A model generated the notes under the pieces. It saw only the letters and a program-made list of their open reading frames with translations, had not been told where the DNA came from and did no database searches. From Clytia hemisphaerica (lineage: Eukaryota; Cnidaria; Hydrozoa; Leptothecata; Clytiidae): a DNA stretch of 64,000 bases. The stretch is from the NCBI GenBank assembly GCA_902728285.1, contig CACVBU010000910.1, positions 1,558,080 to 1,622,079 of the forward strand. Reading direction: 5' to 3'. This document shows, piece by piece, positions 1 to 64,000 of this stretch. The position numbers were made by a program, and so were the translations under genes. Within the stretch, counting starts at the first letter, position 1. Every line of letters begins with the position of its first letter.

Positions 1-539
1 CGTCCAGTTAAAATGACAATTCTTCAGGAAAATGCGAAAAATATGTCGTTTTTTATGAAATTTGTCGTTCTTTTTGTCTATTTTTAGTAATGCAGGATTC
101 TTTAGATAAACCCCCTCTGAAGGTTGACTAATTTTCCCTTTTGCTTTTTATCGCCTTTTGAATGCTGTCGTTGTTTGGTTTCACAAACTTTTTTATTGTT
201 ATGTTTTGATTTACATTTGAAATATTCTTTTCTATAAAAGGAATTTGTTTTGAAAAGAATTCGAATGTCATTAATAAATACGATCGTTAATTACATTCGA
301 AAAGAATTTAAACAAAAGAAAAGAGAAAAACAAAACAACGGGCATGCCTCAGTAGAAATTAAAATTACTAAATGTAGACGGGCCTTAAATTTCAAAACAA
401 AGGCTGAATAAAGTCAAAACCAGGCTCTATCCGATCTGTCAATCAAAACAAACTTATCGAGAACAAAACATTGCTTGCGAAATCGAAAGTGACACACAGA
501 CGAAAACAGACATACAGACTACGGCTATTAATATATAGA
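1..539 (-). mobile_element. Non-autonomous Helitron, truncated by window edge
   Basis: The right end reads ATTAATATATAGA, the reverse complement of a Helitron 5' end beginning TC. The stretch 180-539 is repeated at about 985-1264 with high similarity, for example the block ending in ACGGCTATTAATATATAG. Its 5' terminus abuts the CTAG 3' end of the next copy at 540 with no spacer. The 3' end of this copy lies outside the window. No helicase or Rep coding is present, so the copy is non-autonomous. Confidence 0.65.
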
Positions 540-1264
540 CTAGCCGGTACCCGGCGTCGCACGCCGGTTAAGCTGTATCTGAACGCACTAAAAGTCCTTT
601 GGATGTTGAAGCTGGCTTAAAAAATGATCAACAAATGAATAAAAAGATATCTTCAAAGTTTGACTCTAACCCTCCACTGGAGATCTTTTTCTCGCTTCGC
701 TCACGTTAAATACGCCGCCCAGTTTGAGAAAATTTGAGAAAATATTATGGTAAAGACGGGTAAAGAGGAGTAAAATGAAGAAATGAGAATTCTTCAAGAA
801 AAAGCGAGAAAGCCACAAAGAATAGTTCAACTTTTTTTTTATCAGATTTAAAAAGATAATAATAAATTCTAAATTGTTTTTTTTAAACCCTTGTCATATA
901 ACTTTTCGAATTTAAACATGTAAAATGACGTACACAGTTTTTAACAGTATCTTTTATCGCCCTTTGAATGCTGTTATTGTTCGACAAACTTTTTAGTTTT
1001 TATGTTTTGATTTACTTTACATTTGAAATGTTCTTTTCTATCAGGCAAAGCTGGGCAGAAATTAAAATTACTAAATGTAGATGGGCCTTAAATTTCAAAA
1101 CAAAGGCTGAATAAAGTTTAAACCAGGCTTTATCCGATCTGTCAATCAAAACAAACTTATCGAGAACAAAACATTGCTTGCGAAATCGAAAGTGACACAC
1201 AGACAGAAAACAGAAAACAGAAAACAGAAAACAGACATACAGACTACGGCTATTAATATATAGA
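540..1264 (-). mobile_element. Non-autonomous Helitron (725 bp)
   Basis: On the minus strand the element starts TCTATATATTAATA and ends CTAG. A GC-rich hairpin (stem CCGGCGT/ACGCCGG, loop CGC) lies a few bases inside the 3' end. The base after the plus-strand right end is T, the complement of the expected preceding A. These are the known Helitron hallmarks: 5'-TC, 3' hairpin plus CTRR, A|T target. There is no coding sequence inside. Confidence 0.75.
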
Positions 1265-1365
1265 TATAGCAGAATATATAGTGGATTCAATTTTCTCAAT
1301 TAAAAAACAAATGAAGGTCTTAACGACCTGGTTTTACAATCCAGGAAAGAAAGAATACAAGAAAA

Positions 1366-1425
1366 TTCGGGGGGGCGTTTATTCGAGAGGCGTTTATTCG
1401 AGGGGGCGCTTATTCGAAGTAATAC
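1366..1425. repeat. Fragment of a GCGCTTATTCGA-type repeat
   Basis: Three imperfect copies of a motif like GGGGGCGTTTATTCGA. The same GC-rich motif recurs at about 16,450-16,545 (AAGCGCC, GGGCGCTTATTC), so this looks like a remnant of one interspersed repeat family. Confidence 0.4.
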
Positions 1426-1590
1426 GGCACTTTGCTTTTGTGAGTAACAAATCGCACACCTATCACTTGAAAATTTTGATTTCATCTAGATTCAAAAAGT
1501 TGTGAACAAATCGTAAAATCCTTTAATCTTAGAGTAGAAGATGATTCCTTTTTGGACCTACCCGGGTGGAGGTCCTATAAATTAACCTTT

Positions 1591-1697
1591 GTCCGTCCGT
1601 TCGTTCGTTCGTTCGTTCGTTCGTTCGTTCGTTCGTTCGTTCGTTCGTTCGTTCGTTCGTTCGTTCGTTCGTTCGTTCGTTCGTTCGTTCGTTCGTT
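1591..1697. repeat. (CGTT)n microsatellite
   Basis: About 25 uninterrupted CGTT tetranucleotides with two CGTC variants at the left edge. The array opens artificial reading frames on both strands that encode simple tetrapeptide repeats; these are not genes. Confidence 0.95.
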
Positions 1698-1698
1698 A

Positions 1699-2560
1699 TT
1701 AGCTTTCCTCATGATTGGCTCATTAGTTTTTTCTGATTTTTTGCACAAAGATGCATAACTATAAACCCTCGAATGTGACGGACCCCGATTTTCAACAAAA
1801 AAAATTTTGGGCAAATTTGGGCCAAAAAACGGCTAAAAAACGGTTTTTTTGGACTTGTGAAAAATTAGGGTCGTTAATTTTTTCTGATTTTTTGCATGAA
1901 AGTAGGGTACCATCGTAGGTAAAAGATGGCTTAAGCAGATTTTTTCAAAAAAATTTTGTTGGCTCAAAAAACGCATGTTTATCTATAAGAATCACTATTA
2001 ATAAGCATACATCAATGTTCTTAGTCAAATTACTCAATTTTTTTATGAGATAGATGTTTTTTTTTGCTCAGGAGGGCTTACTTTTAAAAAATATGTGTGT
2101 TTAGACATGAAATTTTGGTTGCTTGGCGTGTTTTTATAGGAAAACTGGCCAAATTCGATATTCTTTTATAAGCACATTATCGATTACTTAGGTATTAGCT
2201 TTTCTCGAGATTGGCTCTTTCATTCTTTATGATTTTTTGAACAAAGATGCATAACTATAAACCCTCGAATGTGACGGAGCCCGATTTTCGAAAAAACAAA
2301 TTTGGGGGCAAATTTCAGCTAAAAAACGGCTAAAAAACGGGTTTTTTGGACTTTGTGAAATATTGGATCATTGTTTTTTTCTGACTTTTTGCATGAAAGT
2401 AGGTAAAAGATGGCTCAAGCAGATTTTTGTAAAAAAAGAATTTTTCAGCTCAAAAAACGCATGTTTATCTATAAGAATCACTATTAATAAGCATACATCA
2501 ATGTTCTTAAAATTACTGAATTTTTTGATGAGATATGTTTTTTTGCTCTCGAAGTCTTGA
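1699..2560. repeat. Diverged direct duplication (two copies)
   Basis: The left copy (about 1,699-2,135) and the right copy (about 2,190-2,560) share long blocks, such as GATGCATAACTATAAACCCT and GCTAAAAAACGG, in the same order. The copies differ by many substitutions and small indels, so the duplication is old. No open reading frame is shared. Confidence 0.6.
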
Positions 2561-2877
2561 ATATGAAAGAATATTTCAAGAGCATGAAATTTTGGTTTCT
2601 AAACGTTTTTTTATAAGAAACAAACGACTAATTTTAATAGATCGTCACTATTTGTGTTCTAAATGATTGTTTAATGGTCACGCTTATGTAGATATCAATT
2701 ATATATGTGTTAAATGCATAACCAGGTAGGTCCATAAAAGTATCACTTGTTAAACTTTAGTCTAACTAATAGATAGCATGCATTTGAGTTTTAACGCGGG
2801 TAAGGGTTGTTGATTTGAGAGAACGTACGTTTAATAGATGTAATCGATTTCTGAACAAACCAAACTTATTATCAGTT

Positions 2878-3110
2878 CCGGGGGGGGGCACTTGATTAAA
2901 AAACGATAATATGTGTGATCAAAAATAAGGTCTTTGAAATTGGTCCAGAGAAAACTTAGTCCCATTTGAGTATAAATTTAGGTGAAAAATCGATCCTTAC
3001 GGTGCATTTAAGGGATCTGACCAATTTTTAATATTTGCCACGTAACATAAATTTCTACTTGATGTAGCCCATAAAACTGTGGCATGTTATACATTTTCTG
3101 TTTGGCCAAT
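2878..3110. repeat. Partial copy of the G-rich hAT-like MITE family
   Basis: Starts with a run of G followed by CACTTGATTAAAAAACGA, matching the left part of the elements at 18,790 and 19,813 (GGCACTCGATTCAAAAAC). The right terminus is not recognisable. Confidence 0.45.
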
Positions 3111-4948
3111 TATCCTTGAGTCTGAAAATTCAAGAATCGCAATGAAAAAATTTGATGAAGAAGAAAATGAAATCTTTTGCGATGAAGAGTATTTCAACTT
3201 TGAAGAGCTTATTTTTGGGGAAGAAAAAATATTTTGAAATCTTTTTTGCGGTAGATGCTATATCTTTTACCGAACTAAAAATAACTTTTCGGAAAATTTT
3301 TCTAAAAGCTTATTTGTCTCAAAATCTTGAAAATAGTGCTTTTTGACCAATTTCTCATCCCAATTTGTCATAGAAAAACAGCCATAACTTTTGATGCATT
3401 AATTTAGAAAATTTTTCCGGAAATTTTAAAACAGTTCAATTCTTTGCGGACAGTTTGAAAAAACTCCGAAACAAAAAGGTTAATTACCCATTAAAACTTA
3501 GCACTTTTTATAAAAGAAGGTAATGCAACAACATATTATTAACGTCTTTTTAAAGTTCATACCGTCATTTTTGCAATTCAATTCTTAATTACTCTTAATG
3601 GATTTGATTAAAAAGCAATTTATAAAGGCAATTCTTTGGTTAAAAGTGAAAGAACCTAAAACATAACTTTTATGTTCAATTACTAAAGTCAATTTTTCGA
3701 CTATGGCCAGAGCCCTTAAGATGTCACGGGTCATAAGGGTAAAAATGTACTACCAAAATCAATTTTATTTTTATTTCGATTTTTGGAATTTCTGGGTCGG
3801 TCGGGCCCGTAAAACAACTGATCAAAAAGCGCACCGCGCTGAATCTGACATAATCATTACTCTCGATGTGTCTGTACGAGTTCCAATCCCATTAACCTTT
3901 GCGTTAATCTCTTTTGCATGTTAGTTGCATCATTTGACAAAAGATATAAAACAACTTGCACGTATCTTTACTTGAGCCGCATTGAATTGTGGGACAGCAA
4001 CTCGTACAAATGTCAAAAAAAAATGAAAAGTAATAATTATTACGTATGCTTTGCGGAGCACTATTGGTTTCGTATACTTTTTTCTGATACAGCCTACTTC
4101 ACTCAAAAATTAAGTTAAAAATTCTCGGAACTCTCCAATACTCTCAATAAAAATTTGACCTCTACTAGCCCGCTCGCTTCTAGACTAGAATCGCTTGTGG
4201 GGAAACACAAATTATGTGTTAGAAGTTAGAATTGATGAATTGTTTAAAAAATGAGAACCAATATAGGAATAAGTGCACACTTACAACGAAATAAACGATA
4301 TCTGGATCATCAATATTGGGTCAAATTATGATTTTTTTATGACCGGTAAATGACCCAAAACATTTAATTGTGATAACCTTTTATCATTGTTCAACAGTGT
4401 CCGAAATATTAGTGAATTTGAATGAAAAAAGTCTTCTTCATTCATTAATGTATTTTTGAAATGATTTTATCTTTAGGTCTAAAGGCACTAGTGACCCCCA
4501 CAGGGAATTCGCTTTTTTATAGGGTTTATCAATAGAGATTTGAAATAAAAGAACCTTTAAAACACAGCTGATTGGCTTAGGTTTCGAAACTCTCTATTGT
4601 TTCATCAAAACCACAGTGCGCATGCGATGTATCCGAAGAATTTCAATATTCAAAACAAGACCAGTGCGCATGTTGTTGATATGCTTTTGTTAGAAATGTT
4701 AAGTATGTTACAGAAGGTTTTCCCACCCCTGAAGGATTTATAATCTCATTTTAAGTTCGGAATATTCCGAATATTTTTCATTTGTGAAATTTACCTTAAA
4801 CCATTGGATTCAATCTTCTTTCGTTCTAAAAAGAAAAACAGAAATTTCCAAAAAGAAAAATTCAAAAGTAATGATAAATTAGGTTTGCCACGCCTTTCTT
4901 AAGGAAGATATGGAAATAATTAGCTTCAAAAAAATGTGTTGACTGTTG
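3111..4948. other. Intergenic, no gene recognised
   Basis: AT-rich sequence with only short frames (up to 73 codons), which show no recognisable domain or consistent splice structure. I see no terminal inverted repeats or tandem arrays. Confidence 0.5.
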
Positions 4949-4954
4949 TTTATT
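4949..4954 (-). promoter_or_regulatory. Poly(A) signal of the HEPN-domain gene
   Basis: AATAAA on the minus strand, about 20 bases downstream of the stop codon at 4975-4977. Confidence 0.5.
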
Positions 4955-4974
4955 TAAAAGGGGTTGAAAAATCA

Positions 4975-5655
4975 CTAACTTTTGTTGTCTTCAAGTTTGT
5001 CAACAATTTCTTTCAAAAGTTCCTTTTTCATTCCATCTTGTTCACGAAGAAGTCTGCTCTGAAGGTTCTGCATCAATACCGAATGGTGTTTGCACAAAAT
5101 GTTGAAATCGATTTGTACGTTATCGTTTCGTAATTGATTAAAATCAGCTATTTTCTGGTAATTCAGTTGAATAAGTAATTGCTCGATATCGTCCATTGTA
5201 TCATCGAATTTCTGTTTTAGTTTATAATCTTCAGGATTGCCATGTTTGAGGTCATTTCTGGATTTCCTGGCAGCTTCGATGATAGCTTTCAAAGCAGCTG
5301 CAAGGTTGAGGAATTGGATTGCGACAAAAGTGATCAACGTTACATCCCAATCTGCACAATCTACCGAACCACTTTGTGGTAGCAACAATCTGTATTGGTC
5401 AGGGAAAATCTTTTTATTTTTCAACAGAGTTGCCAAGCGTTTTTTTCGTTTTGGATCATTGAAATAATTGAATAGATCCACGCCGTTAATTGGCAAAGGG
5501 TTCCTGGAATTATTCGGGTCACGGCAAAACTCGAGAAGAGCTTCTTTCAAATGGATGTCAAGACCCAGGGTGCATTTGAGGAAGTTTTTGTTGTCTACAA
5601 CACATTGCGAAATGGTGCACCCCATCTTCTCATCAATATCGCTGGTCAGCGTACC
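4975..5655 (-). CDS. DZIP3-like HEPN domain protein, terminal exon (partial)
   Basis: The open frame of about 226 codons ends at TAG 4975-4977. Its upstream edge is a splice acceptor (pyrimidine-rich, ending TTATTTAG on the minus strand) rather than a start codon: the longest frame begins at a TTG. The middle reads as the HEPN domain found in DZIP3/hRUL138-like proteins. A segment resembling LLLPQSGSVD precedes an aspartate-rich DVTLITF strand, then a helix with RKSRNDLKHG. That helix carries R-x4-H, the ribonuclease signature of HEPN domains. The C-terminal 60 residues are charged and helix-rich. In animals this domain occurs in large innate-immunity-like or scaffold proteins, so upstream exons should lie above 5,656 on the minus strand, but I could not identify them. 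Enzymatic activity is inferred from the motif only. Confidence 0.65.
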   Translation of the reverse strand, partial: GTLTSDIDEKMGCTISQCVVDNKNFLKCTLGLDIHLKEALLEFCRDPNNSRNPLPINGVDLFNYFNDPKRKKRLATLLKNKKIFPDQYRLLLPQSGSVDCADWDVTLITFVAIQFLNLAAALKAIIEAARKSRNDLKHGNPEDYKLKQKFDDTMDDIEQLLIQLNYQKIADFNQLRNDNVQIDFNILCKHHSVLMQNLQSRLLREQDGMKKELLKEIVDKLEDNKS

Positions 5656-6801
5656 TAAATAACAGAAAATTTTCAAAACCCCGTAAAAGTTTTACTAAGA
5701 TCAAACGGACTGTTGGAAATATAAGTTATGATAACATGGCTTCATCCATGATTTTGAGTCCCCCCTTAAAACACAAATCACCCCTTATCAATTTATGATA
5801 GCATTTGAACGAAACTATTCCATATAGAAGCAGAACAGAAAATTATTCCAAATTGAATGTCTTTAAAAAGTGTAAACATTCGAATCACGGGACATTCCAT
5901 TACTGAAATATGATTGGAGCCTTAGATGTAGTGTAGGATGATGACACACCCAGGAAACAAAAATATTTTCGAATGCAACAGTCGAATCGAAATAGAAAAT
6001 TCCATAGCTGAAATGTGATTGGAGTCTTAGATGCTTTGCAAGATCGGGACACAGCAGGAACAAAATTATTTTAGAATGAGGTAAAAATGAAAAAAGTGAC
6101 GAAGAAATATCAACTGTTCAGTGTTGGAACAGAAAGGAACAAGATTACCCCCCCCCCTCAAGTAGCAAGGGCTTCCATTTGACCCTTGAGACCAAGTCCC
6201 CCCCCCCCCCTTATTTCTCAGTTTTTAACATTTTTGCCCCTTGTGTTTTTTTTTTTAACCCCTTATTTTAAGGGGGGCTGAAACCATGGATAATCGATTC
6301 TTTTTATAAAAATTAGTTTAGTTTTGCTGAGGGTTGATTGTTATTGCGAATAGACAAGACTTGGATATTCTTAACAAATTCTTAGTCTCTAAGAATGAAA
6401 TTATGGGTACATATGAAATGGTATTGATTTATATTTCAAATGTAAATACGTAGTAATTATTTTTTAAATTGTTATAAAATGTCGACATTCTTATCAAAAT
6501 CTGTCAAAGTAACCCAGCTGGTATTGTAAGGGTGCTCTCAAGATTTGGGCAATTTACACCCTGAAATTCTTATAAAAGCTATTTTTATGAAAATGAATTG
6601 ATGCTACAGGAATCAATTTTCAACCTTTTCCAGAAGAGAAGGTCATGAATCGCTCATAAAGAGGCTTAGATTTCAGCAAGCAGCCCTTGACACTAAATCA
6701 TACAAGTGTAACTAGTCAATTTTTGTTCTCTTTTATTATGACCTTTTTATTGTTTTTAAGAGGTAACGTAAGCGGTATAAGTTTTTCAAATCATTATTTA
6801 A
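5656..6801. other. Region upstream of the HEPN exon; short duplication and C-rich tracts
   Basis: About 5,870-6,055 holds two imperfect copies of a roughly 110-bp segment, each with a CTGAAATATGATTGGAG-like core followed by CTTAGATG. From 6,148 to 6,280 there are long C runs and CCCCTTATTTTAAGGGG-like inverted sequence, probably a decayed MITE. No exon of the neighbouring genes was recognised. Confidence 0.45.
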
Positions 6802-7160
6802 CCCTTTAAGTGCCAATGTCGTATATATCAGACATGGACTATGTAGAAGGGCGAAGACATCTTGTTATGCCTAGTTTGAGTTAGAAATCATAATTTTCGG
6901 TCTAACTCGTAGGAATTGGATTGGGCTTCATGGCCAAGCAAAAAAATATCAAAAGTGAGTCTTTTCAGCGAGATTTTAAGCTAAATAGTCAAAAAATGCA
7001 AAAAATCCACTTTTTTTAGATTTTCACCGTTTTTCGACCATTTTTGGTCAACGAGTCAAGAACCTCCAAATTTGGCCCTGATTTACTTGATTCTGTCCTC
7101 CAGCGAAAATCTCTTTTGGTTTCAAACGCCGTAATTTTTAAGCTTTCCATGGGAGTTGAA
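6802..7160 (+). mobile_element. piggyBac-like MITE, 5' part
   Basis: Begins at a TTAA with CCCTTTAAGTGCC and is collinear with the complete element at 51,514-52,129 (shared GTAGGAATT-type blocks and AACCTCCAAATTTGGCCCTG). The right end is missing or too diverged to place. Confidence 0.6.
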
Positions 7161-7246
7161 AAAAGTATCTGAAATACAATCATTGACAAAACATTTGAGA
7201 CAAAGGGGATTTTCCTGAATTTTTATGATATTAATGATTTTTAATA

Positions 7247-7539
7247 CAGGGTGTCCCTAATTAAAGTATCGAGTCGAAACACAACTATGAGTAGAAAGTT
7301 TTATGTGCGTGTTCACAAAATTGTATTTTAAGCTCTCCCTCTTTTTTCTTTGTCATTACGATTAATTTATACGTTGTAGCTACCTTTTGTAATAAGCCTG
7401 TGTGATGGAGAACGTTCTTATATTTTAGCGATAACACACACAAACTTTTCTACTCAATCGCATGTTCAAACTCGATACTTTAATTAGGGACACCCTCGAT
7501 ACCTTCGGTAGAAAAGTTTGTGTAATTAAGGACACCCTG
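7247..7539. mobile_element. mariner-like MITE with TA target duplication
   Basis: Flanked by TA on both sides. The termini are inverted: CAGGGTGTCCCTAATTAAAG at the left and a GGACACCCTG end at the right, with a second inner GGGACACCCT at about 7,488. The CAGGGTGTCC end is typical of the Tc1/mariner superfamily. Non-coding. Confidence 0.7.
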
Positions 7540-7799
7540 TATAACACATGATAACGAGTGCAATTATTCTAGTATCGATGTCTTTCTCACAAAATGAATT
7601 TCGAATGCAATTAAAAAGTTAGATGAAAAAAATGTAAGAAAAAACATTAGAATCAATTTCGTAAACATTGGCGCTGCATCGGAGAGTGTGATTAACGATT
7701 AATTACTCTCTGCAGGATGCAATTAGCGATTAATTGCTCTCTATGACGGCGCGCCAAATAAGAAAAAATTATTCATCGTGCGATTAAGCGCGTTAAACT

Positions 7800-8060
7800 A
7801 CAGTTCGAAACTAGAGTTTTAATATGAGACTTAAGACTTACGACCTTAGGATCTCAGGATTTAAAAGCTCAAATTTTCTTAATGAGGCTTGGAATAAAGC
7901 CTAGAAGCCACCGAACCCCTTCAAAATCGAAATATTCAATGAAAGAGAGTGGAAGTGCTAAAATAGCAATTCTCGCCGAACTTTAAATTCTGATAAAGGT
8001 TAAAATACACTAAAATCTCAATATGTTTCGACCATGATTGTAGATCATGATCCTTCGTAA
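7800..8060. repeat. Interspersed repeat family F, copy 1
   Basis: About 250 bp sharing ordered blocks with 10,030-10,270 and 17,035-17,300: GTAGAGTTTTAA-like start, CTTAGGATCT, TAGCCTGGAAGCCA-like middle, and AAATACCCAAAA-like end. No inverted termini are obvious. It could be a SINE body or another short element. Confidence 0.5.
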
Positions 8061-8856
8061 AGTATGTCGCAAAACAGTTGATTACTCTGGAATAAATTTT
8101 TATTTTTATTTAGAACTTTAGGGTCGACCATAAAAACGCACTTACTATTATTAAATGTCACCAGAGAGTTAGATTGACATCGAAAATATTATGTAAATAC
8201 ATGATGAATTTTTACGAAATGATTTCAAAAAAACTCCAACACAACTATTTCGATTAAAACAAAATGAAAGTTCTGAAAATGTACATACTCGCATCATTTG
8301 TGACAAACGAAATTTAAAATGTTGACAATATTATACTAAAAAAAACAAAGTAAATCGTCATATTTGTAAATAAAACACGTCAAAGTAAAGAGAAAATTCG
8401 TTAGGTATCTAATTTCAAATTTGTTTTTTAAAAGAGCATCAGCGCTTTTGTTTAGTGAATTTTGTTACTTAAGTACTTCCTTTCGATTTATTGCGAAATA
8501 ACTTTACATTGCGAAATTTTCTCCTAAAGTTATAACCAAGGACGTTTAAAATTGTGACATCGGGTGATGAGTTAGCCGGGTTTTTCTTTGTTTGAAAGCT
8601 AGACTCGGCGGATCATAAATTCAGGATTTTTATGTTTTGACCTAAATTGACTCTCATTTCCTTATAATTTCTACACACTTTATTATACAAGAATAACATC
8701 TAGATAGTTTTGAAAATTATTGAATGTTATGATATATTAACACCCGCTCATTTTCTCCCGTAATAATAAATCCCTTTTCAATCATTGATAAAAAACCGCC
8801 CTTCCCATAAGCCTTCACCACTTCTCTCACCTAATCACTTCTTTTCCATGCCCTAG

Positions 8857-11800
8857 GTCCAAATCGCCCGTTCCGATTCACCACCCATACCAACCGTTGC
8901 CAAGGTAAAAAACCATTCCCTTCACCTCCTCTCTTGCTTGTAAGACCTTAGATTTAAGAAAACATTGTAATCTGAAGATAATTAATACATAAATTTTATT
9001 TTTTGATATTCATCTTTTTTTGCATACCTTATCGGGGAAAACTTCGTCGTGGAAAAGTGACGAAATTTTGGACAAGTGACGAATATTTTCCCCGACGAAA
9101 ATTTTTCCCGGCCTTAATGCGTTTACCAACTACCAGCAAGTGACGAATTTTTCCCCGACGAAAATTTTCACCCAAGAAAATTTCCCCCGACGAAGTTTTC
9201 CCCGATAAGGTACTCTACGATTGGTACTTGCTCAATTGTATTACGATATTGTATACTTATCTGCTAGTTTTTCCGGACTGAGAAAATATAATTATATAGG
9301 AATGTAGACTGTTAGAATCAGTGTTCCAATAAAGTTATGCCGATAGAAAAATGAAACCGTCTTATTTTTTTTTCATATATTTTATTTGCTATTATTTCTA
9401 CTTGTCAGCAGCAACAAAAACGTAAAGAGCGTGAAAGGAAACTGAGCCTTGTGTCAAACCATACTGAGGAGAACGAAATGTCGCCCAACATTCAAACAAC
9501 AACGATGACGAACAATGAAATGAGAACGACAACACACACGACAAATCATCGGCCAGACTCGGCAATAACTCGGCATCAACAACAACCTCAAAAACAACAA
9601 AAGCAACTAACCAGCGACGAAGAATATTTGAATACAATCAGAAAAAGCATAGAAGTTCAGCAACAAAGTAGGTCCACTACTTTTTACCAGTGTGTTTTAG
9701 ATTGCTTTAGAAACTACAGCTCTAACACAAATGTTTGAAGCTGTCAGTTAGGTCTCCAGCTGCGCAGTTATTTGGTTTTCACGGTATTTCAGCTCTCTAT
9801 TGCAATCTCCAGAGAGTTAAACTTATCTTCATTATCCTCTAGTAAACGAGACGGACGTGGAACAGCAAGGTCACGTAATCAAACAATTGGCACATCTCAG
9901 ATCACAACTGCAACAACAGGAAAGGAAAATCAAGACAGAGTTGCAAATCAATGAGGTTTGTAACCGCAACTTTGGTCATAATATTTGGCATAAAAGGAAT
10001 TTCGCTGCCTAATCTAAAAAACCGCAAGCAGTTTTTAAGCGCCTTAACTTAGGGTTAAAAAGTAGAGTTTTAACAAGCTTAGGATCTGAGAATCCAAAAG
10101 CTTATGAATGGTCCGACTGAGAATATAGCCTGGAAGCCATCATACCCCTCTCAAATGGAAATATCCCATCAGATAAAGTAGAAAGCCTGAAAAATGTTAC
10201 TCTCGTCCAAATTTTATATTCTACCGAAGGCTGAAATACCCAAAAATTCCAAAAAATTCTTTGTAATGGTTTGATTGAGATTATTATTTTGGAATGGAGT
10301 GTTAAATCTATTATTTTTGCCGTAATGTCGTGCCAAAAGATCTACTAAGTGTGATATGTGATTTGAATGATGCAATGCCCTCCGTCTCCTTTCCGATTGT
10401 GCAAAAAAGGTTGCCTTAGTATCATATATCTTGGCAAGTCATTTTCTCTTTTATTTTTAGGCAAAGTATTCAGAATTGAAGTCCGGTGGGTGAGTATTAT
10501 TATAATGCCTAAGCCAAAAAAATAATAATTTTCATCTTAACCTTTAGACACCGCTGTTTTTAAAAACAGTGCGCGCTGCTGCCGCTGTTTTTTTCATGAA
10601 AATGGAGGTTTGGCGGAAAATGTCATAAAATCTGAACTGCTAAAGCTTAAGTAAAAAGTAAACCCATTTTGAAAAGCTAAGGATCTATTTTTTCAGATAA
10701 TACCAAAAAGACGCCTCATCACCCTTTTAAACCTGACTACACAGCCTCAAATCAAAACAGTAAAATTCCATGTTTACGATTTTTTCACTTTTTTTCTTTT
10801 TTTTGACAAATTGAATGAAAAAAGTGGGTACAAGGTAAAGATTGGTCCCAGAAAAATTATTTTGTTTTAGTTTATGTTATAAGCCACCATTGTGTGAAAT
10901 TTCAGGGCTGAAGAAGCTCATTTCATCTCAGAATCTAAGTTTCGGTGAAGCACACTTTTCCAGCAAAATCGACACTCTGGCCACAACAGGTAAATTAGGT
11001 GGTCCCGTTGCTCTAAAATTGGCCCTGCACTTACCCTAAGCCTGTAAAATTACTACAATAATCATAACAGACTCTCTATCATGTAAATTCAAGCAATAAA
11101 ACACCAGAATAGTGGAAAAACTGAGGCAAAACAGCCCTGAGTTGTTGGAGCTAGAGATAGGCATGTATGTCAGGAAATACCCCCTAAAACCCCTTCAAAC
11201 CACATAGAAACTGCCAATAAAGGTTCTCTATCTCGTATAATGATATTTATATGCTGAAACCAAGAAAAAAACAGACATAAACATGACTTTTCAGTCCAAA
11301 AATCCATCAAACACCCTCTGTCCACCACTAAAACGATGTTTTGTTGACATTTGAAAAATACACCGACATTGAGTTCCGATATCTCGAGATGTATAAAAGC
11401 AGGACCCGTAAAATTTTGAATGAATGAACCTTCACCCCTATCCTGTCTGCTAAATTTTACAGAATAGAAAAATTCAAACTGGTCTTTATTTTATTAAACT
11501 TTGAAAGGACCCCAGTATCAAAACGTACGTGGTACGTCTCTCGGCCTGTATATATGACGTACGTGGTACGTCTCTCGGCGGCTAAAGGTTAAGTACAAGT
11601 CTTCATTAGGTATTTTAAAAGTAAAGAGAGGAAAAGATTTGATGTTGATTTGATCTTTGTTGCTTCATTTTTTTTACAGAAAGCCAAACGCAAACGACAT
11701 ATTCAACAAAGCTACCAAGAAAAACAACCAATCGACCCCTACAAAGGTATTGAACTGATATATTTATTTAACAGTAAGATTTGCATTTTCCATTTTTAAT

Positions 11801-14800
11801 TCAAAGTAGAAACAATTAATGTTATCTTTTTTTTCAGAATGAATACAATCCGTCAAACTACGGTATGTTGCTATAATTTTGATACGGTGCTAGGTAACCG
11901 TATTTGCTCTATTTTGTTAGAAAATTCTCTTCGATAATTGAACTTTTGAAGATTTTGGGGGACACTCTTTCTTACCATCAATCAACAACAACGACCCTTG
12001 TTATCGTTGTTGAAAAAATTGATGTTTTTATTTTTTAAGCTTTTAAAGATGTAGATGTATTAAATTATACCTTGCCTTAACCATTTAGGGGAACTCGCTT
12101 TTCCGTGAAATATTTTAATGTTCCCTTTTCTGTTTACTGAAGATTCGTCGAGAAAGTATGGCAAAGAATTGGATTATGAACAGAGGAAACTAATGAGGTA
12201 CGATTCTAAAAACAACGCCGTAAACGTTATATTTAAGCGCTCAAAGTTTATTAAATATGGTCATTTCAATGACCTCACAACTCTGTTCAAGTTATAGCAG
12301 TTTCATAGTCACTTTGAGTTTGGCATTACAAGTTATTTCAAATATCATATCCAATCCAAAATCAAAAATTTAAGGTGCGTCAAAAATTTAAGGCGCGTGA
12401 GAGAGTAAAGCGCCTCATTTAACAGACTCTTTCTTTTTCAGGCAACAAGAAGAACGTTTGAATGATTTGAGGAAGAAAATAGAATCGGATAAAGCCCAAA
12501 TGAAATACTCTTCCACTACAAACAATAAACCAAAATATAATGTAGGTTTGTTTGCATTTCGACTTTCTTTCTTAAGTTATATTCTTTGAGCAAGCATACT
12601 ATCAGGTATATCCAGGCACAAAATGTCTTCAAAGACCAAAGTTGCTCAAAAAATGTGACAACTACTGTAAACTTTGTCTATTGTGGAAATATTGACTTTC
12701 TTTAGGAATATTTGTTACCCACCTATACCTGTGTTTTTTTAGCCGAATCATCTTCTTGATGACAGTCGAGGATCGGTCATTACTGACCCCTTATGTTATT
12801 TCTCTCTCCATTGTAGCGCTTACTCTCGGGTACCTAATAGCCAGGGGGTTTGGAATAAGCGGGGGGGGGGGGTTAGAATAAAAATGTCTTGGGTGGAAAA
12901 TTTTCGAAAAGGAGGCTAATACAGCAGAACTAGGGCTAAAGAGGGAACTTTCAAAAAAAAAATTCCAAAAATCAATAAGCAGGGGAGGTTGGAATAAGAA
13001 TGTCCTGGCTGGAAATTTTCGAAAATTTAATTAGCGCCCCCCCCCCTGGCTATTAGGTACCCGGGAGTATTTGTAGAGTTAATCTCTTGGTACGTTGTAA
13101 GTTCTTCTTGACCTATATTCTTTTATAGTTTCAGCCGGTCTACCAACCTTCGCTTGTTGAAAAGTAGTCGTTTTGTGAAACATTTTTTTAATTGTCGAGC
13201 ACGACGTCCCAGGTAGCTTTCTTTTTGTCTTAAGTGCGAATGTCTTTGGATTTAAACATTTGCAGGATTCGATTAGGTTTTATACCTTGTTCAGTCAATG
13301 TGTTTTATTTTATTTTCAGTCTCGAGGGAGTGCAAAATCATTGTTAGATTCAGAAAGTCAGTTCATCTCTTTACGAGATTACCAAGACATAACAGACCAA
13401 GTCCTCAACAACAATAGAAACCCACCAACATTCAATAGAAAACCTACTACAGATAATTCTTCTACAAAGGAGAAGAATACGCGTTATTCGGGTGCAACCA
13501 GATCAACTACATCTGCTAGAGCGCGGCGTCGTGAAAAGGAGAAAGCAGAAATGGATAATATATTCCAGGTAAGCTTTTTGAAAGGCTGAGTTGCATACGC
13601 CATTTTTGCTCATTGTCCAAGTTAAATTGTTGGCAATAAATCAAGCTGTTATTGCGTTTGATACACTAAACGATTTAGCATGTTTTCTACTACCATCGAA
13701 GATTCTACCTTTTTTGATTACTATAAAATAAACTTTTAAATATACTAAAAAGAATCCTTTGAAATCGGCAACAAGTGAATGGTTCAGGTAAGACAAGGCA
13801 TCAGTTTTGGGTCACGTTTAGTGAATTTACAAAATGCGCAAGATCAGAGATCAGTAAAAAAAGAGTCAAATTCTTGTTGTCAATAAGGAGGTGATGGCAT
13901 GGAAGCGTACCGGGTGCAGCAGAAAAAACTTTGGACGTTTGGCGAGCCACTGAGGCCGAACAAAGTCTTGTTTAGACTCAAAACCACTTTTATTAGAAAG
14001 AGGACATGCTAACTTAAATTTTGCGGTATAACTTTTTAAGTTTGGTCAAGTAATTGTCAAGTTATAAGCTTTTGAAGTCAAAATTCACTTTTCGAAAAGT
14101 GTAAAAAACAAGTAATAAAAGGGTATTAAATTAAGCATTTTTAAGCGTTTTCGATAAGAATTTTTTTCAAATATTTCTAAAAACTGACTATTTACTAAAA
14201 ACTGACTATGTTGTAAACGAAAACTGCTTTTAAAAGTATTTTAACAATTAACTATGTCGTAAAAGTCGTTAAATAAGTCAAATACTGAGCTTTTTTTTTC
14301 ATTATTTGCATAAATTTAATACACCTTTTTTTACGTGTTTTTTACACTTTTCGAAAAGTGAATTTTGACTTCAAAAGCTTATAACTTGACAATTACTTGA
14401 CCAAACTTAAAAAGTTATACCGCAAAATTTAAGTTAGCTTGTCCTCTTTCTAATAAAAGTGGTTTTGAGTCTAAACAAGACTTTGTTCGGCCTCAGTGGC
14501 TCGCTAAACGTCCAAAGTTTTTTCTGCTGCACCCGGTATACCGGGTGCAGCAGAAAAAACTTTGGACGTTTGGCGAGCCACTGAGGCCGAACAAAGTCTT
14601 GTTTAGACTCAAAACCACTTTTATTAGAAAGAGGACATGCTAACTTAAATTTTGCGGTATAACTTTTTAAGTTTGGTCAAGTAATTGTCAAGTTATAAGC
14701 TTTTGAAGTCAAAATTCACTTTTCGAAAAGTGTAAAAAACACGTAAAAAAAGGTGTATTAAATTTATGCAAATAATGAAAAAAAAAGCTCAGTATTTGAC

Positions 14801-17800
14801 TTATTTAACGACTTTTACGACATAGTTAATTGTTAAAATACTTTTAAAAGCAGTTTTCGTTTACAACATAGTCAGTTTTTAGTAAATAGTCAGTTTTTAG
14901 AAATATTTGAAAAAAATTCTTATCGAAAACGCTTAAAAATGCTTAATTTAATACCCTTTTATTACTTGTTTTTTACACTTTTCGAAAAGTGAATTTTAAC
15001 TTCAAAAGCTTATAACTTGACAATTACTTGACCAAACTTAAAAAGTTATACCGCAAAATTTAAGTTAGCTTGTCCTCTTTCTAATAAAAGTGGTTTTGAG
15101 TCTAAACAAGACTTTGTTCGGCCTCAGTGGCTCGCTAAACGTCCAAAGTTTTTTCTGCTGCACCCGGTAGACCTAGAAATCAATAAACGCAACTAAAACG
15201 CAAAAATATAAACTCTATCTTCTTTCTTTTGATGAACACTTCTGTTATGTTTACAGGAATATTTTCCGCTGGAGAAAGAAATTGATACATCGTCAACTTT
15301 CGATATGGATCGCATCTCCATGAGGAACGAAGAACGACTGAAGAAATTTAAACAAATAGAATCCAATAACCACAATGACAATGGTAACATAGGTTTCACA
15401 TTTTGTTCGCATTCTTTTGTATTTGAAATATTTGAAGTATAAAGATGATTGTTTATACTCAGGTTAGAAGCGTGGTAGGCCGACCTAATTTGAGGTAAAC
15501 TGGGAGGCAAATAGTATTTAAGCCAGCGAAATTAGCACGAAAATTGTTGATCTTTTTTTGGGTAAAAACTGCTAATCTTGAAGTGGAAAGTTGCTAAGGG
15601 TCGCTGAAGTAAGCGATCGAAGGCGCCTTTTGGCCGCCAAATCGGCCGCTGAGGAGTAGCTTCCCCTACTCCTACCATTGTGCTGCTCACTCAGGTGTAC
15701 ATTCGAAAAAGTTTTATCACAAAATTTACTATAAAAATAACTTATTTACTATAATAATAAATAGCGTTTGAATCCGCTAAGGAATTCTTAGCAACATCGG
15801 GGTTTATTCCTCTTTGGTCTTAGTAATAGACAGGGGGCTTGGGGCTGGATTTATTAGTAGAAAAGTTGAAAAATGGTGGATGTGTAAGGCAAAAGAGTTT
15901 TTTAATCCCTCCGTGCATTTAATTATTTTTCTTTCTCCCAGAAACCGAGGACAATAACGGCGATGCAGATGATATTGTTCGCAAGTTCATGAACCAAACG
16001 TAAGGTTTTAAGACTCCTTATTTTTATCACATTCAAGGACTTACTTTTTAAAACCACTAATGATTTGGGAAGTATTGATATTTTTTTCTACTCTATTTCT
16101 GTTTCTAAACTCGAAAATGCCTATTTGAAATTATACAGTGATTGATGTCTGTCTCAGTATAATCTGCAATGGAGAAAAAAATGCGAGTTTAATTAGAGTG
16201 GAAATATAATATCGAAATCAAAAATAGAAAAAAAGCGACAAATGAAGAAGAAAAATAAAGAAGAAGAAAAAAAATGCACTTCTTAAAATAACAGCGTTAT
16301 AATTACCATTTTTGCACGAGTGATTATTTGATCAAAAAAAAGTTTATTACTGATTGCCTTTAAAAATCGTCTTTGAACAACTCTTTGATATGAAAATTGT
16401 GATTCTGAAATATAGTAAAATTCTGCCAGAAGTTAACTTTCTTCTTTACCGTAAATCCTCAAATAAGCGCCCGGGCGCTTTTTTATTTTTTCAGGCTCTA
16501 AAGGGGGCGCTTATTCAAACAGGGCGCTTATTCACGCGGGGCGCTTATTTTTTTATTTCAGAAATTCGTATATCGACAAATTCGGAATCTGCCTAAACTT
16601 AACTGTTTCAAAGGGTTGATTTTTCAAAAAAGGATGAATAAAAGAAAAATTGGAAAAATCCAATTGACAATTTCTATCATTTTATTCTTAATCGCTTTCT
16701 TTCTTTTTAAGACACAAGTATTTACTCAATATCTTATTCAATTTTATTATGAATGTTTTTGAATTTTTTCTATTTGATAATATTCCACTCCTGATTATCT
16801 TTCAAACAAGCACAAAACGCCTGTCTAATTTGAATTCTACCAAAAAGCTACAGCCTTTCTCTAGTGCTGATTATTTTGAGACAGACTTTATGATGGTTGT
16901 TAGTCATTTAGATTCGTATTCAGATATATAGGATATGTTATTCTTGTCGCTCTATCTACAATCAGCGCCGAAATATTTAACACAAAAAGGGAATTCTCTC
17001 AAAACTTTGAAACAGCAAGTGATTCTCAATTGCTTTGAAGTACAGTTTGGAAGTAGAGTTTTAATTCTGAGTTTTAACATTAGACTTAAGACTTAGGACC
17101 TTAGGATCTCAGGATCTAAAAGCTCAAAAATATTCCAATAAGGCTGAGAATATAGCCTGGAAGCCACTTAACCCCTCCCAAATCGAAAAATCCAATGAAG
17201 CAAAGTGGAATTACTGAAACTGCAATTCTCACCCGACCTTTAAACTCTGAAAAACGTTAAAATACCCAAAATTTCCAATATATTTCGGCGCTGATTGTAG
17301 ATATCAATCTTTCCCATAATACCTTTCAGATGAATTTCTATATCCAAAGGGGGCTCTTCAAAAGGACCACTTTTGTTTTCACGCCCAGTGGCGTGGTGGC
17401 AGGGGGGCCAGGGGGGCCAGGCCCCCCCAGCGGAGCCCTTTTGAGAAGGGGCGGCCAAAAATAAGGGACGCCAAGAAGGATTTTTCAGGCGCCCATATCG
17501 AAAGATTGACAAATGAAAAAACAAAAATGGCGCCCCTCATCACCTCAAAAACTCAAAATTTTCTGGCTCGCTTCGCTCGCAACTCCCTTTTTTGTGTTCA
17601 TAATGGGTGTATAGAGAGGGCGCCAAAAACAAAAAATCTTTAAAAAGGGCGCCATATTTGCCTTGGCCACCCCAGAGAAATTTTCCCACCACGCCACTGT
17701 TCACACCGATAGTATCATATCCGCTACACTTTATTTAGTGCATTATTTCACCCTATAAAGATGCTAAATTTTAAGTTTTAAAGTTTCGCGATGAAGAAGA

Positions 17801-17889
17801 ATCAAATCTCTCTTATGTTTAGGACACTCCACGCAAACGTTCATGATGCAAGCGAAACAAGTTTACCTTCAAGCAGTAAATTTTTATAA
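8857..17889 (+). CDS. Multi-exon coiled-coil protein, possibly CSPP1-like (5' end not found)
   Basis: Twelve exons fit one continuous frame with GT-AG junctions: 8857-8904, 9409-9667, 9843-9955, 10461-10489, 11680-11746, 11838-11862, 12143-12197, 12442-12541, 13320-13568, 15257-15383, 15942-15999 and 17823-17889 (stop TAA). The reconstructed part is about 380 residues. It opens with a proline/serine segment (SDSPPIPTVAK), then a basic QQQKRKERERK helix and a Gln/Thr-rich low-complexity stretch. A coiled coil follows (QLAHLRSQLQQQERKIK), then another charged helix (DYEQRKLMRQQEERLNDLRK). Next come a Ser/Thr/Asn-rich linker with an ARARRREKEKAEMDNIF helix, and a C-terminal NEERLKKF helix. The alternation of short SPP motifs and charged coiled coils resembles the ciliary/spindle-pole protein CSPP1, but that is recall-based and uncertain. 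If the last donor at 16000 is not used, the frame ends at TAA 16001-16003. Upstream exons left of 8,857 are expected. Confidence 0.6.
9027..9210. mobile_element. 184-bp MITE with TA target duplication
   Basis: Inverted termini CCTTATCGGGGAAAACTTCG and the reverse complement at the right end, flanked by TA at 9025-9026 and 9211-9212. The interior repeats a GACGAAAATTTT-like motif in both orientations. It lies in the first recognised intron of the coiled-coil gene. Confidence 0.8.
10030..10270. repeat. Interspersed repeat family F, copy 2
   Basis: Collinear with 7,800-8,060 and 17,035-17,300 (GTAGAGTTTTAA, CTTAGGATCT, ATATAGCCTGGAAGCCA). This is the most diverged of the three copies. It sits in an intron of the coiled-coil gene. 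Confidence 0.5.
10541..11588. mobile_element. piggyBac-like MITE with TTAA target duplication (1,048 bp)
   Basis: Flanked by TTAA at 10537-10540 and 11589-11592. The termini CCTTTAGACACCGC and GCGGCTAAAGG are imperfect inverted repeats. Near the right end a 22-bp unit with CGTACGTGGTACGTCTCTC occurs twice. There is no transposase frame. It lies in the intron between 10489 and 11680. Confidence 0.65.
12823..13067. mobile_element. CTCTCGGGTACC-family MITE, copy 1 (245 bp)
   Basis: TA flanks at 12821-12822 and 13068-13069. Inverted termini CTCTCGGGTACCTAATAG and its complement, followed inward by G or C runs. The interior carries two GAATAAGAATGTC-like segments. Family members are at 23,707 and 58,890. 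Confidence 0.75.
13910..14536 (+). mobile_element. 627-bp MITE with very long inverted ends, left copy
   Basis: Flanked by TA. The ends CCGGGTGCAGCAGAAAAAAC are inverted, and roughly the outer 230 bases on each side are near-perfect reverse complements. Only the central part is unique. It lies in the intron 13569-15256 of the coiled-coil gene, immediately left of an inverted twin of the same length. Confidence 0.85.
14541..15167 (-). mobile_element. 627-bp MITE, right copy in opposite orientation
   Basis: Same ends and length as 13910-14536, but its unique centre reads as the reverse complement of the left copy. A TATA sequence separates the two and TA follows at 15168-15169. Together the pair forms one near-perfect palindrome of about 1.26 kb. 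Confidence 0.85.
16450..16550. repeat. GCGCTTATT-type repeat fragment
   Basis: Contains AAATAAGCGCCCGGGCGCTT, itself palindromic around the CCCGGG core, and two further GGGCGCTTATTC copies. Related to the fragment near 1,366. It sits in the last intron of the coiled-coil gene if the exon at 17,823 is used. Confidence 0.4.
17035..17300. repeat. Interspersed repeat family F, copy 3
   Basis: Closest to the copy at 7,800: shared GACTTAAGACTTA and CCTTAGGATCTCAGGAT blocks, then the AAGCCAC and AATCGAAA segments in the same order. Confidence 0.5.
17386..17699. mobile_element. hAT-like MITE with 8-bp target duplication (314 bp)
   Basis: Inverted termini CAGTGGCGTGGTGG and CCACCACGCCACTG. The flanking octamers are TTCACGCC and TTCACACC (one mismatch), consistent with the 8-bp duplications of hAT transposons. 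Non-coding interior. Confidence 0.75.
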
Positions 17890-17899
17890 TACCTAACTC

Positions 17900-18789
17900 T
17901 GGATTGGTTAGCTTTTCCTGACAGTAATCTTTGACATAATAGCGAGCTTTAAATAATTGATAATGTCTATTAGTTTGACATCAAGCTTTAAGTTTCGTAC
18001 AACCAAAACTAATTTTATTCCAAATTATTATATCAAAAAAATCAATTCCATGGTCAAAAAAATCAAACAGCTGGTATGTGGAGGATTATTTTTCTTGCGG
18101 TTTTTACTGATTTACTAGTTCTCTTTCATCCCTCAATGATAATATGGTATCAGTCAGTTATTATTCTCACTATGCAGTGCTCTTTCATCCCTCAATGTTG
18201 ATAATCTTTTTGTTCTGTTTCCTATTATTTTTCTGAAAAATCTCAGTATTTACAACCCTGAACATAAAGAATAATGATAACTAAAGAAAGTTTCAGATTC
18301 AGCCCGTAATCCGAAATGCTTTGCAAATTTTTTCGGTTCATTTTTTCTTGCTTAGGAACTTAGGTTGAGTATTCGCCTCTATCCTTCAGCTTGAAACTCA
18401 ATGAACTCAGCCATATCTTTTGAACAATATGGTATCATCTATTTCGGTTTCACCATCAGAATATTTTTAATTTTATTTAGATGAGTGAAAATTATAATTT
18501 TTGAAATATAAACTGTATATAATGGAATGATAAATTTATGTATTTAATGTCAAATATATGAGAAGAAATTAATCGCTTTATTTATTACATGCAAAATCTC
18601 TACCGGGTGAGCCACGGTAAGTATTAGAGTTTGATGGGTAACTCTATCCATAGTCATCTGTTCAGTAGCTCAAAAAAAGTTCTAAGTAAGTTATTGAATT
18701 GAGAATTTACTTTTAAAAAGAATCAATTTGAAAAGTTCTTTGAAAATAGGTTAAACTATCACCCATGGAACTTCGAATAACCTGGAGTC
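17900..18789. other. Spacer between the coiled-coil gene and the TRAF-type gene
   Basis: AT-rich sequence without a recognisable exon or terminal-repeat structure. A short CTCTTTCATCCCTCAATG direct repeat occurs twice near 18,120-18,200. The promoter and any 5' non-coding exon of the TRAF-type gene may lie here or just downstream. Confidence 0.4.
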
Positions 18790-19113
18790 CCGGGGGAGGG
18801 CACTCGATTCAAAAACAACCATATGTGCGGCCAAAAATTGGCCTTTGAAATAACCCTTACAGTGCAGAGAAAATTTAGCAAAAGTTGAGCAAATTTGAGC
18901 GAAAAATCGACCCTTACAGTGCATTTTCTTGAACATTTTTTACCATTTTCAGGCAAAATATGATCAGAATTTCGAAATTTTACACCCTCAGAGTGCATTT
19001 TTTCTCATCTTTGCTGATTTCAACCCTTACAGTGCACTTTGGGAAGTAGCTTGAAAATATACCCTTAAGGGCCGCACGTCTATGGTAGGTCATTTACCTT
19101 GACCCCTCTGGGC
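18790..19113. mobile_element. G-rich hAT-like MITE with 8-bp target duplication
   Basis: Flanked by identical octamers CTGGAGTC (18782-18789 and 19114-19121). The element starts CCGGGGGAGGGCACTCG. It contains several copies of an AACCCTTACAGTGCA-like internal motif and AAGGGCCGCACG near the right end. A sister copy is at 19,813. Confidence 0.65.
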
Positions 19114-19292
19114 CTGGAGTCTATGGTATGTGCCCTATCAGATGAGTCATGAAATGAGGTATGAATGAGTACTTTAAATTGGGATTTAAAAGGGCATACA
19201 CGGAATGTTTGCTGCACAAAGCTATTAGAATTCATATACCTTAAACATTTTTTTTTTCATTCTTTAGATATCAAAAAAATAATTTATATAAC

Positions 19293-21933
19293 ATGTCACA
19301 AAAAGGAGGCTACAAGTTAAACTTTGTTCATCGCCAGCCAGACAATACAATTTGTTCCATCTGTCGATTGGTTTTATGTAATCCAATGCAAGCTGAAAGG
19401 TGTGGACATCGCTACTGCAAAAGTTGTCTGTATGACCTGCCAAAGAGGTGTGTATGAAAGCTATTAAACAAAGCTTGTTCTTTCGACAAATCACTATGAA
19501 TTTTTATGATTAAATTTACTTTGGCTCTCAACCAGGGACCTATGCTCTTATTTTTTATGATTTTAGGCAAAGTCTTGAAAAAGTATTGATTGAATTGTAA
19601 AATTTATCATTTTACTTCGATTTCTTGCATTTTTAGAAATGGATTCCATATATGCCCTCAAGATGGCTCTGAAATGAAGGTAAATCAATAATATTAACAG
19701 CAGCTAGCAGGCTTGGGAGAAGGTGTATAAATTATGTCTGATTGTCTGAATGATTACTCATTTTGTGAGTTGTTCCCCATTTGCCCAATCATCAACAGTG
19801 GTGGTAATAATGCCCGAGGGGCACTAGTTTCAAAAACGACCGTATGTGCAGTCCAAATTTAGAAATTTGAATCCGGATCCTTACAGTGCAGAGAAAATTT
19901 AGTCGAATTTAAGTTAATTTGAGCGAAATATCAACCCTTATACGGTCTTCATTTTTCTCACCTTTCTTTCGACCCTTAGAGTGCAGTTTTCTTTCATCTT
20001 TGTTGATTTCGACCCTTACAGTGCACTTTGGGAAGCCTGAAAAACGCACCCTTAAGGGCCGCTTACCTGGAATAATGTATTTCACACCGAGTGAGCCTAC
20101 GACTTCTCGCCTGTCGTGCAATGGTCGTATACCTTCTCAATTTAAGTTTTTTCATTTACCATTTCAGTTATTTCAAGATAATGCTAAACAAATGGAAATT
20201 TTAGAGTTACTTGTAAAATGTCCGAACAATCAATCTGGATCGTGTAATTGGATCAAAGAACTACGTCATTTAAGGGTATGGTGTCCATTTGGTTCGTTTT
20301 TTTGATAGATTTTCAATATTATAATGAAGTAATTGATGGGAGATTATTAAAAACTTTAAAAGAATATCAGGAAACAAACACACGGCCTAATCAAACATTA
20401 AAGATATTTCTTCAGTTCAGCCAAGTCTTCTTAGTTCGAATCTTTATTATTCAAAGCTTTAAAACTTAAATCGAAGTAAAATATTGCTACCCACAATTGG
20501 AAGATCGTTTAAAAAACTCCGACCCGAGTTTTTTATAACTCGAAGACAATTCTTGAATCCTGTTGAAGATCGAATTGGAGAGAGACAACTGTATTTTCAA
20601 GTTTTTTCTTTAAGCCTTATTCTTACCGGAAGATATTTTCCAGGTTCATCTAGAAGTCGAATGTCTTTTTGAATTTGTGAAATGCACCAACTTCGGTTGT
20701 ACTGCCAAGATGGAGAGGAGATCTTTGAAAAACCATAAGTTGAGTGATTGCAAATACCGTCTTGTATGCTGTCAATATTGTTCACATCAACACGCACAAT
20801 ACACGGAAAAGGTTGATATAAATTTCTTTAAGGTTCAATTTGGTTCATAAAATGTATTTTGCACCCATGTAGGGTAGTACCACGTCTAAATTCACCCTAT
20901 TGGTATTGGCATATCATCTCTTGATACAAAAGGTTCGTAGAAGAAAGATCGTTTTTCGAAAAACAACAATTTAAAACACTCAAATTAACTTATATAGCCT
21001 TAATTAAACCTTAAAATTCACCTATTACTTCGAGGGTAAATTTTGGATTTATCTTTCATCCAAATAAACATTTTACCCGGAATGATTTAAACATTACTTT
21101 CAAAATCCTTTCATTTAGAGTCATCTAAAAGTCTGCACTGAAGTCCCAGTAAGTTGTCAAGATTGTTACCAAGACGCTATACCAAAGTCAAGGGTGAGAA
21201 ACAGCCTTAATTTTTCTACAATGCCGTCTAAACGCGCGCTGCGATCGCACTTTATCTATCAAAGCTTCCACGCTATTGGTCAAAAGAAAAATGAAGCAAT
21301 TCCTTTGGCGCGATCTGAAATAGCAGTTGAAAAAAGTAGAAATGTATTCAACTTTTTTTTCCAGCGCGCGCTACATTTTTATGACGCAATCTTTTTTCCA
21401 ACAAAAAAAATTGAAGCCAAATCGCAGCGTGCGTAAGTTGAGACCGGCCTTAACAAAAGACTTTTGGGTGTATATGTCATATTTAATATGCCTTCAAGGA
21501 AAATTTTAATATGAACAAACAAAGGTTTAGTGTCTAAAGCACTATTTACGAAGAAAAAATATTGGAAGCGGCTTTTTAACACGAGTAGAGCAGGATATGG
21601 TGTTTGGAATGTTTGGGACACAGCCTTAATACAAGCAAAACTATTTCGAAAAAATAATCCTCATTCTAGATTGGCATTCACCGTTCAAAGGAATGCACCA
21701 GACGAAAAATCTTTGAAGCGATGGAAATTCAACTCAAAGACCAAACGGCAGAAATGAAGAAATTACAGGATATAATTCGTCAACAAAAAGTTGAGATCGA
21801 TCAACATAAAACTGAGAATCAAATGTTGAAAAAGAAAGTCTATCATCAAGAACAAACTATGTCCACTCTAAAACGTGACCAAGAGGACATGTGCGGCAAA
21901 TTCAATCGGATATGTAATGTCATTCGAAAATGA
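19293..21933 (+). CDS. TRAF-type RING/zinc-finger/coiled-coil protein without MATH domain
   Basis: Six exons keep one frame (270 residues): 19293-19447, 19637-19679, 20168-20275, 20644-20811, 21119-21193 and 21670-21933. The start is the first ATG after a possible acceptor at 19267. Exons 1-2 encode a RING finger: CSIC, then CGHRYCKSC, then CPQDG, whose last ligand is Asp as in several TRAFs. Exons 3-6 carry TRAF-type zinc-finger material (CPNNQSGSCNW; ECLFEFVKCTNFGC with later H and C; CYQDAIPKSR and H/C in the last exon). The last exon ends in a heptad-like coiled coil (KKLQDIIRQQKVEIDQ) and then stops. Canonical TRAFs continue into a MATH/TRAF-C domain; here there is none. A role as a ubiquitin ligase or adaptor in TRAF-like signalling is inferred from the family. 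The introns hold MITE-derived sequence. Confidence 0.8.
19813..20070. mobile_element. G-rich hAT-like MITE, second copy
   Basis: Related to 18,790-19,113 (GGGGCACTAGTTTCAAAAACG start, CCCTTACAGTGCA motif repeated, AAGGGCCGC near the end). Flanking AATAATG occurs on both sides, with an eighth position mismatched. It lies in the second intron of the TRAF-type gene. Confidence 0.6.
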
Positions 21934-22175
21934 AACAGGGTGATTATAATTATGGAGGATCCTTTTGTAACTTTTTCATCGGACAACTAACAGATCCGAT
22001 TATTTCTGCTTATTGACTATAACAAAGCCAGCACTAATTCGGGCCTGTAACTCATCAGCAATGAACAGGACGTACAATAGTTTTGTATTATTTCATATGT
22101 ATTTTTTACCGACGAGTTGATTTTAGTTCAGTATGAATATTTTTTTAATTATAAATGATAAAACAGAAAACTGTA

Positions 22176-22208
22176 AATAAATATTTAGATATTCTAGTCC
22201 ATAATAAA
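22176..22208 (+). promoter_or_regulatory. Poly(A) signals for the TRAF-type gene
   Basis: AATAAA at 22176-22181 and again at 22203-22208, about 245-270 bases after the stop codon and followed by a T-rich stretch. Confidence 0.45.
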
Positions 22209-22776
22209 TCTTTTTTATTTTCTGTCAAGTGTTTTACAACACATGTACAATAGCATTTGAGGTATTTTTTCATTGTGAATTTTACGAGATTTTAGCGAAA
22301 AGGCGACAATTAGAGGGACGATTTATTCGCAGACTAAAGAAAATTTGTGTTTTTCTGCCCTTAGTGAGACTATTCTGATTTTGTTTTGTTTTCGTAACTC
22401 ATTAGAGAGATCTGGGAGAATAGTCGAAAAAAACCGCGACACTTAACAAGGTCCAAACTGCCTAAGTACCCCCTTCTAGGATTTTGTAAAGATTTACTAT
22501 GTTTTTTATTGTTCCTTTTACTATTCCTATTTACTATGTTTTATTTTATTGTTCCAGGAAAAGAAATGAGAAAAGATACAATGTTGTATGATATTAGGGT
22601 CAAGATAAACACGGAGATGACTGATCAATCAAGTTATAAAGGAGAGAAACAATTCACAAAACTCTTGCTTATTCGGCGGATTTGGTTTAGATTCCGATAT
22701 GAACATGTCTGCAAAAGGTACATTTTTAATTTTTACTTTCTTTTATAACCTCATTCGATTGCCTTCCAAAAAGTTA

Positions 22777-23088
22777 CCTTAAGGGAATTTTTTTTGGCGG
22801 GAACTAATTTTGGCGGGCAGAAATTGTCCTAAAATTTTTTAATTTTGGCGGGAACTTATTTTGGCGATGAATAGTGAATTTTTTTTATTTTGGTGGGGAC
22901 TAATTTTAGCGAATGACAGCGTAAATATGTTCTATTTTGCCTCATTGTGATCAATTTTGATGAATTTCAGGGGTTATTTAGGCAAGGAAACAAAAGTTTA
23001 ATTTTGGCGGGAACTAATTTTGGCGAATTTCGTCTAAATTCGCCAAATTCGTCAAAATTAGTTCCCGCCAAAATAAGTTCCCTTAAGG
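22777..23088. mobile_element. TA-flanked MITE with GGCGGGAACTAATTTT repeats (312 bp)
   Basis: TA at 22775-22776 and 23089-23090. Inverted termini CCTTAAGGGAA. Both ends and the interior repeat GGCGGGAACTAATTTTGGCG-like segments. The element at 48,798 has the same design with CGCGG in place of GGCGG. Confidence 0.75.
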
Positions 23089-23706
23089 TAAACTGCAGTT
23101 TCAATCCTCCACGCTTGCATTGCTCCCAGCAAGATTATTCGCATCTCTGAAATATTTCTTACTATATAAACACATAAGGAGGATGCTAACCGCTGCCATA
23201 CTCTTCTTCAAAGGAAAAGATCCGTGACGTACGGCTTATCCTCACCATTCCGTTTCTGAGATTTTTTCTTCTTTTCCTTTGTGGTGGAGTTATGTTCTAT
23301 TTTGAGGATGTAAACTCCTTCAACTAAGCGACTTTACTTTACCACATCGATGAAACGAATGGTATCTTTTTATTCTTTGATACTTCATTTTTTGGTATGG
23401 AGGTACTTTAAAACCTCCTGGTTTCAGCTATATAATTATTTTTCGAAAGTCTAGAAGATAGCTCGTGTCAGAAAACCCTCTTTTTGTAGTTTTTTCATCT
23501 TCTAGAGGCTGGGATTTCATATGAAAAGTAATTATATAATTGAAATCAAGACCATTTTTGAGGAAGCCACATCAACCATACAGGAAGCATTTACTAACCC
23601 TACCTTTAGCCGCCGCTCACTCTGCACTTCCTTATGAAAACGCCCTAAAAGAAAGGGAAGTCTCCTCAATTTCTAAAGAGCTGTGAGAGAGCTTCTAATT
23701 CCCTTA

Positions 23707-24112
23707 CTTTCGGGTACCTAATAGACGGGGGTTGGAATAAGTGGTGGAAAAAAATTTTAAGAGCTAATAACCGGGGAAGTTGGGCTTTACACATTAATTT
23801 TGAAATAAAATTGCTCCTGAAATCTATCATTGCTTCTGAAATCTATTATAACATCTTCTTAACTTTGAAAATATCAACCAAAAAAATATGAACAAAGAAA
23901 AAATCATAAAGCTACTCTCGTAATGCGATAAAACATAAACATGTAAAAAGCTAAAAGCGTTAGACGATTAAAAATTACAATATTCTTTTATAAACATAAT
24001 AAATCAACCAAATCAACCAAAAATCAATATGCAGGGGGGGGGTAAGAATGTCCCGGTTGGAAAATTTTCCAAAAATTAATTAGCGGGGGAACGCTTATTA
24101 GGTACCCGAGAT
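23707..24112. mobile_element. CTCTCGGGTACC-family MITE, copy 2
   Basis: Left end TACTTTCGGGTACCTAATAG, right end TTATTAGGTACCCGAGA. The centre is about 160 bp longer than in the other copies. The right TA is mutated. Confidence 0.65.
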
Positions 24113-24426
24113 TGTGCACTGTTGTGAACTTACGGGTTTACATACCAATGATGCAAATATACAACCTTGGGGATACCAAATATGTTTGGTACCGGTACAC
24201 AGTAAATAAACACTCAATTTTTCATTAGATAAGCATTTGCAATGTTCACTTGTAAACACTGAAATATTTTCATCTTTTTACCAGACTACGTAGCTACAAT
24301 GCAACCTAGAAAAGGGCTTAGAAATGATTGTTTCCTTACCCTAAATATCCTTATTTGGACTTAACAAATATTGTAATGACAAATTAGCTCCATCATCAGC
24401 TCAACAAAGCTTCACAAAGCTTCATA

Positions 24427-24580
24427 CTAGCCGGTACCCGGCATCGTACGTAAGCTGTAGCAGGAAAGTGGCTTAAGTGTCCCTGTGACACTAGATAGAG
24501 AAAAAACAGCATTACTCTAAACACATTTGTGTCAGTCATTATGTAAATTTTACGACAAAAGATAATTAGCAGTAGAAATA
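24427..24580 (-). mobile_element. Helitron 3' end, interrupted by the recombinase-element array
   Basis: A plus-strand CTAGCCGGTACCCGGC start, preceded by A, is the reverse complement of the same Helitron 3' end as at 540. The inner hairpin is partly decayed. The matching 5' end (ATTAATATATAGA) is not found before the first recombinase unit starts at 24,581, so the unit may have inserted into, or truncated, this Helitron. Confidence 0.55.
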
Positions 24581-24952
24581 CCTTAATGTTGTTGATTTTA
24601 TACCATCTTGTTAGACAAAATCCCAAGTTATGTAACAACTAGCGATTGTTATAACAAAGGATTTTTATCACTCTTGAAAGGATTACTAACAAAGGCGCTA
24701 TTCTTTTTTCGGTTTTTAGGGATTTTTCTATAGAGAACGATTCCCAAATTGATACATTTAATGTTGCGCTGCGATGTACAGTGAAGGAACATCAATTAAG
24801 TCTCTTTTTTGTTCCTTATGGAACATTCTAAGAAACTCTACTCTTGAGAATTCCATTTTATTCCCTTTTGTTCTCTTTGCAGAGAATAAATCGTTTATTT
24901 GAATAGAAAAAATCGGGTCACAACAATGACCCTTTTTGTTCTTTTCTTGTGG

Positions 24953-25190
24953 ACTCAAAGATGTTCCATTATATGAAAGAACAATTTTAATAAACTGCAG
25001 GGAATTATTTGTTCTTTGATATAATGGAACAAATTTAATATACCGCGGGGAATTATTTATTCCTTCATTTAACGGAACAATTTCGATATACCGCGGGGAA
25101 TTATTTGTTCCTTTATATGAAGGAACAATTTCAATATACCGCGAAGAATAATTTGTTCCATTCATTGGAGGAATATTCTATTCCCTTGTG
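24953..25190. repeat. 48-bp iterons upstream of the U1 recombinase
   Basis: About four and a half copies with a period of 48 bp (GGAATTATTT at 25001, 25049, 25097). Each copy contains an imperfect palindrome of the type TTGTTCC..GGAACAA, and two copies contain CCGCGG. The period is a multiple of three, so the minus strand shows a long repetitive reading frame that is probably not a gene. Confidence 0.8.
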
Positions 25191-25382
25191 ATATGGGAAC
25201 AATATAGATGCTCATTTAATCATTCAAGCAAACGAAAAAAATGTTCTCTGATCACTAAGAACAGTAAAATCAGTTTTCAAGGGAACAATTAATCTTTGTC
25301 ATAATAGTGCTGATTATTGTTCACTTTCTCATAATTGATAAGAAGAATCTGAACCTGTCAAATGACCAAAGAAGGTCGTCAC

Positions 25383-25710
25383 ATTTATGATATATTATAA
25401 TATATTCATGATAATATGATAGATATAAATATAATATTATGATTATATTATCATATTATTGCAAACTATCATAAATATTATACTATATATTGATTTTAAT
25501 AGGTTATGATAAAACAATCATAATATTTTGACCATATTATTATTATAAGTTTATGATATCATTTAAAACAATGAATACATTATCATCTTATTCAAATCCT
25601 ATCATAAATATCATATATGATATAAAATAATATGATATGATGATATTATAAGACATTAAATATATTATCATTACCTTCAGATCGTAGATATTTTCATATC
25701 ATATATTTGA
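25383..25710. other. Very AT-rich tract in U1
   Basis: Dominated by ATGATA/TATCAT-type words arranged as many short inverted repeats, between the iterons and the recombinase promoter. It could act as an unwinding region or a matrix-attachment-like spacer; no function is shown by the sequence itself. Confidence 0.5.
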
Positions 25711-25996
25711 GTAAATTTGAACGATGAACATCTCAAAAAAGAATAAAAAATTAACAATTCCCATGGGAATATTTAGTCAACTGATAATTACATCTCAAGA
25801 AAAAGGACATAATATGAACAATACACATGAGACATGGACAATCGATGATAAGATTTGACTCGTTCATCGAAATATGAAACCCCCTTGCAAGTAACAATCC
25901 AATCACCTATCAATTTTCCCTAAGAAAACAAAGAACAATATGACATTCATGACAATAGGACCCCCTGTTTAGGATACGTTTACTGTTTTCAAACAG

Positions 25997-26004
25997 TATA
26001 AATG
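25997..26004 (+). promoter_or_regulatory. TATA box of the U1 recombinase gene
   Basis: TATAAATG lies 45 bases before the start codon and directly after a perfect small hairpin, ACTGTTTTCAAACAGT. The start context is CCAATATGG. The same arrangement occurs in U2. Confidence 0.5.
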
Positions 26005-26041
26005 ACACAGTTTGAACACTCACTGATCAAAGAAGGCCAAT

Positions 26042-28014
26042 ATGGCCCGCCGGAGGGTGCTCTTCGTCGACTGGCATTCTGTCAATGGATCAGCCAATGG
26101 AAAACGAAAGTTATCGTTCAATGAAAATGATAAAGGTAAATTTACGTGTCCAGCTAAATTATGCTTACATTCAGACTTTGAAAGCAAAAGAGGTTTAAGA
26201 AAACACATAGATAACAAGCACCCTTGGTATTACTATTTTGATGACCAGCCAGAAATTAAAAGGGAAGAAGTCGAACTTAACCAGCCTATTGTACAAAAGA
26301 AAGCCTCTACAAGTTCCAAACCTTACTATTCAATCGATGAAGGGATCGGAAAATCGTTTTATAGGTGGTTGACCACTACCTGCGGTGGAGGTAAAAATGA
26401 CAGAGAAGCTAAACAAGTCGCTAAACGAGCTTTGAAGTTTTTGATGAGCAGTACTGGGGATAACGAATCTCAAACACCCTTAACTTACGAACTGATTGAT
26501 TGTTGTTTAGGGTCTACAACAATAATATTGACATTTTTGACTGTTTTAGACGAACAATGGAAACTATCTTCTTCAGGGGCACTTAATTATGTTAAAGCTA
26601 TTTCTGATTTAATGGATTATAGAAAATCATTTGGAATCAATGATAATAAATTGAGATGTTTTACAATCACAGAAGTTTATTTGAGGAGAGCAAAGAAAAT
26701 CTGAGAAAGAAGAAACGCCTTGACGGCACGAGAAACTTTGACCTAGAAACGCTCATTGGTCGAGACAGCTGGGCCACTTTAGAAGAAATGGAGGGAGTCA
26801 TTCCTTATCATATCTTCAAATTCAAAGAAATCGTTAATAAGTGCAAAGTACAACAACCATTACCCAATAAACAAGAGCTTACATTCTGTACTCGTTTCAT
26901 CACAACCTTTTTATTTTTACGTGTAAAGTGCAGTAGACCAATGACATTTCAATACTTGACTCTAACAATGATCGAAAAAGCAAAGCAGGCTGATGGTTTC
27001 ATTGACCAGAGGGAGTTCAAAACGACAGGTAAATATCTTTTTGATACTCTCATCTTAACTGAAGAAGTATTTACTGTCTTGGACACATACACAGACTTTG
27101 TTAGACCTCTTATGAAACCAAGTTGTGACTATCTGTTAGTATCGACAACAGGCAATCAATATCAATCTTTAACAACTGCAATGACTTTAATTGTACATCA
27201 AGCCATAGGAAAGTATATCCATCCAACAAGATATCGACAAATAGTTGAAACAACAAGTGCGGATAGATTATCTCGATCCGAACAGGAGATAATATCAGAG
27301 GATCAAAAACATAGCTCTGATGTTGCAAAGGTTCACTACAAAAAGAAACAATCGAGAATAGTCGCCACGCAAGGTCGTCAATGCATGGAGAAAATGCTTG
27401 GTACTACACGAAAGGATCACCAAGAAGCATGTTCGGGCGTGCTGAGAGATTTAGCTGCCATGTCAAGAAATACAATTGAATCACAACCAATTCAAGACGC
27501 AGTTGCTAGTTCAGCTTCTTCAACCTCAACAAATAATCACATTCCAATGATAGTAGATTCAGACGATGACGCATTCGAACCAAGTAATATTGAGGCTCAG
27601 TGCACTGAAGTGAACAACATCATGCAACGTGTGCAATCAATGTGTTCGACTTCACCTCTCACAAATCAAAATCTAAACGAGTCAAGAGACGTACAAATGG
27701 AAGTCGTAAGGTCAACTGTATCATCTACACCAAAACGTCCTCAAAACTCTAAGAGTTACGACAAACGAAGAATAACTGAAAGTGTAGAGGTGAAAAAGGA
27801 AACTGCTATTAAAGAGACAAGAAAATCTTCTAGAAACATCAAATTTTCACAAGAGGAAGATGAGGAGCTTTTAAAAGGGATACAAAAACATGGTGAGAAG
27901 AACTGGGCAGCCATTATAAAAGACAAAACATTTGACTTTCATCCCTCAAGAACAAGAGACTCGTTGAGGGTACGAGCAGATTCAGCAAAATTTAAAAAGC
28001 TTTTGAAAATGTAA
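26042..28014 (+). pseudogene. Tyrosine recombinase, U1 copy, 1-nt frameshift
   Basis: Same gene as 33604-35577, but one G is missing in the run near 26,695 (GCAAAGAAAAT where U2 has GCAAAGGAAAAT). The frame is therefore split into an N-terminal part of 220 codons and a C-terminal part that contains all catalytic boxes. Apart from this, the protein is essentially identical to U2. The break lies between the zinc finger and the catalytic domain, so no full-length product is expected unless the missing base is an assembly error. Promoter and upstream iterons are intact. Confidence 0.8.
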
Positions 28015-28199
28015 ATTGACTATGAATTTTGAAGTGTTATTTTAACAGTTAATTAAATATTTGATGGAAATTTATAATAGGCCAGTGTCATTTAAGATAA
28101 TTATATTGTTCTGAAATTCAATTCTCTACTTGTATAGGTGCACTTAATACATCCCCACTCTTCATTTTCAAATCTTGAAATTTTGAATTTATTTCCTAA

Positions 28200-31010
28200 A
28201 AAGAACTACTCTAACTGTAGACTACTGGTAGCAAAAAGAAAGCCTGTCGATTTTAGCCTACAATTTATATGATAGCCAAGTAGCCAAAGGATTTTTGGAA
28301 GACGAAAGTTATTTCTATGAATGACGTAACTGAAAATGGAAAAGGACAGAATAAAATTGTAACTTTTTGACATGCGCATTCAATAAAAAGTAAGACATTG
28401 TCATTTTCAATTCTTTTTGATCAAAATGAACTACTTGAATGAAGACCACTGCTAGCACATAGATAGCCTTTCGATTTTAGTACGAACTTGCTTTAATAGC
28501 CCAATAGCCAATGAATTTTATGGCAATACATTGTTCTTGAATAAAAAAAGGAAATGGGAAGGAACTTTTACTTTGTGACATGCGCACTTGATATAAAGTG
28601 AGACTTTGTCAATTTTTGATACTTTTTAATGGAGACTACTGCTAGCACATAGATAGCCTTTCGATTTTAGTACAAACTTGCTTTAATAGCCCAATAGCCA
28701 ATGAATTTTATGGCAATACATCGTTTTTGAATAAGAAAAGGGAATGGGAAGGAATTTTAACTTTGTGACATGCGCACTTGATGTAAAGTGAGACTTTGTC
28801 AATTTTTGATACTTTTTAATGGAAATGAACTACTTGAATGGAGACTTCTGCTAGCACATAGATAGCCTTTCGATTTTAGTACAAACTTGCTTTGATAGCC
28901 CAATAGCCAATAGATTTATCCGAGTACAACGTTCATCAAACGACTTCACTGACAACGTAATAGAAAATAGGACGGAGAGAGGTCTTTCAAGATGACATCA
29001 TTGTCAATTAAAGTGGAATACAGAAAGAAGCTTTCAATCCGTGTCATGCGCATTAAAAACTTCAAAAGAATGAAATACATTTTTTGAATATGAAATTTTT
29101 TGAGCTACCGGGCTACCAAAGCAATTTCAACCAAATTTGATTGGCTACCAAGGGGCTGCCCATGGGCTACCATCAACTGTAGCCCATTCTATGAAATATT
29201 ATCAAAAATGACAAAGTCTTGTGATGTAGCTAATGCGCATGTCACAAATGGAAAGCTTTGCTCTATTCCCTTTAATTCTCAAATAATTTAGAAATCCCTT
29301 ACCAAAAAGTAGAACTCTGCCATTATTTGATTTTTTTAGATCGATGAACTATATCGAATGTAGGCCACTAGTAGAAAATAAATAGCCTGTCAAATTTCCT
29401 TTTAACTTGCTTTGATAGCCCAGTAGCCCATAAATTTATGGTACTTCCACACATTTTGAATGATATTGTTGACAATTTAATAAGGTATGGGAGAGAGATA
29501 AGAATTTCCAAATGACGTAATAAATCTTCAAATTTGTGACATGCGCATATCATACTTCAAATGACTGTTGTGGTCCAATTTCCTATCATATTGTCAGCGA
29601 CGTCATTAAAAACAGTACTACTTTAAATCAACTGGCTATTTGGCTATCAAAGCAATTTAAGCTAGAATCGACAGGCTATCTATTTGCTACCAGTAGTCTC
29701 CATTCAAGTAGTTCATTTTGGTTAAAAAGGATCGAAAATTGGCAAAGTCTAACTTTTTATTTAGTGCGCATGTCAAAAACTTTAGATTCTGTCTCATTTC
29801 ATATAACATTATCAGTGACGTCATTTAAAAAAAGTTGTATTATCACAAATCAACTGGCTACTTGGCTATCAAAGTCAGTTCAAACTAAAATTGAAAGGCT
29901 ATATAAGTCCTACCAGTGGTCTCCATTCTATGTAGTTTATTTCGGTAAAAAGAATCGAAAATTTGGCAAAGTCTCACTTTATATCAAGTGCGCATGTCAC
30001 AAAGTAAAAATTCCTTCCCATTCCCTTTTCTCATTCAAGAATGATGTATTGCCATAGAATTTGTTGGCTAATGGGCTATCAAAGCAAATTTGTACTGAAA
30101 TATGAAGGCTATCTATGTGCTAGCAGTGGTCTCCATTCAAATAGTTCATTTTGATTAAACATAGTCATTATAAAAACACTGGTCTGGAAGGCTTTTGTTT
30201 CTTGTACAAAAATCGATTCATTTTGCAAACTTTTAAAATTTGCAAAATTAAAAAATAGACCATTCCGTAGAGGAGATGTTGGTAACGTGATCCAAAAGTA
30301 TGCAAATCACAACTTGTGTTTTGTTTATAACAAAAGGAAATTGAACAAAAATCTAAATACCATACATTGCCAGACCGGGATTTTTTATAATGACTATGAT
30401 TAAAAAGTATCGAAAATTGACAAAGTCTCACTTTATATCAAGTGCGCCTGTCACAAAGTAAAAGTTCCTTCCCATTCCCTTTTCTCATTCAAAAACGTGT
30501 GTTGCCATGAAATTTATTGGCTAATGGGCTATCAAAGCAAGTTTGTACTAAAATCGAAAGTCTATCTATGTGCTAGCAGTGGTCTCCATTAAAGTAGTTT
30601 ATTTTGGTCAAAAGAATTGAAACATGATAAAGTCTCGATTTTCATTATGTAGTACAGTTAACGCTTTCTAATTCGATCTTCAAGGGGAATTGGATTTTCA
30701 TCGAATAAGGGAGCTTATCGAATAAGGGAGTGTCGTTCATGAGACTTTCTTGTTGACGGGACTTTAAATTTAATAGAATAACAGAGCCTATCGAATAGTA
30801 GAACGTCGAATTAGAGAGCGTCAACTGTATGTGAAAAACTTAAAGCTATGTTCCATTTCATTTTCATTTTTGGTGGTGTCATTCAAATAACTCTGTGCTA
30901 CCGAGAATTAACTGGCTTTTGGGCTACCAAAGCAATTGAAAGCTTAACTTGACAGGCTATTTATTTGCTACCAGTTGTCTACACATTGAAGGTAGTTCAT
31001 CAAAGAAGTA
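28200..31010. repeat. Inverted tandem arrays downstream of the U1 recombinase
   Basis: Units of roughly 180-230 bp contain GATAGCCCAATAGCCAATG, CTAGCACATAGATAGCC and TGACATGCGCA. They run forward at 28,200-29,080 and 29,350-29,560, and in reverse orientation at about 29,100-29,200 and 29,570-31,010. Forward and reverse arms therefore face each other around 29,560. Units differ from each other by 5-20%. Reading frames inside are repeat artefacts. Confidence 0.8.
30655..30827. mobile_element. 173-bp MITE with TA duplication inside U1
   Basis: TA at both sides; inverted ends CAGTTAACGCTTTCTAATTC and GAATTAGAGAGCGTCAACTG. The interior repeats CGAATAAGGGAG. The identical insertion exists at 38465-38637 in U2. 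Confidence 0.8.
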
Positions 31011-31738
31011 TACATTGCATTTTCAGATTTATTAAATAGATATGCTGGAATGTTTCAAAATGTCTTGGTTGTTAGTTCTGGCCATTGGTCGGTCTCCTTT
31101 TCTAAATCTCATAGGATATTCAAGCAAAATGTCCCATTATCCTTATTTATTGCAATGAATTTTATTGAATCATTAAATTGTACAACATCGTAAACCAATC
31201 AATCAATATTGATCAATGTCATAAATCAATAAAGCTATCAATATGATTTATACGCTTTTATTATAAGAAAATACTTTATAAGAATTTTTATGATCAAATT
31301 GGCCAAAATATTAAGAATATAGTAAAAATATCACCATCATGGAATTTAGCAACTGAACCTAAAAATGCCTTACAGTTGTTACCAATGATACACCAGTAAT
31401 GCTCAATAATCTCATGAAAATCCTATTTTATGCTTCAGGCATACATTACATGTTAAATATAGGTTAAATTTCGATCTTATCTTAATATAAATAAGGATAT
31501 TTCAGGATTTCCACCAAAAAGTCAAAGAAGAGTGTAAATTATAATAAAATGAATCATAAGTCAAAGCTCTAAAGAGTTAGATTTTGATATCATCTCAGAC
31601 ATATTATTTTTCGAAAGAAAATTGATAAAACAAAAAAACTTTAAAATTAAGCTTTCTGTTTTCAAATGATCAAGAGATAAATGATAACAATGAAGATGAG
31701 AGAGAAGGCACCTGAAGAAGGTTACATACAATAAATAA

Positions 31739-32089
31739 TCAAGAATTACTATCAGTGTCAGATAGACAAATGATGTCTGTCAGTTCTACGTTTGGTTTAA
31801 ACAACTCAACCATAGTCGCCATCTTTGCCGGAAGCACTTCTTCTACAACTTCATCCCCCTCAGCCTCTGTATCAGTCTCTTGTATTATGAAGACTTCTGA
31901 ATCATACTGGTTGAATCTCGAATGGCTTGAAAACAGCTTTGAAAATTCCAACGGCCTGTATTTATACTGTACTCCTTCCTTTGTTGATGTTTTGCATTTT
32001 TCATTATGGCTTGCTTTCTCTGTCAGAGAATATTTTCTTCCTTGGCGCTTTTGAAATATTCTACTCGCTTCGACATTCTTGAGAGACAT
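31739..32089 (-). CDS. Uncharacterised 116-residue protein at the right end of U1
   Basis: The start is the ATG at 32089; the frame is open a little further upstream but without another ATG. The N-terminal half is basic (FQKRQGRKYSLTEKASH). The C-terminal half is acidic (ETDTEAEGDEVVEEVL) and ends in a Ser/Asp-rich tail. No domain is recognised. It is transcribed towards the recombinase, converging on the inverted arrays. The U2 copy has a single nonsense change. Being part of a two-gene element it could be an accessory protein such as a DNA-binding or regulatory factor, but that is a guess from position and charge only. Confidence 0.45.
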   Translation of the reverse strand: MSLKNVEASRIFQKRQGRKYSLTEKASHNEKCKTSTKEGVQYKYRPLEFSKLFSSHSRFNQYDSEVFIIQETDTEAEGDEVVEEVLPAKMATMVELFKPNVELTDIICLSDTDSNS

Positions 32090-32514
32090 TGCGCTCGCGA
32101 ACAACTTCACTCAACGCGAAGTGAACACTATTTGATGATATGCCTTAATGTAGTTGATTTTATACCATCTTGTTAGACAAAATCCCAAGTTATGTAACAA
32201 CTAGCAATTGTTATAACAAAGGATTTTTATCACTCTTGAAAGGATTACTAACAAAGGCGCTATTCTTTTTTCGGTTTTTAGGGATTTTTCTATAGAGAAC
32301 GATTCCCAAATTGATACATTTAATGTTGCGCTGCGATGTACAGTGAAGGAACATCAATTAAGTCTCTTTTTTGTTCCTTATGGAACATTCTAAGAAACTC
32401 TACTCTTGAGAATTCCATTTTATTCCCTTTTGTTCTCTTTGCAGAGAATAAATCGTTTTGTTTGAATAGAAAAAATCGGGTCACAACAATGACCCTTTTT
32501 GTTCTTTTCTTGTG

Positions 32515-32752
32515 GACTCAAAGATGTTCCATTATATGAAAGAACAATTTTAATAAACTGCAGGGAATTATTTGTTCTTTGATATAATGGAACAAATTTA
32601 ATATACCGCGGGGAATTATTTATTCCTTCATTTAACGGAACAATTTCGATATACCGCGGGGAATTATTTGTTCCTTTATATGAAGGAACAATTTCAATAT
32701 ACCGCGAAGAATAATTTGTTCCATTCATTGGAGGAATATTCTATTCCCTTGT
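32515..32752. repeat. 48-bp iterons upstream of the U2 recombinase
   Basis: Essentially identical to 24,953-25,190: four or more 48-bp units with TTGTTCC..GGAACAA palindromes and CCGCGG. Confidence 0.8.
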
Positions 32753-32944
32753 GATATGGGAACAATATAGATGCTCATTTAATCATTCAAGCAAACGAAA
32801 AAAATGTTCTCTGATCACTAAGAACAGTAAAATCAGTTTTCAAGGGAACAATTAATCTTTGTCATAATAGTGCTGATTATTGTTCACTTTCTCATAATTG
32901 ATAAGAAGAATCTGAACCTGTCAAATGACCAAAGAAGGTCGTCA

Positions 32945-33270
32945 CATTTATGATATATTATAATATATTCATGATAATATGATAGATATAAATATAATAT
33001 TATGATTATATTATCATATTATTGCAAACTATCATAAATATTATACTATATATTGATTTTAATAGGTTATGATAAAACAATCATAATATTTTGACCATAT
33101 TATTATTATAAGTTTATGATATCATTTAAAACAATGAATACATTATCATCTTATTCAAATCCTATCATAAATATCATATATGATATAAAATAATATGATA
33201 TGATGATATTATAAGACATTAAATATATTATCATTACCTTCAGATCGTAGATATTTTCATATATATATTT
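32945..33270. other. Very AT-rich tract in U2
   Basis: Counterpart of 25,383-25,710, with a 2-4 bp deletion near its right end (ATATATATTTG instead of ATATCATATATTTG). Confidence 0.5.
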
Positions 33271-33558
33271 GAGTAAATTTGAACGATGAACATCTCAAAA
33301 AAGAATAAAAAATTAACAATTCCCATGGGAATATTTAGTCAACTGATAATTACATCTCAAGAAAAAGGACATAATATGAACAATACACATGAGACATGGA
33401 CAATCGATGATAAGATTTGACTCGTTCATCGAAATATGAAACCCCCTTGCAAGTAACAATCCAATCACCTATCAATTTTCCCTAAGAAAACAAAGAACAA
33501 TATGACATTCATGACAATAGGACCCCCTGTTTAGGATATGTTTACTGTTTTCAAACAG

Positions 33559-33566
33559 TATAAATG
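33559..33566 (+). promoter_or_regulatory. TATA box of the U2 recombinase gene
   Basis: TATAAATG 45 bases before the start codon, preceded by the same ACTGTTTTCAAACAGT hairpin as in U1. Confidence 0.5.
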
Positions 33567-33603
33567 ACACAGTTTGAACACTCACTGATCAAAGAAGGCC
33601 AAT

Positions 33604-35577
33604 ATGGCCCGCCGGAGGGTGCTCTTCGTCGACTGGCATTCTGTCAATGGATCAGCCAATGGAAAACGAAAGTTATCGTTCAATGAAAATGATAAAGGTA
33701 AATTTACGTGTCCAGCTAAATTATGCTTACATTCAGACTTTGAAAGCAAAAGAGGTTTAAGAAAACACATAGATAACAAGCACCCTTGGTATTACTATTT
33801 TGATGACCAGCCAGAAATTAAAAGGGAAGAAGTCGAACTTAACCAGCCTATTGTCCAAAAGAAAGCCTCTACAAGTTCCAAACCTTACTATTCAATCGAT
33901 GAAGGGATCGGAAAATCGTTTTATAGGTGGTTGACCACTACCTGCGGTGGAGGTAAAAATGACAGAGAAGCTAAACAAGTCGCTAAACGAGCTTTGAAGT
34001 TTTTGATGAGCAGTACTGGGGATAACGAATCTCAAACACCCTTAACTTACGAACTGATTGATTGTTGTTTAGGGTCTACAACAATAATATTGACATTTTT
34101 GACTGTTTTAGACGAACAATGGAAACTATCTTCTTCAGGGGCACTTAATTATGTTAAAGCTATTTCTGATTTAATGGATTATAGAAAATCATTTGGAATC
34201 AATGATAATAAATTGAGATGTTTTACAATCACAGAAGTTTATTTGAGGAGAGCAAAGGAAAATCTGAGAAAGAAGAAACGCCTTGACGGCACGAGAAACT
34301 TTGACCTAGAAACGCTCATTGGTCGAGACAGCTGGGCCACTTTAGAAGAAATGGAGGGAGTCATTCCTTATCATATCTTCAAATTCAAAGAAATCGTTAA
34401 TAAGTGCAAAGTACAACAACCATTACCCAATAAACAAGAGCTTACATTCTGTACTCGTTTCATCACAACCTTTTTATTTTTACGTGTAAAGTGCAGTAGA
34501 CCAATGACATTTCAATACTTGACTCTAACAATGATCGAAAAAGCAAAGCAGGCTGATGGTTTCATTGACCAGAGGGAGTTCAAAACGACAGGTAAATATC
34601 TTTTTGATACTCTCATCTTAACTGAAGAAGTATTTACTGTCTTGGACACATACACAGACTTTGTTAGACCTCTTATGAAACCAAGTTGTGACTATCTGTT
34701 AGTATCGACAACAGGCAATCAATATCAATCTTTAACAACTGCAATGACTTTAATTGTACATCAAGCCATAGGAAAGTATATCCATCCAACAAGATATCGA
34801 CAAATAGTTGAAACAACAAGTGCGGATAGATTATCTCGATCCGAACAGGAGATAATATCAGAGGATCAAAAACATAGCTCTGATGTTGCAAAGGTTCACT
34901 ACAAAAAGAAACAATCGAGAATAGTCGCCACGCAAGGTCGTCAATGCATGGAGAAAATGCTTGGTACTACACGAAAGGATCACCAAGAAGCATGTTCAGG
35001 CGTGCTGAGAGATTTAGCTGCCATGTCAAGAAATACAATTGAATCACAACCAATTCAAGACGCAGTTGCTAGTTCAGCTTCTTCAACCTCAACAAATAAT
35101 CACATTCCAATGATAGTAGATTCAGACGATGACGCATTCGAACCAAGTAATATTGAGGCTCAGTGCACTGAAGTGAACAACATCATGCAACGTGTGCAAT
35201 CAATGTGTTCGACTTCACCTCTCACAAATCAAAATCTAAACGAGTCAAGAGACGTACAAATGGAAGTCGTAAGGTCAACTGTATCATCTACACCAAAACG
35301 TCCTCAAAACTCTAAGAGTTACGACAAACGAAGAATAACTGAAAGTGTAGAGGTGAAAAAGGAAACTGCTATTAAAGAGACAAGAAAATCTTCTAGAAAC
35401 ATCAAATTTTCACAAGAGGAAGATGAGGAGCTTTTAAAAGGGATACAAAAACATGGTGAGAAGAACTGGGCAGCCATTATAAAAGACAAAACATTTGACT
35501 TTCATCCCTCAAGAACAAGAGACTCGTTGAGGGTACGAGCAGATTCAGCAAAATTTAAAAAGCTTTTGAAAATGTAA
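33604..35577 (+). CDS. Tyrosine recombinase with C2H2 finger and Myb/SANT-like domain, intact
   Basis: 657 codons in one exon. Residues 34-60 form a C2H2 finger (C36, C41, H55, H60). About 90-270 is an alpha-helical region, probably the core-binding domain. About 280-440 is the catalytic domain of a tyrosine recombinase. It has Arg I near R294 (FLFLRVKCSRP), a lysine candidate K327 (REFKT), HxxR at H394-R397 (HPTR), H424 and the nucleophile Y433 (KHSSDVAKVHY, H to Y spacing 9 as in XerD-type enzymes). About 455-595 is a Ser/Asn-rich acidic linker with a basic patch. Residues 598-650 are a Myb/SANT-like domain of telobox flavour (SQEEDEELLKGI, then NWAAIIKD, then RTRDSLRVRA). This order suggests DNA cutting and joining guided by two DNA-binding modules. 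The closest known idea is a Crypton-type element, but Cryptons usually carry GCR1_C, not Myb, so the family is uncertain. Confidence 0.85.
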   Translation: MARRRVLFVDWHSVNGSANGKRKLSFNENDKGKFTCPAKLCLHSDFESKRGLRKHIDNKHPWYYYFDDQPEIKREEVELNQPIVQKKASTSSKPYYSIDEGIGKSFYRWLTTTCGGGKNDREAKQVAKRALKFLMSSTGDNESQTPLTYELIDCCLGSTTIILTFLTVLDEQWKLSSSGALNYVKAISDLMDYRKSFGINDNKLRCFTITEVYLRRAKENLRKKKRLDGTRNFDLETLIGRDSWATLEEMEGVIPYHIFKFKEIVNKCKVQQPLPNKQELTFCTRFITTFLFLRVKCSRPMTFQYLTLTMIEKAKQADGFIDQREFKTTGKYLFDTLILTEEVFTVLDTYTDFVRPLMKPSCDYLLVSTTGNQYQSLTTAMTLIVHQAIGKYIHPTRYRQIVETTSADRLSRSEQEIISEDQKHSSDVAKVHYKKKQSRIVATQGRQCMEKMLGTTRKDHQEACSGVLRDLAAMSRNTIESQPIQDAVASSASSTSTNNHIPMIVDSDDDAFEPSNIEAQCTEVNNIMQRVQSMCSTSPLTNQNLNESRDVQMEVVRSTVSSTPKRPQNSKSYDKRRITESVEVKKETAIKETRKSSRNIKFSQEEDEELLKGIQKHGEKNWAAIIKDKTFDFHPSRTRDSLRVRADSAKFKKLLKM

Positions 35578-35761
35578 ATTGACTATGAATTTTGAAGTGT
35601 TATTTTAACAGTTAATTAAATATTTGATGGAAATTTATAATAGGCCAGTGTCATTTAAGATAATTATATTGTTCTGAAATTCAATTCTCTACTTGTATAG
35701 GTGCACTTAATACATCCCCACTCTTCATTTTCAAATCTTGAAATTTTGAATTTATTTCCTA

Positions 35762-38700
35762 AAAAGAACTACTCTAACTGTAGACCACTGGTAGCAAAAA
35801 GAAAGCCTGTCGATTTTAGCCTACAATTTATATGATAGCCAAGTAGCCAAAGGATTTTTGGAAGACGAAAGTTATTTCTATGAATGACGTAACTGAAAAT
35901 GGAAAAGGACAGAATAAAATTGTAACTTTTTGACATGCGCATTCAATAAAAAGTAAGACATTGTCATTTTCAATTCTTTTTGATCAAAATGAACTACTTG
36001 AATGAAGACCACTGCTAGCACATAGATAGCCTTTCGATTTTAGTACGAACTTGCTTTAATAGCCCATTAGCCAATGAATTTTATGGCAATACATCGTTCT
36101 TGAATAAAAAAAGGAAATGGGAAGGAACTTTTACTTTGTGACATGCGCACTTGATATAAAGTGAGACTTTGTCAATTTTTGATACTTTTTAATGGAGACT
36201 ACTGCTAGCACATAGATAGCCTTTCGATTTTAGTACAAACTTGCTTTAATAGCCCAATAGCCAATGAATTTTATGGCAATACATCGTTTTTGAATAAGAA
36301 AAGGGAATGGGAAGGAATTTTAACTTTGTGACATGCGCACTTGATGTAAAGTGAGACTTTGTCAATTTTTGATACTTTTTAATGGAAATGAACTACTTGA
36401 ATGGAGACTTCTGCTAGCACATAGATAGCCTTTCGATTTTAGTACAAACTTGCTTTGATAGCCCAATAGCCAATAGATTTATCCGAGTACAACGTTCATC
36501 AAACGACTTCACTGACAACGTAATAGAAAATAGGACGGAGAGAGGTCTTTCAAGATGACATCATTGTCAATTAAAGTGGAATACAGAAAGAAGCTTTCAA
36601 TCCGTGTCATGCGCATTAAAACTTCAAAAGAATGAAATACATTTTTTGAATATGAAATTTTTTGAGCTACCGGGCTACCAAAGCAATTTCAACCAAATTT
36701 GATTGGCTACCAAGGGGCTGCCCATGGGCTACCATCAACTGTAGCCCATTCTATGAAATATTATCAAAAATGACAAAGTCTTGTGATGTAGCTAATGCGC
36801 ATGTCACAAATGGAAAGCTTTGCTCTATTCCCTTTAATTCTCAAATAATTTAGAAATCCCTTACCAAAAAGTAGAACTCTGCCATTATTTGATTTTTTTA
36901 GATCGATGAACTATTTCGAATGTAGGCCACTAGTAGAAAATAAATAGCCTGTCAAATTTCCTTTTAACTTGCTTTGATAGCCCAGTAGCCCATAAATTTA
37001 TGGTACTTCCACACATTTTGAATGATATTGTTGACAATTTAATAAGGTATGGGAGAGAGATAAGAATTTCCAAATGACGTAATAAATCTTCAAATTTGTG
37101 ACATGCGCATATCATACTTCAAATGACTGTTGTGGTCCAATTTCCTATCATATTGTCAGCGACGTCATTAAAAACAGTACTACTTTAAATCAACTGGCTA
37201 TTTGGCTATCAAAGCAATTTAAGCTAGAATCGACAGGCTATCTATTTGCTACCAGTAGTCTCCATTCAAGTAGTTCATTTTGGTTAAAAAGGATCGAAAA
37301 TTGGCAAAGTCTAACTTTTTATTTAGTGCGCATGTCAAAAACTTTAGATTCTGTCTCATTTCATATAACATTATCAGTGACGTCATTTAAAAAAAGTTGT
37401 ATTATCACAAATCAACTGGCTACTTGGCTATCAAAGTCAGTTCAAACTAAAATTGAAAGGCTATATAAGTCCTACCAGTGGTCTCCATTCTATGTAGTTT
37501 ATTTCGGTAAAAAGAATTGAAAAATGACAAAGTCTAACTTTTTATTCAGTGCGCATGTCCCAAAGTAAAAATTCCTTCCCATTCTTTTTTCTCATTGCAA
37601 GGAAACATCAATTAAAAACGGTGTATTGACATAAATTTTATTGGCTAATGGGCTATCAAAGCAAGCTCGTACTAAAATCGAAAGGCTATATATGTCCTAC
37701 CAGTGGTCTCCATTCAAATAGTTCATTTCGATTAAAAAGAATCGAAAATTTGGCAAAGTCTCACTTTATATCAAGTGCGCATGTCACAAAGTAAAAATTC
37801 CTTCCCATTCCCTTTTCTCATTCAAGAATGATGTATTGCCATAGAATTTGTTGGCTAATGGGCTATCAAAGCAAATTTGTACTGAAATATGAAGGCTATC
37901 TATGTGCTAGCAGTGGTCTCCATTCAAATAGTTCATTTTGATTAAACATAGTCATTATAAAAACACTGGTCTGGAAGGCTTTTGTTTCTTGTTATTGTTA
38001 AATGATGGAGCTTATGTACAAAAATCGATTCATTTTGCAAACTTTTAAAATTTGCAAAATTAAAAAATAGACCATTCCGTAGAGGAGATGTTGGTAACGT
38101 GATCCAAAAGTATGCAAATCACAACTTGTGTTTTGTTTATAACAAAAGGAAATTGAACAAAAATCTAAAAACCATACATTGCCAGACCGGGATTTTTTAT
38201 AATGACTATGATTAAAAAGTATCGAAAATTGACAAAGTCTCACTTTATATCAAGTGCGCCTGTCACAAAGTAAAAGTTCCTTCCCATTCCCTTTCTCATT
38301 CAAAAACGTGTGTTGCCATGAAATTTATTGGCTAATGGGCTATCAAAGCAAGTTTGTACTAAAATCGAAAGGCTATCTATGTGCTAGCAGTGGTCTCCAT
38401 TAAAGTAGTTTATTTTGGTCAAAGAATTGAAACATGATAAAGTCTCGATTTTCATTATGTAGTACAGTTAACGCTTTCTAATTCGATCTTCAAGGGGAAT
38501 TGGATTTTCATCGAATAAGGGAGCTTATCGAATAAGGGAGTGTCGTTCATGAGACTTTCTTGTTGACGGGACTTTAAATTTAATCGAATAACAGAGCCTA
38601 TCGAATAGTAGAACGTCGAATTAGAGAGCGTCAACTGTATGTGAAAAACTTAAAGCTATGTTCCATTTCATTTTCATTTTTGGTGGTGTCATTCAAATAA

Positions 38701-38830
38701 CTCTGTGCTACCGAGAATTAACTGGCTTTTGGGCTACCAAAGCAATTGAAAGCTTAACTTGACAGGCTATTTATTTGCTACCAGTTGTCTACACATTGAA
38801 GGTAGTTCATCAAAGAAGTATACATTGCAT
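35762..38830. repeat. Inverted tandem arrays downstream of the U2 recombinase
   Basis: Same organisation as in U1: forward units with GATAGCCCAATAGCC on the left, reverse units on the right, turning point near 37,120. The right arm has one additional unit (about 37,520-37,740), the main length difference between U1 and U2. Confidence 0.8.
38465..38637. mobile_element. 173-bp MITE with TA duplication inside U2
   Basis: Orthologous insertion to 30655-30827: same position, same termini, same TA flanks, one or two substitutions. Confidence 0.8.
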
Positions 38831-39548
38831 TTTCAGATTTATTAAATAGATATGCTGGAATGTTTCAAAATGTCTTGGTTGTTAGTTCTGGCCATTGGTC
38901 GGTCTCCTTTTCTAAATCTCATAGGATATTCAAGCAAAATGTCCCATTATCCTTATTTATTGCAATGAATTTTATTGAATCATTAAATTGTACAACATCG
39001 TAAACCAATCAATCAATATTGATCAATGTCTTAAATCAATAAAGCTATCAATATGATTTATACGCTTTTATTATAAGAAAATACTTTATAAGAATTTTTA
39101 TGATCAAATTGGCCAAAATATTAAGAATATAGTAAAAATATCACCATCATGGAATTTAGCAACTGAACCTAAAAATGCCTTACAGTTGTTACCAATGATA
39201 CACCAGTAATGCTCAATAATCTCATGAAAATCCTATTTTATGCTTCAGGCATACATTACATGTTAAATATAGGTTAAATTTCGATCTTATCTTAATATAA
39301 ATAAGGATATTTCAGGATTTCCACCAAAAAGTCAAAGAAGAGTGTAAATTATAATAAAATGAATCATAAGTCAAAACTCTAAAGAGTTAGATTTTGATAT
39401 CATCTCAGACATATTATTTTTCGAAAGAAAATTGATAAAACAAAAAAACTTTAAAATTAAGCTTTCTGTTTTCAAATGATCAAGAGATAAATGATAACAA
39501 TGAAGATGAGAGAAAAGGCACCTGAAGAAGGTTACATACAATAAATAA

Positions 39549-39899
39549 TCAAGAATTACTATCAGTGTCAGATAGACAAATGATGTCTGTCAGTTCTACG
39601 TTTGGTTTAAACAACTCAACCATAGTCGCCATCTTTGCCGGAAGCACTTCTTCTGCAACTTCATCCCCCTCAGCCTCTGTATCAGTCTCTTGTATTATGA
39701 AGACTTCTGAATCATACTGGTTGAATCTCGAATGGCTTGAAAACAGCTTTGAAAATTCCAACGGCCTGTATTTATACTGTACTCATTCCTTTGTTGATGT
39801 TTTACATTTTTCATTATGGCTTGCTTTCTCTGTCAGAGAATATTTTCTTCCTTGGCGCTTTTGAAATATTCTACTCGCTTCGACATTCTTGAGAGACAT
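39549..39899 (-). pseudogene. Right-end ORF of U2, interrupted by a stop codon
   Basis: Counterpart of 31739-32089. The codon GGA in the STKEGVQYK stretch has become TGA (plus-strand change near 39,784), so the frame from the original ATG stops after about 40 residues. The rest remains open and includes the acidic tail. Confidence 0.6.
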
Positions 39900-40560
39900 T
39901 GCGCTCGCGAACAACTTCACTCAACGCGAAGTGAACACTATTTGATGATATGCCTTACTGTAGTTAATTTCTGGTCTGTTCCTGTATTTAAGGAACTCGC
40001 AAGGAACCTTTATCTGAAGAACTCTTTGATCCCTAAGGATCTCTTTGTTCTGTGTTGTTTTTCATAAAAGAATAAACTGTTCAATAAGGAATGGTTTAGA
40101 CTCCAATCTCAAAATTGTGTTTCAATTGTTCCTCCGTTCCTTTATAGGATGAATTTTTTGGTCTTTTCGTGTTGACAGATAATTTGTTCTCTTACAAAAG
40201 AATAAGATGTATACTTTCGCTAAGGAGCAAATTTGTTCTTTCTTCAATTTTATAACAAGGAACAATTTGTACACAAATGTATTTTTAATAATAGAATATT
40301 GAGTTCCTTATTAACTTTCTATTGCGGGAACGAAATAATGACTAATGTCAAGTTTTTATATTCCCTAAACGTTTGATTTTCCTCTCCCTATTGGAGAACA
40401 AGTTTGCTAACGGTGGGAATATATTGGTCGTTTAGCTTACGGGGGTTAATTGAACAATTCTATTCTTTAATTCGAACAAATAAAAAGTAAAATGAAACCC
40501 CCTTGTAAAGATTTGACAAGAAAAAACATAAAAGGCTCTTCTCAAATCAGGTCATTCATA

Positions 40561-42733
40561 ATGCGTCGCCCAAGGCGACTCCAGGTCAACTGGAAGAGCT
40601 TAGTGGGAGCTGCACATGGTAAAAGAACGCTAAAACTCCGACCAAACCAGCGGGACCTTTACACGTGTCCTATAAAGCTATGTTTACATGGTGACTTCAA
40701 AAGTTGCAGAGGGTTGAGAAAGCATATCAACACTAAACATCCTTGGTACTATTACTTTGACGAGCAGCCTGAAGTTAAACGTGAGGACATGACTGACTTT
40801 CCTGTTGCACCAAAGAGAGCATCTACTGCCGGTAAGCCGTCTTTTTCATTGGATGAAGGAATTGGAAGAGACTTTTTAACTTGGCTTGGAACATCTTGTG
40901 GAGGTGGAAAAAACAATAAGAGGCTAGACAGATTGGCAAACGAGCTATGAAATATTTTATGCATGCCATGGGTAACAATGAAAATGACATTGACCTAACT
41001 AACGAATTTGTTGACTGTTGTTTGTCATCTGCTTCAATTTTCATATCGTTTCTAAAAGTGATAGAAGAAGAATGGAAAGTTGGTCCCTCGGGTGCTGTAA
41101 ACTACGTAAAGTGTATTACAGATTTCATTGATTTTCGAAAAGCAAATGGAGTTTCTGACAATACTCTTCGTTGCTTCACAGTTGTGGAAGTTTATCTCAG
41201 GCGAGCAAATGAAAACCTTCGAAAGAAAAAGAACTTAGACTGTAATCGAAACCTCGACTTGGAAACCCTTATCGCCAGAAACAGCTGGGCAACGTTGGAG
41301 GAAATGGAAGTGGTCATACCTTCCCACATGAAACAGTTCAAAAAGATAATTGAAAAGTGTTCTGAAAGCCACGAAGCAAGATTTCTAACGAAAGGTGAAT
41401 TGGTCTTCTGTATTCGATTCATCACAACTTTGCTTTTCCTCCGAGTTAAATGCTCAAGACCTATGACGTACCAGTTTCTCACGGTTGAAATGGTTAACAA
41501 AGCAAGAAATAATGGTGGATTTGTCGATCAAAGAGAGTTCAAAACAGCATCAAGGTATGATTATGGTTCTAAAGAATTTGTATTAGATTAAGACAAAGTC
41601 TACTTTTTCTGCTTGATATCCTAATTTTAAGAAACGATGATTTTTGATCTAATAAATGATACCATACATTTTATATCACTTACTGTATCTTTAAATCAAA
41701 GTTTAATTCTCATTTAAATCATATCTATCATATGATAATTATTATTTTGTTATGATATTTAAACTGTTTTATTAATAGTATAATATAATAACAATGCATG
41801 TTTATTGTTTTAAGGTATATCTTCGACACTTTGATATTATCAGACGATACGATAGAGATTATTGATTTGTACTTAGAGTACATCCGACCTCGTCTCAATC
41901 CACAATGCGACTTCCTTCTACTCTCAACAAATGGAACTCAATTTCAATCCTTGACTTCAGCTATGACGATCCTCGTTCATGAAGCCATTGGCAAGCACAT
42001 CAACCCAACTCGTTATAGGCAAATAGTCGAAACGGAAAGCAGCGAAAGGCTTAACTTGGAAGAGCAACATTATATCACCGAAGATCAAAAGCACAGCTCT
42101 ACTGTAGCTAAAATACACTACAAGAAGACTCAATCGAGGATCGTTGCAGTAGAGGGACGTAAATGTATGGAAAAGATGACAAAGGACGCAAGGTCTGACG
42201 GCAACAAAAACCTTGTTGAAATGTTTAATAATATATCTTGTTCTTTCGATAACGACGTATTGAGTCATAGTCGACGCATAATAGAAGGTATGAAACCTAA
42301 CGCTCAAAATTCGATTTCGAGTGCTTCTTGCTCATCAAGCCATATGGAAGTTGATACCGATCCATACCAACCAGTGAGTGAATCACTAAACGAATCGACA
42401 GATATGGTCATCACAGAAACTTTTCCTACTAATAACACTCCAGCCGTGGCTGATGTACAGGAAGTCAGCATCTTAAATATACCAAATGACAATATTGTTA
42501 TCAAAAAGGAGGCTGCTCGACAACAAACTAACAGAAAACAACCTAAAAATGTGAAATTCACTAGTGCAGAAGATCATTGTTTAAAGCAGGGCATCGAAAA
42601 ATACGGTCGTAAATCATGGGCTATAATTTTGAAAGACCCTAACTTAAAGTTTCATGAAACTAGAACTAGAGATTCTTTGAGGGTTAGAGCTGATAGTGCT
42701 TGCTTTAGAAAGCTTTTTAATGATAATAAATAA
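40561..42733 (+). pseudogene. Tyrosine recombinase, U3 copy, with 1-nt frameshift and probable intron
   Basis: The start ATG 40561 matches the U1/U2 start by alignment of the N-termini (MRRPRRLQVNW); an in-frame upstream ATG at 40492 also exists. Domain order is the same: C2H2 finger, helical region, catalytic domain, linker, Myb/SANT-like domain. The catalytic boxes are conserved (LFLRVKCSRP, HINPTR, KHSSTVAKIHY). One base is missing near 40,917 in an AATAA/GAGG context, which shifts the frame. A stretch 41555-41814 starts GTATGA and ends TTTTAAG; its removal joins the frame as SRYIFDTL, matching GKYLFDTL in U2, so it is most simply an intron of 260 bp. I judge the copy homologous throughout, roughly 60% similar by eye. 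It is either broken by one base or affected by a sequencing error. Confidence 0.7.
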
Positions 42734-42857
42734 TTGTAAATATTATATCAAATGTGATAAAATATATTATGATATTTCATTCATTTCTATTCAATTTTAC
42801 TTTTATCTTGAGCAGCTTTCTAAATAATCTTGTTTCAATTTTTAAGATAACTGAAAA

Positions 42858-43220
42858 ATGTCAAAAAATAAAATCAACAATTACACGGGACCTAAAAGAC
42901 TTTCTTACGAATTCAAATTGATGTCATCTTCTGAAGAATCTGAGGAGTTTGATTTTGAGGCTTTCAATTCTGGTCAACCTCCAAAGAGAACAAAGAAACA
43001 AACTAAACCAACTTTGAAGCGCTCCAAGAGGGAAGGCATGTGCATGCTATCTGGAGATGAGAGCAAATCTGAATCTTCCCAAACAGAACAATTTCAAGAA
43101 AAGCTGAGAGTTGAAAGTCCTAAAAATAGCAAAATTAAAAAGAAAGAGGAAAGCAAAAACTTGATCAGTATCAAAGATGATAAAATAATAGACACATTTA
43201 TCAAAAATTTCAAGGCATGA
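42858..43220 (+). CDS. Uncharacterised 120-residue charged protein downstream of the U3 recombinase
   Basis: The ORF starts at ATG 42858, 125 bases after the recombinase stop and on the same strand. It has a Ser/Glu-rich acidic stretch (SSSEESEEFDFEAF), then a basic block resembling a nuclear localisation signal (PPKRTKKQTKPTLKRSKR), then a Lys/Glu-rich helix. No domain is recognised. It does not align by eye with the right-end ORF of U1/U2, although both are small, mixed-charge and Ser-rich. It may be spliced or polycistronic with the recombinase, or a chance frame; the charged composition favours a real protein. Confidence 0.45.
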   Translation: MSKNKINNYTGPKRLSYEFKLMSSSEESEEFDFEAFNSGQPPKRTKKQTKPTLKRSKREGMCMLSGDESKSESSQTEQFQEKLRVESPKNSKIKKKEESKNLISIKDDKIIDTFIKNFKA

Positions 43221-43599
43221 TATGATGAGAATTCTTTGTCGAGTTTATCTATATGCCTTTGCATTTGAGAAATTTGGGTTTGTATTGTATTGATACCTAA
43301 CAACTAAATATTTATATTCAAAAATATGTTGTAGAGAAAATTTACTTAGTTCATTAGCTTGTGGAATATATATATAATACCAATTACGATAAGAAGCTTA
43401 TCAATTTTAAGAAATGTGAATGTCAATTTTATTCAAGTCTAGGTTTCTACTAATTAATATCAAGATTAAAAATGTGGGATATCAACATTCCTGTTACAGG
43501 TTTTAGTCAATGTGTTACATCTTGATACACTTTGATACTACCTAATACACCTTGTTACAGGTTTTCATATGAAGTTCGAAAATAGTCTTGTTACAATCG

Positions 43600-46110
43600 A
43601 AGATAAGATGATGATATTTGATGACTCAGCAAATATTTCTTATTAAAATCAGGCAATTCTTATTACAGCTTTGTACCCCTTTTTCATTCTTCTACACCTT
43701 ATTACACATCTGAGATAAGATGATGATTTTTGATGACTCAGCAAAAATTTCTTATTACAAATCAAGCAATTCTCATTACATCTTTGTACCCCTTCTTCAT
43801 TCTTCTACACCTTATTACACATCTGAGATAAGATGACGATTTTTGATGACTCAGCAAAAATTTCTTATTACAAATCAGGCAATTCTTATTACAGCTTTGT
43901 ACCCCTTCTTCATTCTTCTACACCTTATTACAGATCTGAGATAAGATGATGATTTTTGATGACTCAGCAAAAATTTCTTATTACAAATCAGGCAATTCTT
44001 ATTACAGCTTTGTACCCCTTTTTCATTCTTCTACACCTTATTACAGATCTGAGATAAGATGATGATTTTTGATGACTCAGCAAAAATTTCTTATTACAAA
44101 TCAGGCAATTCTTATTACAGCTTTGTACCCCTTCTTCATTCTTCTACACCTTATTACAGATCTGAGATAAGATGATGATTTTTGATGACTCAGCAAATAT
44201 TTCTTATTACAAATCAGGCAATTCTTATTACAGCTTTGTACCCCTTCTTCATTCTTCTACACCTTATTACAGATCGAAGATAAGATGATGATTTTTGATG
44301 ACTCAGCAAATATTTCTTATTACAAATCAGGCAATTCTTATTACAGCTTTGTACCCCTTCTTCATTCTTCTACACCTTATTACACATCTGAGATAAGATG
44401 ACGATTTTTGATGACTCAGCAAAAATTTCTTATTACAAATCAGGCAATTCTTATTACAGCTTTGTACCCCTTCTTCATTCTTCTACACCTTATTACACAT
44501 CTGAGATAAGATGACGATTTTTGATGACTCAGCAAAAATTTCTTATTACAAATCAGGCAATTCTTATTACAGCTTTGTACCCCTTCTTCATTTTTCTACA
44601 CCTTATTACAGATCTGAGATAAGATGATGATTTTTGATGACTCAGCAAATATTTCTTATTACAAATCAGGCAATTCTTATTACAGCTTTGTACCCCTTCT
44701 TCATTCTTCTACACCTTATTACACATCTGAGATAAGATGATGATTTTTGATGACTCAGCAAAAATTTCTTATTACAAATCAGGCAATTCTTATTACAGCT
44801 TTGTACCCCTTCTTCATTCTTCTACACCTTATTACACATCTGAGATAAGATGACAATTTTTGATGACTCAGCAAAAATTTCTTATTACAAATCAGGCAAT
44901 GTTTATTACAGCTTAGTACCCCTTTTTCATTCTTCTACACCTTATTACACATCTGAGATAAGATGATGATTTTTGATGACTCAGCAAAAATTTCTTATTA
45001 CAAATCAGGCAATTCTTATTACAGCTTTGTACCCCTTTTTCATTCTTCTACACCTTATTACACATCTGAGATAAGATGATGATTTTTGATGACTCAGCAA
45101 AAATTTCTTATTACAAATCAGGCAATGTTTATTACAGCTTAGTACCCCTTTTTCATTCTTCTACACCTTATTACACATCTGAGATAAGATGACGATTTTT
45201 GATGACTCAGCAAAAATTTCTTATTACAAATCAGGCGATTCTTATTACAGCTTTGTACCCCTTTTTCATTCTTCTACACCTTATTACAGATCGAAGATAA
45301 GATGACGATTTTTGATGACTCAACAAAAATTTCTTATTACAAATCAGGCAATGTTTATTACAGCTTAGTACCCCTTTTTCATTCTTCTACACCTTATTAC
45401 ACATCTGAGATAAGATGACGATTTTTGATGACTCAGCAAAAATTTCTTATTACAAATCAGGCAATTCTTATTACAGCTTTGTACCCCTTCTTCATTCTTC
45501 TACACCTTATTACAGATCTGAGATAAGATGATGATTTTTGATGACTCAGCAAAAATTTCTTTTTACAAATCAGGCAATGTTTATTACAGCTTAGTACCCC
45601 TTTTTCATTCTTCTACACCTTATTACACATCTGAGATAAGATGACGATTTTTGATGACTCAGCAAAAATTTCTTATTACAAATCAGGCGATTCTTATTAC
45701 AGCTTTGTACCCCTTCTTCATTCTTCTACACCTTATTACAGATCTGAGATAAGATGATGATTTTTGATGACTCAGCAAAAATTTCTTATTACAAATCAGG
45801 CGATTCTTATTACAGCTTAGTACCCCTTTTTCATTCTTCTACACCTTATTACACATCTGAGATAAGATGACGATTTTTGATGACTCAGCAAAATTTTCTT
45901 ATTACAAATCAGGCAATTTTTATTACAGCTTTGTACCTCTTTTTCATTCTTCTACACCTTATTACACATCTGAGATAAGATGACGATTTTTGATGACTCA
46001 GCAAAAATTTCTTATTACAAATCAGGCGATTCTTATTACAGCTTTGTACCCCTTTTTCATTCTTCTACACCTTATTACAGATCGAAGATAAGATGATGAT
46101 TTTTGATGAT
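43600..46110 (+). repeat. Satellite array A: 113-bp units, forward arm
   Basis: 23 copies of the TCA within TGACTCAGCA span exactly 22 intervals of 113 bp (first at 43626, last at 46111). Each unit has three CTTATTACA words, a TTTGTACCCCTT segment, a CTTCTACACC segment and TGATGACTCAGCA. Units differ by a few substitutions. A more degenerate lead-in with TGTTACA words begins near 43,490. Confidence 0.95.
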
Positions 46111-48716
46111 TCAGCATTCGAAAGATTTCAACAATAGTTGTAATAAGCTGTAGCAGGGTGATTTAAATGTCAAAACTTGTAGTAAAAATGCCTCCGCATG
46201 TAATAAGAAATTTTGCTGATTCAGCATTCGAAAGATTTCAAAAATAGTTGTAATAAGCTGTAGAAGGGTGATTAAAATGTTAAAACTTGTAGTAAAAGTG
46301 CCTCCACATGTAATAAGAAATTATGCTGATTCAGCATTCGAAAGATTTCTAAAATAGTTGTAATAAGCCGTAGAAGGGTGATTAAAATGTCAAAACTTGT
46401 AGTAAAAATGCTTCCATATGTAATAAGAAATTTTGCTGATTCAGCATTCGAAAGATTTCAAGAATACTTGTAATAAGCTGTAGAAGGGTGATTAAAATGT
46501 CAAAACTTGTAGTAAAAATGCTTCCATATGTAATAAGAAATTTTGCTGATTCAGCATTCGAAAGATTTCAAGAATACTTGTAATAAGCTGTAGAAGGGTG
46601 ATTAAAATGTTAAAAGTTGTAGTAAAAGTGCCTCCACATGTAATAAGAAATTATGCTGATTCAGCATTCGAAAGATTTCTAAAATAGTTGTAATAAGCCG
46701 TAAAAGGGTGATTAAAATGTCAAAACTTGTAATAAAATTGCCTCCACATGTAATAAGAAATTATGCTGATTCTGCATTCAGAAGATTTCTAAAATAGTTG
46801 TAATAAGCCGTAGAAGGGTGATTAAAATGTCAAAACTTGTAGTAAAAATGCTTCCATATGTAATAAGAAATTTTGCTGATTCAGCATTCGAAAGATTTCA
46901 AGAATACTTGTAATAAGCTGTAGAAGGGTGATTAAAATGTCAAAACTTGTAGTAAAAATGCTTCCATATGTAATAAGAAATTTTGCTGATTCAGCATTCG
47001 AAAGATTTCAAGAATACTTGTAATAAGCTGTAGAAGGGTGATTAAAATGTCAAAACTTGTAGTAAAAGTGCCTCCACATGTAATAAGAAATTATTCTGAT
47101 TCAGCATTCGAAAGATTTCAAAAATAGTTGTAATAAGCTGTAGAAGGGTGATTAAAACGTCAAAACTTGTAGTAAAAATGTCTCCGCATGTAATAAGAAA
47201 TTATGCTCTAACTCGGCATTCGAAAGATATCGAATGTCCATAACATTAATGCAACATTAGAATTGTAATAAGCCGTAGAAGGGTGATTAAAATGTTAAAA
47301 CTTGTAATAAAATTGCCTCCACATGTAATAAGAAATTTTGCTGATTCAGCATTCGAAAGATTTCAAAAATAGTTGTAATAAGCCGTAAAAGGGTGATTAA
47401 AATGTCAAAACTTGTAATAAAATTGCCTCCACATGTAATAAGAAATTTTGCTGATTCAGCATTCGAAAGATTTCTAAAATAGTTGTAATAAGCTGTAGAA
47501 GGGTGATTTAAATGTCAAAACTTGTAATAAAATTGCCTCCACATGTAATAAGAAATTATGCTCATTCAGCATTCGAAAGATTTCAAAGATAGTTGTAAAA
47601 ATGAAGTCTTTTTAACGTCCGTCTAACGTCCATAACATTAATGCAACATTAGACTTGTAATAAGCCGTAGAAGGGTGATTAAAACGTCAAAACTTGTAGT
47701 AAAAATGTCTCCGCATGTAATAAGAAATTATGCTAACTCGGCATTCGAAAGATATCGAATGTCCATAACATTAATGCAACATTAGAATTGTAATAAGCCG
47801 TAGAAGGGTGATTAAAATGTTAAAACTTGTAATAAAATTGCCTCCACATGTAATAAGAAATTTTGCTGATTCAGCATTCGAAAGATTTCTAAAATAGTTG
47901 TAATAAGCTGTAGAAGGGTGATTTAAATGTCAAAACTTGTAATAAAATTGCCTCCACATGTAATAAGAAATTATGCTGACTCGGCATTCGAAAGATATCG
48001 AATGTCCATAACATTAATGCAACATTAGAATTGTAATAAGCCGTAGAAGGGTGATTAAAATGTTAAAACTTGTAATAAAATTGCCTCCACATGTAATAAG
48101 AAATTTTGCTGATTCAGCATTCGAAAGATTTCTAAAATAGTTGTAATAAGCTGTAGAAGGGTGATTTAAATGTCAAAACTTGTAATAAAATTGCCTCCAC
48201 ATGTAATAAGAAATTATGCTCATTCAGCATTCGAAAGATTTCAAAAATAGTTGTAATAAGCTGTAGAAGGGTGATTAAAATGTCAAAACTTGTAGTAAAA
48301 ATGCCTCTGCATGTAATAAGAAATTATGCTGACACGGCATTCGAAAGATATCGAATTTCCATAACATTAATGCAACATTAGAATTGTAATAAGCCGTAGA
48401 AGGGTGATTAAAATGTTAAAACTTGTAATAAAATTGCCTCCACATGTAATAAGAAATTTTGCTGATTCAGCATTCGAAAGATTTCTAAAATAGTTGTAAT
48501 AAGCTGTAGAAGGGTGGTTTAAATGTCAAAACTTGTAATAAAATTGCCTCCACATGTAATAAGAAATTATGCTCATTCAGCATTCGAAAGATTTCAAAAA
48601 TAGTTGTAATAAGCCGTAGAAGGGTGATTAAAATGTCAAAACTTGTAGTAAAAATGTCTCCGCATGTAATAAGAAATTTTGCTGATTCAGCATTCGAAAG
48701 ATTTCAAAGATAGTTA
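46111..48716 (-). repeat. Satellite array B: 110-bp units, inverted relative of array A
   Basis: About 23 units of 110 bp with TGCTGATTCAGCATTCG, TGTAATAAG words (three per unit), AGAAGGGTGATTAAAATG and GCCTCCACATGTAATAAG. Read as reverse complement, the order matches array A: TGA-TCAGCA, TTTCTTATTACA, AGGCA, a GTTTTGAC-like segment, CTTCTACAGCTTATTACA. The two arrays are therefore one diverged satellite family in opposite orientation. Some units carry an extra ~30 bp including AACATTAATGCAACATTAG. Confidence 0.9.
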
Positions 48717-48797
48717 AAATTTCTAACAAAAATAGATACCTCTTGCGTTTAATTGATTTGTGTGCTAATCGCGCAGGGAATAGAAAACAATCAAATG

Positions 48798-49137
48798 GCT
48801 TATTGGAACTAATTTTCGCGGGAACTAATTTTCGCGGTCGAAAAAAAATTTCCGAAAAATTGCATTTCGCGGGTTTTAATTTTCGCGGTTTTTTCCATTC
48901 AGGAATTTTCGCGGGTTTTAATTTTCGCGGTTTTGCCTTTTTTTGGACAAATTTCTTTCATTTTCCTAGGGATTTTCCAAATTTTTCGATAAAATTGGAA
49001 AAAATTGTACTTCGCGGGAATTAATTTTCGCGGTTTTCGACTCTCAAAATTTTTCGCGGGTTCAAATTTTCGCGATTTTGACGAAAAACCGCGAAAAACG
49101 CTAAAATTAAAACCCGCGAAAATTAGTTCCAATAAGG
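48798..49137. mobile_element. MITE with GGAACTAATTTTCGCGG repeats (340 bp)
   Basis: Inverted ends CTTATTGGAACTAATTTTCG and the complement, with TA on the right side; the left TA has mutated. The interior repeats TTCGCGGGTTTTAATTTTCG-like segments. Structural relative of the element at 22,777. Confidence 0.7.
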
Positions 49138-49418
49138 TAAATGATAGTTTCCCAACGAATTTGAAGGTCCTAAATGTGATTTGTTATTTCAATCAGAAAT
49201 AGATAACTTTTCATCGGAGGATTAAGACGAGTGAGATGGTTATTTAGATTTATATTAAAGGGACATAACAGTACTTGCGAAATTTTTGACCTCTTTTATT
49301 TCATAATTCAGCCAGACTATTTACTTAATTGTTTGCTATTTGAGAGCGCGTCAACACACAGGCTTCTACCAGTACAAATCTTTATTAACATTTTCATCTA
49401 ATAACTAATTAAAAGATA

Positions 49419-49763
49419 CTAGCCGTATGCGCAGCGTCGCATGCTGCGTGTCCCAATCCAGTGAATCACTACACATCTAAAAAATACTAAAGGAAGAAAG
49501 ATAGCCGCCGATTGATGATTTGATTTTGATTTTAGAAAATAACGGAGAAAAAAGATAACATTGCATTGCAATTTTTAACCACAATCAAGTAAATGGCTTA
49601 GAAAAATTATATTTTAGATCTTCTTAGCGATCGTGGCTGGCCATCGTAGTTGGACATTCGAAGGTGACTTTGAAAGACTTTGAAAAGTTTTGAAAGTGAT
49701 TTCTTAAAAACTTTTTACATAACGTTGTAAAAACACACACGTTTTAGCGTATTAATATATAGA
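49419..49763 (-). mobile_element. Complete mini-Helitron (345 bp)
   Basis: On the minus strand it begins TCTATATATTAATACGC and ends CTAG, flanked by A before and T after as expected. A hairpin CGCAGC..GCTGCG precedes the CTAG end. The 5' part (AACGTGTGTGTTTTTACAA-like) is shared with the Helitron end at 53,190-53,315. Confidence 0.8.
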
Positions 49764-49854
49764 TTAGAGACACGATTTCAAAGTGAAAGTTTAAAAGACC
49801 CTTTTGCCGGGCCCTTTTGCCATACCCTTGAATGATATAACTAATTTTACGCAT

Positions 49855-50060
49855 GCCACAGTTGGCTTACTGGTTTAAAAGAATGCACAATCTTCTAAAA
49901 GACCAGAGTTTAAACCGGGACAAAGTATAATAAACCAGCTGCGCTGGAAAGTCAGCCCAAAAGGCTTAGAAGGCTTAGAAGTACAAATAAGAGATCTGGC
50001 TTTGTTAAAATCTGAAAAGCTTGAAAGGGCGTATCTATTTGCTTGAAACGTTCAGACGAA
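49855..50060 (+). mobile_element. Possible tRNA-derived SINE
   Basis: Has an A-box-like TGGCTTACTGGTT near 49,862 and a B-box-like GAGTTTAAACC about 50 bases later, at tRNA-like spacing. The tRNA fold itself is poor. The body extends to about 50,060 without a clear tail. Confidence 0.35.
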
Positions 50061-51513
50061 AAAGTAGTGGTGCATAGTGGGATCCGTCCAAAGCAGAAGT
50101 CGGTGAAACAAATTAATACATGTATTTTCTTTTATGAATACACTAGGGAATAGTTACAAACATTTTAGCTAATTCTCTCCAACATTACTCCCGTATGAAT
50201 AGAAGCCTTATGGCTAACAGATAATAATATATATCCAAGGAACCTTAATAACTATATGATCTCACGATTTCTCAATACAGTAGTCCCATATGGATATAAG
50301 TTATATTGATTTATAGATTTATAGATATATATATATAATTCCCAGAGGTACTTTAACAGCTATTTTTCATCGTATCAACTCAGTGAACCGTATCCTCATA
50401 CAAGATAAATGACCAACAAAAAATTAGATTATCAGTGCGTGTATTAGTTCACTGACACACCCTAATATCTAGTCTTAAACGAAAGTAGCTTCTGATAATC
50501 AGCAAAATATTTAACATGTTATATTTTTCTTCAGTTGAAACACTTGTACTATTTGAATAGGAATATTTAACAGGGCGTTAGCAAACTTACGGTTTTCCCC
50601 TGTCAAAATAGCTCAAAATGAGAACTCCTACTTTCGCCTACGTGGAGAGACAGGTTTTTCATCCGGGGTGAAGACGGTCTATTAGCAAAAAGATCTATTC
50701 AGCTAACGACGCCTGTAGGATTGTAAAATTTTACAGACATTTGATTTCTCTTTATATCAGGAAAGGTTTTCCCTCCAATATACTAGTTATTTGTATACTC
50801 TATTATTTCTAGTCACTTATAATTACTCGTGTTCAGTGCTTTCGAAATACACGGCAATCCATATTGAATACTTTGATTCCCTAGTTTGTTCAAAAAGAAA
50901 ATAAGTTATATCCGTTTGAGCGAAGCGAATTTGAATTTGAATTTCGCTCCTCAAGTGACAGTTGATGAATTAGCCAATGAAAGCATGTTTTAGTTTCTGT
51001 TTTCCAACTGCCTCAGAAAAAAGCGCGATTTTTTATTGTCCAGTCGTTTACTCATTTTTATTCAGTGAGTGAGTCCTGCGCTTGTTCAACTGTTAAAAAT
51101 GTGAGTCCAAAATTGGACTCACAGCTCGAACCTGTCTAGTTTATATCAGAGATATCAGATTATAAAAAACACTCGACGGGTGTCTTGTCATGACAATAAA
51201 ATAAAAGACCCAAATAGAAGAATTTCTACAAGTAGTATACAACTTAACATTATTCAAAGAAAAGTAATTTCTTTAATACTCACTTTCTCTATAATTAGTT
51301 CTCTTTCTTTATTTGCAATGCAGAAGATAATGCAAAAAATAATTTTTTTTCTTTTTTTCTTATTATTATCAATTATACGCGTCTTTTTATGTTATGTGTT
51401 TTTCTCATCCTATTTTATCTTACTAAGAAAAAATTATTTTCACGCGCTAAGTAATTCCGAAATCCTGTTTCCCGAAAATAATCCGAAATCGGAATTAAAA
51501 CTTAAAGTCTTAA
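50061..51513. other. Intergenic, no gene recognised
   Basis: AT-rich sequence with short frames only. A frame of 113 codons at 51180-51521 is Ile/Phe/Lys-rich with low-complexity T runs and looks compositional. No terminal repeats were found. Confidence 0.4.
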
Positions 51514-52129
51514 CCCTTTAAGTGCCGATGTCGTATATATACGACATGGGCTATATAGGAGGGCGAAGCCCTTCTGTAATGCCCAGTTTGAGTTAGAAAT
51601 CGTTATTTTTGGTCGAACTCGTAGGAATTAGATTGTCCTTTATGGTCAAGCAAAAAAAAATTCAAAAGTGAGTCTTTCCAGCGAAATTTTAAGCAAAAAG
51701 TCAAAAAAATGCAAAAAATTGACAAAAATTCACTTTTTTGAGATTCTGACCGTTTTTTGACTATTTTTGGTCAACGAGTGATCCAAGAACCTCCAAATTT
51801 GGCCCTGTTTTACTTTATTCTGTCTTCTAGTGAATTGATTTGAAATTTTACCACTGGGCACCTTTTCATCAGTTCAGTCAGGTCCGCGCAGCGGGCCTGA
51901 CTGCTGTAATTCCCTAACCTACCCCCCCTCCCCTTGGCCGCCGCCCACCACGCGCTTCCTAAATCGGGCGGCGCCGAAGGCGCCCAAAAGAAAGAAGAGA
52001 CTCTAAGCTATCCAACGAGCTATATACAAGCTTCTAATTCCTTCTAGATCAGGAGATATAAGCCCTTAAAGTTTGAACTAGCGATTTTTTAAAAAAAACT
52101 TAGAAAAAAGGACCCTGGCACTCAAAGGG
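51514..52129. mobile_element. piggyBac-like MITE with TTAA duplication (616 bp)
   Basis: TTAA at 51510-51513 and 52130-52133. Inverted ends CCCTTTAAGTGCC and GGCACTCAAAGGG. A partial copy is at 6,802. Near the left end GTCGTATATATACGAC is a perfect palindrome. Non-coding. Confidence 0.8.
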
Positions 52130-52359
52130 TTAACGACCAGCGGGAAAAAAATCGTCGAACCGATTTGAAGAGTCACCTGGGCTGACTAATTAATATAAAG
52201 ATGTTTTTGAAAGTTTCGAAAGTGATAGGGAGCCGCTATTGTAAACAGAAAGTTTTAAAATGCTTGTGAATAAGAAATCATCAAAATGAAATATTATATT
52301 TGGGAAGAAGGTTGATTTTAACCCAGCTCCATCCAACTACAATGTTCCTGTATAGAAAA

Positions 52360-52745
52360 TAGAAACTTGGCGTCTCAAAGTTAGTCTAGTGGTAGGAAAA
52401 CTGCATGAGGTGCAAAAAGACGATGGTTCAACGCCGTGAAGAGGTAACCTGATAACAGATTGTGTATTTTCTGGCTCAGTACGCTGAAGCTCTAAAGACG
52501 TGGGCGAAAATATACAATCTGAAGAATATGGTCGCGCGCCTGTACGCGGACCGCGTAGAATTTTATTTGAGAGGAACAGGTCCGAGTGCAATGTCGACAG
52601 GGAAGGGTGTCATGGCCGACAACTTTTGGGTTGGGAGATATGTCAAGTTCTCTCAAAGCAAATTCAGAACTTTTTTGGAAAAGAAGCATGCAAAACATTA
52701 TTGTATTTCACAGACAAGGTTCTTTAATGGATGATATATGCTCAA
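52360..52745 (+). mobile_element. Possible tRNA-derived SINE
   Basis: TAGTCTAGTGGTAGG is a good RNA polymerase III A box of the tRNA-Asp/Glu/Gly type. GGTTCAACGCC about 45 bases downstream is a B-box match. The anticodon arm does not fold well, so it is not a functional tRNA gene. The unrelated body continues to about 52,745. Confidence 0.5.
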
Positions 52746-53189
52746 AAAAGAATCTTTTTTGCTTTAAAGGCCCCTTAAAACTAATCACACAAGAGAAAAC
52801 AAAACATAATAACATCATACACAAATATCACTTAAATAAACAAACATCTTTATATTATCAGTAGAAGAAAACTGCAGCTATAGAAAATGAATACAAACCA
52901 TTACTGAATACTTTTATGAAGTTTATAAAGTATAAATACCAAAAAACTTGAGTTTCAAAACAATAACAAACATCCATTTTCACCTTCCGCCTCCAATTTG
53001 AAACCTTTCCACTCGCAAAGCATTGTGGGACAGAATTTTAATTCCTATCTATAAAACGCACTTTTCATGGAGCGCCATTTTAATTTTTAACTTTTCGGCA
53101 CTAAACAAAAAGTTGACTCAAAATTTCTGTAGAGATAGGGCCATTTTCCTCAGATGTTAGTTTTCAGCGATCTTTAGAGCTTTAGCGTG

Positions 53190-53315
53190 TCGCGTAGAAA
53201 ACTCCACAGCTGCTATCAGGTTATGAAGAGGAGGCTTTGTAGAGCTTTGTTAGATTTTCGAAAACTTTTGACATAACATTGTAAACATACACGTTTTAGC
53301 GTATTAATATATAGA
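53190..53315 (-). mobile_element. Helitron 5' end fragment
   Basis: Ends (plus strand) CGTTTTAGCGTATTAATATATAGA followed by T, like the mini-Helitron at 49419-49763. No CTAG 3' end of the family was found to the left, so the element is truncated or interrupted. Confidence 0.55.
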
Positions 53316-53448
53316 TTTCTACCACGGTAAATAAAGTGAGTTTGTTTTTTCTGGAATGGACTTGTAAATACATTGGGGCTAGTAAAAATAAACTTTATTC
53401 AGGCTGCAAAGTTGATCAATCAAAGTAGTTTTACCAGTAATTAAAAAT

Positions 53449-53457
53449 GACATAATT
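53449..53457. repeat. LINE target-site duplication, left copy
   Basis: GACATAATT, repeated directly after the poly(A) at 58725-58733. Confidence 0.8.
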
Positions 53458-53653
53458 TTTTGAGTTTTTTTTTTTTTTCTCGCTTTGAGATCCGATGAGG
53501 ACGGTCATGCTTAACTGACGTGGTTGAGAAAAGGGCGTTTAAAATTTTTTGCTTGATCTTTTTGCTTGGCTTTTTTGTCGTTTTACTATCTGGTTACTAT
53601 CTGGTTCCTTGTTGATTTGGTTTTGATTTGATTTGGTTATCAACATTGCTAAT

Positions 53654-54401
53654 ATGAGTCAATCAAAAACGAGGAGCTCATCAGAAATTTCTAAAACGAT
53701 TGAGGAAATTTTGGACAGAAAGCTAGAGAAACTTGCAACCAAGAAAGATCTTGATGAAATCAAGAATCTTTTTCAGAATTTAAACGATAAAATTGAACAG
53801 CAGGATGCAAGGATTACGTCCCTAGAAGAGGACTCTGTTAATCCCCCTTAATCACGAGAACAGAATCTCTAAATTAGAAAATGAACTGCTCATCTTAAAG
53901 GACAAGAATGCTGTTCTTAATAATTCGGTTGATTTTCTTGCTAAACAAAACGATGCACAAGAGCAATATTCTCGAAGAAGCTGTCTAAGAATAAATGGGA
54001 TCCGAAGGAGTGCAAATAATGAGTCGAGTTCAGATTGTGTCGAAAATTTTTTCAAAGTTTGCAAAGATATGAACATCAATCTTGAGGCCAGTGATATTGA
54101 CAGGGCACATCGTGTGGGGAAAGAAAGGAAAACAATGATAGTTAAATTTTATTTTTTCAACAAACGCACGAGCGTATACAAAGCCAGTAAATCAGCCAAA
54201 AATAACATTAAAGGTCATCTGGATTTGACGAAGGCACGTTTGAGGTTGTTAGATGGTGCAAAAGAATTGATTACGGCAAATTCCAATGTTGATTTTGTTT
54301 TTGCAGATGTAAACTGTAACGTAGTCGCAAAGCTGAAAAATGACGATTACAAATTTTTCGACACCATTGCTTCTTTCAAAGACAGAATTCTACAATCATA
54401 G
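53654..54401 (+). pseudogene. LINE ORF1 protein, one frameshift
   Basis: Starts at ATG 53654. Residues 1-60 are a charged coiled coil (KTIEEILDRKLEKLATKK). Near 53,845 an extra base in a C run ends the frame, and the next frame continues the coiled coil (ISKLENELLILKDKNAVL). Then comes the RNA-recognition-like region typical of L1-type ORF1 (EQYSRRSCLRINGI, DIDRAHRVGK, DLTKARLRLL), and the stop is TAG 54399-54401. ORF1 proteins of this type trimerise through the coiled coil and bind the element RNA. The total length of about 249 residues is normal. Confidence 0.75.
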
Positions 54402-54863
54402 TAGCTTTTTCTTGTCACATTATATTTTTGTCATCATCACACATATTCTAAGTTTTTTTTCAATGCCTTTTTTCTATGCCTTTTTTCTATGTTAAAAGCA
54501 CTGGACGTAATTGTATCGATTGCTTCTTTTGTGCTTTATACATTCTTTTTACATTTTTTTCATAATTACACGGCAATTATGGAATCATTTTTTGAGTTAT
54601 TACAATTTTATATGTGTTTTTATTTATGATATGTTTGGAAATCAACGTCAGGTAAGAAGTTTGTTGACATCAGAATCTTGTAATGGGAGTAAGTTTGCAA
54701 TATAGAGCGTGCATTGGTTTATTTAACTATATTAAATTTATTTTACTGAGCTTTGACTTTTGTGTGGGTTTTGATTTAAGTCTTTTGGTTTTCCCGAATC
54801 TCTTACCTTTTCTTCCCCACTTCTTTTTATTTTTTAAGCTTACTCTTCTTCTCCTAGGGCGGG

Positions 54864-54890
54864 GGTGACATTGAGTCGAATCCGGGGCCG
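54864..54890 (+). other. 2A-like ribosome-skipping motif
   Basis: Encodes GDIESNPGP, a full match to the D-x-E-x-N-P-G-P signature of 2A peptides, preceded by a Leu-rich stretch (KLTLLLLG) as in known LINE 2A sequences. Skipping would release the N-terminal leader from the endonuclease/RT. The extra G just upstream takes leader and motif out of frame in this copy. Confidence 0.75.
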
Positions 54891-56480
54891 GTGGAGAGGG
54901 ATAACACCTTGTCTGTTTGTCATTGGAATCTAAATAGCGTTTGGGTTGGTAACTTTGCGAAGATTGCTCAAATCACAGCTTTTTTAAATGTTCATAAGTT
55001 TGATATTTTTTGTGTTGGTGAATCCTTTCTCGATTCTTCTATCGAGACGGACGATCTAAGGCTAAAGATTGATAACTATGAACTCCTTAGATCCGACCAC
55101 CCTTCAAATTCTAAAATGGGTGGAGTGTGCCTATATCGCAGAGTTGGTATCTCTGTTGAGGAAAGACCTGATCTGTCCTCTCTTGATGAGTGTCTTGTTT
55201 GCGAAGTTAATTCTGGTACTAAAAAACTTTTTCTTTGTCTTCTCTATCGTTCCCCAAGTCAAGATGCGGATGAATTCGCAGACTTTAAGCATAAATGGGA
55301 GGAGACAATAATAAATATAAGCAACATTTCTTCTGCTGGCTCGATTCTACTTGGTGATTTCAATGGGAGGAATTCGGAATGGTGGGCTGGAGATGCAACA
55401 AATTCCCAAGGTGAGGACATTAGCGATATTGCCTTACAGCATGGTTTACATCAACTTATTGACGAGCCGACTCACTTTCGTCCCGACTGTTCACCTTCTT
55501 GCATAGATCTTATTTTTACAGCTTCCCAGGCTCTTGTTTTTGACTCCGGGGTTTTTCCTTCGCTCCATGCCTGTTGCCACCACCAGATAACCTTTGTAAA
55601 ACTTAATTTTCAGGTTAAATTCCGTCCAGCATACAAACGAAAAATTTGGGATTTTACTAGGGCTGATGAGAGGGGAATCATGCTTGCTCTAAATGCCATT
55701 GAGTGGGATACTTCTTTTCAAGGTCTAAATGTGGATGAGCGTGTTGCCCTTCTTTCTGAATATATTATAAACATTTTTTCCAATTTCGTTCCCAATAAAA
55801 TAATTACAATCAGGGATAAGGATGCCTTGTGGATGACTCCTGAGCTGAAACAAATGCTCCTCGACAAAGCTAAAATTTATCGCCGGTGGAAAAAGCGGGG
55901 GGATCCCTTGGATAAACAGCCACTCGATGACATCTCCAGAAGATCTAGACTGGCTATCAAAGAAGCCAAGGAAAACTATTTTACTCGTCTTGGCAATTCC
56001 CTTAACGATCCGAACATTGGAAGTAAGAAATACTGGTCTACCCTTAAACAATTCTTAGGCATGCGCAAAACACCAAAAATCCCACCCATACGTGATAACA
56101 GAGACATCCTCGTATCTGATGTTTCTGAGAAAGCCAGCATCCTTAATTCTTTTTTCGCCGAACAATGCTCTCTTATTGAAACTGGCAGTGTTCTGCCAGC
56201 TGAACAATTCCTTACCGACCTGAGGTTGGAAAACTTAGAATTTGACGAAGATAAGATTGAGTCTTTAATAAAATCTTTAAACATAAACAAGGCTCATGGA
56301 TAGGACAATATTTCTACACGTATGGTTAGGATTTGCGGTAAATCTCTAGCCAAACCTTTGTGCAGTATTTTCAATCTTTCAATTCACTTAGGTATCTTCC
56401 CTTCCCAATGGAAGAAAGGCAATGTTGTTCCTGTTTATAAAAAGGGGGACAAAAGCATTGCTAAAAACTACAGACCAGTG

Positions 56481-56781
56481 CCCGGGGGGGGGGGTACTAC
56501 CCTTGTCGACCGACGGGGGTGCTCCGCTGACGTTCGAAAAATGGACCCTACGTGGGACTCGAAATTTGCGAAAAAAGTGACCCTGAATGGGACTGAAATT
56601 CCAAAATTTTCTCAAATTTTCTACTTTTTCCCCAAATTTTCCAAAAATAGGCACCCTACGGGAGACTGATTTTTCTATTTTGGTGTTTTTGCGACCCTAC
56701 CTGGGACTCGTGGAGGTCAAAAAAGGTACCCTGACCAGCGGAGCATCCCCGTAACCCATCTTGCCCTAGTACCCCCCCGGG
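56481..56781. mobile_element. hAT-like MITE inserted in the LINE reverse transcriptase
   Basis: Flanked by 8-bp duplications GACCAGTG (56473-56480 and 56782-56789). The termini CCCGGGGGGG..TACTA and TAGTACCCCCCCGG are inverted. The interior has GACCCTACGTGGGACTCG-like repeats. Related short copies occur near 63,665. Confidence 0.8.
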
Positions 56782-58724
56782 GACCAGTGTCTCTTCTTCC
56801 AGTGTCTCTTCTTCCAGTGTTTAGCAAATTATTTGAAAAGTGCATTTATGAAGTACTTTACAATTATTTTGCAAGCAACAATCTTTTTACTTCGTGCCAG
56901 TCAGGTTTTCGGGAGGGTGATTCTTGTGTCTCTCAGTTGTTGTCCATAACGCATGACATCTTTACAGGGTTTGACACTGATCCACCTTCGGACACGAGGG
57001 GAGTGTTTCTTGATATCTCAAAGGCATTTGATCGAGTCTGGCATGAGGGTTTCATTTACAAACTCCAATCCTATGGGGTAACTGGTCCTTTACTTTCCCT
57101 TTTGAGAAATTTTCTATCAGGTAGGTATCAGAGGGTTGTTTTGAATGGGAAAACCTCTGAGTGGAAACAAATCAAGGCAGGAGTTCCTCAAGGCTCAATT
57201 CTTGGTCCTTTGTTTTTTTCTAATCTACATCAACGACCTTCCCAACAATCTCGAGACCAAGGCTAAAATCTTCGCTGATGACACGTCTTTATTTTCATTA
57301 GTGATTGACCAACTTTTGAGCAGTGAGGAATTAAACAGAGATCTTGCAAGAATAAGTGAGTGGGCTCGTCAATGGAATATGTCTTTTAATCCTGATCCCA
57401 CAAAACAAGCTGTGGAAGTTTACTTTTCCAAAAGGCTCTTACCAGCTGATGCTCCTGTTTTATATTTCAATAATACTGACATAAGAACTAGTGAATGTCA
57501 GAAGCACCTAGGTCTTATCTTGGATTCCAAACTCTCATTCAGTCACCACTTAGACGAAAAAATAAAAAAGGCCAACAAAGGTATTGGCCTCATTAACAAA
57601 CTTCGCAAACATGTACCAAGAAAATCTCTGCTTACTTTATACAAATCTTACATTAGACCACATTTAGACTATGGGGATATTATATACGACCATCCTGGAA
57701 ATTCGACTTTTGTTCGTAAGCTTGAATCCATCCAATATAATGCTTGCCTTGCTATAACTCGCTGCTTTCGTGGAACGTCTCAAGAAAAACTTTATTCTGA
57801 ACTTGGTCTCGAGAGTCTTGCTGATCGTCGATTTAGTAGAAGAATGGTCTTCTTCTACAAAATTTTAAACAATTTAGCCCCCTCTTATTTACGTAACTAC
57901 TTACCAGCAAGACTTGCGGCACCGGGTAATCTAAGAACAAGAAATCCTATTTATCAACTTAATATTCGAACTGAGCGTTTCCGAAATTCTTTTTATCTAT
58001 ACTGCATAACACAGTGGAATATTCTGGCTGGTCGTATAAGAGATATGCCTTCAGTATCGACCTTCAAAAAAGCAATCCTTGAGTTTCTAAGGCCCAAACT
58101 TTCTCCTGTTTTTGGAGCTCGTGACAACCAGGGTGTGATCCTTCTCAATCGTCTTCGAGTAGGATTTAGTCACCTCAATGAACATAAATTTAGACACGGT
58201 TTTCGTGACACCTTAGATCCATTTTGTGCGTGTAGAACAAATTCCATCGAAAACTCTCAACACTTTCTTTTGCACTGCTCTATTTACTCTCAGGCAAGAC
58301 ATCTTTTGTTCAACAAACTTCTGAACCAAGACATAAATATTTATCCACTAAGCCCTCCTAAACTCTTCAACCTTTTGTTGTACGGTGATCCAGAATTACC
58401 TTTCAACATAAATAACATAATAATTAATCTTGTCATTGAATTTATTCTCGACTCTGAAAGGTTTAGTGGTGCCTTATTTTAGTTTAATGATCTTCTTACA
58501 CAGCTCTAATATTTTTTAATATTTTTGTTTATCCTTTTAGTGATGGTTTTCCCTTTAAGTTTTTTTTCTTTCTTTTATTCAATAGCTTAGTACCCTTGGC
58601 GATATCACTTAGTGCCTTGCGGGGGGAGGAGCTATTTATTTTTTCTGTGTTTGTTTTTGTAAGTAGTATATGTTCGTAAGTGTAATGTAGTTTCTCAAAT
58701 CATATAAAAAAAAAAAAAAAAAAA

Positions 58725-58733
58725 GACATAATT
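58725..58733. repeat. LINE target-site duplication, right copy
   Basis: GACATAATT immediately after the A tail; identical to 53449-53457. Confidence 0.8.
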
Positions 58734-58889
58734 GAAGTTCTCATTTTAAGCTTGTACTATTTGTTAGTAACGCACTTTGTAATAACGCCACACTTTTTAA
58801 TACCTAACACACATGTCTTCAGCGACATGCTGATATATTGTTAAGAGACAAAGAGAAGCTATCAAAATGTTAGAAACTCTACAGCACTA

Positions 58890-59123
58890 CTCTCGGGTAC
58901 CTAATAACCGGGGGGGGTTTGGAATAAAAATGTCCTGGGTGGGAAATTTTCGAAAAGGAGGTTAATACAGCAGAATCAGGGCAAAAGAGGGAACTTTTAA
59001 AAATAAATTTCTCAAAAGTCAACAAGCGGGGGGGGGGGGGGGGTTGGAATAAGAATGTCCTGGGTGGAAAATTTTCGAAAAATTAATTAGCGGGCCTCCC
59101 CCCGCCTTTTAGGTACCCGAGAG
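58890..59123. mobile_element. CTCTCGGGTACC-family MITE, copy 3 (234 bp)
   Basis: TA flanks at 58888-58889 and 59124-59125. Inverted termini CTCTCGGGTACC/GGTACCCGAGAG. Very similar to the copy at 12,823, including the G run and the GAATAAGAATGTCCTGG segment. Confidence 0.8.
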
Positions 59124-59125
59124 TA

Positions 59126-60480
59126 ATCGCTCTGCATGTAGAACAAATTTTCTCTGCCCACATTATTTTGCCCACCCTGTAAACGAAGAGCTTGTATTTC
59201 CATATTGATAATCAATAAATCATTACTTTATTCTTGAAGTTCACTTTCGTTCAGCTTCTTTGGGAGCTTAAGTGTGTCTCTATTCCAAAAGAAATCTTTT
59301 CGAGCTGATACCCTATTCTTACCGTTTTGACCTTAATGGTTTTGTTTTTAGATAAGAGTGATATCGTTTGCTTACTCATCACTTTTAATTCACAAGCTTT
59401 TTCATATTGGATTGACACGGATGTGGAGCGAGACTGGTCAGAAAAACGAAAAGAAAAATATTTTGTTGCTTATATCAGCATATAATATAATATAATAGGC
59501 AGACACTGTCCTGATATGTGTCTCACGAGTATGAAACAGGAACACTTATGTAAAAATAAAACCTTTAAGTAATTTCCCTTAAATTCTACCGTTCCAGACG
59601 GAAGGTTTGCTTTAAATTGTTCTTACTTTTTGGAATTTTTGAGCCTGATTTTTCTTATGATTTATACCTTTTTTCCATCAATTCCTTCAGTTTTTATATC
59701 AAAAAAGTTAGAGAAAGAAACACAATCAAGAAAAAAAATTATTTTGCTCGAAATAGGAAAAATCAGGATAAAGTGATGTTGGAGTCGAAATAGCGAGGGT
59801 AGTTAAGATTCGTTCATAGTTATTTTTAAAAGTAGGCAGTGTCAAGAAAAGGAATATGATTTATTTATGACAGTTCTAAAGCCTAGAGCCTACCCAAATA
59901 ATAATTAAGAACTAAACGGCTGTTAAAGGCCTCAAGTTTTCTCTTTTTGTGTAGGTAGCAAGGAAACAAATAAAGTCCAAAAGTTTGACACATTTGTCTA
60001 CAGTGCAAAACATAGTGTGAGTTGCTGATAAACAAATGTAAAAATGAAACAAAACTTTTTGCCTTTATAAGTAGGAGTGGGCTATAAGTAGGTGTTTTTC
60101 CAAATTAACACGAACCGGTTTTTTTTTCTCCTTAGCATTTATCTCGACAGGAATGAACAATAAAAATTTGTCTAAAGTCAATAAAGAAATGTTCTGGGCC
60201 ATTTTCCACACCTACCCCACCCGATTTTTGAATTTTCTCGCATTTTGTCAGTCCTTCGAGTTCTATTGCAACAACTTTTATAGATCAAAAACAAACTTAT
60301 TTTTGATATAAAATGATTCTGTATCAAATATTATAGTCTTCTTTTGTTAATTGAGAGCACTAACAATAGAAATGGGAATAAATAAATTCCCAAAGTCAGC
60401 TTGACCAGTTTATCCTGCATGAGCAGCAATCGGAGTAGGACTTCAATGTAAGCGTGAATATTGGCTCGATAATCCCAATT
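59126..60480. other. Intergenic, no gene recognised
   Basis: AT-rich and without convincing frames, inverted termini or tandem repeats. Confidence 0.45.
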
Positions 60481-60539
60481 CATCAGTAGCTCGCGCCACT
60501 CAGATCAATTTTCTTAACTCAAAGGAGAGAGTCAATCTC

Positions 60540-61515
60540 CCCACTAACAATCTTAATTGAGAAAGATACCTCGCAAAATTTGGGTATCTTGCTTCACTTT
60601 CTGCAGCGCATTCGAATAAGCAATTCACAGGAAAAAGGATTAGGGACGATCTAATCTTGTCTGATGTAATGGAAGAAAGAGCAGTTGAGAAATCTACTAT
60701 TAAAACCATGAAGCTTCTTGATGTCATGGAGGCTGTCCAAAAAAAGCAAGATCAAATGATTTTATCGATAAACTTCTAGCGAAATGCAAGCAACATCAAG
60801 GTCCATTTACGTCCGTAAGCGAATTAATGGCACTAGTAAAGCAAAAAACCCCAGAATTGAAATCTTTCTTGAGACAGGTCTATCACTTTGTTTATTCTCT
60901 TTTCCCATGGCTTATTTTTTCTTCTCGTGAAAATAGAGTGTATCTATCCATGTTTTCTCTAGGAAGTTCAATATCTTCAGTGAAATTTTTTCACAGTGAT
61001 GACCTCCTAAAATCAAAGAATCTCTCCAGTGAAAATGAATGTTATAGCATTTTTCTACAAGATTTTCATCTTTTTCTTAATCAACGCATGACGGACTCTC
61101 GTGACGCTGAAGCTTGCCCGCACCTTTACAAAGTGAATTAAGCTCTCCGAAGAAGATATAATTGCTGTTTCCTACTAAAGAGGAAATCATGAATTTGCTC
61201 CATGAGAAACAATCAGCTGGTGAAAGTAATGAAAAACAAAATTACGAAGACGACCAGAAACTTATCCCCAGCCAACCGGTCGCCGTAATCTAGGACAAGA
61301 AAGCCAAAAAGGAATGGTATATTGGGTTTTTTCTAGATAAAAATGAAGACGGGACTTTTAGAATTGATCACTTGCAAAAGAGGACTACACGATCATTTTC
61401 AAACTGGGTACGGTCGAGTGGCTACGACGATATCCAGGACAAAGCAGAAGTACAAATTCTACCTATAATTTCGGGGACTGGAATTTTTCATCAACGAAAC
61501 CAATGTTTGTTTTAA
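60540..61515 (+). pseudogene. Degenerate coding region, possibly transposon-derived
   Basis: Plus-strand frames of coding-like composition appear in pieces. About 60,620-60,780 is a charged helical stretch (VMEERAVEKSTIKTMKLL). About 60,775-60,880 reads LLAKCKQHQGPFTSVSEL and then PELKSFLRQ. About 61,150-61,515 is open except for one TAG near 61,291 and contains KKEWYIGFFLDKNEDGTF and RIDHLQKR before a stop. I cannot name the family. The pieces look like one decayed gene whose C-terminal part is a small conserved domain, such as those found near DNA transposons of invertebrates. Frame changes and the stop argue against function. Confidence 0.45.
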
Positions 61516-61519
61516 CTAA

Positions 61520-62353
61520 CGTTTCAGAAATTCAAAAGACATTTAACCATATTATTTCAAATCTTTTTGAGTCAAAATTTTCGTTAAAATTTCGTTTTGT
61601 TATGAGTTATGCATGTAAATTCATATTTTGAGAAATTTTTGAACAAATTTTAACATTTTAGAACATTTTTTAAAACGTGTATGTCCCTTGTGTTTTGAAA
61701 ATATGTTATCATTTGTGTTTTACTGTTAAAGGTAAATGTGTAGTTATTGTCAATAATTTTGAGAAATAAAATTTGTGATTTTCACCCTTCCTTACAAAAG
61801 TAGCCAGCACATTTTTTCTTTTCTATTCTTTTGAAAAAAACTTTCATTTCTTACCGAGATAGGTGTTAAGGCACCTAAAAAAATCCGGTGAGATCTTAAA
61901 ATGTTTACTTTTTCACTTCTACGTGGTAGTACAAGTATTTAGTGAAAAATAGGTATCATAATATAGGAATTTAAAATCTTTTTTTAACAAGTTTACAGTA
62001 GACTATTTATTTGTGGTTTAGGTCTAGCAGTTCTGATCTTTATTTCTAAATAAAAGCTAAAAAACTGCCGTCAAATTTCTTTTACGATCCATTATTTGTA
62101 ACAGGATTTCGGGATTTTTCCGAAAATTTAACGTAGTTTCGGCATTTACGACCCTCGGATGCCCCCACACAAAGTTTTCAAATATTGCCAGAATGTTCAT
62201 ATTTTTTAAGAAAAATGTCTTGCGTGCTCTTATAAAACTTTTTTTCTGTGTAAATAAATCGGATGTCTACAGTTTACCACTTTCTTCAATCCATTTCGAT
62301 CTTTACTCCTGAAATTATTAATCGCCCAGCCTTTCAAAATTATAAGACTATTA
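61520..62353. other. Intergenic, no gene recognised
   Basis: AT-rich sequence; no exon-like or repeat structure identified. Confidence 0.4.
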
Positions 62354-62728
62354 CATGTTTTTTTTTATAAGCAAGTGTATGCCCCTTGGTCAGGCTCGTG
62401 TATGCTTAAGTTCTCAAAGCATCCAGGCATAGTTTATGCTTATTATATGCTTAAGAATCATGCTTATGATTCACCCCGAGCCAAAGTTTTTAATGAAATT
62501 TCAGAAATTTTGTAAAATTTTGTTCAGATTTTGGGAGCAGTGGAATGTTAGCTAGCTGTGGAATGTCTTATTTTTTACTTGAACTCTATCAAACCTTTTT
62601 AAACAGATAAAAATGACCACTTGAAAAATATTTTAGGCTGACATATATGCTCATGTTATGCTTAGGAATTCTGCAAATCTGAGCCTTCATATGCTTATAA
62701 GCGTTATGCTTAAAAAAACAAAAACATG
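62354..62728. mobile_element. TA-flanked MITE rich in ATGCTTA (375 bp)
   Basis: TA at 62352-62353 and 62729-62730. Termini CATGTTTTTTTTTATAAGCA and the approximate complement at the right. ATGCTTA occurs many times in both orientations in the outer thirds. Confidence 0.65.
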
Positions 62729-63094
62729 TAGGTCAAAAATTATAAGGTCATAAAATGTACCCTTTCAGTCCTAGACATCTCTAAAGCGGGACGCAAGACT
62801 CCATAAGTGATTTGATTTTTTTTAAGTGCAAATATGCTCTTGGAAAGGGTTAAGCGAAAAAATAAAAATTAAGAAATTCCCAAATCGACTGAGGACGCTG
62901 CCAAAACATATTTCCAATGCTCAGAACCCGAAATTAAGACATTTTATTTTTTTTAAAAGTCGTCTTTAACAAAATTTCTGGTTTTATCGTATGTTAATTT
63001 CAAGTTCTTTCAGGGTCCAAATGTTAATGTCTTGCCGGTAACATACCATAAGCCTGCTTCCACACCAGAGATTAAGAAAATACTTCTAGTACAC

Positions 63095-63360
63095 CCCTGT
63101 CTCAGTGCCCCGGTGGAACCTTTTCCCTCAGTGGGGATGAAAATTTATATCGAAATCCCATAGAAAATCTATTGTTTCCAGCTCAAAAATTCCAGTGGGG
63201 ATGGTTTTGGAGTCCAATTTTTTCCATTCAATTTTCAATGGGGATAGAATCATAGGGCAATTTCCCAGTGGGGTTGAAAATGTAGGGTATTTTTCTTCCG
63301 TGGACGATTTTTTGGCCTATTTTGCCAACGGGGCGGGGGTCCACTGGGCCTAGTAGAGCA
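63095..63360. repeat. Repeat region with CAGTGGGGATG motifs
   Basis: Five or more copies of CAGTGGGG(A/T)T followed by a short A/T-rich spacer; the ends have imperfectly complementary GTGG/CCAC sequence. Probably a short DNA element with subterminal repeats. Confidence 0.4.
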
Positions 63361-63667
63361 ATCGATTAAAAAGATATCTTGGTAGCTATAACAATTTAGG
63401 TTTTTCTGAGTCAGACTGTTTTTATCTTTGAGAGTATATATAGCAGACCATCTTGGTGATCTCTGGGAGACCTTTTTGCTATAAAATGACTCTAATCCTC
63501 CTTAAATAAGATATCCTTGTTGAAAAACTGACAGAAACCGAAAAAAATAGTTTTTTTTGTCTTTGTAATAATTCTGAAAAATCTGTTTAGAATGTGTCGA
63601 GGCAAAAGTGTATGTCAAACTATATGTCTGTTAAATTTTGGCCAAATAACCCCAATGTGTGGGCCAC

Positions 63668-63794
63668 CCGGGGGTACTAGGGTTGTGACGGGGTGTGACG
63701 ACTTTTGATGAGACTTTGGAAGTCCAAAAACGGTACCCTTAAGGGCGGCACATAGCCGTACCCTCCATTTGTTTAAGTACCCGATCCCGGGCCA
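63668..63794. mobile_element. Short G/C-ended MITE related to the one in the LINE
   Basis: Starts CCCGGGGGTACTAGGG and ends AAGTACCCGATCCCGG, with GGGCCA on both sides. The interior has AAGGGCGGCACA like the family at 18,790. About 127 bp, so an internally deleted copy. Confidence 0.5.
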
Positions 63795-64000
63795 AATACA
63801 ATGGATCTGTCTCTATAGCTAAAGCACGGAGATGGAAGGGAAACGCGCATTTTAGGAACATTCTAGTGTAAAATAAAACACGTGTGATTAGCTAGTAATC
63901 ACATAAAACTCGTACAATTCAAAAATTGCACTCGTGATTTTTTTTTTCGAATTTTATAACAAAAAAATTACACGTCCAATTGTTCTCGAATTGCACTCGT

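Follow-up and report, generated by a model that had tools for sequence, protein, structure and literature searches.

The 64-kb stretch of Clytia hemisphaerica DNA analysed here (the window) contains three complete elements, U1, U2 and U3, which adjoin head to tail in the same orientation with zero bases between them (Table 1). The U1/U2 junction is GATGATATG|CCTTAATGTAGTT and the U2/U3 junction is GATGATATG|CCTTACTGTAGTT, in agreement with a sequence-only reading of this DNA that had described a spacer-free contact between the first two units and a third unit starting at the same boundary. The outer left junction (24580/24581) reads TA|CCTTA, and the inner junctions read ATG|CCTTA. Counting from the junction, 16 of the first 18 bases of U2 and U3 are equal, after which 2–3 of 10 agree in each of the four following decades, until strong blastn similarity resumes at the gene; elsewhere in the window, the first 18 bases of U2 find their best match at 15/18, in the internal repeats of U1 and U2, and then at 14/18. 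The end of U3, and with it of the array, had been placed at 48720. The U3 right terminus is found at 12 further genomic places, over 37 to 82 bases, and this recurrence sets the real end at 48797, 77 bp farther. The window also holds a broken LINE (54858-58482) with endonuclease and reverse-transcriptase matches, whose first frame opens with GGGDIESNPGP, in our view resembling a 2A peptide; a weak HEPN_DZIP3 match was recorded besides.

Table 1 Features of the element array and the adjoining MITE (positions in the window)
Feature	Position	Strand	Remarks
Target TA left of the array	24579..24580	+	precedes 19/19 distinct matched non-tandem left ends; C11 (L018) is an unreadable exception
U1, complete element	24581..32142	+	gene frameshifted near 26700
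U1 gene, first frame	26042..26704	+	N-terminus, weak zinc-finger likeness
U1 gene, second frame	26656..28014	+
U1 internal repeats, ~200 bp, two opposed arrays	28179..30986	+
U2, complete element	32143..39952	+
CTTA core, U1/U2 junction	32144..32147	+
U2 open frame, 657 aa	33604..35577	+	weak zinc-finger-like N-terminus, putative tyrosine-recombinase boxes, C-terminal Myb/telobox domain
U2 internal repeats, ~200 bp, two opposed arrays	35742..38796	+
U3, complete element, second family	39953..48797	+	left and right ends each defined
CTTA core, U2/U3 junction	39954..39957	+
U3 gene, first part	40492..41591	+	two frames, overlap 40947-40950
Likely GT-AG intron of the U3 gene, absent in U2	41555..41814	+	inferred from sequence and aligned protein pieces
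U3 gene, last part	41798..42733	+	recombinase-like boxes, Myb domain; listed frame starts inside the intron
U3 satellite array, 113 bp x 22	43587..46116	+
U3 satellite array, ~110-bp units	46101..48715	+	related motifs reversed in orientation
MITE carrying the array at its terminus	48798..49137	+	inverted ends (C/G)CTTATTGGAACTAATTTTCGCGG; then TA 49138-49139
CTTA core, U3/MITE junction	48799..48802	+	G before it

The frame of the gene is broken once in U1 and intact in U2. The U2 and U3 proteins are 56% identical in their N-terminal, 60% in their middle and 42% in their C-terminal parts. Zinc-finger matches at the N-terminus are weak and lie under their cut-offs; a Myb_DNA-binding match at residues 601-642 (Pfam, E 1.3e-6) passes its cut-off, and this C-terminal Myb domain is closest to that of TRF2. 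Three boxes read by eye, SRPMT, HPTRYR and KHSS..HY, are conserved between U2 and U3, with NPTRYR in U3, where the H of H-x-x-R is replaced by N. Profile searches of the protein, Pfam, NCBIfam and PHROGs included, did not recognize a tyrosine recombinase; hhalign against lambda-type integrases, in which both profiles were thin, gave nothing, and an AlphaFold model (mean pLDDT 39.4) is confident in the Myb part only. Judging from the eye-read motifs and the behaviour of the ends, U1–U3 appear to encode a tyrosine recombinase. Six scanned element ORFs gave zero Pfam matches to reverse transcriptase, DDE transposase or Rep/helicase, and U1–U3 hold no ORF of at least 180 aa apart from the gene frames. 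Two other element classes were rejected on this basis: a DIRS/Ngaro retrotransposon, as there is no reverse transcriptase match in the six ORFs and no further long ORF, and a Helitron, as no Rep/helicase gene was found in them. Relatives sought in viral_contigs and GTDB genomes gave none that was confirmed. On the minus strand of U1, near its right end, lies a 123-aa frame (31739-32110) without a Pfam match above cut-off. The U2 gene (33604-35577) is 100% identical to that of a copy on another contig (C321 copy A, L009) across 1,974 bases, whereas the first kb of the two elements agrees at ~92.5%, a contrast that suggests recombination or gene conversion between copies.

After the gene, every element carries two opposed repeat arrays. 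The repeats of U1 (28423-30606) and U2 (35986-38416) contain CATT.AAGTAGTT.ATTT, a motif that matches the element left end at 16/19 positions; in a post-hoc test this likeness was equalled by 9 of 3,556 control queries drawn from elsewhere in the window and by 1 of 645 from U2. These repeats may be binding sites. The U3 satellites match the U3 left end at 12/19 at best. Throughout the two opposed U3 arrays (43587-48715), CTTATTAC or its complement occurs about two to three times per unit, with 58 and 44 exact counts in U3. Around the junctions, no inverted arm sites beyond chance were found.

We searched the host assembly (G000; 417 Mb, 951 contigs) for further copies. A query of the initial 3,001 bases of U1 found at least 117 matches (of 183 first-look candidates, the best 40 were scored); among the matches listed, 24, the window's two counted, start within the first two query bases and are 89-100% identical, and four more do so with 73-74% identity. 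The left part of U3 has five other copies at 99%, plus many remoter relatives. U3 had been taken for a diverged relative of the other two units; it is not a lone, decayed one, its family being separate and young. Both families are multicopy and recent and are found apart from each other, and partial and truncated copies exist alongside complete ones. In the fetched loci we matched 26 distinct left ends: TA precedes 19 of them, and ..ATG, the right end of another element, precedes the other 7. The 19 TA-preceded solo left ends (TA|CCTTA) span both families; as a background, TA precedes 11 of the 152 CCTTA sites in the window. Two left ends with diverged motifs (L030 on C553 and L035 on C296) also adjoin the right end of an element, and one left junction (L018, on C11) has an N at its first base and ..TCTT, without TA, before it. 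Tandem joints were found on C628, C321, C817, C41, C561, C421, C191, C553, C296, C473, C897 and C352. Other copies share both boundaries, and both families also occur solo and in other arrays, so that U1, U2 and U3 are not one fixed block; the earlier proposal of site-specific tandem integration survives on both counts. On C321, C561, C360, C456, C374, C11 and C736, several copies have a contig end no more than tens of kb away. Given the TRF-like Myb domain a subtelomeric bias is conceivable, yet repeats also break assemblies.

To the right of the elements, a recurrent neighbour emerged. With the final 400 bases of U2 as query, 33 matches were obtained, of which 30 extend to the terminus (those on C748, C41 and C403 fall short of it); with the final 82 bases of U3 there were 13, and every one extends to it. 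Of these 43 right flanks, 42 were inspected, all but C430:1265647. Classed by eye, 27 are MITE-like termini, 13 are like the left ends of related elements and 2 (L043 on C412 and L048 on C691) are neither; most MITE flanks and several of the element-like ones were read over 60 bp. Because the C321 array is duplicated, it contributes two joints to the 13 and two MITE flanks to the 27 that do not count as independent arrays. The MITE-like termini start with CTTAAGGG.., with CTTATTGG.. or with a variant of these, and AATTTTCGCG or a close match comes next. For the element-like flanks, a related gene is known nearby at C897, at one C352 joint and at C628, C321, C817 and C553. A fixed pattern classed 19 of 25 right flanks as MITE-like, missing L052, which is MITE-like by eye; as background, the pattern fits 3 of the window's 152 CCTTA sites and 3 of its 11 TACCTTA sites, and across 20 fetched loci it fits 5 of 53 TACCTTA sites. 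At C412:336243-342580, two right ends face outwards, 6.3 kb apart, one adjoining a MITE-like terminus and the other a different sequence.

We call these neighbours MITEs because they are short and numerous, have inverted ends and lie inside TA, with no transposase linked to them; whole MITEs, with both ends, are present in the window, on C308 and on C321. The window's MITE (~340 bp) has 39 other full-length copies that are 97-99% identical, among the best 40 of 1,053 first-look candidates, window included. In all 39 the match starts at query position 2, and in 35 it extends to query position 342 or 343, through the far-end TA. These listed copies set the boundary of the MITE independently, and the family boundary therefore coincides with the right end of U3. 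In all cases seen, it is the right end of the element that faces the MITE. The target is usually a MITE terminus, a point missing from the earlier reading, and this targeting of MITE tips is the new part of the present analysis.

Alignment of the boundaries, by which the core was to be defined, gave 4 bp, CTTA, at both ends. On the right, exact CTTA is present in 26 of 29 flanks of the U1/U2 family and in 13/13 of the U3 family; the U1/U2-family variants are CTTG (C11), CTCA (C412) and CTTC (C691), and a C296 joint beyond the 13-flank list has A, then CTTG. The base before CTTA is C in 29/29 right flanks of the U1/U2 family. In the U3 family it is G in 12 of 13 right flanks and T in one (G in 10 of 11 among those fetched), and C in the left junctions read. 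This G on the right against C on the left would place the exchange to the right of that base, within CTTA. By inspection, the element termini are not inverted copies of each other.

An empty site lies on C321, where one host flank occurs thrice: beside element D, beside element B and directly beside a MITE, which it meets at TA|CCTTA. The last 100 bases of the flank are identical in all three settings (100/100). At B it is identical to the empty site across 300 and 1,000 bases; at D the ungapped agreement is 264/300 and 450/1000, and blastn gives 96%. The MITE at the empty site and the one behind element C are identical at 339 of 340 positions, and the filled and empty sites differ by the inserted pair D–C. 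Of what the sequence-only reading had proposed to look for, solo copies and one empty site were found, the latter precise and on another contig. Also on C321 (931140-970000), a block of ~18 kb, made up of host flank and two elements, occurs in duplicate with 99% identity; the duplicate blocks adjoin two different MITEs, each joint falling exactly at the core.

These observations bear on the order in which element and MITE arrived. MITEs are abundant, as the 1,053 first-look candidates for one family (best 40 scored) attest, and might have inserted beside the right ends of resident elements. We consider this very unlikely, as the far left flank has the TA expected of the MITE in 19/19 distinct matched cases and the C321 empty site consists of flank and MITE without the element. 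We likewise give very little credence to a composite terminal-inverted-repeat transposon that is bounded by the left CCTTA end and the outer end of the MITE and moves with the recombinase gene as cargo. These two ends are each flanked by TA and each start with CCTTA, as such a transposon would have it; however, the right ends are constant while the adjoining MITEs vary within each element family, the window's MITE family is present at many places, and at the empty site the MITE stays put. Repeated site-specific integration next to an existing copy, by comparison, is supported by the shared boundaries, the solo copies, the other arrays and the C321 empty site.

U1 and U2 show 19 differences in 7,558 aligned bases (99.75% identical), in addition to indels: a 225-bp repeat unit and 25 bp, both extra in U2, and some of 1 bp. 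Identity at this level could fall within heterozygosity, as if haplotypes of one element had been laid in tandem during assembly, but the two differ by a whole repeat unit and joints on element ends recur at other loci, where they link different families; such an artefact is quite improbable. The first kb of U1 and U2 agrees at 99.6%, where 20 other copies reach 94.8% at best, and the last 910 bases at 99.45%, where 8 others reach 97.6% at best. By these comparisons, U1 and U2 form a sister pair in non-coding DNA within the set of copies examined. Being mutually closest, they fit re-integration of an element's own circle, unequal crossover and fresh integration alike. A crossover origin had been allowed for the near-identical pair, with U3 as the argument for integration; the first remains compatible with the pair, which is ambiguous on its own, and the second holds and is strengthened by the other loci. 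Tandem duplication, by unequal crossover or replication slippage, with integration confined to the U2/U3 contact, would make each of U1 and U2 the other's nearest non-coding relative, as found (99.6% versus ≤94.8%; 99.45% versus ≤97.6%). It would also have to hit the element ends exactly, where shared sequence is short, and the same joint is present at other loci, also between different families. We regard this origin of the pair as possible but, on balance, doubtful.

The boundaries, the core, the MITE-like and tandem right flanks and the one empty site are directly observed, and we infer the enzyme class, a circular form and the order of events. Crypton-like integration, in which the CTTA of a circular copy joins the CTTA at a MITE tip and the left end also serves as a target, so that arrays build up, is very probably what formed this locus. 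The CTTA in a circular element copy would recombine with that at the MITE tip (TA|CCTTA...), and the element would enter between the TA of the MITE and the MITE terminal repeat, its right end facing the MITE. The inserted left end (CCTTA.TG.AGTT.ATTT), which is in part like a MITE tip and stands beside TA, would become a target itself. The next element would enter at the left end of the first, and repetition would yield a head-to-tail array whose units become younger from the MITE outwards. Because the left end adjoins TA, as the MITE tip does, new elements are expected to enter at the left, and its partial resemblance to the MITE terminus would explain the arrays. Consistent with this, the array in the window has the MITE at its right edge, with U3 as the adjacent unit, and a TA at its left edge. 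A consensus built from 27 MITE tips was compared with one built from 13 element left ends, a separately chosen set and not the 13 tandem-type right flanks: the two agree at 15 of 24 positions, including CCTTA, G at position 8 and ATTT at 15-18 (10 of 19 past CCTTA). When 14 bases were tested, the likeness was equalled by 2 of the window's 149 unrelated CCTTA sites, and we judge it to be modest. The circle-type junction is known only in the form of tandem joints.

In their ends and coding content, the elements would work like a Crypton: CTTA stands at both ends, there are no terminal inverted repeats, an empty site exists and neither a reverse transcriptase nor a DDE transposase was found in the elements. 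Cryptons, according to the available parts of one account (Kojima and Jurka 2011; PMC3212892), likewise have a recombinase-like gene without a reverse transcriptase or DDE transposase, and neither terminal inverted nor long direct repeats; those originally described have a 4- or 6-bp direct repeat at their ends, and a circle-type integration has been proposed. For animal Cryptons the same parts report that the C-terminal domain is absent and that no terminal repeats were found. The U1–U3 elements differ from CryptonA and CryptonI, which are animal groups, by their C-terminal Myb domain and by CTTA at both ends, and so would depart from the animal groups as described there. Those parts of PMC3212892 mention for Cryptons neither large opposed satellite arrays nor integration at MITE termini nor arrays in head-to-tail order. 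In the open-access literature we found no report of tandem Cryptons, of a Crypton with a Myb domain or of insertion into MITE ends, which is weak evidence of absence.

The integration model provides a recombinase transposon from an animal-like genome with a defined target, a core of 4 bp, an empty site and a way for head-to-tail arrays to grow. A broader proposal, to which we assign somewhat less than an even chance, is that these elements, as recombinase transposons of an animal, have come to use the terminal inverted repeats of unrelated MITEs for attachment and mimic them with their own end, the tips forming a genome-wide recombination network. If this is true, perhaps a thousand or more MITE tips would be available, elements would stack on them and recombination from site to site would move host DNA. 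A recombinase with many ready-made genomic sites would be a natural source of segmental duplications.

The yeast 2-micron circle with FLP, named in PMC3212892, also has a recombinase gene. It carries inverted repeats, like the opposed repeats that lie here beside the recombinase-like gene, but is a free plasmid, and the likeness is architectural only. The bacterial island SGI1, in the available part of its description (PMC2297512), likewise piles up in tandem at its attachment site, although that site is in the bacterial chromosome and the sites here are transposon ends. A bacterial element with a DEDD transposase and a guide RNA, so far as its available description goes, also targets the terminal inverted repeat of another transposon, with an enzyme of a different class. 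In their choice of target, the U1–U3 elements are similar to bacterial IS4321 and IS5075, as these are portrayed in the excerpts available, and would represent among eukaryotes what insertion sequences residing in the terminal repeats of other transposons are among bacteria.
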